A stretch of 64,000 bases of DNA from Sphaerolaimus hirsutus (taxonomy: Eukaryota; Nematoda; Chromadorea; Monhysterida; Sphaerolaimidae): the NCBI GenBank assembly GCA_964036195.1, contig OZ038454.1:23112315-23176314 (forward strand), in the 5' to 3' direction. Positions 1 to 64,000 of this stretch are shown one piece after another (position 1 is the first letter of the stretch; each line of letters begins with the position of its first letter). The position numbers and the translations under genes were made by a program. The notes beneath the pieces are model-generated. The model was not told where the DNA came from. It was given only the letters and a program-made list of their open reading frames with translations, and made no database searches.

Positions 1-19
1 TTTAACCTCTTTGGCGGCA

Positions 20-221
20 CGTATTATACTCCAGTGACATTACACCTTACAATGAAATCTACCATATCCCATCTGAATAAAAGAACAAACATAATAATTT
101 TTTCATCATATTTATCAAACGGCTTTGATAAACATGATGAAAAAAAATTATGTTTCTTCTTTTATTCCGATGGGATATGGTAGATTTCATTGTAGGGTGT
201 AATATCGCTAGAGTATACTAG
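20..221. mobile_element. Palindromic MITE
   Basis: The two halves are inverted copies: ACAATGAAATCTACCATATC near 50 is mirrored by GATATGGTAGATTTCATTGT near 175-195, around a short centre near 115. The outer arms (GTATACT-like, then a TTACACC-like block) resemble the termini of the elements at about 4260-4520 and 52111-52357. It has no coding capacity. The exact ends and target duplication are not clear. Confidence 0.6.
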
Positions 222-2164
222 TTTTGGGTACGCAACAGCCTATTCTTTACTTCGATCCTTCACGAAAATTTCTGGCGAAACAATAAACCCCCCCGCCTTG
301 AATAAACCCCCCCTCGAATAAGCCACCCACTTCGGAATACCCCCCTCAAAATTTCCACTCTGAAGAAATAAACCCCCTGGGGTTTTTCGAGGAAATGCGG
401 TAGGTAAGAGGAATTAAAAACATGTCTAAGAAATGCAATGTGTAAAAAAATGTCCAGTGTGCAACAATGTTGTGCAAAATACTTGGAATAGGTATGTGAT
501 TACTGATGCCACTCTCAGGCCCTGTAAATAAAAGCAAGATCTAGTGTCATACAACGTGTCGAAAGTGATGTAGAATGTATTAAATAATTTTATTATTTTT
601 TACTGGTGGCAGTCCCGAGCCCTGTAAATTGTAAAGTAATGTGTGAAATATCATGAAATAGGTCATGCAAACAGTCAATTGTCATCAAAAATGTAAAGTA
701 AAGTGTCAATCGTCATGCAAAGTTCAGTGATGAATTTTTTCTGTTTTGTTTTGATTGATATTTCACATGACATTTGGCACGTTAATTTTCTCTTTACAGC
801 ACTTGAGACTGCATCCTGGTTGTTTCGATAGACATTTTTGATGACATTATAGATGTCATTGGAAACTTTCCAAAACATTTTATATTTTACAGGCGTTTTA
901 GTTTTCCATTCCGAAAATTAACCTTCAAATGCCCTCCCTTGAACACGTCACCTCGAATGCCAGAATTGAAAAACTTTTTAACTGAACTGAACAGTTTGAG
1001 ATCAATACAGGTCACTCTATTTGAAAATGAGTGCATGGTGCATAAATACAAACAACTTGAATATCCCTTCCATTCATTGTTTTGTAGGTCGGTACAATTT
1101 CGAGGCTTTTCATTTCACGGATATGCAAAAAAATCACTGCCGAACTTCACCAAATTGGTGATGGAAAGATAAGCGCTTTCATAAATCCCCCGCACAACTC
1201 CCCAATCGAAGTTTTCTAGTTTTATACCCGTTATGTATTCAAGGGTATATTATACAGGGAGTGAAATTCAATGCACCCATCCGTATTTGTGCAGACTGTA
1301 ATTTGATATTGAAACGGTTCAAAAACTGACAAAAGCGTATTTTGCAACAATTTAGCAGTGCACCTGACGAAAAGTCTTCAATTTCGTCTTGTGTGTAACG
1401 TTCAAAGTACTTGCACCTTAGGGCTTTACTTTAGGGCGGAAAACCCTTTGAATTGGGCAATTAACTGACAGTGCCAGAAAAATTTACATTTTGTTACTTT
1501 TGGCGATATTCTGGCGCCCTCAGATGGCGCAAGTGTCGCTACGACATTCTATTTCAATTCGTTGACATTTGGCATACTTCCTACATTGGATCAACACACC
1601 AACGTTGACAATTGTATTCGAATACGTCTCATTAAAACTAAATATATACATACCGTAAACTCTTGTTAAGTCCCCTGAGGAGTTATTTTTTCATCATATT
1701 TTCTTTTGAGTGGGGAGTTATTCAGGGGGTGGAGTTCTTTTGTAAATTTTGCAGGAATTTTCGTGTAAATGTATTTATGTATGAATGTATTTGTAAATTC
1801 TGTAAATCAAAATTGGTCAAAAAGTAATCAAAACATTTTGTGCACAGATCAAAGAGAGGGAGTTATTCAAGGGAGGATATTATTTCCACCAATCGGCCAA
1901 TAGAGGAGACTTACTCGAGGTAGGTAGTTTTTCAAGAGTGGGGACTTATTCAAGGATATACAGTATGTATATTGTCCCAGTTTATCCCAGAAGAACTCAA
2001 TAATGTCAATCGTTTGGGCTTCTGGAAAGACACTTTCGCCAGTGCCGCTACTGTTTGGATATTGCGGCTATTTAGGTATTTGTGTACTGGATATTCTGCC
2101 GCGGCGCGCCGTACAAACTGCCACCGGCGCCCGGAGGCGCGGGCGGAAAATTTCATCAAAGAAA

Positions 2165-2510
2165 TACCGTATTTGCTCGAATAATCCCCCTGGCGAATTA
2201 TTTTTTCGTCAGACATTTTTGAGGGGGGGAACTATTTTAAGGGGAATTATTCATGGAGAGTAACTATTATTTCGTCAAAATTTCAAAGAATATTTCTATC
2301 ATGTCAATTGACAAAATGTACTTAAGTACATACTTTATTCACAAAATAAAATGCCATTTTTGTTCAAATTGGACAAAACAACATGATCATACCTATGCCT
2401 AAAGGGGGAATTATTCGAGGGTGAATTATTCTTTCTCGCTCGTCTACCAGGGGGAATTATTCAAGCAAGCACGTTATTCACGAATTACTCGATGATAACG
2501 ACTATATATC
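2165..2510. mobile_element. ACCGTATTT-terminus, G/C-run repeat
   Basis: It starts with ACCGTATTTGCTCGAATAAT followed by a C run. Inside are G-run blocks written as inverted versions of the same motif (GGGGGAATTATTC). This modular design recurs across the window (for example 36339-36798 and 15024-16129). The right end is degenerate, so the boundary is approximate. Confidence 0.5.
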
Positions 2511-2523
2511 AATGAGGGTGCAC

Positions 2524-2730
2524 TAATACGCACATCTGCCCGTTACGCACATTTGCCCGTTTTTTTCACTTGACACTTTTTCAAGTGATTTTCAGATATG
2601 AGTGAAGTGAAAAAAAGTTGTGCAATGACATTAGTTAACTTTTTCCACTTCACTCATATTTGAACATCACTTGAAAAAGTGTCAAGTGAAAAAACGGGCA
2701 AATGTGCGTAACGGGCAGATGTGCGTATTA
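2524..2730. mobile_element. Palindromic MITE, TAATACGCAC termini
   Basis: A 207-bp near-perfect inverted repeat: TAATACGCACATCTGCCCGT at the left end returns as its reverse complement at 2711-2730. The arms run about 85 bp and include a CACTTGACAC / GTGTCAAGTG pair. It has no coding capacity. It lies left of the duplicated block, so no empty site is available for comparison. Confidence 0.75.
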
Positions 2731-3111
2731 GGCATGCCCCATATCAATCATTGGCTGCCAAATTTCTTTACAAAAATAACAATTTGGCGCCTTCCCCGCC
2801 AATGTTGGACAGTGCTCAGCGAACTTTTGTCCCGCCGGCAGGGTGTAAACTGGGAACAGCTTCTTTTGCTCGAAACGTCTACTTTTCCAAAATTGAGCCT
2901 ACCCGCTGCAGTGCACTACTTGCACAATAATGCGCCCCATTATTTGCGTGTAGTGCGGAGCAACGCATCGGGTTAAATGCGAGCTTTCTAGGCGTTTTCG
3001 CCCCCTCGCAAATGAGTAGGGTGGCATTGGCGGGGAAGTTTTTGGTTTGTTTTAGGTTTCTTGTTTGTGTGACACTTTTTAGGTAATTTATTTATTTAGA
3101 AGGATGAGGTA

Positions 3112-3275
3112 ATAGTGTCAGTGCCAGTGACAGACCATGTAAAATGAGCTGTAAAATGTGAAATGTCATGCGAAGTGTCTAAAGTCAGTCAGTACGTTTT
3201 TCATTTTACGTATTTTACATGATTTTCGACACTTTTCGTGGCAGTTGACATTTTACAGGGTCTGGGACTGTCTTC
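3112..3275. mobile_element. MITE of the GTAAAATGTCA family
   Basis: An inverted repeat whose halves carry GACCATGTAAAATG and CATTTTACAGGGTCTGGGAC. The same terminal theme (CTGG..GGCAGTCCCA..CCCTGTAAA) recurs at 7222-7402, about 12400-12540, 12790-12935, 16557-16700, 19558-19760 and 20984-21408, making it one of the most abundant families here. Boundaries are approximate. Confidence 0.55.
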
Positions 3276-4073
3276 AGGATGCGAGTTCAACTCCACTGAC
3301 GCGTTTTTTTCGGCCGCCCGATTAAGAAATTCAACGTTATTTTCTAGCACTTCTCTTCGATCGAAGAAAGTATCAATCGACCAAAGATAATTAATTGGGC
3401 AATGGGCAGCTCGAAAAACGTGTCAACTGGATTGTTTTTTCACAACCAAAAATAGACATACATATGTACTTCATCCATCATCTCTAGGTATATAAATAGC
3501 ATACCTTTGTATATTTACTTGGGTTTACATAGATTTTTTACTCACGTATACCAACCGCTGCACTAAAATTTGATAAATTTTTTTTACATTTGATATCAAT
3601 TCACCTAGGTATTTAGGTAGTATTGATATACTTTTTCTTTTTGCTAAAAGATGCCTTGCCCTAGCCATTATTGTAAATGTTTTGTGGTTTCATTGTTTAC
3701 AACAGCAGTGTGCGTTTATAAATCTACTTTTATGTAATTTACATTTGCGGTTATATTCTGACAACTCAAATTCAAATTATTTGCTTTGCAAAGTATATGT
3801 AATTTTTTTACATAAATCTGCATTTTTCGCAAACATGTGATGAACTAATTAGATACATGAATGTTCATTCAATTACTTGAATGTACTTTAATTTTGGGTA
3901 GAAAATATGATCAACTAGTACAACTAGTGATGGAAAAGTGAAAGAAAAACCGCAAATAGCGCCATGGCGCGGCACTTTTTGACGCCCTCAAATAGGTGGT
4001 ACCAGTGCCATGCACTATTCCATCACTAATTTTTTACAACATGTGTATTTTCTACACTCAATCGAAACACAAA

Positions 4074-4730
4074 GTACCGCAAATTCTCGAATAAGACCCC
4101 CCTCGAATAACTCCCCCTTGAATAACTCCCCCCTGTTTGCGAGGTGAGGAAAAAATAACTCCCCCTTGAAAAACTCCCCCTCCTGAATAACTCCCCATGT
4201 GTATGAAAGAATACAATACAAAATACATAAAAATATTAGCCAACGGCAGCGACAGCAGATAAATATACTCAGCGTACGTGATACTCTGCCCTCGCACTGA
4301 TTTATGTCTCGTGTTGGAAGCGTGCCAATGATTATTTAATCATGCGATTTCCGTAAAAATATGAAAAAAATTCATCGATGTGAATATGTTAATGAATAAC
4401 ATTATAACAACAATCAATTTTGTCATCTTTTTATGAAACTCGGATGCGTTAACCATCGTTGGCACACTTCCAGCGGGAACCACGCGTGCAGGGTGTAAAG
4501 TAACCGGAGTATACATGATGTGTATTCTGTGTATACACATCTTTTTGTTGTTGTGTACAGTTAAATACCTGAATAACACGAGTGAACAGACTGCATCAGC
4601 AATGATTTGAGTCCAAGTTTTCTGAGGAAAAATAACTCCCCCTCGAATAACTCCCCCTTGAATAAGTCCCCCCTCAAAAACATCTGACGAAAAAATAACT
4701 CCCCTGGGGTCTTATTCCATGATTTAGGGT
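4074..4730. mobile_element. G/C-run repeat with nested MITE
   Basis: Left end ACCGCAAATTCTCGAATAAG and right end CTTATTCCATGATTTAGGGT frame repeated CGAATAACTCCCCC blocks. A second element at about 4260-4520, with CTTCCAACAC-like and CTTCCAGCGGGAACCACGCG arms, splits it. The inner element belongs to the family also seen at 18294-18515, 47499-47745 and 52111-52357. It is non-coding. Confidence 0.5.
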
Positions 4731-5381
4731 AAATACTTATGTACCTAAATACATACCTACCTATTCAATTAGACCAATTTAGTTTTCTTAATTTCATGGA
4801 TCTGAGTTACTTAAGGTTGAGCTATACATTTGAGTTCGTTGAAAAGTGAACAATTCACAATTTTGTTTAAAAAATTGTTCTATGTTCTCCTTGTGGGGGG
4901 AATTTTTATAAATAAAATGGAAATGAATGACAAGTACATTTCTGTCCAAAAAAACATTCTCCCGGTTATTCACTCAGCTGTTCAATGTGGCAAAAAGAAC
5001 ACCACATGACATATTTTACCTAATTTGAACGTGCTATTCTGGTATAAAAATCTCACCGCACGGAAACAACCAAAAGTATTGCTAGTGCCTTTTTCGGGGC
5101 TGGGTTTTCGGCTATAGGTTTGATAACATGAACGACATTCAAATTATTGGAATCATGGCATAGTTGCGAAAACGTAAATTACGTATACTCCGCGGATCAC
5201 GCGCTATGCATTTTTCTGAATGAAAATCTGCATCATGACGTCATCATTAATAGACGATTTCGAAGTGCAACTGATGATTGAACATTCAGGGCCCAAAAAC
5301 GATAAAACTTGACACTTACCACTTTCAATTTTCTCCCAACTTACCGCAGCTCACTCAAACAGCCGGGTACCTCTGCCGAAA

Positions 5382-8300
5382 ATGGGTTACCCAACCCTTC
5401 TACTATTATTTCTACCCATTTTGGGTAGCGCATTGGGTGCTAAATCCGGTTTAAATTGCATGTTTTTGGGTTACCCCGACTTGGAATACGATGGAGAAGA
5501 TAGAACGGAACCATTGACGGAGAAAAATTTCAATAAAACAGTTTTTGCGCCCGGTGAACAAAGTGTGGTTTTCTTTCACGACGTGCCGCCCAGCGACCCC
5601 AGTTATGATCAGTATGAGTGCTTTTTGCAGGTGTGTGAAGGTTTTTTTGGGGTGGAATAGATCCCTTTTTATTGGGTTTGATCGGGGAGGATGTTGGGGT
5701 GTGTGAGAGACTATTTTTTACCATTTGTATATTATTTTGGTATTGGGGGGGGGGGGGTAATTTAGAGTGACAAAGTGTCAATGTTGACATTCAGTTACCA
5801 AAAATTACTCGACAAAAAGTTAACAAAAGTAAAAGTGACTTCACTTGCTAGCTCAGAATATCTTACCAGCATAAATTAACTGAACAGTCAAGCGTGGAAG
5901 TCAATCACACACCAATTTTTTATCACCATACAACACCCCCCAATCTTCAAACCTTCAAAAAAATCCAACCCCCCAAATACCCCCCCCTCCAAACACAGTT
6001 ATCCGCTCAAATCATGACCGAAAGGGGGTACGATTTCTACACAGTGGACACAGCGAAAGAAGCGAAACTGCGCAAGCAGGAAGAAATCGAGAAGGGTGAC
6101 GATGTGGTCAATGTGTACCAGGGTGGATTTCAGATTGAGTATAATGGCGTCAGGGATCCTGATGTGTTTGTCAGCTGGCTGATGGATGTGGGTTTTGCGG
6201 TGGGGGTTTAAAACAACATTTTTCGTGTTTTAGGTGATTTTAGAAAGAATGAAAACATAATTAAAAAAACAAAATTATTTTTTAGAATTTTCGACCAGTG
6301 ATTTGTTAGATTTACAAGTGACATTTTCCAGTGAAATCCAGTGTCCTACGGAATGGATTTTTTTTTAAAGCGATAGCTTCCCATTTTATTAATTATTAAA
6401 TTTATCAAAAACGTTTTTACCGCAAAGCAAACCTAGGGGAAAAGTGAGGTCCCAGTGCTGCTCTCTTTATAGTGTCATGCAAATGTCAAGTACATAAATA
6501 CGTATGTGTATCAGTTACTTTACATTTTATATGGCACTGTACAGGACGCGGGACGGGCACCTGAAGCCTGAGCCCTGAACCACTATCAAAAACGTGGGCA
6601 CTCCCGGACCCTCTGAAATGCACTGTATTTAAAATGTGATTCAAAGTGTAAAAGTTATGTAAAATGTTATAACCTACCATTTGATATTTCAACGACATTG
6701 TACATAGGTATAACCATACTAGAACCGTCACAAGCTACCTGAATAAACGTAAATCGGGCAACAATCCAACCCAATCGGGCAACCCGACGCAGGTGCCAGA
6801 CGACCCGGTGACCATCGTCAACGACGACGACGACCTGGAAGACTTCGAGGAGATGGAAGACGAGTGCACCAGGGTCGTGGGTTATTTCGATCCGGGCAGC
6901 GCCGACTTTGAGGCCTTTGAAGAGGCCGCTGAGGAGTTCATGGGCGAGGTCGAGTTCTTTGCGGTCGTGCATAATTCGGTGAGTTGTTTTGTTTGGTTTT
7001 TTTTGGTGGGGGGGGGTTAATTCAGGTTGCGTTGGATTTTGGTTTAGGTTTTAGGTATTTGATTGTTTTTGACTAGGTATTTTGAGAATCGTTTTATTTG
7101 TGATATAATACTGTCGAAACTATCCGGACGTCAATGTCGAATCCACGACAAAAGTTTCTTTCAAGACTAATTACTTCTAGCAGAACATAAAGTACATTTG
7201 AGAGCGTGCGTCATTAGGTTGGTGACAATTCCAGACTTTGTACAGTGTAAAGTCAGGTGTCAAATGTCATGTAAAATGTCATGCAAAGTGTCAATTGTCG
7301 TGCAAAATTCAGTAATAATTTTTTTGTTTTGATTGACATGAATTTGACACTTTTTCTTTACACTGTACAAGGTATGGGAGTGCCCCCAGTGTCAACAAAA
7401 ATTAGCTCACTACCTATATTAGTGTTGGAATGAATTCCAGTTGACACTCAACCAGTCCCTCACACAAACCCGTCAACTCACCCGTCAACTCCCCCCCCTC
7501 AGTGGGCTCGCAAACTGGGTCTGCGACGGGTGGGCGACGTGGTCATGTACCGGCCGTACGAGGACGAGCCCATCTGGGCCCCGGTGGACACCGACGAGGA
7601 GGACGAGTTGGAGGACTGGGTCGAGGACAACAAGGAGCCCTTGATGGAAAAGCTGACGCAGGTGAACGGGTTGGGCGGGTGAGGGGGTATGTACAGATAG
7701 GGATGTCTGAATGGAAGTACTGAAAGGAAGGTTTTCCAAAAGCACTTCTCCACTACCTATTTAGTAAAAAATTGTTGTCTGACTTTTTTGAGGGGGGGAC
7801 TATTCAAGAGAGGGAATTATTCAAGGGAGAATTTTTATTTCATCAAAATTCTCCAGCATCTTTCGATCAACTCATTTCATGAAATCGCTTTATTAACAAC
7901 ATAACATGCCATTTTTGTTCAAATTATACACAACAATTTTATCGTATATAAAAAGGGGGGAATAATTTTCCAGTCACTCGTCTAAAAGGGGGGATTTTTC
8001 AAGAGGGGGATTTATTCAAAGGGATTATTCAAGGTGGAACTTATTCAAACAAATACGGTAGGTAAATATGAACTTCGAACGCACTGCCAAGCCCCGTCAA
8101 AAATACCGGCCCGATTTAAAGCCATTCAAATTTTGATCCACATACCTAAATAAATACAAAAAACACCCACAGGAGAACTATTTCGACGTGTGGCGCGACA
8201 CGGACGAGGACCACCACATGATAATCGCCTTCGTCGACGAGGAGACTGACGAGGGTGAAGCCGTGCTCGACCTGCTCGAGGAGCTCGTCGAGGGTGAGCG

Positions 8301-11300
8301 GAGTGGATTGAGATTGACTTGTAATTGGATTAGAATTTGGGTCTGTGCATACTAGGTGGTTGATAAGTGAAACTTTCAAAACAGATAAATCAGTTTGAGC
8401 ATGTCTGAGTTGACCATATGGATTATTTTTGATATCCGTCAAAAGTAGTTGACTGGCTCCTCATTTCAGTAAGCTTAAATGTGTTTGAAACAGAATTATC
8501 AGCATTGGAAGTTTATGTTGTCAACTATTTAGTGTGCGTAGGGTCGTTAAGGCGCGGGTAAGGCGCCCGATACGCGAGTGAAAGCTCAATTACTTTATAC
8601 TCAAATTTTTGAAAAATTGAAAAATGTGCTTGAAAATGAAAGTTTGACAGCGTTTGCTCGTGTCTGGCCTGGCACCTTACGTGCGCTTATAGGTTTTAAT
8701 TGAATCTGGTTTCAGATGCATGCATTTATTATGTATTTCAATGAGACTCCTTTTTCAGAGCTAGACGAATACCGTGTTTCTTCTATCAAAAAAGCTGGTA
8801 ATTTGCACATAAATGTCGCACGCTACATTTTCCTCCCATGCACCGCCCTAAATTACGTTGGAGCCAAACCTTAAAGTGGACAAGTGACTATTTAGAACAT
8901 TGAAAAGTGGTAACCTAACTGTCACTCAAGGTCCGTTTTCCTTCAATTTCCTGTTACTTGTTTACTTGCGGAATCGGCACCAGCAGTGACACTCTGTTAT
9001 TTCCCAATTTGTTGAGCGATATGAATTCAAATTGATCTGTAATATTGCACGACCAAAATACCGTAGATATTTTCCGTCCTAAAAAATTACCACCAACCTG
9101 GATACAGCAAATTCTCGAAAAACTGCCAAATGTGGAAGTTACCCGTTGTGGGTTTATAGCCCCACACACGCTAATTGACATCGACACCAAATGTCAACTG
9201 GTCCCATTCCTCATTCAAAGATTGTGTTCGTTCGTCCACTCGTCAGCAAGCTTTGAATCGGGATCGGCACCAGTTGACATTTGGTGTCGATGTCAACTAG
9301 CGTGTGTGGGCCCTATTGGGGAATTCTTGAGGAGTTATTCAAGGGTGATTTTTCGAGAACTGTCAACTCCCACAATCGCTCGCCTATTGGTTTGATAATC
9401 CATCATTTTCCTGACCTAATATACGTAGATAGGTAAATATGAATGAGACATGTTTTTCCGCCAACCCCCCCCCCCAATCACATTTATCCACCCACTTTAT
9501 CCCATAAATTTTTTTACACGATTTTTACAGTACACTCGTACGGCATGCTTTGCATGGAATGTTACCATAATTTAATGAATTGAGTCACGTTGCAAAAAAT
9601 ACATAAATTTTGCGCCAAGTAAAGGGAATGTGAAACCAACCAATGTCCCATGATGTAAAAATGTTTTTGAAATTTTATCTCATATTCAGATGGATTACGG
9701 TAAATTTTCCTGCAAGGCATCCGTAGATCGCAAAAGTCGATCGGACTAAATATTTAAAACCAAAAAACCCTCAAACCCCCCCCCCCCCAGAAAACACCGA
9801 GCACGTGGGCACCCTGAAAATAGTGCTGATCGACCCCGACGAGTTCGCGCTGATGGTGGACACCTGGGAGGACATGTTCGGCATCGATATTGAGGGAGGC
9901 CCGCAGTTGGGACTGGTTGATATCTCTGAAGTGAGTTGACGGGGGTGGAGAAATATCGGATAAATTGCCAGTTGGCACTATACCCACTAGTTGATAACGA
10001 CAACAAATGTCCTGGTTGTAACGATGGCCAAAAAAGATTCGAAAATTCGAAAACGTTTTCGAATTTTCGAATTTTTTTGGTGATTTTTGTTGAAAATGAG
10101 TAAAAATGCAGAGCCTTAACTAAAAATATCATATTCACATGTATTTTTTGTAGCAGCAAAAGCAAAATACTTATGCGGTAACGGCGGTAAGGCTGTAAAA
10201 CGTGAGAAAAGTCAGACCAAAAATTCGAACATATAATAATTTGAAGCGAAAAGATACGAAAATTCGAAAAGTAATAAAAAAAGTTCGAAGATTTGAAAAT
10301 TCGAAAACTAAATTCGAAAATTAGAAAACTATTTCTAGAAAAAATTCGAAAATTCGAAAAGTCATTTTGGAAAAAATACATAAAAAATTTAAATACTTCT
10401 TTCGAGAGGGTTTGCCATCGTTACCTGGTTGCGATCCCAATTCAAAGCTTGCTTTAAAGCGGGCAGACGGACGACGTTCGAATGAAAATAAAAGCTTTGA
10501 ATTGGGATCGGAAGCAGTTGACATTTGCTGTCGTTGTCAACTAGCGTGTATTATTGGGTGACTATTGTGGCAGTGGCTGTAGGCACTGGTTTACGGTTGA
10601 GATTTCGGAAATTGAGTAAAACGCGAAACGCTCGCAATTTTCGGGCCATAGCCAATTTAGTCTGGCAATCCTTGTTAAAGGACCGTTCAATTATTACAAA
10701 CTTAGATAAACCCGGTCTAATCCCAGCTAAAATATCACGATTAAATCTCACTTGTCAACTCAACAAATCATCAAAAAACCATTTAATGACGCAGAAAGAC
10801 AGCCTTTGGTTTGACATGGACCAGCTAAATCTGGACGAACCTGAGAAATACGAGGACGAAAATGAGGAAGTTCTTCAGGCGTGGATCGATCAAATTCTCG
10901 ATGGCACTATCGATATCGACGCAGGTTTGTCAACTTCGCTGGTTGAATAATATGGGGACTGGTTTGGGACTGTATTTGACTGCTTTAGGTATGTATATTA
11001 TTGTTTGCATACACAGACTTTTTAGTTTACGCGGCGGGAAGTTGACACATTTTTGTAAAAATTGGGCACAACAAAATAATAAAATCTCTAAGGCCGGAAT
11101 TAGAGCTCAGCGTCGAATCGACGCTGAGCTCTAATTCCCGCTTTAAGGGGGAATTATTCGAGCAGGGGATTATTGTTTTCTCACTCGTCTTACAGGGGGG
11201 GTTATTCGAGGGGGGTTATTCATGGGGGAACAATTCAAGCAAATACTGATGATAATCAAGATGAAAATTAAATTAAAAGACGAATTTGACGAAAAGTAAC

Positions 11301-14300
11301 CCGACTTAGTAGATTGTGAATATTTTAAAAATTCAATACCAATTAAGAATTTTAATGCATTTTAAAATAGGAATTTCGATAGAATCGCCTGCGGGTGTGC
11401 TGTGTTGCAAAATGCTTCTCTCTATTCACGTGCATGATTTCACTATACTTCTGCTTGTTAAAATATGCATCAAACTTTTCACAATAAAAATTATGATCGT
11501 CTAAATGAATGCATTCCTATCCAGTGTGAACCTCCTTATTTTCTCAGGACTATTTGCGGTGTTGTGAAAATAAAAAAATGCCCGACATTTGCAGCCCAGC
11601 ACGCCCGACATCAGCGCCCTACAGTGTGCCTTATTTAGGGTAAAATCGCAGGCAAAAGGACAAAAGGGCAATGGGTTAAAGCTGGTGCCAAGGTGGCACA
11701 TGATAAACCGATGGATGCCAAAGTGAATGATGCCATTCAGGGGCCAATTTCGCACTTTGTCAAGTGCCATTGAAAGTGACAAAATTTTCGCATAATCGGT
11801 ACACGAGTAAAGTATATTTAGCAGAGTTGCAAAAGCGTATAAATTTACGCTTAAGCTTTGGCTTATTTTAAAAGTACCTTACGCTTAAGTATAAATACTC
11901 CAAATTTAGAAGGTGTATCTACGCTTACGCTCACGCTTTCCAAAAATACTAGTGTTTTAATAACTCTGTAAATCCGTCACTCGAGAGGCAAATAGTCAAA
12001 GTGCGGAATAGGCACTAGGTATCCAATTGGCAAGCTGCCAACACGACCAGTTCGTTCAGCTTCTACAACATCGCCATGGAAGCGGTGACCGCCGCCCGTA
12101 TGGCGCACCGCAGCCGCGCCGCTATCCAGCGACAGGAGAAATTGCGACGCACTGCGGATAAAATAGCCAATGTCGACAAGGATCGATCGATCGATAAGGA
12201 TATCGACAAAATCCCGTGGAATCGACGATCGCACCATCCGAGGAGGTGCAGGCGCAAGGCGCTCGACCAGTGCAATTGGATAGAGTACCACCTGGAGCGA
12301 GATTTAACTGGCCCGCTGCGTTCTTTCTGGGGGCTTGGTCTGAGTTAACTAAATTGCATTTGCTGGCAAGCTGCCAATCAGGGGCCAGTTTCGCCCCCCC
12401 ATAAGATGTCATGTAAAATGTAAAGGTCAGGCACATTTGTCAAGTGTCAAGTAAAATGTGAAATGACTGGGATAATTTTACCTAGCATTTTACATATTTT
12501 TTTTACATTTTTCATGACACAACCGAGGGCGGGACTGGCATATGACCGATATTGTATCCGACAGAATGGACCAGGTCCCCCGAAAAACGTTTCGAGCCAA
12601 TTAAATTTCCTCCCTGGTCACGAACCCGATAATTTTATACCTCATCAGCGCGCTTTTAATTGCACTTTTGCGCGCCATGAGAATTACACTCGGATTTTAT
12701 ATTTGCCCAGTTTTGGACGATTGGAGGGATTTGTTGAGAGCCAGACTGCCGCAGTCGGTGCAAGAATGGATGAGAAATAATAATGTCAGATTTTAATGGA
12801 GATTTCCCAGACCTGTGAAATGACCTGTAAAGTGTAAAACGAGTCTGCCATTTCACAGGGAATTTTACATGACTTTTGATACTTTGCATGACATTTGACA
12901 TTTTACGGGGTCTGGCACCTGGAGTCAATCTCTCACACTGGCAAGTAACAAATTTCGGGTGGGGTTTCAATTCAAGTACACAGCGATGTGTTTATAGGGC
13001 ATATCTCTTGCCGTCAGCCAGTGATTTGGAAATCTTTACAGGAGGCCTTAACAAGGAACCTATTATATCTGAAATTTGTCACATAAATAGCAGGGTACTC
13101 TACACATTAGTAAAAATACCCTGCCCGTGAAGAGAAGTGTAAAAAGGCTGTAAAGTGATCTTAACTTGATATGGTTGAAAGCAGGTAAAAATATTTTCAC
13201 ACATATTACACACTTGCCATTATTGATTGTGATGAATTTTTAAATGACAAACTATTTATCATGTTGAAGGGTGAGACACGGCAGTTTTGATTTACCGTAT
13301 TTCTTCTTATAGAATGGCATACCTCCAATAGAACGGCACCTCCAATAGTACGGCAGGTTTTGGCACTTTTTTACACCCACGAAAACAATAAAACGAAAGC
13401 CTCCAATAGAATGGCACCTTCAATAGAACGGCAGGTACAAATTACGTCGGAAGAGTGCTTAAACACAAAAATATTTGAAAAATTTGCGGTGAGAGCGTCC
13501 AAGGTGTTCAGAAATACGCTTCAGTGGTTGTTTTCACATTTGGTTTGGTTTGAGTTGATGATCTGATGTTAATATGTTGCTGGTGTTTCATTTAAAATAC
13601 CTTGTTAAATTGAAAAAAATGTGTGAAAAAGATTGGTTAAAAAATAGAACGACAGCCTCCAATAGAACGGCAGGTAAAAAGTTGACGAAAAAAAAGAACG
13701 GCGCTCTTCTATTAGAAGAAATACGGTATGTACATATGGCCCGCGGATTTTATTAGGAAAACAGACTTCTGTCCCAGATGACGTTTCTGAGGCCTAACTT
13801 GAAATTTTAAAAATTCGAACTTCTCAATAAAATTTCCAATTGTGGGTAGTGCATTCCCAATAAAATTTCTATCTAATTAGTTGGCACGCCCATCATGCTC
13901 CTACTTACGGGGGCGCCTTCCTAATAAAATTAGGGGCATCATGTAAATAAAGTTGAGTAGTGAGAACGTTTGAACAAAATAATTTTGTGAATTCTGTGGG
14001 CAGTCCCAGATCAGTGATGCAAAAGCGCCATTGCGAACATTAGGTAGTAAATATGCTGCCAAAAATCTTGCACCGTTTACATCACTATCCCACACCAGAA
14101 AGTTGCCACACAAATTGCCAATTGCCAATAAAATGGTCAGCATAAAAAAATATTTGACTTTCGATTTTATTTTTTGTTGCATTTAACATTCTATGGTGGT
14201 ACGGCCATACGGAAAGTGTCCTTCTCTGAGGGATGTGGTTAGGTATTTACACCAATGGCGCTCCACACCCTGGAAACGCTGGAATGTCAACTGGTTTGAT

Positions 14301-16872
14301 TTGAAGTCAACTCATTTTAGCTGAATTTAGGTGGCAGGATTATTTTCAAGTGCATACGTGGCAATGTCGAAAAGGAATCAATATTGCCATGTGCATTTGA
14401 ACATGGTTTCGCGACCCATAAACTTAAATCTTGACGAAAACCATTCGACCAGTTGACATTGGGATGTCAACTGATGTAAACTGACCCAACCAGTTTTCAT
14501 AAAGATTTCAGTTTATGGGTTGCGAAACCATGTTCAAATGCACATAGCAAATTGATTCCGTTTCGACATTGCCGCGTGTGCACTTGAAATTATCATGCAA
14601 CCAAACTTGAGCTAAAATCGAGTTGACACTGAAACCAGTTGACATTCCAGCTTGTGGGGCGCCAATGGCGCCGCGCCAGCGCCAGGCATTTTGTACTGAG
14701 AAGTGAGAACTATTTACAACGGAGGAAGTATGGTAGATCGTCAAAACCGCAATGGCGCTTTTACATCACTAATTTTCATCACTCATCAATTTCAAGAGAC
14801 TCATAAATTTCTTGTGTTCAATCACTACCATTAGAAACCTTACTGAAACACTTACTGTGGCTCTCAGTACTATAACTTTAACAGCCTTTAACATTACTGT
14901 GATGCTTTGTGCATTCCATTTTTACCCATTTATTTACAATTTCTTGCAGAATCTGATTTGTTTGCTGTGGGTGGCTGGAGTGAACAGCACGCACTGCACC
15001 AGTATGATTTTTTTAAATCTAGATACCGCATTACCTCGAAATAACCCCATGGGTGTTTATTATTTCACCAGCAAAATGTGAGGGGGGGTTAATACGAGGG
15101 GGGTATTATTTCGTCACAAATTTTCTTAAGGATCGTAGTAAATAGTAGGCATTTGCCTACCCGAAACAGCTAATAAATGTGTCCAAACAGGATATATTTG
15201 GACATATAAATATAGATAGCTACACAAACTAGTCCATGTGTACCGATGGCTCCGAGTATATTTCCCCCCCCCCCGATCAGTGCCCGGGGCACTATACATT
15301 GCAAAAAGTTCCATGCATAGTGCCCGGGCACTATGCAACGCACAAAAAATGTTTGGCTAACAATGCGGATTACCTCTCAGTCAAGTCTCTCACGCAAATT
15401 TTCTCTTTCTGGCGCCTGTTTGCTAATGGTGAAAGAATCTCTAAGAGGTACAGTATAGGTTCGATCGTACTTCCACTGTGCAATCACGCATCGGCGGCAG
15501 CGTTAGGTGAATTGCATAGTGCCCGGACACTATGCACAGCACTCGGAAGTGTTTGAAAATAGCCCCCAAATTTGTATAGTGCCCTGGGAATTATACTCGG
15601 AGCCATACGGTAGCTGCAATGCAAATTAGCACTAATAAATACATCATGAACAGTGCATACATGATGTACATTATTCCGGAGGGGGGTATTTCGAGGGGGT
15701 TTATTATTTCCCCAGCCCATTTTGAGGGGGGGGGGGGGTAATTCAAGGGGGGATAATACGAGGTAATACGGTGTATGAAATATCACATTATCACGCAGTA
15801 GATTTTTAGCACTTTTGATGTTGATATGCTGAATTTTGCCTACACACTGGTTTTGTATCGATTTTTTCCTGAAAACACATACCGTATTTCCTCGAAATAC
15901 CCCCCCCCCCCTCAAAATGGGCACTATGAATTTGTGGTCCAGGAAATGTAAAACAGACGTTCAAAACACTTACTGTGTTACGTTAGAACACCGTTTATAC
16001 CATCTACATCCTTATATAAGGCTGTAAAAACTTATAAATGGTGGTTATTGTTGCATTTTTCACGTTTTTCTCTCAAAATTTTCACTCTGAAAGATAAACC
16101 CCCGGGGGCTAATTCGAGGAAATACGGTACATCAGCTTTGAGCGCGTTTGAGCTTATCGGCATTAGTCAATTTGTTCACAGTCCACATTGTTCGATGATG
16201 TTCCTCATTCCGTAACATCAAATGCGTTCAAACTTGATTTGAGTTTTCAAATTTTTCAATTGAAAGTTTGGTAGAAAACCAGTGTGTGTGTAGGGCTATT
16301 GGCCCTACGCACACTAGTTTTCACACGAAACTTCGAAAACTCATAAATGAGCTTTGGTCGTGCTTGAGTTTTCCACAATGAGTCATTTGTAATCTCCGTC
16401 AACTGTAGTTGACGGCCACCTCATTGTATAAACTTCAAACGCGTTCTAAGCTGATTTGTGAGTTTTCCAAATTTCGTGTGAAAACTAGGGTGCGCAGGCA
16501 CTATAGCTCCACGTAAATACACTATTAGTTTAGCTACGGCTGTTATGCATGGTCCCTGGTGCCAGTCCCAGAGCCTGTAAAATGTCATTAAAAGTGTCAA
16601 GTCACGTAAAATGCCCTGCAAAATGGCAATACGGTTTTACGTGACTTTTGACACTTTGCATGACATTTAACATTTTACAGGGTCTGGGACTGCCCCCTGG
16701 CGTGCGGTCCAACACACAACTTCGATCAATGATAATTTGTATAACAAAATTAAAGACAAACAATTTTTTTCTTCATTTTATTATAAAAAAACCTTTTATT
16801 TTTTTTCCAGACGACGAGGTGCCGGACGTGCCGGAGCCAAAGAAATCGTCAAAGAAAAAGAAGGAACTGTGA
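5382..16872 (+). CDS. CASQ: Calsequestrin, 8 exons
   Basis: Calsequestrin, the low-affinity, high-capacity calcium buffer of the sarcoplasmic/endoplasmic reticulum lumen. Coding exons: 5382-5630, 5999-6187, 6793-6978, 7503-7661, 8173-8293, 9791-9930, 10795-10924 and 16811-16872. All introns are GT-AG, all phases fit, and the product is 411 residues (vertebrate forms are about 390-410). Residues 1-19 are a signal peptide (LLLLFLPILG core). The rest aligns by eye to the three thioredoxin-like domains; recognisable blocks are VVFFHDVPP, FEAFEEAAEEF, IDPDEF and DSLWFDMD. An N-K-T sequon lies at N51. Unlike vertebrate forms, the C-terminus has no long Asp/Glu tail. It ends in a lysine cluster and KKEL, a possible KDEL-like retrieval signal (inference). 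Intron 7 is 5.9 kb and full of MITEs. The start has a usable context (GCCGAAAATGG). Confidence 0.96.
7222..7402. mobile_element. MITE in calsequestrin intron 3
   Basis: An inverted repeat with TTTGTACAGTGTAAAG at the left mirrored by CTTTACACTGTACAAGG at the right, and GTCAAATGTCATG repeats inside. It belongs to the GTAAAATGTCA family and is also present in the second copy at about 35525-35702, so it predates the split of the two copies. Both are non-coding. Confidence 0.6.
9158..9313. mobile_element. PIF/Harbinger-like MITE (GGGCCCACACAC family)
   Basis: A 156-bp element in calsequestrin intron 5. The arms CCCCACACACGCTAATTGAC and GTCAACTAGCGTGTGTGGGC are inverted copies, with GACACCAAATGTCAACTGG and its complement further in. 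It is flanked by TAT on both sides. The second copy has the empty site near 39568 (TTTTATTGGGG). A 3-bp duplication plus a G/C-rich terminus points to a PIF/Harbinger-like origin; no transposase is present to prove it. Confidence 0.7.
9981..10557. mobile_element. GGGCCCACACAC-family MITE carrying a nested element
   Basis: Outer arms CACTAGTTGATAACGACAAC and GTTGTCAACTAGCGTG are inverted, as are CCCAATTCAAAGCTTGC and its complement. A second element (10019-10423) interrupts the left arm. It sits in calsequestrin intron 6 and is shared with the second copy at about 40403-41023. The outer boundaries are approximate because the terminal ACAC tract is eroded. Confidence 0.55.
10019..10423. mobile_element. 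hAT-like element with TTCGAAAA repeats
   Basis: Termini TAACGATGGC and GCCATCGTTA are inverted. The 8 bases CCTGGTTG lie on both sides (10011-10018 and 10424-10431), a hAT-type target duplication. The interior is arrays of AAAATTCGAA and its palindromic variants. The long minus-strand reading frame across it is low-complexity and not a gene. The matching element at 40440-40901 has a one-base change in one flanking repeat. Confidence 0.8.
11092..11143. mobile_element. 52-bp palindromic micro-MITE
   Basis: A nearly complete hairpin: ATTAGAGCTCAGCGTCGA is followed at once by ATCGACGCTGAGCTCTAAT, with GGCCGG and CCCGCT ends. It is flanked by TAA on both sides. The second copy reads AATCTCTTAAGGGGGAATTA at the same place (near 41550), so this is a clean insertion in calsequestrin intron 7 of copy 1. 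A 3-bp TAA duplication suggests PIF/Harbinger mobilisation. Confidence 0.7.
12076..12348 (+). other. Unrecognised open frame in calsequestrin intron 7
   Basis: A 90-codon open frame starts in a strong context (GCCATGGAAG) and encodes an Arg/Lys/Asp-rich, mainly helical-looking product with KDRSIDKDIDKIPW in the middle. It is retained in the second copy (42520-42792) with three base changes, two of which alter the product (Ala to Thr, Thr to Ile). The opposite strand is also open for 104 codons. I recognise no family, splice partner or terminator. It may be a repeat that happens to be open. Confidence 0.15.
12400..12935. mobile_element. Two adjacent GTAAAATGTCA-family MITEs
   Basis: One inverted repeat spans about 12400-12540 (ATGTCATGTAAAATGTAAAG against TTTTACATTTTTCATGACA). 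A second spans about 12790-12935 (ACCTGTGAAATGACCTGTAA against ACATTTTACGGGGTCTGG). Both are shared with the second copy (about 42845-42975 and 43260-43380). They are non-coding and the ends are approximate. Confidence 0.5.
13293..13728. mobile_element. MITE with CCTCCAATAGAACGGCA repeats
   Basis: Termini TACCGTATTTCTTCTTATAG and CTATTAGAAGAAATACGGTA are inverted. Inside, CTCCAATAGAACGGCA and variants recur several times near both ends. It is shared by the second copy (43747-44181). It lies in calsequestrin intron 7 and has no plausible gene. The terminal ACCGTATTTC links it to the G/C-run family. Confidence 0.65.
14257..14663. mobile_element. Copy-1-only palindromic MITE
   Basis: A 407-bp near-palindrome. 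GGCGCTCCACA at the left answers TGTGGGGCGCC at the right. The inner arms carry TGGAATGTCAACTGGTTTGA-like and CAAGTGCATACGTGGCAATG blocks in inverted order. AAT flanks both sides. The second copy (near 44706) lacks the element but reads ACCAATCTAATGGCGCC, which looks like both AAT copies kept around two bases. Confidence 0.65.
15024..16129. mobile_element. ACCGTATTT-family element with ~870-bp insertion
   Basis: The ends TACCGCATTACCTCGAAATA and TTCGAGGAAATACGGTA match the element at 45071-45307 in the second copy, which is only 237 bp. The extra ~866 bp (15159-16024) holds a nested element at about 15241-15611 with inverted ATGGCTCCGAGTATA termini and several AGTGCCCGGGCACTATG short palindromes. 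It also holds a second G-run block. No coding sequence is recognised. Confidence 0.6.
16303..16510. mobile_element. Palindromic MITE (GCACACTAGTTTTCACAC family)
   Basis: Arms CGCACACTAGTTTTCACACG and CGTGTGAAAACTAGGGTGCG are inverted around a centre CAACTGTAGTTGACGG. The same element occurs at about 34899-35095, 45479-45680 and 62012-62190. It is in calsequestrin intron 7 and is present in both copies. Confidence 0.6.
16557..16700. mobile_element. GTAAAATGTCA-family MITE, 110 bp before the last calsequestrin exon
   Basis: Left TGGTGCCAGTCCCAGAGCCT and right GGGTCTGGGACTGCCCCCTGG are inverted, with GTAAAATGTCA and TGACATTTAACATTTTAC inside. It lies in intron 7 in both copies (second copy about 45735-45878). 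Confidence 0.6.
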
Positions 16873-18163
16873 AATATTTAAAAAATCAGGCACGGGTCGG
16901 AATCAAGTATTCAGTGGTGCGCAAATGAATGTCACAGAAATTCATAAGTAGTCGTTGCACCCAAAAAAGTTGTTTAATTGGCAAAACTTTATAAAGTGAC
17001 ACTCATTTGATAGTTCCCGTGCTGTTTGAACGAGCCCATTTTCTTGTGTTTGTAAAACTTTTTTTACTGCCACTTTGAAGCATTTTGACGTGGTGAAAAA
17101 TTTCACCACTTTATTCTAGGTACCTAGGCAACTGACAAAAATAGGTTTCTTTTATTATTTACACACATAAAATCTTTATTCAGATAATTTCTATAGTTAG
17201 CTAGATTTTTGAGAATATTTTTCGGTGCATATCCCGGTTGTGCCCCTCCCCAGTGAAATTCTTTCGATACAGAAATTAAAACATGTATTCATTTACGATT
17301 TTTCGTCGATTTACGTGGAATTCATACGCTTCTCAAACCGCCCTTACGCGATTACGTGCTCAATTAATTGTTTCGATATTAATTTGCATTTTCAATACTA
17401 GTTAAGAATGGGGTCAAATTCCAGCTTGGGACAGACACACTAAATACATCAATAAAACTAAAATAAAAAACAAATATATGTAGATATATTTTCGGAAGTA
17501 ATTGTACAATTGAATTTTTTATCCCTTGAACAAGTAGCTGTAAAAGTCTGTCGCAAGCGGGAACAAAGCCCCGACGGGAAAATGCAACGAGTGAAGAAAA
17601 TGAACTCACGATGGCTAAAGACTTGAATTGTTGTTGTTGTTTTCAACTGCCGGTAACATGTGTTGCATTTATTCAGAATTCTCTGAGTTTCTTGGGCCTT
17701 CTGTAGCATACAAAGTTAAATAGCAAATCGCGTTTAGTAGTTGATAGAACATACTACATTTTGTAGAAACGGCAACACACTATGACGTGTGTTAATTACG
17801 AAGGGGGTGGGCGTTTCAATAAGTATCCTAGATTAATTTATTCAGCGAAGTAGATCGAAATTAGCCGAATACACGGCGTAATTTTGCAAATCGACAATGG
17901 GGAAATATTTATATTTATTTGTTATAAATATATTTTCAATGATTATTGATATTTTTATATTTACTGAACAACGATGATGTCATTGTATAGTGTTTCACAC
18001 CTAAAAATATATAGCATGCGGTCCACGCGGTAAATATATTGAAAAGCATGCATGGTGTATACGCTACTCACTCAACCCACAATCGGAAATCTATACACAC
18101 ACACACACACTTAAGCAGCAAATACATTAAACCAATATCAAAAAACCTACACCTAACTCCAAG
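16873..18163. other. Intergenic, convergent calsequestrin / NDUFV3-like
   Basis: Tail-to-tail spacer. It should hold the 3' UTRs and polyadenylation sites of both genes. Candidate signals such as ATTAAA near 17276 and AATAAA near 17451 are visible but unproven. The stretch 16940-17750 is well conserved in the second copy. A short AC microsatellite sits at 18095-18110. No further gene is seen. Confidence 0.6.
18095..18110. repeat. (AC)8 microsatellite
   Basis: Eight AC units. The second copy has only CACATG at the matching place near 47268, so it is a length difference between the copies. Confidence 0.85.
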
Positions 18164-20251
18164 TCACTTGGCTTTGTGTTTCTGTGCAGTCGCTGTCACC
18201 TGCGGCTCAAAATCGGGCACCCTGGGGTCTGGTTGTTTGCCGCGGAATGGCGTCAATTCAACCTGAAAGTTGTGAAAACTGTGGCTCAATGTTTTATACT
18301 CGTCGGGCAGGATACCCTGCCCTCGCACCCATTTATGTCTCACGTTGGAAGCGTGTCAATGGTGATAAAGCGTGCGACTTTTGGATGAAAGATGAAAAAA
18401 TCGTTGTTGCGAATAAGTTACCGCTTGGTATTACAACAACGATTACTTTTTCAACTTTTTATGAAAAACGCTTCCAGCGGGAACCACGCGTGCAGGATGT
18501 AAAGTAACTGGAGAATGGTGATCAGAGGTAAAGTAGTGATGGGGCTAAGACCCCCGGGACATCGGGTGCAGCTCAAAAATCGTGTCGGATCTAAAATTCT
18601 GATGAATCTGTTAAGGGTTACCCCTCCATTTGAGACCCCTTGAGCCCGGCGAACGGTGGGTGGGCTTCCTAATCAAATTTCCTATCTGTAATAACGGCAT
18701 GGTGCTATGGTGCTGGCGCCACTGTTAGGGTTCAAACGGGATTGACTTTTCGGGATCGGGATCGGGATTTGTTTTTTGAGATTTCGGGATCGGGATCGGG
18801 ATCGGGATTGGCCAGGATTGGGGTCACGGGAACGGGATTGGCATTTTTTCGGGATCGGGATTGGGGTCTTGGGATAGAGATTTTGGCCGATGTTCTGGCA
18901 TCCACAGTTGTTCATAAAGGTCTCAAAACACTGTTGGATGCCAGAAAATTGGCATAAAATGGACGCTGGGGGGTTGTGTTCACATTTTTGCATGCAAAAA
19001 TGTCATTTTTTCACTTTTTATTATTTCCACTAATTTTTCCGGGATCGGGATCCCGGACTTGGAAGTTTTTCGGGATCGGGATTTGAAAATTTTCGGGATC
19101 GGGATTGCTAAATCCCGGAATTTCACAGGATCCGGATCCCGTTTGAACCCTAGCCACTGTTACGGGACACGCCATGGCGTCATTGACGTCGGGGCTGGCG
19201 CCAGGCAGCGGCATACATCAAAGTCTAGATACACACATATTTATGGTACCCCTCTATTGGAGGCATGTCGTTCAATTAGAAGAAATATAATTTACAATCT
19301 AAATTCCCAGATTGGGAACACACCTCCAAATCGTAATAGGTGTATTTGTTTCCATCGTGGTATTCGGGCACCTTGTACTGGGACCACGGCAGCTTGTTCT
19401 TGGCGCCTGCGTTGTACAAATCGCGATATTACGGTAGTTACAAAAGTTTGAAGGTCCTTGAAGCACCGAACTGAAAAATGAAAGTAGATAAATGGATGTT
19501 TTTGGATACTGTTGGTGGTGACCAGCTGCCCGCTCGCGAAAATAGCCCTACACACACACACACCATGTGGAAGTCCCAAGCACTGTAAAGTGTAAAGTAA
19601 AGTGTCAAATTTAAAGTCAAATGCAAGGTACACTGTCAATTGTAAAGTCAAATGTAAAGTAAAGTGTTAATTGTCATGCAAACTTCAGTAATAAAATCTT
19701 TTCTTTCTTTTGATTGCCACTTTACTTTTCACTTTACCGGGCTTGGGACTGCTCCCAGTTGACAATGACATCGGTTGTCATTTGGGCAGTTTTGTTTCCA
19801 TTCCGATTTTGGTTACTGTGTCGCGAACAATTTTCAAATGCACATACATACCATTATTAATTCCTCCCGCATGTGTACTTGAAAGTTACCCTGCGACTCG
19901 TCAACTAAAATGTAAACTGACATGGAAACAAGTTGACAGTGTGTAGTGTAACTCAGATTGTACAGATTTCTGCAGATTCCCACGAAAAGCAAAAAGGCAC
20001 ACAAAATGTGCAAAAGCCTTTCCGACAAACTTAGGAAAACAGATTCATCATTTTCAGATCATTCCCACCACAAACCAATCAGAGCAACCCCATCCCACCC
20101 CAAGCCCCGCCCACCCACCCAACTGCTTCATGGCGTCGGCGTGCTCGATGCCGCTGGTGAACTGGCCGGGGTCCTGCACGGACGTGCACAGGCGCCCCAG
20201 CCCGGACGGCCGCAAGCCAGCGCACCGGCGTAGAAGAAGTGCGCCGCTCAT
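18164..20251 (-). CDS. NDUFV3: NDUFV3-like complex I subunit, 3 exons
   Basis: Probable small accessory subunit of mitochondrial NADH:ubiquinone oxidoreductase. Exons (transcript order): 20119-20251, 19324-19406, 18164-18262. Splice sites are GT-AG and phases 1 and 0 join without a shift to give 104 residues; the human short NDUFV3 form is about 108. Residues 1-22 are an Arg-rich, acid-free presequence (RRCAGLRPSGLGRL), as expected for import into mitochondria. The diagnostic part is the C-terminal half: YKVPEYHDGNKYTYYDLE then VELTPFRGKQPDPR, which matches the NDUFV3 pattern YK..(x)..HD..YT..DL..EL..FR..QP. This is a family match by memory, not by search. COX5B was considered but its zinc-binding cysteines are absent. 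Intron 1 holds a MITE, and intron 2 holds a hAT-like element inserted in this copy only. Confidence 0.62.
18294..18515. mobile_element. MITE, CTTCCAGCGGGAACCACGCG arm
   Basis: Inverted arms include ATACCCTGCCCTCGCACCCA ... ACGTTGGAAGCGTG on the left and CGCTTCCAGCGGGAACCACG ... GTGCAGGATGTAAAGTAACT on the right. It lies in intron 2 of the NDUFV3-like gene, just upstream of exon 3 in transcript sense. Relatives lie at about 4260-4520, 47499-47745 and 52111-52357. Confidence 0.55.
18726..19152. mobile_element. hAT-like element with CGGGAT arrays
   Basis: A 427-bp element with inverted termini TAGGGTTCAAACGGGAT and ATCCCGTTTGAACCCTA. GCCACTGT flanks both sides (18718-18725 and 19153-19160), a perfect 8-bp target duplication. 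Arrays of GGGATC lie next to both ends in opposite orientation around a unique centre. The second copy has no insertion here (near 47768) but carries a sister element elsewhere (49092-49536). Confidence 0.9.
19558..19760. mobile_element. GTAAAATGTCA-family MITE in NDUFV3-like intron 1
   Basis: The inverted motifs AGTCCCAAGCACTGTAAAGT and ACTTTACCGGGCTTGGGACT frame repeats of AAAGTGTCAATTGT. The second copy lacks the element around 48120. It is non-coding. Confidence 0.55.
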
Positions 20252-21558
20252 TCTGGTGATTGAATTTTGGGATCTGGTGAAGGGTGAGGAAAGTGTATAG
20301 GCTTTTTTAGGGTATACAAGAAGAAAAGGGAGAAAAATCGCTAAAAGTAGGTGTAAAATGGATTAAAATGGGCATATGATAACATATAGTACTAAAAATA
20401 GCTGAAAATAGACGATAAGGAACATGAACTAGTAATTTGGGGGTGAAAGTCTATAAAAAAGAGCGAAAATTGGGGTATAGTTTCACAAAAATCGCTCCAG
20501 ATAGGTAGATAGCTGGCCGGCTTGGGGGGAGGGGTTTAGTGGATTGTAGCCCAAAATTTTTCCTTTCCTACCCCTGGGCCGTGAGCTAGTGTATGTGCAT
20601 GTCCCCACATTAATTAAGTGATCTCAAACTTCAGACAACTGTAAATACCTTACCAAGGATTTGAAACTTTGCGAGAAACGTAAATCTGTCTAACAAAGCG
20701 TAAAACCGACCCAAAAAGTAATTACATATGAGCAGACCTGTACAATCGTAACAAGAACAAAAATTTCAGTATGATAGTGGATCAAGTGTGAACGGACACT
20801 GGTAACGTTTGATGCATCAATTATTGATGAATTGATTTAAATACACTTTCATGTATTCAGAATGCCTCTCGTTCATTTTCTGCGTGAAAACTGGACGCTA
20901 CAACTAGGACTGGGAAAGTTACCGGAACTTGACGGTTAATAGTAATGTACCGAGTCCGGTACCGGAACTTCCGCACCGTTCAACTGGGGGCAGTCCCAAG
21001 CCCTGTAAAGTGTAAAGTAGAGTGTCAAATGTAAAGTCAAGTGTCAAGTCAAATGTCAAATGTAAAGTAAAGTGTCAAATGTAAAGTCAAGTGTCAAGTC
21101 AAACGTCAAATGTAAAGTTAAGTGTCAATTGTGTATCCAAATTTTTTTTTTCGTATCCAAATCTTATGTTTTTGTATCCAAATCTTGTTTTTCGAAATAA
21201 GATTTGGATACAAAAACATAAGATTTGGATACAAAAAATAAGATTTGGATACACAATTGACACATTACTTTTGATGTGACACTTGACTCTACATTTGACA
21301 CTTTACTTTACATTTGACATTTGACTTGACACTTTACTTGTCATTTGACATTTGACTTTAAATTTGACACTTGACTTTACACTTTACAGGGCTTGGGATT
21401 GGCACCAGGAGTGCGCAGTTTCCCAGCCCAAATGCAGCGTAACTTGATCACAGACACGTCAATTATATATTTCGCAATCCAAAATGAGTATCAAAAACAG
21501 CTTTCCAGTCCACGAAGGCACAATCAAACACAAATACAAACAAAAATCACTCGCAGTG
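20252..21558. other. Intergenic, NDUFV3-like promoter side to EIF1AD 3' end
   Basis: It should contain the NDUFV3-like promoter, transcribed leftward from about 20251. About 20280-20580 is a fragment of the family with AGATAGATAGCTGG and ending CTACCCCTG; the second copy lacks it. A MITE occupies 20984-21408. The remainder (20590-20980) resembles 48780-49075 of the second copy. No gene is seen. Confidence 0.55.
20984..21408. mobile_element. Copy-1-only MITE of tandem GTCAAATGTAAAG units
   Basis: A 425-bp element with ends CTGGGGGCAGTCCCAAGCCC and GGGCTTGGGATTGGCACCAG. Each arm is built from tandem GTGTCAAATGTAAAGTCAA units and the centre is an inverted AAGATTTGGATAC repeat. The second copy reads CACCGTTCAACAGGAGTGCG at the empty site (near 49600). 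Confidence 0.75.
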
Positions 21559-24412
21559 CTATCTTGTAGCCGAAAACAAGCCCCTGGTTCTGTTGGGATT
21601 GCAAACTGCAGATTGTGAATTTTCATCGCTAGATTGTGAAGCGTCACTTTGGTGCCTTGATCGATTGACTGAATCATTTTTCGAGTTTTCATTTTCGATT
21701 TCAGAGTCTGAACTGTCGGAAGGCGGCAGCATGTCCTGGGTTTTAAGGATTAAAAATGTAAGGGTGTGAAAAATGGTAGAAATTTGAAATGACATGTTTG
21801 TCAGTTTGGTTGATTGTAATTTTGTAAAGGCTTCAACAACAAAACAAAAAAATGGATAGGGATGACACCGTCGAATTCTATGTGAATATTTGATAACGAT
21901 GTGATGTGAAAACAAGCTCGATATTTCGCTGCAATACATCCTCATTTTTATATTGTGAAAAATTTTCTTTAAAAAGCCTATTAAAAAAATTCTCCAAAAA
22001 ACAACCCAATCGAAATAGCCCAAAAGACAAAAATATCACTCAAAAATCAAACGCACCCGATCCACATACTGCTCACTTCCATCAGTAGCACATTCATCAG
22101 CGCATATCCATCTCTGCGGCCACTCACTTTTCATGCTATCCATTAATTCTCCAACGGCAGTTTGCGACAAAATCCTTGAAATTTCCGCAGTGACTTTGTT
22201 TCCCTCGTCGATGGGGCGGCACAAAACAAAATCGCCCCGTTTCACCCAAACAGTGCGACGGAACTGCAAATGTGGGAGGTGTAGCAGGGTTTTTCTCAAT
22301 TTAGACCCCCCGGTGGTTCATGTAGATGGATAATAAATCGCCCTCCGAAGGGATAACTAGATGACTAGATTTATTCCGGGGGTGTAGGGGATGTGCGGGG
22401 GAGGGTTCGCGGGTGTTCAATATATATACACCCCCGTTCACCATGCTTGGCACCATTGAGATATTTTCAGACAACAATTCATAACTTTGCTATACAGAAT
22501 TGTATTTCGCCAAGTGGGGTATCCCCTTGTAGGACAATTCAAGCCCTACAAGTGCATATAGGGCACAACTGATTATCACTTCTCTAGGGCATTCCATGGG
22601 CCAGATAAATTCTTTTATTCATTTAAAGCTGATCACCATGGTTGGCACGGCATCTGGACATTTTGACACAGGTCATTTTGACTAGGTTGGCACCTAGTGT
22701 TTTTTGGTCTTAAATCCTGATTTTCAAGGCTGCAAACTGGCAACATGGCAGCAGATGACAAAAATAGCTATTTTAGCCATTTCCATTGCTTTTCAGTTGC
22801 TGAAAATGCCTTGGCTGATGAATATGTCATCCACATCATGTGTTATGACTTTGTCATGCCTGCATATGTTTTGTCAGTCAATGTACTGGAGATGTCCAAG
22901 TACTGATCTTGATTTCATAATTGGCTGTTTCTCCAGACATAAGGCCCTCATGTTCAAGCACTTTGTAAAGGCAAAATCGCTGACTGTAAGAGGAATATTC
23001 AAGCTTTGAAATGAGTGCTTACATGCATTAATCTGTTCACACAAATATGAGATTGGCCATCTCAAAAATCATGTTATCACAAAAATTGTAAATTCAGTAG
23101 TAAATAGGACAGATAATGGCAGTAACAATTTCGCTGTAGCATATCTCACATTTGTGTGAACAGATTTATGCATGAAAGCACTCATTTCAAAGCTTGAACA
23201 TTCTTTTTACAGTCAGATATGTTGCCTTTACAAACTGCTTGAACATGAGGGCCATATGTCTGGAGAAACAGCCATTGATGAAATCAACATCAGTACTTGG
23301 GCATCTCCAGTACATTTACAAAACATATGCAGCCATGACAAAGTCATACCACAGCATGTGGATGACATATTCATCAGGCAAGACATTTTCAGTGACTGAA
23401 AAGCAATGGAAATGGCTAAAATAGCTATTTTTATCATCTGCCACCATGTTCCAGAAAATAGAATGAAAACAGTCATTAAAATGCATTTCAAGCTGGGCCT
23501 TGACACTCAGAGCTGGCTTGGTGCCAAACTTCTTCAAATCTGGCATTTGTTGCAGGATGCAGCCTTGGAAATCAGGATTTAAGACCAAAAAACACTAGGG
23601 TGCCAACCATGGTGATCAGCTCTAAATGAAAAAAAAAAATTATCTGGGCCATGAAATGCCCTAAGGAAGAGATAAACAGTTGTGTCCTAAATGCACTTGT
23701 AGGGCTTAAATTGCCCCACTTGGCCAAATACAATCCTGTATAGTGAAGTTATGAATTGTTTTCTGAAAATATCTCAATGGTGCCAACCATGGTGAACGGG
23801 GGTGTATATTTATATACATTTTCAAGGTGTAAAATGAAAAAAGGGAGCAAAATTGGGGGGGGGGGCGATTTTGGGGTTCAAGTATAGTAGCCAAAATTTT
23901 GGCCTTGGAATAGATAGATAAATAGCTGGAGCGTGTAAACATGTGGTTCAAGTCTAGAAAAGCCTGTCTTGTTGGCAATGGGAAGTGGGTAGAGCGGGGG
24001 AACGCAGGTTCGGTCTTCATTGTTACAAAAACACACTGTGATGGACACGGGTATTTTGACACAGGACACAAGTAAAATGCGAATTTTCAATACCACAGCT
24101 TTGGCCAAAATCCCGACAATGTGATCCAAATCCCGAAAACTTCAAAAAATTCTAAATCCGATCCAGACAACTCAACCCCGTTTGAAGCCGAACCCCAACC
24201 CAACCATTCAATTTCAGACAAAAAAATCAACCCACCTTCGTGGGCATACTAGCCAGCGTACTCGATCCATCCGTCAACTCAACTTCATGCAAATTGTTGC
24301 CTCTACCAGCGAGAATTCTGCACACAAACTCGTCTGGCTGCGGGGGTTCGAAATCCGATGTGGCCGCTTCCCGGGCGACTATTCTTCGCTTTGTTGCCAC
24401 TGAGCTGGACAT
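21559..24412 (-). CDS. EIF1AD: EIF1AD (eIF1A-domain protein), 3 exons
   Basis: Probable RNA-binding OB-fold protein related to translation factor eIF1A (EIF1AD/haponin, mainly nuclear in mammals). Exons (transcript order): 24236-24412, 22057-22263, 21559-21735; all phase 0, total 186 residues. Exon 1 carries ATKRR near the start and the family block GNNLHEVE, then SMPTK. Exon 2 continues FRRTVWVKRGDF and PIDEGNKVTAEIS, matching the eIF1A-type S1/OB domain (about residues 25-100). Exon 3 is an acidic, Ser-rich tail (SDSSDSEIENENS) as in the mammalian protein, ending NRTRGLFSATR. I chose the ATG at 24410-24412; no upstream in-frame ATG is seen. Intron 1 (22264-24235) carries a 1.38-kb foldback absent from the second copy. 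Confidence 0.94.
22429..23804. mobile_element. 1.38-kb foldback (palindrome) in EIF1AD intron 1
   Basis: Ends CACCCCCGTTCACCATG and CATGGTGAACGGGGGTG, each flanked by TA. The arms are inverted along nearly their whole length; for example, CATTTCCATTGCTTTTCAG near 22780 is matched by CTGAAAAGCAATGGAAATG near 23397. No open frame looks real. The second copy has the empty AT-rich site near 51040. TA duplication suggests Tc1/mariner-type mobilisation. Confidence 0.8.
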
Positions 24413-25465
24413 TTCGGTCAACTGGTAATGGTGATTTGGGTTTTTAGTTGACGGAATTGTAATTGTTGATATTTAGAAGTTTTTGTAAGAGTAGAGTGAG
24501 ATAAGAGATGTTGCGGTAGGGGTGTGGCAAAAAGCACAGATTTTTGGGTGAGCTCAGACTTTCTTTGAATCGGGGCGAATAAAAAGTGGATTTTGTGACA
24601 ATAAAATCTCTACGAATTGCCACAGTTACATACCGGCAAGATCTCATGCGACTAAATAAACATATTCTTAAGACAATTTTCAATTGCGGTAGATCGAATT
24701 TACTAATTCATTGGAGGTGATGGAAAAAATTCATCAGCCACGATAACAATCGTAAATAGTTACAACGGATACATGCTATGTACAATAACAAAATTGTCGG
24801 CGTATGTATCGGGTACCATTTCCTGAATTTGTCAATGTTTCAAGGTATTATAAGTGATAAGATAGGCTTAAGTAGTGACAAGCGAACTTAAATTGATGTA
24901 ACGCACAGATCGAAAGACAAAAATATACGTCACAGTAGATTTACCAGTTATACAATACTATGGGTTACACCACTACAACTTATACTATTTGAATAGTTGG
25001 AAAACCAGCGGAATTGGCTCCGGGGTGCAGTGAACTCAAATGCATCCGAATATGATTGATCAGTTTCCGAAATTTCGACGATAACTAGTGTTCGTGGGAC
25101 TAGAGATGTAAAACCGCCCTAGCGCTTTTGGCGCATAGGCCCCACACACGCTAGTTGACATCGACACCAAATGTCAACGGGTTCCGTTTCCAATTCAAAG
25201 CATGCGTTTGAACGTCGATCGTCGACTCGTCAGCAAGCTTTGAATTGGGATCGGCACCAGTTGACATTTGGTGTTGATGTCAACTAGCGTGTGTGGGCCC
25301 ATAGCGCCATCTTGCTGCGGATTCTGGCGTTTTTGCATCACTACATGGGGTCAATAACATTTCGCCCATAACCCAACGTTTTCTACACAAATGAAAACGT
25401 CATTGATCAAACTCCGCGCAAATATTATTATGACAATCTTCAAGTCAATCTGCAAACAAAAAAAA
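24413..25465. other. Intergenic, EIF1AD promoter side to cytohesin 3' end
   Basis: It should hold the EIF1AD promoter and the cytohesin 3' UTR. It is mostly conserved in the second copy (51678-53036), apart from one MITE unique to each copy. No other gene is seen. Confidence 0.55.
25138..25300. mobile_element. Copy-1-only GGGCCCACACAC-family MITE
   Basis: A 163-bp element with inverted CCCCACACACGCTAGTTGAC and GTCAACTAGCGTGTGTGGGC termini, flanked by ATA on both sides. The second copy has the empty site GGCGCAAAGCGCC (near 52640). It is a close relative of 9158-9313. Confidence 0.8.
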
Positions 25466-28400
25466 TCACTTGTTCAGCGCGCGCTTTTTTCGCACCTGAA
25501 GCATATCGTAGAACGGATTGTGACTGATGCTCGCCCTGCGTTTATGCAAAAAAAATTGACAACACGTTTAATTAATTGTGGACCTAGATATTTTGGCTTT
25601 GTGAAAAATACACACGTGTTTGTATTTGTATAAAATTGGAACTGAGCCCTGGGGGAATTTATAAATTGGAGGAGGACTGGGGCATGATAATCAAATACAA
25701 TAAAATGATAATAATGATAAATGATATAACCCACTCCAATGATTTAATCCAAGCATCCTTTTCCTCAGCAGTAGCAGCAGACATCCTATAAACACTGTGC
25801 TTACCTGCGATATGACAAATTGGGTCAAAACGAAATGAAATGTAAAGAGCCCAACATATTTTCGTAAAGCAGGTACATGTAGGGTTGGCAAAAAAACGTT
25901 GTTTTTTTTTAACTCGATGTTTTTTTCTTTAAAAAAACGTAAAAAACAACGTTTTTTTAAAAGCTCCCAGATATGACCTGGTGTCAACATATATAGGTAT
26001 ATAAGACTCTGGCAATACTCTGTGATGTCATATATGACCATACAATGGCTGTGGAGCCATGGGATAGCATTATAAGTGGAGATTTATGTCAAAAATATCC
26101 ATTTTTTGTCGACATGTTCGTATATCGCCTTCGTCGGCGAATGTTCATGACTTCAGGTGAAGTTTGGCACGGAATAGTGATCAAACAATGTTATCAAATG
26201 AGGTTGTTACTTTGGGAGTGAAGTTACACACTGTGGAGGTACATCGGAAGCACATTACCTAAATATTATATACTACAGCAACATATGACAGCTTATCAAC
26301 CCATGGTAGCACATAAAAATGGATGCTTTGATACTCAAAATGCCACAAAACCAATGTCAATTTGTGTGTGAAATTGCGCGCTTGCGTGAAATTTTGCAAA
26401 ATACCCAGTGCTTAGTACTAAAAATTTCGGTCGATGTTTAAAAAAAAACAAAAACATTTCAGACATCATGTTTTTTTATATTAAAACAACGTTATTTTTT
26501 AAAAAACAACGTTATTTTTTTTAAACAACGTTATTTAAAAAAACAACGTTATTTAAAAAACACGTTATTTTTTAAAAAACGTTGTTTTTTTAAAAAACGT
26601 CTGAAAAAAACATCGGCCAACCCTAGGTACATGAATACGATTTGCTAACACAAATCTGAACACACATTGAATACTTGAAATTAAATTGTTAGGTCCAGAT
26701 TGAGAGTTTGGACCTGTCAAAAATCGCCACATTTAATCGTCTGACATATAATTATTGGGCCTATAATTGACGCAGCGTTGATTAATTTCAGTCATCAATT
26801 GAAGTTTTTAATCGAATCAGTGTCAACATGTGAATTTTATATGTATTCATCCGAGTGAATAAAAGCGATTTTGACACACCGAAAAAAATGCCATTGACAC
26901 TTGAATTCAATTGACGCCGCGTCACTCAGAACGCGTAGGCACTAGGGATGGTCCGTGTTTTTTTAACCGTTTTTTTATAAAAAAACGTTGTTTAAAAAAA
27001 AACAGAGACATCGAAACCATTTTTTTTTAAACAGCAGCCAAAAATTTTTGTACTATGTACTAGGTATTTTGCAATTTTTTTGCGCGCAAGCGCGCAATTT
27101 CACATACACTTTACCATTTGTGATTGTTTTCATTGGTTTTGAGGCATTTTTAGTGTGAAAGCTTCCATCTGTTCATGCTATTGTGTCATAATAAGCCGTG
27201 ATATGTTAGTGTAGCATACAATATCCAGCCAATGTGCTCCCACATACTTCTACTACAGTGTGATCCATCACTGTCAATGGATTATCCTTATATTACAACC
27301 TTATATAAGTGGTATTTCATGCAAAACTTGACTTGAAGTCACGAACATTCGACAAAAGGTGATATACATAACAAGTCGACAAAAAATGGATATTTTTGAC
27401 AAAAATCACCACTTATAATGCTATCCCATGGCTCCACAGCCATTCTGTGTCTATATGTAGCATCACAAAGTACTGGCAATTGTTTGATATACCTGTATAT
27501 GTTGACCCATAACCATATCTGGGAGCTTTTAAAACCGTTTTAAATTTTTTTTTAAAACGTTGTTTTTTAAAAAACAAACAGGGTCGTTAAAAAAACGTTT
27601 TTGGCCATCCCTCGTAGGCACATTTCAGATACAAATCATCAGGCTACCGGAAAACATCAAGTAAAGCTGATAAAATAAAGTTCCAAATAACCTTCAACCA
27701 CTTTCCCATCAGCATCAGTTTTACAAGCTTTGATTATATCGCCATTTGTAGCATAGATTTCGAATGCATTCTGTCTGTTTACCACATTGGACGCGCACTC
27801 GCGCACTTTGACATTTTCAAGTGGAATTATCCCCCGAGGCTCTTTGTCCTGTGAAATGTAAATTGAAACAATGTTGGAACAGTGCCAAAAATGCGAAAAA
27901 GAAACAAACCGTTGTGAATTCGAAGTAATAAAGGCAGTTGTCATTTAGAATGAACCACCTTCGTTTCCACGATTTGTAGCGACCACCTGAGACAGACAAT
28001 CGTCATTTTTACCAAGATGTCACCAAAAATGTGAATTGTGAATGCTCTACAATCCAACACCTAAAAACACTCTAAAAGCAGAACGGTAAATCGCTTTGGC
28101 AATACATAGGCACAAAAAAACCCAAAATCACCGGGAATAAAAGACAGTAAGGAGGCGTTCACATGGATTTGATGTGACGACAAAGCATAGGTTGAACGTT
28201 TTTTAATGGAATTTACAAAAGTTGTCGTTGTGCAATAAACGTATCAGCTATTTTGGGCATGGGGAACAACGTATTTTTACTTTTATATTTTTTTTTACCT
28301 TCATAGATTTTTCAATTTACGCATCATTGTGTGTAAACGCACGTCAAATCCGTGTGAACACCTCTAAATATCGGAAAATTCAGAAGACATTCGGAAATGC

Positions 28401-31400
28401 ACTGGAACAATGAAAAGAAACACAGACACGAAGAAAGACAGATAGAAGAATTATCAAGTGGCAGAGAGTAGCAGAAAACAGAAACTCACTCAGCGCATTT
28501 GCACCTGTAAAGTGAACATGATGAAAGTAAAGAAGGCACAAGTAGCGATGGAAAAGCTCCAGAAAAAGGAGTGTAATGATTATAAAAAGGGCGCCAGCCA
28601 TTTTTGCGCCACTGCTAGATGTGCTGCACTATGAGTAGAATAAAAAGCGCCATGCAATTTATATGAAAAATGTTTCGGTAATGCAAACTGATGGTGCCAA
28701 ATGCACTCTTCCGTCGCTAACAACAAATTAAAGGAAATGTTCGAAAAAATACTGTTTTCGCAAAACATCCCGAAATAGCAGCTAATTAAAAAAAAATCCT
28801 CCCACCTTGTTTCCACAGCCAGCCCTCTCTGTCCGGGTTGAAAAATGTGTGCATAAGATCATTCCCGTCATCTTCGGGTATCTTGAATGGCTCTGTTCTG
28901 ATGTTTTCGTACAGGCTCTGAAAGTGATAAAAAATGCAGTTGATACAATCGCAGAAGCGAATTGATATTGAAAGGAAGCAAAAATATCTTATTTATCTGA
29001 AGCAAATTTTGAGCGATTTTACCCTTATTTTCATTTAAAATTATTAAAATGTATGTATTGTCCATTTTCACCGTTAAAATGACTTTTTTGGGTTACATAG
29101 TAGTTATAAACGTCGGTAGCTACTTTGAACCTATTATTGATTTTAAATAATGTAAACTGCAAAAAGATTGAACCGGTCGCAAAAAATGTTCCCAACCCAT
29201 GCCCAAAAAATTCACGCAAAAAAAAACAAAAAATCGAACCCACCGCCAGCAACTGTTCGGGCAAATCAGCACCCTCATTGATGCCTCGATTCATTTTGAT
29301 GAACTGCTCCAACATGGGCTTGTCCTTGACGCAGGGGTTGTGCAACGACGTGTTCAACATTATTATGGCGAATGACAACACGTAGCAGGTGTCTGAGAGT
29401 GTGGATAAGTTCGTTATTATTGGAAGTGTGCCAAATAGGGATGGTTGAAGCTTTTTAAGCCGTTTTTAGAGGAGAACGACTACAATTGCAGCGAAAAAAT
29501 TATTTATATTCTGCGGCACCAGTGTCACATGACTACAGTAGTTTTGACAATGTTTACGATGGGTATTGCAAAAATATACTTTCAGAGAACACGCCGGGTC
29601 GCACTATTTGCAATATACGACCTTCCATTTGATTTGAAAAATTACATCCTGCTTTAAAAGTCCTCCTGGGAGCGATGGTATGCAACAGGGCCGTATCCAG
29701 GGGGGGGGGGCGGCGCCAACGCCAATAGCGCCAAGGCGTGGCGCCTTTGCATGGCGCTAGCGCCAAAATGCCTTTTCGTCCCTATATAGGGAAAAAATTT
29801 AGGGGGGGGGGGGGGGGTTCACCTTCCCGAGTGAGACCAAAAAGTGAACGGAAAATGCGACTTTTTCAACGTCAGTGTAAAAAATTTTGCGCGCAAGCGC
29901 ACATTTTTCACCAGACATCAGGTATTTTCATCAGATTTGCTCCCGGGGGCCGCAAATTGTTATAAATATACTCAACGGTGTGCTTTTTGCTGTATTTGTA
30001 TGTATATTTACATACATATACAGCGTTCCATGGTGCTGGCGCCAACTCCAATGGCGCCTACTAATGGCGCCAGCGCCATGACGCCATTCCACCCCTCTGT
30101 AGGTATAAATTTAGGGGGGGGGGCTGAGCCCGCCCCCCCGTTCCCGGCCTCCGTAAACAAACAGCCCCCCCCCGCTCAAAAATCCTGGATACGTCCCTGG
30201 TATGTAAATTCAGTTGTTTATCTTTCCTATCAAAAAAGCGTTTTTATCGACATTATAAGAAGCTGCCAAACTCAAAGTTGTACCAACCTAATGAAGTAAA
30301 TACGCCGGGGTTGCAGCCGCAGTATCTCTTGGCGAATGCCTCCATCATTCTGTCGATTTTCTGCGCTTCTCCGGGCAGCCGAAAGCTCCATAGGAATTGT
30401 CTGCAAATATAGGAGTTATTACTTTCAGTTTACCGGACGATTTACACAGTATGCCGCACCGCACACAAATTTTGAGTTCAGCGTCCGAACGTTTTTGCAC
30501 GCTGAACCACAAACGTTGAAATCAAAATCCAAAGAACACAACTTTTTGAAGCATAAAAAGTTCGGAATTCACAATATTTCACGCAATTTACATGCGAGCC
30601 GATCTTTTAACGCTTCATAAACTTAGTGTTCTTTAGATTTGGATTTCAGCGTTTGTAGTTCAGCGTGCAAAAACGTTCGAACGCTGAACGCAAAATTTCA
30701 GTGTGCGGTGCGCTAATGGCACCATAATTTGGTGAATAATGAATTGATGTGGTTAATTTTCTGCTTTCCAACAGTGAAAACAATATAAGGAAAATTTGTG
30801 TTAATTATTGATAGGATATATGGCGCATTTTCTGGCAGTGTGAGATCAATAGATTATACACAGATTCTACTCTACGTGGAAGATGAATAGCAGTAATAAA
30901 ACTCCTAAAATCTGTCATAACTCAAATGCATAACTCAAAAAAGCCACCATTTTACCTGAGCGCTTGTACCAATATCAAATCTGAGAAATCGTGCAGTTCC
31001 ACAAATGCGTGCATCGTTGCCAAATTAAAATCATCTTTCTCTCCCAGGTATTCACCCACAGCCGATTTGCTCAATCCTGTATAATTACAGATTGAAATTT
31101 CAACCGCAGAGATTGATTAACGCGGCATCAATTCAAGCCAGTCGTGAATTAAATATGCAATTGAAAATGTGTCAAAATCAAGTATCAGTGATATTTTAAT
31201 TTTCAAAATTCAAATTTTATAACTGATTTGAATGAGATCATGTTTATACCACAAATTTTGAACTTTTGATTTTTGAACACTTTCAATTGACAAATAATAT
31301 CAATTGACGGCGAGTCAACTGGTGTTTGTAGGCATAAATGCACGAAAAATACCTTCTCCTTTGTGCAGAAATTCGGCAACTGCCTCAGGAGTGTGTTGTA

Positions 31401-33623
31401 GCAGATCGTGTTCAACCAAATAAGCTATGCCTTTCCGTGGGTCCATATTGAACTTTTTGCGACCGATTGAATGCGCTTTAAGCCTCGGATTGCCTTTGCT
31501 GTAAAGAGAAAAAGTGTGACAAAAAGAATTGTCGCCTGTCTATAATATTTGCGCAGAATGGGCGACAGTTTTTTAAAGGTAAATACTCACTCATCGTCAA
31601 CGATGTCCAAGGCTTCGATTTCTCGATTGACTTGCGAGAGTTCGGCACGGATTTGCTGAAAACGTGAAGGTGCGAAAATTTGTGCCAGCCCCGAGGTGAA
31701 GGTATAAAAGTAATGTAAAAGCAGTAAACGAGTGCATCAGCCCAAAACTATTATTGAGTGAGTTATTGAGTGTCAGTCAATTGGACAGATTTGCCATGTA
31801 TAATGGATGCCTTCTTAAAGAAGCCCCCCTCCCAGCCCCCCCCCCCCTAGGAGACGCCTGCCCCACCCCCTCCCCCAAACCAATACCAAACTCGACAGGG
31901 CAATTATAAGTGGAATGAAGTACTCCTCGTAAACCATTCCAAGACAGACTACGCTAGAAACAGACAGAACAAAAAGTTTCCCAAGCCAAAGGCGGTAGGC
32001 GGAGTTCTCAGGGTGAATAAGTAGCGACAACGAACCAGGGGTATCTTTAATTTTGACCCTCCGAGTGGTTGGATCGATAGCAAAGCGCTCCTCCGGAGAG
32101 ATAGATAGCTGAAAAAATTTTCTGGGGGGTAGGGTGGCAGAATTTACCGTACCGTACCGCATTTTTGGGAAATTTACTGTACCGTACCGTTTACCGCACT
32201 TTTAAAAATTTACCGTACCGTACCGCGTACCGCATTTTCCAAAAATTACCGTACCGTACCGTGTACCGCACTCATTTACCGCAGAAAATGCGGTAAATTT
32301 GACTCAGATTGACCTTAAATATGCCAATTTATTGATGACAATAAATGTGGTGTTTTGAATTTTTTGCGCGCAAGCGCGCAAATTTCACTACACTGTTTTC
32401 CTGATTTGAAGCCCTTTCATTTCATTGATATAAGTCATGATTTACATTAGTATAATGTGTTTATAAAATCAAGCCATGTGCTTCAACACGCTCTTAAAGT
32501 GTAAATTTCACATACTTTGAGCAATTTTTCACCACTTTTAGCAATATTTTTTCCTTTTGTTCCATCTCCACCTTGAATAAACCTAATATTGAGCCCCTAC
32601 ATTGTGGGTAATGGAATTGATGGCATCATACTGTTTTTGTGTTCTTAAGTCCATTTATCAAATTGTGGCATTGAATTTGGTGTCAATTTATGAAGTAAAA
32701 GTTGTCTGTAGTCCGGCATTGATACATATTTGACAATCGGAAATTTACCGTACCGTACCGCGTACCGCACTTTTCAGATTTACCGTACCGTACCGTTTAC
32801 CGCAAAATTGAAGATTTACCGTACCATACCGTTTACCGCAAAATGGAAATTTTACCGTACCGTACGGTTTACCGCAAGGCCGTACCGCCTGCCACCCTAG
32901 GGGGGGTTGGGGGGGGGGGGTTGTGGTGGTTCGATATATAGGCTTTTTCGGGCCATAGAAGGAGGAAAAGGGAGAAAAATCGCTAAAAGTATGTGTAAAA
33001 TAGCTCAAAATGAGTATACAAGAGCATATAGCACTTAAAATAGCTCAAAATAGGCACTTAGACGCATGAACTAGTGATTTTGGAGGTGAAAATCTATATA
33101 TAGGTATGAAAAATAGCGATTTTGAGCGAAAATTGGGGTATAGGTTCCGAAAAATCGCTCCAGATACGTAGATAGCTGGGCGAATTGGGGGGGGGGGGGT
33201 TTAGGCGGTAGTAGCCCAAAATTTTGCCTCCGGGATAGATAGATAGCTGGTCGGTTTGGGGGGAGGTAAACCCCCCCCCATTCGAGACCCCTGCAACGAA
33301 CTATCGAACAGCACCAAAATTGGGCATGGCACAAAATTGAAGCATCAAAAGTGTGATGTAACCGCAGTCCCCGCTTCTCTATGATGAAAAGCCTCAACTA
33401 TTCTGTGCCGTAGTGTATTGTAAACTTCATCGACTTTCTCAACTTACAGCAACAAACCTCAATTTCAGATAGAAGTTCCTCTTTGCGTTTGCAAATTTTC
33501 AACAGCACATTCTTTTCCTCATCCGTCAGGTCTGAAAGCGATTTGAAATCATCAAAACCTAGTAAATGTTTCCTATCAATTAAAGGTAGAAGATATCTCA
33601 CCTGCTGTATTAAATGCGGCCAT
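25466..33623 (-). CDS. CYTH: Cytohesin (ARF guanine nucleotide exchange factor), 12 exons
   Basis: Cytohesin, which loads GTP onto ARF GTPases at the plasma membrane and endosomes. Exons in transcript order: 33602-33623, 33458-33531, 31591-31655, 31353-31498, 30956-31076, 30288-30400, 29244-29392, 28806-28917, 27910-27986, 27692-27848, 25735-25804 and 25466-25535. All join in phase to 391 residues (human forms are about 398). Residues 1-50 are a coiled coil ([20 protein letters not shown]). The Sec7 domain is about 68-250, with the glutamic finger in [13 protein letters not shown] (E154) and NTSLHNP and MNRGIN downstream. The PH domain is about 258-372, entered through [15 protein letters not shown]. 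The tail is basic (VRKKRALNK). The Gly-Gly at the exon 8/9 junction is the diglycine PH form, which in mammals prefers PtdIns(3,4,5)P3. The start codon was fixed by the phase of exon 1 and its GTGAGA donor. Confidence 0.97.
25880..26625. mobile_element. hAT-like element with AAAACGTT termini, copy 1 only
   Basis: A 746-bp element in cytohesin intron 10. Ends TAGGGTTGGC and GGCCAACCCTA, flanked by GGTACATG on both sides (25872-25879 and 26626-26633). The terminal regions are runs of AAAAAACGTTGTTTTTT palindromes. The centre is related, in inverted orientation, to the centre of 26943-27613. The second copy shows the empty site AGGAGGTACATGAATAC (near 54035). Confidence 0.88.
26943..27613. mobile_element. 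hAT-like element, TAGGGATGG termini
   Basis: A 671-bp element in cytohesin intron 10, present at the same site in the second copy (54354-56470, where it hosts further insertions). Left TAGGGATGGTCC and right GGCCATCCCT are inverted. GTAGGCAC lies on both sides. The interior has A/T runs with AACGTT cores and a unique centre carrying CATGGCTCCACAGCC. Confidence 0.85.
28151..28364. mobile_element. PIF/Harbinger-like MITE, TAA flanks
   Basis: A 214-bp inverted repeat in cytohesin intron 8. GAGGCGTTCACATGGATTTG is mirrored by CAAATCCGTGTGAACACCTC, with TAA on both sides. It is shared with the second copy (57002-57213), so it is older than the polymorphic ones. Confidence 0.75.
29686..30199. mobile_element. 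hAT-like element (CAGGGNCGTATCCAGG family), copy 1 only
   Basis: A 514-bp element in cytohesin intron 6. Ends CAGGGCCGTATCCAGG and CCTGGATACGTCCCTG, flanked by GTATGCAA and GTATGTAA (one mismatch). It contains G and C runs of up to 17 bases, ATGGCGCTAGCGCC palindromes and a GCGCGCAAGCGC motif. The second copy has the empty site GATGGTAGGTAAATTCAG near 58550. Relatives lie at 54875-56326, 58758-59190 and 62964-63409. Confidence 0.88.
30453..30712. mobile_element. Copy-1-only palindromic MITE
   Basis: Inverted arms: GCCGCACCGCACACAAATTT and AAATTTCAGTGTGCGGTGCG, then GTTCAGCGTCCGAACGTTTT and its complement. It lies in cytohesin intron 5. The second copy reads CACAGAATGGCACCATAA at the matching place (near 59238). 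The flanking duplication is unclear. Confidence 0.7.
32036..33293. mobile_element. hAT-like element (CAGGGGTATC ends) with a nested element
   Basis: Ends CAGGGGTATC and GACCCCTG, with CAACGAAC on both sides (32028-32035 and 33294-33301), a perfect 8-bp target duplication in cytohesin intron 2. Repeats of ATAGATAGCTGG occur near both ends. An unrelated element at 32130-32899 is inserted inside. The second copy lacks it here but has a relative at 53318-53791. Confidence 0.88.
32130..32899. mobile_element. Nested element with ACCGTACCGT arrays
   Basis: A 770-bp element with inverted termini TAGGGTGGCAG and CTGCCACCCTA. Each end carries tandem TTTACCGTACCGTACCG units, all in the same strand sense toward the ends, around a unique AT-rich centre with GCGCGCAAGCGCGC. 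The target lies in a G run, so its duplication cannot be measured exactly. Termini and layout match the TAGGGT hAT-like families here. Confidence 0.8.
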
Positions 33624-35147
33624 TTTTTCATTCGCAAAGGTGACCGGAACGGACGAGATCCGTAAAAAAATCTTTTCTTTTTTGTAAAAATAAAATTTGG
33701 ATACATATTCTTCATACAAACTTCGGGGATCCCGACGTTATGTGAACTTGGCACCTGTCCAAAAGCCGTTTGGATATCCCGTTTGTATACCGCCGTTGAC
33801 GATGGTGAACCGGCGCCCGTGAGCGACCATATCCGGTCGCTTTATCACATTCCGCGGACATTATCAGTTACTCGGACGGTAATTTTGTATCTTTTACTCT
33901 CGTTCGTACATTATGTAGTCGTATCCAAATATAAAATTAGACTTTATTGGAAAAATGCCAAGTTCACATAATGTCGGCGATCCGAAACTTCGCTTGTGCA
34001 TGAATCCAAAACAGCAGCGGGAAGTTATTTCTGAGCAGGCGTTTGTACTCCGCCTTTTTATAACATTTCTTTGGACAAAAATGTGAAAGTAACGTTAAGG
34101 TGGCGCCATCACAGACTAAACTTCCCGTTATAAATCACAAGGATGTACCGATCCGAAGGGATGGGTTACCTGATGAGTTCTGCGCGGGAAGATTTCTCAA
34201 GTTGGCGCATAAGTCACTTTTGTCACATTGTCATTAGTCACTTTTTCCGTTCCTGACACTTGTATCATCGTGCGACAATGTGAAATTGGCCCCTGTGTTC
34301 CGGGTGCCCGTAAATTTGACCGTTTCGCTATGTCGTGCCATATAATTTAAGCATTTTTGCTGTTGATTCGATCCAACTTTTATCACCTTTGATTTCCCGA
34401 CGCCCAGTGAATTGATTTGTTGTTTTTTTCAATCAAGTGCGGCAAATGCAAAATTTTTTTTTACTTTTGCCCGACAAAACATTTATCGAATGCTGGCCTT
34501 TTCAGAATTATGTATTTAGCGAAACCCAAAATTTAACATCAGCACAATGAACAGTTGTGAGGATTTATGCGGGTAAATGTTCCTGTGTTTCTGTGTTATT
34601 TTACGCGTTTTATGTAGGCAGCTGCCTTTTTAATTCGAGTTATTTTAATGGAAATTTCACTTAGACGGTGTGATGTTGAAAGGTGCCGTTTTTATATCGC
34701 CAATTTTCTGCAAGTGACATCTCTAATCAGACAGATGTGATATTAACTGAAATGCTCAAAGTATTGATTTAGCACTCGCACTTGTTTTATAGTTTGTTAT
34801 GTGAAATTTACCGAAATCAAGATCGTGAAATGAGTGCACAACTGTTTTTGTTGTTAATTTTTGCTAAATACGTAGCCTGGGCCGTATCCATTATTGTGCC
34901 TGCGCACACTAGTTATCACACAAATTTCGAAAACTCACAAATCAGCTTAGAACGCATTTGAGTTTTCTACATTGAGGTGGCTGTCAACTACAGTTGACAG
35001 TAATTAAAAATGACCCATTGTGGAAAACTCAAACACGTTCACAGCTCATTTATGAGTTTTCGCAATTTCGTGTGAAAACCATTGTGCGCAGGGCCAATGG
35101 GCCCCCACACACTGGATGTCAACTGAATTCGTGTCAACTAAATGTCA
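33624..35147. other. Cytohesin upstream region
   Basis: It should carry the cytohesin 5' UTR and promoter. About 33624-34870 is highly similar to 60704-61990 in the second copy, more so than the introns, but no core promoter motif is convincing. A palindromic MITE lies at about 34899-35095. From 35099 a second palindromic MITE begins and is cut by the gap. Confidence 0.5.
35099..35147. mobile_element. MITE fragment cut by the assembly gap
   Basis: These 49 bases are the reverse complement of the right end of the element at 52686-52916 (GGGCCC..ACACACTGGATGTC, then GAATTCGTGTCAACTAAATG). The matching place in the second copy (near 62195) has no such element. The contig therefore ends inside a copy-specific palindrome. 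Confidence 0.8.
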
Positions 35148-35347
35148 NNNNNNNNNNNNNNNNNNNNNNNNNNNNNNNNNNNNNNNNNNNNNNNNNNNNN
35201 NNNNNNNNNNNNNNNNNNNNNNNNNNNNNNNNNNNNNNNNNNNNNNNNNNNNNNNNNNNNNNNNNNNNNNNNNNNNNNNNNNNNNNNNNNNNNNNNNNNN
35301 NNNNNNNNNNNNNNNNNNNNNNNNNNNNNNNNNNNNNNNNNNNNNNN
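35148..35347. other. Assembly gap, 200 N
   Basis: Exactly 200 N. A round number of this kind is usually a scaffolding placeholder of unknown true size. Sequence to the left matches the end of the duplicated block; sequence to the right restarts it within calsequestrin intron 3. Confidence 0.99.
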
Positions 35348-35828
35348 TCGTTTTATTTAATTGTTTTTCGACTACGTATTTTGAGAATCGTTTTATTTGT
35401 GCTATAATACTGTCGAAACTATCCGAACGTCAATGTCAAATCCACGGCAAAAGTTTCAATCAAGACTAGTTACTTCTAGCAGAACATAAAGTACATTTGA
35501 GAGCGTGCGTGATTAGGTTGATGACAATTCCAGACTCTGTACAGTGTAGTAAAGTCAAGTGTCAAATGTCATGTCAAATGTCATGCAAAGTGTCAATTCT
35601 CATGCAAAGTTCAGTAATAAAATTCTTTTTTGTTTTGATTGACACTTTACATGAATTTGACACTTTTACTTTACACTTCACCAGGTCTGGGACTGCCCCC
35701 AGTGTCAACAAAAATTAGCGCACTATATTAGTGTTGGAATGACGCCAGCTGAATTTCCAGTTGACACTCATCCAGTCCCTCACACAAACCCGTCAACTCA
35801 CCCGTCAACTCCCCCCCCCCCCCCTCAG

Positions 35829-38800
35829 TGGGCTCGCAAACTGGGTCTGCGTCGGGTGGGCGACGTGGTCATGTACCGGCCGTACGAGGACGAGCCGATC
35901 TGGGCCCCAGTGGACACCGATGAGGAGGACGAGTTGGAGGACTGGGTCGAGGACAACAAGGAGCCCTTGAAGGAGAAGTTGACGCAGGTGGGTGGGGGGG
36001 GGGAGAGATTGAGGGGGTTTAGATGTTTGGAAGGGGGTGTTGAAATGAAGGTGTAATACCCGAAAGCACTTCTCCACTGGTATTTATACCCTATATCATC
36101 GAATAAGCCCCCAGGGAGTTATTTTTATCAGACTTTTAGACTGGGGAGCTTTTCAAGGCGGGGAGGGGTATTCGAGGTGAGTAGTGGTGGTCAATGACCA
36201 CAAATGCGTGATCAATTTACTGTGTAAATGGGATCAAATAAGTTCCATAAAACATAAGTTGGAACACAAATTCCACAATTGAAGCAATAAAATCAATATT
36301 AGTTGGCACCGACTGCAGATATAATACTGCAGAATATCTACCGTATTTCCTCGAAATACCACCCGGGGGGTGATTGTTTCATAGTGGTCCCGAGAGGGGG
36401 GGGGGGGTCAAACGAGGGGGGGGGGTATTTCGAGGGGGGGTTATTATTTCACGCGAAAATTTTTGAAAACCAAGTACGAAATTGTCGTCTGAAACGTACG
36501 CAGACGTCGAAAAATGCAACAAAAACCGCCATTTATAAGGTTCTGTAGACTAATATTAGTATGTAGATGGTATGTACACTGTTCTAACGTGATTCCGACA
36601 TTGTTTTAACGTGTGTTCTGCACTACGCAGAACAGAAACTGCCATATTTGTGATGTACGTTCTCTTTACACTCAATTTGGGGGGGTATTTCGAGGGGGGG
36701 GTGATTGTTTCATAGTGGTCTCGAGAGGGGGGGGGGGTCAAACGAGGGGGGGGGGGTATTTCGAGGGGGGGGGGGGGGTATTTCGAGGAAATACGGTACA
36801 TATATTTTGCAGAATTCATACATAATGTTCAAACATGAAATTCATACATGGGACATCTTTCCTATGAATGGAGGTTATTTTTTCCCACTTACCTAACAGG
36901 GGGAGTTGTTCTAGGAGGGGGAGTTTTCGAGGGGAATTATTCGAGTGGAATTATTCGATGATAAACGGCAGAAAACATCAATCAGCATCAAAAAACTAAG
37001 TAAATAGGTAGGTAAGTTTAGATGAACTTCACTCGCACTGCCAAGCCCCGTTAAAAATACCCTCCCCATTTTAAGCCATTCAAATTTTCATCCACATACC
37101 TAAATAAATACAAAAAACACCCACAGGAGAACTATTTCGACGTGTGGCGCGACACGGACGAGGACCACCACATGATAATCGCCTTCGTCGACGAGGAGAC
37201 TGACGAGGGTGAAGCCGTGCTCGACCTGCTCGAGGAGCTCGTCGAGGGTGAGCGCGTTGGATTGAGATTTACTTGTAATTGGATTAGAATTTGGGTCTGT
37301 GCACACTAGGTGGTTGATAAGTGAAACTTTAAAACAGATAAATCAGTTTGAACATGTCTGAGTTTACCATTATGGACTATTTTTGATATCCGACAAAAGT
37401 AAACACCTTCCCGGACAAGTTCACCACCCATTTTTTTATTTCACTTCAGATGCAATATCTCTGGCTATGGGAGTGGTACAAAGCTAATATTTGGTGGGTA
37501 TATAGTCTTAACACCCCACTACCCCGTATCAATGGGGGAAGGTGCGGCGACTCACTACAGGGTGGGTCGCCCTATATGCAAACATTTTTTGTGGCTCTTT
37601 CGGTGTCCCAAACAAGTTCACCACCCACTTGATTGGCTAAACTACACGGGCCATATCTCCAGCTGTGAAACTTGAAAGCGATAGACAGCTGAAATTTGGG
37701 GGATGTCTTGCAAACAACCCCCTCTCACAACACACTAGTGGGCGGCCGGCGACGACCCACTACAGCATGGGTCGCCTCATATAAAGTTGTTCATTTTTTA
37801 AAAACAACCCATGTCTCACAAACACATTCGCCACCCAACTGCATTATAAAAAAATGTTGTGAGAACATACCTGACATAAAAATGAGTCAAATTTGAACCC
37901 TAGTTCTGCTCATTATATATTTTTCAGTAGGGCACCCACCCGTCCCATAAACAGCAGATGGAAAATTTCACTTTATACCAATTTTTTGTTTCACACTTAA
38001 AAAGTTGGTTTACAAAGTTCACTAGGGAAGGGTCCAAGGTTGAAAGTTACGTAAACAACATGACCTCTAAAATGCCTGCATAAGGAAATTTATTTGGGGT
38101 GAATGAAAAAGTGAAAATTTTCTCAAATTTTGTTCCTGTGATTATGTGATTATGACGTTGTTATATTCACCCCAAATGAATTTCCTTATGGAGGCATTTT
38201 AGAGGTCATGTTGTTTTCGTAACTTTGAACCTTGGACCCTTCCCTAGTGAACTTTGTAAACCAACTTTTTAAGTGTGAAACAAAAAAATGGTTTAAAGTG
38301 AAATTTTCAGTCTGCTGTTTATGGGATGGGGTGGGTGCCCTACTGAAAAAATTTTCATGAGCAGAACTAGGGTTCAAATTTGACTCAATTTTATATCAGG
38401 TATGTTCTCACAACATTTTCTTTATAATGCAGTTGGGTGGCAAATTTGTTTGTGAGACTTGGGTTGTTAAAAAAATGAACAACTTTATATGCGGCGATCC
38501 ATGCTGTAGTGGGTCGTCGCCGGCCGCCCACTAGTGTATTGTGAGAGGGGGTTGTTTGCAAGACATCCCCCAAATTTCAGCTTTATACCAACCTCACAAC
38601 TGGAGATACAACCCTAGAAGTGTAGTTAATCAAGTGGGTGGTGAACTTGTTTGGGACACCAAAATAGCCAAAAAAATTGTTGTATATAGGGCAACTCACC
38701 CTGCAGTGAGTCGCCCCATCTCCCCCCATTGAAGCAGAGTAGGGGGGTGTCACAACTTTATATATTCAAAGTTTCAGCTCTATAACACCCCCATAGACCG

Positions 38801-41800
38801 AGATATTACAACCGAAGTGAAATAAAAAAATGGGTGGTGAACTTGTCCGGGAAGGTGTTTAGTTGACTGGCTCCTCATTTCAGTAAGCTTAAATGTGTTT
38901 GAAACAGAATTTTCAGCATTGGAAGTTTTTGTTGTCAACTGTTTAGTGTGCGTAGGGTCGTTAAGGCGCGGGTAAGGCGCCCGATGCGCGAGTGAAAGCT
39001 CAATTGCTTTATAGTCAAATTTTTGAAAAATTGAAAAATGTGTTTGAAAATGAAAGTTTGGCAGCGTTTGCTCGCGTCTGGCCTGGCACCTTACGTGCGC
39101 TTTTCGGATTTGATTGAATCTGGTTTCAGATGCATGCATTTATTATTTATTTCAATAAGACTCCTTTTTCAGAGCTAGACGAATACCGTGTTTCTTCTAT
39201 CAAAAAAGCTGGTAATTTGCACATAAATGTCGCACGCTACATTTTCCTCCCATGCACCGCCCTAAATTACGTTGGAGCCAACCCTTAAAGTGGACAAGTG
39301 ACTATTTAGAACATTGAAAAGTGGTAACTTAACTGTCACTCAAGGTCCGTTTTCCTTCAATTTCTTGTTACTTGTTTACTTGCGGAATCGGCACCAGCAG
39401 TGACACTCTGTTATTTCCCAATTTCTTGAGCGATATGAATTCAAATTGATCTGTAATATTGCACGACCAAAATACCGTAGATATTTTCCGTCCTAAAAAA
39501 TTACCAACCTGGATACAGCAAATTCTCGAAAAACTGCCAAATGTGGAAGTTACCCGTTGTGGGTTTTATTGGGGAATCCAGGGTGAATTATTCAAGGGTG
39601 ATTTTTCGAGAATTGCCGACTCCCACAATCGCTCGCCTATTGGTTTTATTGGGCCCACACACACTAGTTTACCAACACGAAATGCTCGACCAGTTTGGTA
39701 AACTGCTCTGACAAAACAGTACGAAACACTGTACACAGTTGTAGAATGTTTCGTACTGTTTTGTGCAAACAGTTTGCTAAAATAGTCGAGCATTTCATGT
39801 TGGTAAAAAAGTGTGTGTGGGCACATAATCCATCATTTCCCAGACCTAATATACGTAGATAGCCATGAGGAATGTTTTCCACCAAACCCCACCCAATCAC
39901 ATTTATCCACCCACTTTATCCCTTCCATTTTTACACGATTTTTACAGTACATTTGGACGGCATGTTTTGAATGGAATGTTACCATAATTTGATGAATTGG
40001 GTCACGTTGCAAAAAATACATTAATTTTGCGCCAAATAAACACAAAGTGAAACCGACCAACATCACGTGATGTAAAAATGTTTTTGACATTTTATCTCAT
40101 TATTCAGATGGATTACGGTAAATATTCCTGCAAAGCATCCGTAGATCGCAAAAGTCGATCGGACTAGATATTTAAAACCCTCAAACCCTCAAACCCCCCC
40201 CCCCCCCCCAGAAAACACCGAGCACGTGGGCACCCTGAAAATAGTGCTGATCGACCCCGACGAGTTTGCGCTGATGGTAGACACCTGGGAGGACATGTTC
40301 GGCATCGATATTGAGGGAGGCCCGCAGTTGGGACTGGTTGACATTTCTGAAGTGAGTTGACGGGGGTGGAGAAATATCGGGATAAGTGCCAATTGGCTCT
40401 ACACACACTAGTTGATAACGACAACAAATGTCCTGGTTGTAACGATGGCCAAAAAAAGATTCGAAAACGTTTTCGAATTTTCGAATCTTTTAGGACTTTT
40501 CGAATTTTTAATCACGCAGTGAAAAAAATACATCAAAATCGATTTTTTTCAAAAGATTCGAAAATTCGAAAACGTTACGAATTTTCGAATTTTTTTCGTG
40601 ATTTTTGTTGAAAATGAGTAAAAATGCAGAGCCTTAACTAAAAATATTATATTCACATGTATTTTTTGTAGCAGCAAACGCAAAATACTTATGCGGTAAC
40701 AGCGGTAAGGCTGTAAAACGTTCGAAAAGTCAGACCAAAAATTCGAAAATATAATAATTTGAAGCAAAAAGATTCGAAAATTCGAAAAGTAATAAAAAAG
40801 ATTCGAAAATTTGAAAATTCGAAAACTATTCCTGGAAAAAATTCGAAAAGTCATTTTGGAAAAATTTAAATACTTTTTTCGAGAGGGTTTGCCATCGTTA
40901 CATGGTTGCGATCCCAATTCAAAGCTTGCTTTAAAGCGGGCAGACGGACGACGTTCGAATGCAATAGCAAGCTTTGAATTGACAGTTGACATTTGCTGTC
41001 GTTGTCAACTAGCGTGTATTTTTGGGTGACTATTGTGGCAGTGGCTGTAGGCACTGGTTTACGGTTGAGATTTCGGAAATTGAGTAAAACGCGAAACGCT
41101 CGCAATTTTCGGGCCATAGCCTATTTAGTCTGGCGATCCTTGTTTAAGGACAGTTCAATTAAAACTTAGGTAAACCCGGTCAAATCCCAGGTAAAAGATC
41201 ACGATTAAATCTCACTTGTCAACTCAACAAATCATCAAAAAACCATTTAATCACGCAGAAAGACAGCCTTTGGTTTGACATGGACCAGCTAAATCTGGAC
41301 GAACCTGAAAAATACGAGGACGAAAATGAGGAAGTTCTTCAGGCGTGGATCGATCAAATTCTCGATGGCACTATCGATATCGACGCAGGTTTGTCAACTT
41401 CGCTGGTTGCATAAATATGGGGACTGGTTTTGGGACTGTATTTGACTGCTATAGGTATATTATTGTTTGCATATACAGACTATTGAGTTGACGCGGCGGG
41501 AAGTTGACGCATTTTTGTAAAAATTGGGCACAACAAAATAATCAAATCTCTTAAGGGGGAATTATTCGAGGCGGGGATTATTATTTCCTCACTCGTTTTA
41601 CAGGGGGGGATTATTCGAGGGGGGTTATTCATGGGGGAACAATTCAAGCAAATACTGATGATAATCAAGATGAAAATTAAATTAAAAGACAAATTTGACG
41701 AAAAGTAACCCGACTTAGTAGATTGTGAATATTTGATAAATTCAATACCAATGAAGAATTTTAATGCATTTAAAAATAGGAATTTCAATTGAATCGCCTG

Positions 41801-44800
41801 CGGGTGTGCTGTGTTGCAAAATGCTTCTCTCTATTCACGTGCATGATTTCTCCATTCTTCTGCTTGTTACGCATTAAACATTTGACAATCAAAATTGAGA
41901 TTGTCTAAAAATAATGCATTCCTATCCAGTGTGCACCTCCTTATTTTCTCATGACTATTTGCGGTGTTGTGAAAATTTAAAAATGCCCGACATTTGCAGC
42001 CCAGCACGCCCGACATCAGCGCCCTACAGTGCGCCTTATTTAGGGTAAAATCGCAGGCAAAAGGACAAAAGGGCAATGGGTTAAAGCTGGTGCCAAGGTG
42101 GCACAGGATAAACCAATGGATGCCAAAGTGAATGATGCCATTCAGGGGTCAATCCCGCACTTTGTCAAGTGCCATTTAAAGTGACAAAATTTTCGCATAA
42201 TCGGTACACGAGTAAAGTATATTTAGCAGAGTTGCAAAAGCGTATTTACGCTCACCCAAAATACCCGGGTGTTTGGATATTTAAATTTACGCTTAAGCTT
42301 TGGCTTATTTTAAAAATACCTTACGCTTTAGTATAAAAACTCCAAATTTGGAAGGTGTATCTACGCTTACGCTCACGCTTTCCAAAAATACTAGTGTTTT
42401 AATAACCATATGTAAATCCGTCACTCGAGAGGCAAATAGTCAAAGTGCGGAATAGGCACTAGGTATCCAATTGGCAAGCTGCCAACACGACCAGTTCGTT
42501 CAGCTTCTACAACATCGCCATGGAAGCGGTGACCGCCGCCCGAATGGCGCACCGCAGCCGCACCGCTATCCAGCGACAGGAGAAATTGCGACGCACTGCG
42601 GATAAAATAGCCAATGTCGACAAGGATCGATCGATCGATAAGGATATCGACAAAATCCCGTGGAATCGACGATCGCACCATCCGAGGAGGTGCAGGCGCA
42701 AGGCGCTCGACCAGTGCAATTGGATAGAGTACCACCTGGAGCGAGATTTAATTGGCCCGCTGCGTTCTTTCTGGGGGCTTGGTCTGAGTTAACTAAATTG
42801 CATTTGCTGGCAAGCTGCCAATCAGGGGCCAGTTTCGCCCCCCATAAGATGTCATGTAAAATGTAAAGGTCAGGCACATTTGTCAAGTGTCAAGTAAAAT
42901 GTGAAATGACTGGGATAATTTTACCTAGCAATTTACAGATTTTTTTACATTTTTCATGACACTTAACCGAGGGCGGGACTGGCCTATGACCGATATTATA
43001 TCCGACAACTTAAATTCCGACAGAATGGACCAGGTCCCCCGAAAAACGTTTCGAGCCAATTAATTTTCCTCCCTGGTCACGAACCCGATAATTTTATACC
43101 TCATCAGCGCGCTTTTAATCGCACTTTTGCGCGCCATGAGAATTACACTGGGATTTTATATTTGCCCAGTTTTGGACGATTGGAGAGATTTGTTGAGAGC
43201 CAGACTGCCGCAGTCGGTGCAAGAATGGATGAGAAATAATAATGTCAGATTTTGATGGAGATTTCCCCGACCTGTGAAATGACCTGTAAAGTGTAAAACG
43301 AGTCTGCCATTTTACAGGGAATTTTACATGACTTTTGATACTTTGCATGACATTTGACATTTTAGGGGGTCTGGCACCTGGAGTCAATCTCTCACACTGG
43401 CAAGTAACAAATTTCGGGTGGGGTTTCAAGTACACAGCGATTTGTTTGAAGGGCATATCTCTTGCTGTCCGTGAGTGATTTGGAAATCTTTACAGAAGGC
43501 CTTAACAAGGAACCTATTATATCTGAAATTTGTCACATTAATAGCAGGGTACTCTACACATTAGTAAAAATACCCTGCCCGTGAAGAGAAGTGTAAAAAG
43601 CCTGTAAAGTGATCTTAACTTGATATGGTTGAAAGCAGGTAAAAATATTTTCACACATATTACACACTTGCCATTATTGATTGTGATGAATTTTTAAATG
43701 ACAAACTATTTATCATGTTGAAGGGTTAGACAAAGCAGTTTTGATTTACCGTATATCTTCTTATAGAATGGCATACCTCCAATAGAACGGCACCTCCAAT
43801 AGTACGGCAGGTTTTGGCACTTTTTTACACCCACGAAAACAATATAACGAAAGCCTCCAATAGAATGGCACCTTCAATAGAACGGCAGGTACAAATTACA
43901 TCGGAAGAGTGCTTAAACACAAAAATATTTGAAAAATTTGCGGTGAGAGCGTCCAAGGTGTTCAGATATACGCTTCAGTGGTTGTTTTCACATTTGGTTT
44001 GGTTTGAGTTGATGATCTGATGTTAATATGTTGCTGGTGTTTCATTAAAAATACCTTGTTAAAATGAAAAAATGTGTGAAAAAGATTGGTGAAAAAATAG
44101 AACGGCAGCCTCCAATAGAACGGCAGGTAAAAAGTTGACGAAAAAATAGAACGGCGCTCTTCTATTAGAAGAAATACGGTATGTACATACGGCCCCGGAT
44201 TTTATTAGGAAAACAGACTTCTGTCTCAGATGACGTTTCTGAGGCCTAACTTGAAATTTTAAAAATTCGAACTTCTCAATAAAATTTCCAATTGTGGGTA
44301 GTGCATTCCCAAAAAATTTTTCTATCTAATTAGTTGGAACGTCCATCATGCTCCTACTTACGGGGGCGCCTTCCTAATAAAATTAGGGGCATCATGTAAA
44401 TAAAGTTGAGTAGTGAGAACGTTTGAACAAAATCATTTTGTGAATCCTGTGGGCAGTCCTAGATCAGTGATGCAAAAGCGCCGTGGCGACATTAGGTAGT
44501 AAATATGGTGCCAAAAATCTTGCACCGTTTACATCACTATCACGCACCTGAAAGTAGCTACACAAATTGCCAATTGCCACTAAAATGCTCAGCATAAAAA
44601 AACATTTGACTTTCGTTTTTATTTTTTGTTGCATTTAACATTCTATGGTGGTACGGCCATACAAAAAGATTCCTTCTCTGGGGAATGTAGTTAGGTATTT
44701 ACACCAATCTAATGGCGCCGCGCCAGCGCCAGGCATTTTGTACTGAGAAGTGAGAACTATTTACAACGGAGGAAGTATGGTAGATCGTCAAAACCGCAAT

Positions 44801-46046
44801 GGCGCTTTTACATCACTAATTTTCATTACTCATCAATTTCAAGAGACTCACCAATTTCTTGTGTTCAATCACTACCATAAGAAACCTTACTGAAACACTT
44901 ACTGTGGCTCTCAGTACTATAACTGTAACAGCCTTTAACATTACTGTGATGCTTTGAGCATTTCATTTTTACCCATTTATTTACAATTTCTTGGAGAATC
45001 TGATTTGTGTGCTGTGGGTGGCTGGAGTGAACAGCACGCACTGCACCAGTATGATTGTTTTGAATCTAGATACCGCATTACCTCGAAATACCCCCATGGG
45101 TGTTTATTATTTCACCAGCAAAATGTGGGGGGGGGTAATTCGAGGGGGTTTATTTCGTCACAAATTTTCTTAAGGATCGTAGTAAATAGTAGGCATTTGC
45201 CTGAAAAACTTATAAATGGTGGTTATTGTTGCATTTTTCACGTTTTTCTCTCAAAATTTTCACTCTGAAAAAATGAACCCCCGGGGGTAATTCGAGGAAA
45301 TACGGTACATCAGCTTTGAGCGCGTTTGAGCTTATCGGAATTAGTCAATTTGTTCCCAGTCCACATTGTTCGATGATGTTCTCATTCCGTAATATCAAAT
45401 GCGTTCAAACTTGATTTGAGTTTTCAATTTTTTAATTGAAAGTTTGGTAGAAAACCAGTGTGTGTGTAGGGCTATTGGCCCTACGCACACTAGTTTTCAC
45501 ACGAAATTTCGAAAACTCATAAATGAGCTTTGGTCGTGCTTGAGTTTTCCATAATGAGAGTCATTTGTAATCTCCGTCAACTGTAGTTGACGGCCACCTC
45601 ATTGTATAAACCTCAAACGCGTTCTAAGCTGATATTTCAGTTTTCCAAATTTCGAGTGAAAACTAGGGTGCGCAGGCACAATAGCTCCACGTAAATACAC
45701 TATTAGTTTAGCTACGGCTGTTATGAATGGTCCCTGGTGCCAGTCCCAGAGCCTGTAAAATGACATGCAGTGTCAAGTTACGTAAAATGCCCTGCAAAAT
45801 GGCAATACGGTTTTACGTGACTTTTGACACTTTCCATGACATTTGACATTTTACAGGGTCTGGGACTGCCCCCTGGTGTGCGATCCAACACACAACTTCG
45901 ATCAATGATTATTTGTATAACAAAATTAAAGACAAACAATTTTTTTTCTTCATTTTATCATAAAAAACCTTTTATTTTTTTCAGACGACGAGGTTCCCGA
46001 CGTGCCGGAGCCAAAGAAATCGTCAAAGAAAAAGAAGGAACTGTGA
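35829..46046 (+). CDS. CASQ: Calsequestrin, second copy, exons 4-8 only (partial)
   Basis: Exons 35829-35987, 37127-37247, 40212-40351, 41259-41388 and 45985-46046 match exons 4-8 of the first copy in length and phase, giving the last 203 residues including the KKEL end. Exons 1-3 are missing because the sequence begins at the assembly gap. There is no sign of decay: no stop or frameshift, and the splice sites are intact. One clear coding change is Met to Lys at residue 256 (LMEKLTQ becomes LKEKLTQ). Intron 5 here contains a 1.46-kb foldback absent from the first copy. I treat this as the other allele of the gene at 5382-16872 rather than a separate truncated gene. Confidence 0.9.
36339..36798. 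mobile_element. ACCGTATTT-family G-run element
   Basis: Perfect inverted ends TACCGTATTTCCTCGAAATA and TATTTCGAGGAAATACGGTA. Inside are two near-identical blocks with GTGATTGTTTCATAGTGGTC, AAACGAGGGGG and long G runs, separated by about 220 bp of unique sequence. It lies in calsequestrin intron 4 of the second copy; the first copy has no counterpart at this place. Confidence 0.75.
37402..38859. mobile_element. 1.46-kb foldback in calsequestrin intron 5, copy 2 only
   Basis: Ends AACACCTTCCCGGACAAG and CTTGTCCGGGAAGGTGTT, with TA on both sides. Nearly the whole element is one long inverted repeat, with a centre near 38130. The arms hold GTGGGTGGTGAACTTGT-type segments. The first copy has the empty site AAAAGTAGTTGAC near 8440. 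No real gene is present. Confidence 0.88.
39651..39824. mobile_element. GGGCCCACACAC-family palindromic MITE, copy 2 only
   Basis: A 174-bp hairpin: GGGCCCACACACACTAGTTT against GTGTGTGTGGGCAC, with ATGCTCGACCAGTTTG-like and AACAGTACGAAACA arms. The first copy reads TTGGTTTGATAATCC near 9390. The flanking trinucleotides are ATT and ATA, so the duplication is imperfect. Confidence 0.7.
40440..40901. mobile_element. hAT-like TTCGAAAA element, second copy
   Basis: Same insertion as 10019-10423, with TAACGATGGC and GCCATCGTTA ends. It is longer by about 57 bp because the internal TTCGAAAA array has expanded. The flanking repeats are CCTGGTTG and CATGGTTG. Shared occupancy shows this insertion predates the divergence of the copies. 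Confidence 0.8.
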
Positions 46047-47333
46047 AATATTTAAAAAAATCAGGCACGGGTCGGAATCAAGTATTCAGTGGTGCGCAAA
46101 TGAATGTCACAGAAATTCATAAGTAGTCGTTGCACCAAAAAAAGTTGTTTAATTGGCAAAACTGTATAAAGTGACACTCATTTGATAGTTCCCGTGCTGT
46201 TTGAACGAGCCCATTTTCTTGTGTTGTAAAACTTTTTTTACTGCCACTTTGAAGCATTTTGATGTGGTGAACAATTTCACCACTTTATTCTAGGTACCTA
46301 GGCACCTGACAAAAATAGGTTTCTTTTATTTTTTACAAACATAAAATCTTTATTCAGATAATTTCTATAGTTAGCTAGATGTTCGAGCATATTTTTCGGT
46401 GCATATCCCGGTTGTGCCCCTCCCCAGTGAACTTCTTTCGATACAAAAATTAAAACATGTATTCATTTACGATTTTTCGTCGATTTACGTGGAATTCATA
46501 CGCTTCTCAAACCGCCCATTACGCAATTACGTGCTCAATTAATTGTTTCGATTTTAATTTGCATTTTCAATACTAGTTAAGAACGGGGTGAAATTCCAGC
46601 TTGGGACAGACACACTAAAATATATTAATAAAACTAAAATAAAAAACAAATATAGATATATTTACGCAAGTAATTGTACAATTGAATTTTTTAATCCCTT
46701 GAACAAGTAGCTGTAAAAGTCTGTCGCAAGCGGGAACAAAGCCCCGACGGGAAGATGCAACGAGTGAAGAAAATGAACTCACGATGGCTAAAGACGTGAA
46801 TTGTTGTTGTTGTTTTCAACTGCCGGTAGCATGTGTTGCATTTATTCAGAATTCTCTGAGTTTCTTGGGCCTTCTGTAGTTCACAAAGTTAAATAGCGAA
46901 TCGCGTTTAGTAGTTGATAGAACATACTACATTTTGTAGAAACGGCAACATACGTGTGTTAATTTCGAAGGGGGTGTGCTTATCTTATATAAATATACTT
47001 TTCGGCTAGATTTCTCCAGCCAAGCAGATCAAAATTAGCCGGATAGCGGAGTAATTTTACAAATCGACAATCGGGAAAAATTATATTTATTTATTATAAA
47101 TATATTTTCAATTATTATTGATATTTATTTGTATATTTACTGAACAACGATGACCTCATTATGTAGTGTTTCAGACAGAAAACATATAAAGCATGCGGTC
47201 GGCGCAGTATATTGAAAACATGTATGGTGTATACACTACTCATTCAACCCACAATCGGAAATCTATACACATGAGCAGCAAATAAATACTTATCCAATCT
47301 CGAAAACGCATAAAACCTACACCTAAATTCGAG
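46047..47333. other. Intergenic, second copy, calsequestrin / NDUFV3-like
   Basis: Counterpart of 16873-18163, collinear with small indels; the AC microsatellite is absent. No gene is seen. Confidence 0.6.
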
Positions 47334-48499
47334 TCACTTCGCTTTCTGCTTCTGTGCAGTCGCTGTCACCTGCGGCTCAAAATCGGGCACCCGGGGGTCT
47401 GGTTGTTTGCCGCGGAAGGGCGTCAATTCAACCTAAAAGTTAGCACGCGTTAAATATAAATCTAAGCGGGGAATACCAGCGCCCAAATTCCCTATCTCTA
47501 TACTCCAGCGACTCGACACCTTGCACGCGTGGTTCACGGCGTGCCAACGGTAAAATAGCGCACGCGATTTCCATAAAAGTTTGTAAGCTTAATTGCTGTT
47601 GACGTTATAACGTTATACGTCGACGTATTCAAACCAATGAAGTTTTTCACATTTTTACAAAAATCGCATGCTTTGATTATCATTGGCACGTTTCCAAAGT
47701 GAAACATATCAGTGCGAGTGCAGAGTATCAAGTAAATTAACGAAATGATGCTATGGTGCGGCCCCATTGTTAGGGGCCACGCCATGGCGTCATTGACGTT
47801 GCAGCTGGCACTATACCTTAATGTCTAGCCAGACGCATGTGGTGCCTTTCTACTGGAGGCATGTCTTTCTATTGGAAGAAATACGGCATTAAATACGATC
47901 AGAACTAGGGTTGGAAACAAAACGTTTAAAAAAAACATCGACCAACCCTAATCAGAACTCACCTCCAAATCGTAGTAGGTGTATTTGTTTCCATCGTGGT
48001 ATTCGGGCACCTTGTACTGGGACCACGGCAGCTTGTTCTTGGCGCCTGCGTTGTACAGATCCTGTTTTTACGGTAGTTACAAATGTTTGAACGTCCTTGG
48101 GGCTGATAAATGGGGCTGATAAATGAAACTGATTTATGTAGATAACAAATGTCTTGGATACCATCGGTGACCAGCTGCCTGCTCGCGAGAATGACCCTAC
48201 ATACACTCGTTGACAGTGACATCGGATGTCAACTGGACAGACTGGATTTTAGTTGGATTTAGTTAATGTTGACGGAGACCACAGACACATTTCTGGCCAA
48301 CTGCTTAAAACAGGTATCTATATCATCTCTGGAAACTTGACATCAACACACCCCCGGCCCACCCACCCAACTGCTTCATGGCGTCTGCGTGCTCGATGCC
48401 GCTGGTGAACTGGCCGGGGTCCTGCACGGACGTGCACAGGCGCCCCAGCCCGGACAACCGCACGCTGGCGCACCGGCGGAGAAGTAGTGCGCCGCTCAT
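47334..48499 (-). CDS. NDUFV3: NDUFV3-like complex I subunit, second copy
   Basis: Exons (transcript order) 48367-48499, 47963-48045 and 47334-47432 have the same lengths and phases as the first copy and give 104 residues. The changes are concentrated in the presequence (Gly12 to Ser, Leu13 to Val, Pro15 to Leu) and near the end (His to Gln in QKHKAK). The mature core, including YKVPEYHDGNKYTYYDLE and FRGKQPDPR, is unchanged. That fits purifying selection on the core and freedom in the cleaved presequence. Intron 2 lacks the CGGGAT hAT-like element of the first copy but has its own 45-bp insertion at 47906-47950 and a MITE at about 47499-47745. Confidence 0.62.
47499..47745. mobile_element. 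MITE, TATACTCCAG family
   Basis: Left TATACTCCAGCGACTCGACA ... GCACGCGTGGTTCACG and right CATTGGCACGTTTCCAAAG ... GCAGAGTATCAAG are inverted relatives. It lies in intron 2 of the second NDUFV3-like copy, offset from the related element of the first copy (18294-18515), so the two may be independent insertions. Confidence 0.5.
47906..47950. mobile_element. 45-bp micro-hAT-like element
   Basis: Only 45 bp: TAGGGTTGG at the left and CCAACCCTA at the right, joined by about 27 bp with AAAACG and AAAAACATCG remnants. ATCAGAAC flanks both sides (47898-47905 and 47951-47958). Termini and residues match the 746-bp element at 25880-26625, so this is an extreme internal deletion derivative. It sits 12 bp from exon 2 of the NDUFV3-like gene. 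Confidence 0.85.
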
Positions 48500-49752
48500 T
48501 GTGGGGGGAAGGTGGGGTCTGGGGGAGAGGGGGGGAGGTTTGAGGAGTCTGGTTGGAGCCGTGGTTGGTGTCGGTTGAATAGATTGATGCCGATAAATAT
48601 GTATGACACCTAGTTGATGATATTTACGATAGATCAGCGGTGAACGCATCTGAGTTTGCCGCAATAATGAGTCCGCCAACTACAGTTGACGGAGATGGAA
48701 AATTAATTCTTCTGGTAGACACAAATGCGTTCAAGCATGATTTATCAGTTTGGAAACATTCGATCGTGAACTAGCGCGCGTGGTCACATTCTTCAAGTGA
48801 ACTTACGTTTCAGACAATTGTAAATACATTACCAAGAATATGAACCCAAAATCAACTTAACGAAGCGTAAAACTGACCCAAAAATAATTAAATATGAGCA
48901 AAACTGTGTGATGCAAAACGAGTGGAATATCAGTATAATATGATAGTGGATCAAGGATCAAGGGACCCGGATAACGTGCAATGATGTAGAATGCTATTTA
49001 GAATGCTTGGTGTTCATTTTCTGTGTAAAACTGAACGCTACAAGTGGGGCTGGCAAAATTGCCGGACCGTAATGGTAATATTACCAGAGAGTAGGGTTCA
49101 AACGGGATTGACTTTTCTTCGGAATCGGGATCGGGATTGTTTTTTTTTGAGATTTCGGGATCGGGATCAGGATTGGCCGGGATTGGGGTCACGGGATCGG
49201 GATTGGCATTGTTTCGGGATCGGGATTGGGGTCTTGGGATAGAGATTTTGGCCAATGTTTTGGCATCCACAATTGTTCATAAAGGTGTAAAAACACTGCT
49301 GGATGCAAGAAACGTGGCATAAAATGGACGCTGGGGGTTTGCGTTCACATTTTTGCATGCAAAAACGTCGTGTTTTCACTTTTGATAATTTCCAGTAATT
49401 TTTCCGGGATCGGGATCCCGGACTTTGGAGTTTCTCGGGATCGGGATCAGGATTTGAAAAGTTTCGGGATCGGGATCGGGACTGCTAAATCCCGGAATTT
49501 CACGGGACCCGGGATCGGGATCCCGTTTGAACCCTACCAGAGAGTAGAGAAAATATAGTGTACCGAAGCGAGTCCGGTACCGGAAATTCCGCACCGTTCA
49601 ACAGGAGTGCGCAGTTTCCGAGCCCAAATGCAGCGTAAATTGATCAGACACGTCAATTAAATAAATCGCAATCCAAAATGAGTATCAAAAACAGCTTTCC
49701 AGTCCACAAAGGCACAATCAAACACAAATACAAACAAAAATCACTCGCAGTG
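48500..49752. other. Intergenic, second copy, NDUFV3-like / EIF1AD
   Basis: Counterpart of 20252-21558. It lacks both the AGATAGATAGCTGG fragment and the 425-bp MITE of the first copy, but holds its own CGGGAT element (49092-49536) and a palindromic MITE around 48590-48785. No gene is seen. Confidence 0.55.
49092..49536. mobile_element. hAT-like CGGGAT element, copy 2 site
   Basis: A 445-bp sister of 18726-19152 with the same TAGGGTTCAAACGGGAT termini, but inserted at a different place. CCAGAGAG is duplicated on both sides (49084-49091 and 49537-49544). The first copy is empty at this site (near 20945). Each copy thus has its own insertion of the family. Confidence 0.9.
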
Positions 49753-51677
49753 CTATCTTGTAGCCGAAAACAAGCCCCTGGTTCTGTTGGGATTGCAAAC
49801 TGCAGATTGTGAATTTTCATCGCTAGATTGTGAAGCGTCACTTTGGTGCCTTGATCGATTGACTGAATCATTTTTCGAGTTTTCATTTTCGATTTCAGAG
49901 TCTGAACTGTCGGAAGGCGGCAGCATGTCCTGGGTTTTAAGGATTAAAAATATAAGGCCCCGTTTACACGGATTTTTGTGACGACTCGACAACAATAAAA
50001 TGTTCAATAAGTTGAGTAAAAAGGTTCCATATTCATTAGAAAAAGTGGTCAAGTATACCTTCTACCTAAGCGAATATGCAGGCCAAATTGCAGACTCGTG
50101 CTTGTAGCTCAAGATTTATAACGTTCGAAAAAAGTTTGCTATTGTCGCTGGCTGTCGGAGACAGTCCGACAACTGTCCGACAACTGCAAAAGTTTTCAAA
50201 TGCCTTTAACTCATGAGGTACAAGCACGATTGTGCAATTTGTCATGCATATTCGCATAGGTAAGATGTATAATTGACCACTTTTTCTCATAAAAATGGAA
50301 CATTTTTACTCAACTTATTGAACGTTTTATTTTTGTTGAGTCGTCACAAAAAATCCGTGTAAACGGGGTCTAAGGGTGTGAAAAATGGTAGAAATTTGAA
50401 ATGACATGTTTGTCAGTTTGGTTGATTGTAATTTTGTAAAGGCTTCAACAACAAAACAAAAAATGGATAGGGATGACACCGTCGAATTCTATGTGAATAT
50501 TTGATAACGATGTGATGTGAAAACAAGCTCGATATTTCGCTGCAATACATCCTCATTTTTAATATTGTGAAAAATTTTCTTTAAAAAGCCTATTAAAAAA
50601 AATCTCCAAAAAACAACCCAATCGAAATAGCCCAAAAGACAAAAATATCACTCAAAAATCAAACGCACCCGATCCACATACTGCTCACTTCCATCAGTAG
50701 CACATTCATCAGCGCATAACCATCTCTGCGGCCACTCACTTTTCATGCTATCCATTAATTCTCCAACGGCAGTTTGCGACAAAATCCTTGAAATTTCCGC
50801 AGTGACTTTGTTGCCCTCGTCGATGGGGCGGCACAAAACAAAATCGCCCCGTTTCACCCAAACAGTGCGACGGAACTGCAAATGTGATGTGGGGGGTGTA
50901 GCAGGGGTTTTGTCAATTTAGACCCCCCGGTGGTTCATGTAGATAGATAGTAAATCGACCTTCGAAGGGATAAATAGATGACTAAATTTATTCCGGGGGA
51001 GTAGGGGATGTGCGGGGGAGGGTTCGCGGGTGTTCAATATATATTTATATACATTTTCAAGGTGTAAAAGAAAAAAGGGAGCAAAATTGGGGGGGGGGGC
51101 GATTGTGTGGGTTCAAGTATAGTAGCCAAAATTTTGGCCTCGGAATAGATAGATAGCTGGAGCGTGTAAACATGTGGTTCAAGTCTAGAAAAGCCGGTCT
51201 TGTTGGCAATGGGAAGTGGGTGGAGCGGGGGAACGCAGGTTCAGTTTTCATTGTTACAAAAACACAGTGATGTGATGGACACGGGTATTTTGACACAGGA
51301 CACAAGTAAAATGAGAATTTTCAATACCACAGCTTTGGCCTAAATCCCGACAATATGATCCAAATCCCGAAAACTCCAAAAAATAACCCCGACTGAGATC
51401 CCAAAAATCTTAAATACCAATTCCGATCCAGACAACTCAATCCCGTTTGAAGCCGGACCCCAACCCAACCATTCAATTTCAGACAAAAAAATCAACCCAC
51501 CTTCGTGGGCATACTGGCCAGCGTACTCGAACCATCGGTCAACTCAACCTCATGCAAATTGTTGCCTCTACCAGCGAGAATTCTGCACACAAACTCGTCT
51601 GGCTGCGGGGGTTCGAAATCCGATGTGGCCGCTTCTCGGGCGACTATTCTTCGCTTTGTTGCCACTGAGCTGGACAT
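49753..51677 (-). CDS. EIF1AD: EIF1AD, second copy
   Basis: Exons (transcript order) 51501-51677, 50669-50875 and 49753-49929 are the same lengths as in the first copy (177, 207, 177), giving 186 residues. One clear coding change is Ile112 to Leu (QRWICADE becomes QRWLCADE). The reading frame and all four splice sites are intact. Intron 1 is about 1.35 kb shorter because the foldback at 22429-23804 is absent. Intron 2 is longer because of a 415-bp palindromic MITE (49956-50370), whose right end lies 26 bp upstream (transcript sense reversed) of exon 3. Its role is as for the first copy. Confidence 0.93.
49956..50370. mobile_element. PIF/Harbinger-like palindromic MITE, copy 2 only
   Basis: A 415-bp element with ends GGCCCCGTTTACACGGATTT and AAATCCGTGTAAACGGGGTC, flanked by TAA on both sides. 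Long inverted arms include TGTGACGACTCGACAACAAT. The first copy reads AAAATGTAAGGGTGTG near 21760. It is related to 28151-28364 by its ACACGGATTT arm. Confidence 0.88.
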
Positions 51678-52110
51678 TTCCGTCAACTGGTAATGGTGAT
51701 TTGGGTTTTTAGTTGACGGAATTGTAATTGTTGATATTTGGAAGTTTTTGTAAGAGTAGAGTGAGATAAGAGATGGTGCGGTAGGGGTGCGGCAAAAAGC
51801 ACAGATTTTTGGGTGAGCTCAGACTTGTATTGAATCGGGGCGAATAAAAAGTGGATTTTGTGACAATAAAATCTCTACGAATTGCCACAGTTACATACCG
51901 GCAAGATCTCATGCGACTAAATAAACATATTCTTAAGACAATTTTCAATTGCGGTAGATCGAATTTACTAATTCATTGGAGGTGATGGAAAAAATTCATC
52001 AGCCATGATAACAATCGTAAATAGTTACAACGGATACATGCTATGTACAACAACAAAATGGACGGCGTATGTATCGGGTACCAATTCCTGAATTTGTCAA
52101 TGTTTCAAGG

Positions 52111-52357
52111 TATACTCCAGTCACTTTACACCCTGCCCGAGTGGTTCCCGCTGGAAGCGTGCCAACGACTATTTGACGCATGCGATTTTCATAAAAAGTT
52201 CATGAAGTCATCTCTGTTATAACGCTATACGTTAACTTTTTCACAACAATGAATTTTTTCTCCATTTTTACACATAAATCGCATGCTTTATCGTCATTGG
52301 CAAGCTTCCAACGTGAGACATAAATGAGTGCGAGGGCAGAGTGTCATGTACGCCGAC
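52111..52357. mobile_element. TATACTCCAG-family MITE, copy 2 only
   Basis: A 247-bp inverted repeat with TATACTCCAGTCACTTTACA at the left and GTGTCATGTACGCCGAC at the right. The inner arms GCTGGAAGCGTGCCAACGAC and ATTGGCAAGCTTCCAACG are mirrored. The first copy reads CAAGGTATTATAAGTG at this place (near 24842). Confidence 0.75.
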
Positions 52358-52685
52358 TATAAGTGATAATATAGGCTTAAGTAGTGACAAGCGAACTTAA
52401 ATTGATGTAACGCACAGATCGAAAGACAAAAATATACGTCACAGTAGATTTACCAGTTATACAATACTATGGGTTACACCACTACAACATATACAATTTG
52501 AATAGTTGAAAACAAGCGGAATTGGCTGGGGTGCAGTGAACTCAAATGCATCCGAATATGATTGATCAGTTTCCGAAATTTCGACGATAACTAGTGTTCA
52601 TGGGACTAGAGATGTAAAACAACCATAGCGCTTTTGGCGCAAAGCGCCATTTTGCTGCGGATTCTGGCGTTTTTTGCATCACTAC

Positions 52686-52916
52686 GGGCCCACACACACT
52701 AGTTGACATCGCAAATTCGCGTCAACTCAGTGTCAATTGAATAAAACAAGAAGTTTGTAAAAAGCATCACACTTAACAGGAACAATGAAAATGAAGTGTC
52801 ATGATGTAAAATTAACTATGCTCTATCAGATAGATAAGTTGAAATCACAGTATCACTTAAATTCAGTTGACATTTAGTTGACACGAATTCAGTTGACATC
52901 CAGTGTGTGGGGGCCC
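52686..52916. mobile_element. GGGCCCACACAC-family MITE, copy 2 only
   Basis: A 231-bp element flanked by TAC on both sides. Ends GGGCCCACACACACTAGTTG and CAGTGTGTGGGGGCCC, with GTCAACT arms inside. The first copy has the empty site TCACTACATGGGG near 25345. Its right end is the sequence found at the broken contig edge (35099-35147). Confidence 0.85.
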
Positions 52917-53036
52917 TACATGGGGCCAATAACGTTTCGCCCATAACCCAACGTTTTCTACACAAATGAAAACGTCATTGATCAAACTCGGCGCAAATAT
53001 TATAATGACAATCTTCAAGTCAATCTGCAAAAAAAA

Positions 53037-56000
53037 TCACTTGTTCAGCGCGCGCTTTTTTCGCACCTGAAGCATATCGTAGAACGGATTGTGACTGATG
53101 CTCGCCCTGCGTTTATGCAAAAAAAATTGACAACACGTTTAATTAATTGTGGACCTAGATATTTTGGCTTTGTGAAAAATACACACGTGTTTGTATTTGT
53201 ATAAAATTGGAACTGAGCCCTGGGGGAATTTATAGATTGGAGGAGGACTGGGGCAAACGAAAGCATCAGCAAAATTCAATATAAAAATGTTCAAGAAATT
53301 CGTTGAGATAGTGAAAACAGGGGTATCTTGAATTTTGACCCTCCGAGTGGTTGGATAGATAGCTGAGCGGGTTTTGGGATAGATAGATAGCTGGAAAAAA
53401 TTTGGGATGGGGGGGGGGTTTGAGGGGGTTGTGGTGGTTCGATATATAGGCTATTTCAGGCTGTAGAAGGAAGAAAAGGGAGAAAAATCGCTAAAAGTAG
53501 GTGAAAATAGCGCAAAATGGGTATACAAGAGCATATAGTTTTGAAAATAGTTAAATCGGAACAAAAAGTAGTATTTTGGAGGTGAGAACCTATAAAAAGG
53601 TATGAAAAATAGCGATTTTGAGCGAAAATTAGGGTATAGTTTATCAAAAATCGCTCCAGATAGGTAGATAGCTGAACGATGTGGGGGGGGGGGGGCGGGT
53701 TTAGGAGGTTGTAGCCCAAAATTTTGCCTCCGGGATAAATAGATAGCTGGGCGGTTTGGGGGGCTAACCCCCCCACCATTCGAAACCCCTGAGTGAAAAG
53801 TATTCAAAGCCTAAGTTATTTGGAGTAAAACCATATTCAATGTCTAAATGAATCAATTCATCAAATAAAATGATAATAATGATAAATGATACAACTCACT
53901 CCAATGATTTAATCCAAGCATCCTTTTCCTCAGCAGTAGCAGCAGACATCCTATAAACACTGTGCTTACCTGTGATATGACAACTTGGGTCAAAACGACA
54001 AGAAATGTAAAGAGCCCAACATATTTTCGTATAGGAGGTACATGAATACAATTTGCTAACACAAATCTGTACACACATTGAATACTTGAAATTAAATTGC
54101 TAGGTCAACATTGGGAGTTTGGGCCTGTCAAAAATCGCCACATTTAATCGTCTGACGTATAATTATTGGGCCTATAATTGACGCAGCGTTGATTTATTTC
54201 AGTCATCAATTGAAGTTTTTGAATCGAATCAGTGTCAACATGTGAATTTTATGTGTATTCATCCAAGTGAATAAAAGCGATTTTGACACACCGAAAAAAT
54301 GCCATTGACACTTGAATTCAATTGACGCCGCGTCACTTAGAACGCGTAGACACTAGGGATGGCCCGTGTTTTTTAACCGTTTTTTTTTTAAAAAACGTTG
54401 TTTTAAAAAAACAGGCATCGAAATTCGAAACCGTTTTTTTAAAAAAACAGCAGCCAAAATTTTTGTACTATGTACTAGGTATTTTGCAATTGTTTTGCGC
54501 GCAAGCGCGCAATTTCACATACTCTTTACCATTTGTGAGCGTTTTCATTGGTTTTAAGGCATTTTTTTGCGTGAAAGCTTCCATTTGTTCATGCTATTGT
54601 GTCATAATAAGCCGTGATATGTTAGTGTAGCATAAAATATCCAGCCAATGTGCTCCCACATACTTCTACAGTGTGATCCACCACTGTGAATGGATTAACC
54701 TTATATTATAACCTTATATAAGTGCTATTTCATGCAAAACTTGACTTGAAGTCACGAACATTCGACAAAAGGCGATATACGTAACAAGTCCACAAAAAAT
54801 GGATATTTTTGACAGAGATCACCACTTATAATGCTATTTATCCCATGGCTCCACAGCCATTCTGTGTCTATATACAGGGACGTATCCAGGATTTTTGAGC
54901 GGGGGGGGCTGCTTGTTTACGGGGGCCGGCGAACGGGGGGGGCTCAGCCCCCCCCCCTAAATTTTTTTCCCTATATATGGACGGAAAGGCGTTTTGGCGC
55001 TAGCGCCATACAAAGGCGCCACGCCATGGCGCTATTGGCGTTGGCGCCAGCGCCAGGAACCGCTTTGTATCATGGGCGTACGCAGGGGGGGGGGGGGCGG
55101 GGGGGGCGGCCGCCCCCCCCCGTTCCCGGGCCGGACATAAAAATTTGCCAGGAATGGCACTTTTCTAAAGCGATTTTGTACGCACTTTCAAAATTTTTTG
55201 CGCGCAAGCGCGCAAATCCCCATCCCATTGTTTGATGTGTATTTTCAGGAGCTTAAAAAGCATCATAAAAGTGTCTAACATGGTCTTAGTCCTATATATA
55301 GGTCTAAATCGGTACCAATAGAGTATACGTTGGCGCCAGCGCCAACGCCAATACTGCCATGGCGCTGGCGCCTACAAATGGCGCCAGCGCCAAGGCTCCA
55401 TTCCTTTACAATAGGGCCAAATTTTAGGGGGGGGGGGCGCCGCCCCCCCCGTTCGCCGGGCTCCGTAAACAATCCGCCCCCCCCCGCTCAAAAATCCTGC
55501 GTACGTCTAGGGTGTCAACTTTCCGTTTTCCGTTTTCCGTTTCCGCAGGCAAATTTTTTTCCGTTTCTGTTTCCGTTTCCCGGCTGCTAAAATTTTTTTC
55601 CGTTTCTGTTTCCGTTTTTCCGGCAAATTTTTTCAGTTTTTCCGCCTTTTTCCGTTTTCCGGTTCAATTGTCTATTTTTCCAACTTTTTTCCACTTTCCA
55701 GCTCAATTTTCTGTTTTCTGTTTCAGCCAAACTGGTAAAAATGCATGCAGGTTCTCAATGAAGTGAATTTTTCCTATTTCTAGTGAGATTTCTGCAAATT
55801 TTTTTAATTCAGGACAAATTTCTGCAAATTTTTTTCAGTTTCTGGCAAAATTTCAGCAAATTTTTTCCGTTTCCGGCATAATTTCAGCAAATTTTTCCGT
55901 TTCCGTTTCCGTTTTCCGGCCTTCCATTTTTCCGTTTTCCGTTTTCCGGCAAGTGCAAAAAAATTTCCGTTTCCGTTTCCGTTTTCCGGCATGTGCAAAA

Positions 56001-59000
56001 AATTTTCCGTTCCCGTTTCCGTTTTCCGCCAAAAAGTTTTTGTTGACACCCTACGTACGTCCCTGCTTTGTATGTATGTAAATATGCATACATATTCAGC
56101 GAAATTTGGAAAATCTGTTCATTTCCAAGAAAATTGGTTTTCAGGGGCCGATCCGCTGAAAATACAATGCATGGGCAAGAAATTGCGCGCTTGCGCGCAA
56201 AAAATTTTTAAGAAACATCGAAAAATATATGGGAAAAGTGGCATTTTCCGGGGCTTTTTAGGTCTCACCCCGGGAAGGGGGGGGGGCTGCAGCCCCCCCC
56301 GCCCCCCCCCCCTGGATACGTCCTTGTTTATATGTAGCATCACAAAGTACTGGCAATTGTTTGATATACCTGTATATGTTGACCCATAACCATATCTGGG
56401 AGCTTTTAAAAAAACCGTTTTAAATTTAAAAAAACAGGGTCGTTAAAAAAACGTTTTTTGGCCATCCCTAGTAGGCACATCTCAGATACAAATCATCAGG
56501 CTACCGGAAAACATCAAGTAAGGCTGATAAAATAAAGTTCCAAATAACCTTCAACCACTTTCCCATCAGCATCAGTTTTACAAGCTTTGATTATATCGCC
56601 ATTTGTAGCATAGATTTCGAATGCATTCTGTCTGTTTACCACATTGGACGCGCACTCGCGCACTTTGACATTTTCAAGTGGAATTATCCCCCGAGGCTCT
56701 TTGTCCTGTGAAATGTAAATTGAAACAATGTTGGAACAGTGCCAAAAATGCGAAAAAGAAACAAACCGTTGTGAATTCGAAGTAATAAAGGCAGTTGTCA
56801 TTTAGAATGAACCACCTTCGTTTCCACGATTTGTAGCGACCACCTGAGACAGAAAAGCGTCATTTTTACGATGTCACCAAAAAATGATTGTGAACGCTCT
56901 ACAACCCAACACCTAAAAACACTCTAAAAGCAGAACGGTAAATCGCTTTGGCGATACATAGGCACAAAAAAAACAAAATCACCAGGAATAGTAGACAGTA
57001 AAGAGGCGTTCACATGGATTTGATGTGACGACAAAGCATAAGTTGAACTTTTTCAAATGGAATTTACAAAAGTTGTCTTTGTGCAATAAACGTATTAGCT
57101 ATTTTGGGCATGGGGAAGAACGTTTTTTTACTTTTATATTTTTTAACCTTCATAGATTTGTCAATTTAAGCATCATTGTGTGTAAACGCACGTCAAATCC
57201 GTGTGAACACCTCTAAATATCGGAAAATTCAGAAGACATTCGGAAATGCACTGGAACAATGAAAAGAAACACAGACACGAAGAAAGACAGATAGAAGAAT
57301 TATCAAGTGGCAGAGAGTAGCAGAAAACAGAAACTCACTCAGCGCATTTGCACCTGTAAAGTGAACGCGATGAAAGTAAAGAAGGCACAAGTAGCGATGG
57401 AAAAGCTCCAAAAAAAGTAGTGTAATGATCATAAAAAGGGCGCCAGCCATTTTTGCGCCACTGCTAGATGTGCTGCACTATGAGTAGAATAAAAAGCGCC
57501 ATGCAATTTATATAAAAAATGTTTCGGTAATGCAAACCGATGGTGCCAAATGCACTCTTCCGTGGCTAACAACAAATTAAAGGAAATGTTCGAAAAAAAA
57601 CACTGTTTTCGCAAAACATCCCGAAATAGCAGCTAATTTTCAAAAAAACAAAAACAAAAAAATCCTCCCACCTTGTTTCCACAGCCAGCCCTCTCTGTCC
57701 GGATTGAAAAATGTGTGCATAAGATCATTTCCGTCATCTTCGGGTATCTTGAATGGCTCTGTTCTGATGTTTTCGTACAGGCTCTGAAAGTGATAAAAAA
57801 TGCAGTTGATACAATCGCAGAAGCGAATTGAAATTGATATTGAAAGGAAGCAAAAATATCTTATTTATCTGAAGCAAATTTTGAGCGATTTTACCCTTAT
57901 TTTCATTTAAAATTATAAAAATGTATGTATTGCCCATTTTCACCGTTAAAATGACTATTTTGGGTTACATAGTAGTTATAAAGGTCGGTAGCTACTTTGA
58001 ACCAATTTTTACTTTGAAAGAATGTAAACTGCAAAAAGATTGAACCGGTCGCAAAAAATGTGCCCAACCCATGCCCAAAAAATTCACGCAAAAAAACACA
58101 AAAAAATCGAACCCACCGCCAGCAACTGTTCGGGCAAATCAGCACCCTCATTGATGCCTCGTTTCATTTTGATGAACTGCTCCAACATGGGCTTGTCCTT
58201 GACGCAGGGGTTGTGCAACGAGGTGTTCAACATTATTATGGCGAATGACAACACGTAGCAGGTGTCTGAGCGTGTGGATAAGTTCGTTATTATTGGAAGT
58301 GTGCCAAATAGGGATGGTTGAAGCTTTTTAAGCCGTTTTTAGAGGAGAACGACTACAATTGCAGCGAAAATTTTATTCATATTCTACGGCACCAGTGTCA
58401 CGTGACTGCAGTAGTTTTGACAATGTTTACGATGGGTATTGCAAAAATATACTTTCAGAAAACACGCCGGGTCGCATTATTTGCAATATACGACCTTCCA
58501 TTTGATTTGAAAAAGTACATACTGCTTTAAACGTCCTCCTGGGAGCGATGGTAGGTAAATTCAGTTGTTTATATTTCCTATCAAAAAAGCGTTTTTATCG
58601 ACATTATAATAAGCTGCCAAACTAAAAGTTGTACCAACCTAATGAAGTAAATACGCCGGGGTTGCAGCCACAGTATCTTTTGGCGAATGCCTCCATCATT
58701 CTGTCGATTTTCTGCGCTTCTCCGGGCAGCCGAAAGCTCCATAGGAATTGTCTGAAACAGGGACGTATCCAGGATTTTTGAGCGGGGGGGGGCTGCTTGT
58801 TTACGGAGGCCGGCGAGGGGGGGGGGCTCAGCCCCCCCCCTAAAATTTTAGCTACATAGTGGCGGAAAGGCCCCATGGCGCTGGCGCCATTAGTAGGCGC
58901 CACGCCATGGCGCCATTGGCGTTGGTGTCAGCGCCAGGGAGCGCTGTATATGTATGTAAATATACATACAAAACAGCAAAAAGCACAACATTGAGTGTAT

Positions 59001-60703
59001 TTATGACGATTTGCGGCCACATAGAGCAAATCTGATGATAATACAGCTTATGTCTGGGGAAGAATGCGCGCTTGCGCGCAAAAATTTTTACGCTGACGTT
59101 GAGAAGTCGCATTTTCCGGTCACTTTCTGGTCTCGCCCCGGGAGGGGGGGGGCTGCAGCCCCCCCCGCCCCCCCCCTGGATACGGCCCTGGTCTGAAAAT
59201 ATAGGAGTTGTTACTATCAGTTTACCGGACGATTTACACAGAATGGCACCATAATTTGGTGAATAATGAATTGATGTGGTTAATTTTCTGCTTTTCAACA
59301 GTGAAAACAATATGGGGAAAATTTGTGTTAATTATTGATTGGATATGGCGCATTTTCTGGCAGTGTGAGATCAATAGATTGTACACAGATTCCACTCAAC
59401 GTGGAAGATGAATAGCGGTAATAAAACTCCTAAAGTCTGTAATGACTCAAATGCATAACTCAAAAAAGCCACCGTTTTACCTGAGCGCTTGTACCAATAT
59501 CAAATCTGAGAAATCGTGCAGTTCCACAAATGCGTGCATCGTTGCCAAATTAAAATCATCTTTCTCTCCCAGGTATTCACCCACAGCCGATTTGCTCAAT
59601 CCTGTATAATTACAGATTGAAATTTCAACCGCAGAGATTGATAAACGCGGCATCAATTCAAGAAAGTCATGAATTAAATATGCAATTGAAAATGTGTCAA
59701 AATCAAGTATCAGTGATATTTTTATTTTCAAAATTCAAATTTTATAACTGATTTGAATGAGATCATGTAATCCACCACGAATTTTGAACTTTTGATTTTT
59801 GAACACTTTCAATTGACAAATAATATCAATTGACGGCGAGTCAACTGGTGTTTGCAGACATAAATACTCAAAAATACCTTCTCCCTTGTGCAAAAATTCG
59901 GCAACTGCCTCAGGAGTGTGTTGTAGCAGATCGTGTTCCACCAAATAAGCTATGCCTTTCCGTGGGTCCATATTGAACTTTTTGCGACCGATTGAATGCG
60001 CTTTAAGCCTCGGATTGCCTTTGCTGTAAAGAGAAAAAGTGTGACAAAAAGAATTGTCGCCTGTCTATAATATTTGCGAAGAATGGGCGACAGTTTTTTT
60101 TAAGGTAAATACTCACTCATCGTCAACGATATCCAAGGCTTCGATTTCTCGATTGACTTGCGAGAGTTCGGCACGGATTTGCTGAAAACGTGAAGGTGCG
60201 AAAATTTGTACCAGCCCCGAGGTGAAGATATAAAAGTAATGTAAAAGCAGTAAACGAGTGCATCAGCCCAAAACTGGCAGATTTGCCATGTAAAATGGAT
60301 GCCTTCTTAAAGAACCTCTTATCTCAAAACTGGGGAAATATTCAAAGGGATTTTTTTTGGGGGTTGTAGCCTCATACCAAAACTATTGAACAGCACCAAA
60401 ATTGGGCATGGCACAAAATTGAAGCATCAAAAGTGTGATGTAACCGCAGCCCCCGCTTCTCTATGATGAAAAGTCTCTACTATTCTGTGCCGTAGTGTAT
60501 TGTCAACTTCATCGACTTTCTTTACTTAGCAACAAACCTCAATTTCAGATAGAAGTTCCTCTTTGCGTTTGCAAATTTTCAACAGCACATTCTTTTCCTC
60601 ATCCGTCAGGTCTGAAAACGATTTGAAATCATCAAAACCTAGTAAATGTTTCCTATCATTTAAAGGTAGAAGATATCTCACCTGCTGTATTAAATGCGGC
60701 CAT
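53037..60703 (-). CDS. CYTH: Cytohesin, second copy
   Basis: Exons in transcript order: 60682-60703, 60538-60611, 60117-60181, 59878-60023, 59481-59601, 58639-58751, 58117-58265, 57672-57783, 56767-56843, 56549-56705, 53900-53969 and 53037-53106. Every exon has the length of its counterpart, total 391 residues. The changes I found are silent except Asn215 to Lys in the Sec7 MNRGIN motif, which is nearly invariant in cytohesins. The exon 11 donor here is a consensus GTGAGT (GTGGGT in the first copy), and this fixed the phase of the last two exons. Intron 10 contains a four-level transposon nest. A hAT-like element lies on the exon 6 acceptor. The promoter-proximal part parallels the first copy. 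The gene appears functional. Confidence 0.96.
53318..53791. mobile_element. hAT-like element (CAGGGGTATC family), copy 2 site
   Basis: A 474-bp element in cytohesin intron 11, flanked by AGTGAAAA on both sides (53310-53317 and 53792-53799). The ends CAGGGGTATC and GAAACCCCTG and the GATAGATAGCTGG repeats match the element at 32036-33293, which is in a different intron of the other copy. Confidence 0.88.
55071..56065. mobile_element. Nest level 3: CATGGGCGTACGCAGG hAT-like element
   Basis: Ends CATGGGCGTACGCAGG and CCTGCGTACGTCCCTG (the right end is split by the level-4 insertion). CTTTGTAT is duplicated perfectly on both sides (55063-55070 and 56066-56073). It has internal G and C runs and GCGCGCAAGCGCGC. 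Confidence 0.88.
55508..56053. mobile_element. Nest level 4: TAGGGTGTCAAC element with CCGTTTTC arrays
   Basis: A 546-bp element with inverted TAGGGTGTCAAC and GTTGACACCCTA ends. CGTACGTC lies on both sides (55500-55507 and 56054-56061). The interior is arrays of TTTCCGTTTCCG and CCGTTTTCCGGC. The whole element is strongly pyrimidine-biased on this strand. The apparent open frames across it are low-complexity. Confidence 0.9.
58750..58757 (-). other. Cytohesin exon 6 splice acceptor retained inside a target-site duplication
   Basis: On the minus strand these 8 bases read TTTCAGAC: the intron's last six bases (TTTCAG) plus the first two exon bases. The same 8 bases recur at 59191-59198 on the far side of the inserted element, so the acceptor core exists twice, 441 bp apart. 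Confidence 0.88.
58758..59190. mobile_element. hAT-like element inserted on the cytohesin exon 6 acceptor, copy 2 only
   Basis: A 433-bp element with ends CAGGGACGTATCCAGG and CCTGGATACGGCCCTG. GTCTGAAA is duplicated perfectly (58750-58757 and 59191-59198). The first copy has GTCTGCAAATATAGG with no insertion (near 30400). In transcript sense the element now supplies the sequence just upstream of the working acceptor, including C-rich tracts. Confidence 0.92.
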
Positions 60704-62323
60704 TTTTTCATTCGCAAAGGTGACCGGTACGGACGAGATCCGTAAAAATATCTTACCTTTTTTGTAAAAATAAAATTTGGATACACATTCTTCATACAAA
60801 CTTCGGGAATCCCGACATAATGTGAACTTGGCACCTGTCCAAAAGCCGTATGGATATCCCGTATGGCGCCCGTGAGCGACCATATCCGGTCGCTTTATCA
60901 CATTCCGCGGACATTATCAGTTACTAAGACGGTAATTTTGTATCTTTTACTCTCGTTCGTACATTATGTAGTCGTATCCAAATATAAAATTATACTTCAT
61001 TGGAAAAATGCCAAGTTCCCATAATGTCGGCGATCCGAAACTTCGCTTGTGCATGAATCCAAAACAGCAGCGGGAAGTTATTTCTGAGCAGGCGTTTGTA
61101 CTCCGCCTTTTTGTATCATTTCTTTGGACAAAAATGTGAAAGTAACGTTAAGGTGGCGCCATCACAGACTAAACTTCCCGTTATAAATCACAAGGATGTA
61201 CCGATCCGAAGGGATGGGTTACCTTGATGAGTTCTGCGCGGGAAGATTTCTCAAGTTGGCGCATAAGTCACTTTTGTCACATTGTCATTAGTCACTTTTT
61301 CCGTTCCTGACACTTGTCTCATCGTGCGACAATGTGAAATTGACCCCTGTGTTCCGGGTGCACGTAAATTTGACCGTTTCGCTGACCGTTTGACTCGTTT
61401 GACCGAATGTCGTGCCATATAATTTGAGCATTTTTGTTGTTGATTCGATCCAACTTTTATCACCTTTGATTTCCCGACGCCCAGTGAATTGATTTGTTGT
61501 TTTTTTGTCAAGTGCGGCAAATGCAAATTTTTTTTATACTTTTGCCCGACAAAACATTTATCGAATGCTGGCCTTTTCAGAATTATGTATTTAGCGAAGC
61601 CCAAAATTTAACATCAGCACAATGAACAGTTGTGAGGATTTATGCGGGTAAATATTCCTGTGTTTCTGTGTTATTTTACGCGTTTTATGTAGGCAGCTGC
61701 CTTTTTAATTCGAGTTATTTTAATGGAAATTTCACTTTGACCGTGTGATGTTGAAAGGTGCCGTTTTTATATCGCCAATTTTCTGCAAGTGACATCTCTA
61801 ATCAGACAGAAGTGATATTAATGTCAATGTACGGTTATGTAATGTCAATGTTTATGTGAACTGAAATGCTCAAAGTATTGATTTAGCACTCGCACTTGTT
61901 TTATAGTTTGTTATGTGAAATTTACCGAAATCAAGATCGTGAAATGGGTGCACAACTGTTTTTGTTGTTAATTTTTGCTAAATACATAGCCTGGGCCGTA
62001 TCCATTATTGTGTTTAGTTTTCACACGAAATTTCGAAAACTCACAAATCAGCTTAGAACGCATTTGAGTTTTCTACATTGAGGTGGCTGTCAACTACAGT
62101 TGACAGTAATTAAAAATGACCCATTGTGGAAAACTCAAACACGTTCACAGCTCATTTATGAGTTTTTGGAATTTTTTGTGAAAACGATTGTGCGCAGGGC
62201 CAATAGGTATTTGAATACTGCGCTTTCTTTTATGTAATCTTGTATTTACCTATGTTGTTTTTTGCTGCATTTTATCTAAATATACATAAAAATAGAACAT
62301 TTTCAGGTAAAACCTACAGAACT
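60704..62323. other. Divergent upstream region, cytohesin (second copy) / tetraspanin
   Basis: About 60704-62190 matches 33624-35098. It should carry the cytohesin promoter on the left and the tetraspanin promoter on the right. A palindromic MITE lies at about 62012-62190. Similarity to the first copy ends near 62200. An acceptor-like TTTTCAGGTAAAACC at 62300-62315 just before the tetraspanin ATG hints at a 5' UTR intron. Confidence 0.5.
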
Positions 62324-62920
62324 ATGGCAGCGAATTGCTGTGGTTCCTGCTCAAAATGCGTACTATTATTTTTAAATTTCTTTTATTGGGTGAGTGAAAA
62401 TAGTTTACAATATTCACCATTCCCAGACTGGTAGAATTTAGCTATAGAAACATAGAATGTCTTTGTTTTGGCAAATGTGTTTGAAGATTAGTTTGGAAAC
62501 AAGTGGCTGAAAAAAGAGGCTGAAAATAGACAAAATGTATCAATGCTTGCTGTATACTGATTACATACATGAGAAAAACCCCTGAAAAGATGCATATAAA
62601 CAAGTAAGAACAATGGGGCATACTAGCAGGATAATCCGCACTCGCGGTGAATTTTCTAAATCAAAATTCTTGTGATGAATCCACTCACCACTTATGACTA
62701 CTTACCACTTACTATTAAGTGCCACTTGTCCATTTGTCATTTAATTAGTGCCAAATTCAACAGACACTTTAACAACAACCTCAAAAACGTCACCGGTAAA
62801 ACCCTTACCTATCTAAATTTGCAGTGCGTGGGGCTGGCGCTGTTGCTGTACGCCAGCTGGATGCTGGTCGACCCCCGGCGCTCTTATCTTCTCGACCTGG
62901 TGCGGGATTTAATTAGCCCG
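62324..62920 (+). CDS. Tetraspanin, 5' end (exons 1-2, partial)
   Basis: Start of a four-pass tetraspanin membrane organiser, transcribed out of the window. Exon 1 is 62324-62389 (22 residues) with the Cys-rich palmitoylation-type N-terminus MAANCCGSCSKC and the start of membrane segment 1 (VLLFLNFFYW), ending at a GTGAGT donor in phase 0. Exon 2 begins at 62825 after a TTTGCAG acceptor and continues in frame: CVGLALLLYASWMLVDP, then RRSYLLDLV, the usual end of the first segment and start of the small extracellular loop. The exon 2 donor is uncertain; GTGCGG after the LLDL codons (near 62900) is one candidate. The CCG motif, large loop and other membrane segments are outside the window. A hAT-like element follows at 62964. 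Confidence 0.82.
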
Positions 62921-62963
62921 ACACGTTTTTTGTCGGGTTGCCCGATTCACTGTACGCGTCTGA

Positions 62964-63409
62964 CAGGGACGTATCCAGGATTTTTGAGCGGGGGGGCTGC
63001 TTGTTTACGGGGGCCGGCGAACGGGGGGGGGGGGGCTCAGCCCCCCCCTAAATTTTTTCCCTACATAGGGACGGAAAGGCGTTGTGGCGCTAGCGCCATA
63101 CATAGGGCCACGCCATGGCGCCATTGGCGTTGGCGCCAGCACCAGGAACCGCATTATATGTATGTAAATATGCATACATATACAGCGAAACTCGCAAAAA
63201 ATGTGTTCATTTTCAACGATTTTGGTCTAAAAGGACCGATCCGTTGAAAATACCATGCGCGGAGAAGCAATTGCGCGCTAGCGCGCAATAATTTTCAGAA
63301 ACATCGAAAAATATATAGGAAAAGTCGGATTTTCCGGGACGTTTTAGGTCTCACCCCGGGAAGGGGGGGGGGGCTGCAGCCCCCCCGCCCCCCCCTGGAT
63401 ACGTCCTTG
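62964..63409. mobile_element. hAT-like CAGGGACGTATCCAGG element
   Basis: A 446-bp element with ends CAGGGACGTATCCAGG and CCTGGATACGTCCTTG. GCGTCTGA is duplicated perfectly (62956-62963 and 63410-63417). It has the same G/C runs, ATGGCGC palindromes and GCGCGC motif as 58758-59190 and 54875-56326. It lies just downstream of tetraspanin exon 2, and a long open frame runs from that exon into it by chance. Confidence 0.92.
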
Positions 63410-63417
63410 GCGTCTGA

Positions 63418-64000
63418 AGTAATATTCTGCCGATTCAAAATTGTTTGAAAACTCGTATTTACATCAGCTCTCAATGCGTTTGAGAGTTATTTTTAATCCC
63501 GTTTAACAGTAGTTGATGGAGACCTTATTCCCGTAAACCCAAATGAATTCAAATCAGTTTTCCACATTTTTTTTACTTGTGTAGAAAACTAATGTGTAGG
63601 GCAAATGTAATTCTGTCGCCATGCATTTTACCAACCAAAACACATTGAATCGACCAGGGTAGGGATGGAAAAAAGCGCTTTTTTTAACGGCCCCGCTTTT
63701 TTTTAAAAAAGCGCTTTTTTTTAAAAAAACGCGCTTTTTTCGCTTTTTTTCAAAAAATGTCAAGACGTAACCTAAAAAGCTCCCAAATATGGTCCTGAGT
63801 CAATATATACAGGTATATCAGACAAGTGGCAATACTTGTGATGATATATAGCCATAGAAGGGCTGTGTAATCATCTGATAGCATTATAAGTGCTGATTTC
63901 TGCCAAAAAAATCCAATTTTATGTTGACTCATGATGTATATTGCCGTTTTTGAATTTTCCTTGACTGCAAGTGATGTAAGGCATGGAATAGTGCTTAAAT
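63418..64000. other. Right edge, likely tetraspanin intron, with truncated hAT-like element
   Basis: A palindromic-MITE remnant occupies about 63470-63605. From about 63662 a TAGGGATGG-family element starts (TAGGGATGGAAAAAAGCGCT, then runs of AAAAAAGCGCTTTTTT). It shares its inner part (GCTCCCAAATATGG, GATAGCATTATAAGTG) with 25880-26625 and runs off the window. No exon is seen. Confidence 0.6.

Follow-up and report, generated by a model that had tools for sequence, protein, structure and literature searches.

The window analysed here, a whole stretch of 64,000 nucleotides (C6:23112315-23176314) on a scaffold of 30.05 Mb in an assembly of 348,482,957 bases and 762 contigs, contains a long direct repeat. 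Its two copies very probably belong to two allelic contigs that were placed one after the other, a familiar type of assembly artefact termed heterotype (haplotypic) false duplication. This reading of the sequence agrees with the original prediction, which had proposed that two haplotypes were scaffolded as a false tandem duplication, and it is supported by the overlap at the contig edges, the placeholder gap, the single-match flanks, the constraint on the coding sequence and the sequence private to each copy.

Geometry of the repeat and the contig edges

We observed two copies matched colinearly on the plus strand, the order and the orientation being kept, with the single gap of the window, exactly 200 N, between them on one scaffold. 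The elements of the repeat are the following.

7056-35098, plus strand: copy A, the right part of contig 1, read as one haplotype (colinear chain of matches)
35099-35147, no strand assigned: the end of contig 1, the end of a MITE-like inverted-repeat element absent at the matching copy B site 62204 (49/49 identity)
35148-35347, no strand assigned: assembly gap, 200 N (counted N)
35354-62204, plus strand: copy B, the left part of contig 2, read as the other haplotype (colinear chain of matches)

A block repeated in the same orientation across a 200-N gap had been predicted, and was found with the earlier coordinates correct within a few bases: the starts near 7050 and 35348 stand, while the end had to be corrected, as copy B ends at 62204 and contig 1 extends 49 bp beyond the homology.

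Contig 2 starts at 35348, and its alignment to copy A begins at the seventh base. On the other side of the gap, the homology of contig 1 to copy B ends at 35098, 49 bp short of the contig end. These last 49 bp (35099-35147) are unlike the sequence that follows 62204 in copy B, and are identical at 49 of 49 positions to 52868-52916 on the minus strand, where an inverted-repeat element of copy B ends; they are best read as the start of a further private insertion, with the contig ending inside it. All bases at the contig edges are accounted for, save the first six of contig 2. Within 344 kb, the initial 120 bases of contig 2 match only their copy A partner. No sequenced joint between the end of copy A and the start of copy B is present in the assembly, where 200 N stand instead.

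The copies differ at 743 of 19,001 aligned columns (3.9%), or at 674 of 18,341 columns (3.7%) if the poorly aligned segment 18272-21402 is left out. This segment, compared with approximately 47442-49600, is by far the most divergent, with 56 and 52 mismatches in neighbouring 500-column blocks, the mean being approximately 20; it contains many short tandem repeats and is a hypervariable segment. Such heterogeneity of divergence along the copies does not discriminate between alleles and paralogues.

Genes of the region and selection between the copies

The genes in and around the repeat are listed below.

5382-6978, plus strand: calsequestrin exons 1-3, left of copy A only (Pfam matches)
7503-10924, plus strand: calsequestrin exons 4-7, copy A (Pfam, exon comparison)
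21613-24412, minus strand: EIF1AD, copy A, span of compared pieces (Pfam, solved-structure match)
25469-31446, minus strand: cytohesin (Sec7 and PH), copy A, span of compared pieces (Pfam, solved-structure matches)
35829-41388, plus strand: calsequestrin exons 4-7, copy B (exon comparison, splice sites)
49807-51677, minus strand: EIF1AD, copy B, span of compared pieces (exon comparison)
53040-59971, minus strand: cytohesin, copy B, span of compared pieces (exon comparison)
62295-62394, plus strand: putative first exon of tetraspanin, present only to the right of copy B (assigned by reading)

The original prediction had named calsequestrin, cytohesin and EIF1AD, and these names are borne out by Pfam and by matches to solved structures. 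At least one exon each of calsequestrin and Sec7 scores above the Pfam cut-off; the cut-off is not reached individually by calsequestrin exon 1, the PH exon or either eIF-1a exon. The best solved-structure relatives by sequence are cytohesin-1 for a Sec7 exon (4.5e-22), the cytohesin-2 PH domain (4.1e-15) and EIF1AD (2.9e-6). The predicted name of tetraspanin holds through an exon situated just right of the window (L012:429-638), which is above the Pfam cut-off; the stretch 62295-62394 was assigned by reading, and the ORF submitted from it did not match any Pfam family. The NDUFV3-like name is unconfirmed: none of the 34 ORFs submitted (a subset of ORFs) had an NDUFV3 match in Pfam, and a motif scan was uninformative. 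Neither a tRNA scan of the window nor an Rfam scan at gathering scores gave any match.

In the tetraspanin gene to the right of the repeat, two exon-like frames (L012:4068-4487 and L012:6530-6790), located 2.4 kb apart, carry CCG-type large-loop motifs. Their matches to the tetraspanin profile of Pfam overlap, spanning positions 139-167 and 138-187 of 225, and neither reaches the cut-off; the two frames may be alternative, mutually exclusive exons.

The start of contig 2 corresponds to the calsequestrin intron after exon 3, and the second calsequestrin, as had been predicted, lacks exactly the exons that lie left of the contig edge, exons 1-3 being situated outside the repeat, at 5382-6978. 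The calsequestrin homologues (77 matches, of which the organism-labelled ones are all nematode except one fish) place the host among the nematodes. The window sequence groups with just two others in a 33-row tree (support 100/100), and since its branch is long, its placement within the nematodes is unsure.

For 16 exon pieces comprising 1,893 coding bases, we observed 25 synonymous and 2 non-synonymous differences between the copies, with no stops and no gaps, so the exons are indeed near-identical, as expected from the original prediction. The differences are distributed over the genes as follows.

Calsequestrin: 11 synonymous, 1 non-synonymous
EIF1AD: 6 synonymous, 0 non-synonymous
Cytohesin: 8 synonymous, 1 non-synonymous

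The calsequestrin pieces are exons 4-7; for EIF1AD and cytohesin the pieces are the protein-like parts that were recognised, maybe not whole exons, and this choice may bias the comparison towards conserved sequence. With 18272-21402 left out, mismatches constitute 1.4% of the exonic columns and 3.9% of the other aligned columns; pS between the copies is 6.3%.

In exons 4-7 of the copy B calsequestrin, the 11 synonymous differences and the single non-synonymous one fall on 110 synonymous and 436 non-synonymous sites, respectively. All four exons have intact AG and GT splice sites, and contain neither a stop nor a frameshift. If copy B had drifted freely since the split, approximately 23 non-synonymous differences would be expected, and the probability of observing at most one is approximately 2-3.5e-5. 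Thus, given this strong constraint, the 'truncated' calsequestrin is not an old decaying pseudogene. The test weakens as the share f of the divergence that followed the truncation becomes smaller (P = 0.09 for f = 0.1, P = 0.36 for f = 0.05).

Copy number, gaps and alternative explanations

Unique flanks had been predicted only on the outside of the pair, and in agreement with this, a single match in the 348 Mb assembly was obtained for calsequestrin exon 3 and likewise for the stretch 62295-62394. For a cytohesin stretch of 2,233 bases, with 40 of 2,585 candidates scored, there are two full-length matches, which correspond to the two copies of the block; all remaining matches among these scored candidates, 39 of 41, are confined to the first 175 bases, a dispersed repeat. 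No third full-length copy was found among the 40 candidates scored, as a false duplication predicts, and on the same 40 of 2,585 candidates the existence of such a copy is unlikely.

In 344 contiguous kb there are four gaps, every one exactly 200 N; therefore, the gap size is a placeholder. This length may be the default of the Hi-C scaffolder YaHS. When the sequences on both sides of each gap were compared, matches of at least 200 bp numbered 21 (18.3 kb) at the window gap and 0, 2 and 1 at the other three, the last gap being covered by 28 kb on its right side. No further long colinear direct repeat was found in the 344 kb. Exons with a proteasome domain gave 18 matches, grouped manually into 10 loci, none of which is repeated within 100 kb; two of the loci share one scaffold, 190 kb apart. 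Since one of the four gaps overlaps and none of the 10 proteasome loci is repeated, the error looks, in this small sample, like a residual, local one, the assembly being for the rest largely single-copy. On the same counts, a wholesale failure to purge haplotypes is unsupported in the small sample.

The edges of the neighbouring gap (C6:23096206 and 23096407, L010) lie in repeats with copies of 99-100% identity nearby (13 and 8 matches, respectively); at the gap at 23198987, neither edge has such repeat copies.

It is improbable that the duplication is real and that its joint lies concealed in or at the gap, and a real young five-gene tandem duplication in a nematode, with both copies under purifying selection and the joint in the gap, is about equally doubtful. 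If the unit of such a tandem duplication were larger than the visible overlap, both copies would be whole genes, and a tetraspanin copy together with exons 1-3 of the second calsequestrin would lie inside the gap. With the joint inside the gap, the assembled sequence would have the same appearance as in the case of a haplotype overlap. A placeholder gap could hide kilobases, the purifying selection on both copies also suits two working paralogues, and the three other gaps in the 344 kb are without allelic overlap. However, calsequestrin exon 3 and 62295-62394 match once each in the 348 Mb, hence the hidden copies must be missing from all 762 contigs, and, besides there being a gap, the entire cluster must really have been duplicated. 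We consider this variant unlikely.

Alternatively, a recent tandem duplication could have arisen by unequal exchange between divergent alleles, with the breakpoints at the contig ends. In this case the divergence would be older than the duplication, and hence the truncated calsequestrin would be undecayed; the constraint test indeed loses power if at most one tenth of the divergence followed the duplication (P = 0.09 at f = 0.1). On the other hand, the gap must then coincide exactly with the joint, and when the initial 120 bases of contig 2 were compared with the 344 kb, no mediating repeat was seen in them. The chances of this variant appear very low.

Finally, an old tandem duplication of exactly the visible unit, with the copy B calsequestrin being a truncated pseudogene, would fit the assembled copy B having no calsequestrin exons 1-3, but is rejected, with a negligible residual probability, on account of the constraint on that gene (one non-synonymous difference versus approximately 23 expected, exons 4-7 without stops or frameshifts, and intact splice sites).

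A true segmental tandem duplication resembles the present case in having a multi-gene block in direct repeat; unlike it, here there is a gap at the joint, the outer flanks have single matches, and the 'truncated' gene is constrained.

Under the preferred explanation, two allelic contigs placed in series, contig 1 would have extended rightwards on one haplotype, halting just inside a mobile element, and contig 2 would have started on the other haplotype, approximately 28 kb further left. The allelic contigs would thus share an overlap of approximately 27-28 kb, which would have been missed by the scaffolder, the contigs being placed in series with a 200-N placeholder. The copies would then be alleles, originating from one worm or from pooled worms, and the real order would be, once each, calsequestrin, NDUFV3-like (the unconfirmed name), EIF1AD, cytohesin and tetraspanin. 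Two observations count against the haplotype explanation: the other three gaps in the 344 kb are without such an overlap, so it is not an assembly-wide rule, and the pS of 6.3% is high, though in C. brenneri nearly one in ten nucleotides is reportedly polymorphic.

Heterotype false duplication is a term of the Vertebrate Genomes Project, and the marks of false duplications are half depth, a gap between a pair on the same scaffold, discordant read pairs and one-copy k-mers (PMC9516828). As proposed for our case, divergent alleles are there adjacent on one scaffold with a gap between them, and produce false gene gains (PMC9516828). There the host is a vertebrate; here it is a nematode, and of these marks the gap between the pair is the one observed, together with the overlap to both contig edges.

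In the hyperdiverse nematode C. brenneri, the share of duplicated BUSCO genes decreased from approximately 30% in an older assembly to 1% in an assembly of an inbred strain, the duplication in the older assembly being attributed to residual heterozygosity, and nearly one in ten nucleotides is polymorphic, as cited in the preprint (PMC11230420). A divergence of 4% between alleles falls inside the range reported there for C. brenneri (PMC11230420, preprint). The uncollapsed heterozygosity of C. brenneri is similar to our case in that high within-species diversity swells the number of duplicated genes; unlike it, here there is one overlap of contig ends, and the chromosome-scale assembly is single-copy in the other places sampled (PMC11230420 for C. 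brenneri).

If the scaffold were annotated unchanged, cytohesin and EIF1AD would each gain a false second copy, and a truncated calsequestrin, equally false, would be recorded. Read correctly, it would provide an allelic comparison over 27 kb, which suggests that this nematode is highly heterozygous and carries many insertion polymorphisms. An overlap test of contig ends at gaps is a cheap, read-free screen for similar errors.

Private sequence and mobile elements

The introns had been predicted to differ by single insertions. Consistent with that, we observed clean one-sided gaps of at least 100 bp in both copies (n = 16; neither 'complex' gaps, where both copies have unmatched sequence, nor gaps shorter than 100 bp enter this count), the extra sequence belonging to copy A in nine cases (4,887 bp) and to copy B in seven (4,407 bp). 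Five of the 16 gaps have identical flanking duplications of 4-9 bp that are single at the empty site, that is, target-site duplications, at the following positions.

Copy A: 22428, 25880, 29681
Copy B: 49958, 52686

The copy B segment 37402-38859 has a TA duplication and terminal inverted repeats matching at 40 of 40 positions. For the remaining one-sided gaps, the flanking test gave duplications that are shorter, imperfect or missing, and hence some of these gaps may be deletions.

Among the 17 private pieces (the 16 gaps and the 49-bp end of contig 1), 11 are covered elsewhere in the 344 kb over at least 30% of their length; for the other six, no other place in the 344 kb covers at least 30%. 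Related inverted-repeat elements present in one copy only are located at approximately 9156-9300 and 25142-25295 in copy A, and at 39647-39824 and 52686-52915 in copy B.

A short inverted-repeat family, with ends like GGGCCC-CACACAC, occupies five one-copy-only sites including the contig edge (35099-35147), and a more distant relative of this family (64%) is found at 10472-10557. The segment 27448-27622 is a dispersed repeat of approximately 165 bp with at least 39 further matches on many scaffolds. A direct repeat of 1,295 bp with 99.8% identity and its copies 11 kb apart (L006:9163 to L007:457 versus L008:431-1725) is a very recent insertion or duplication.
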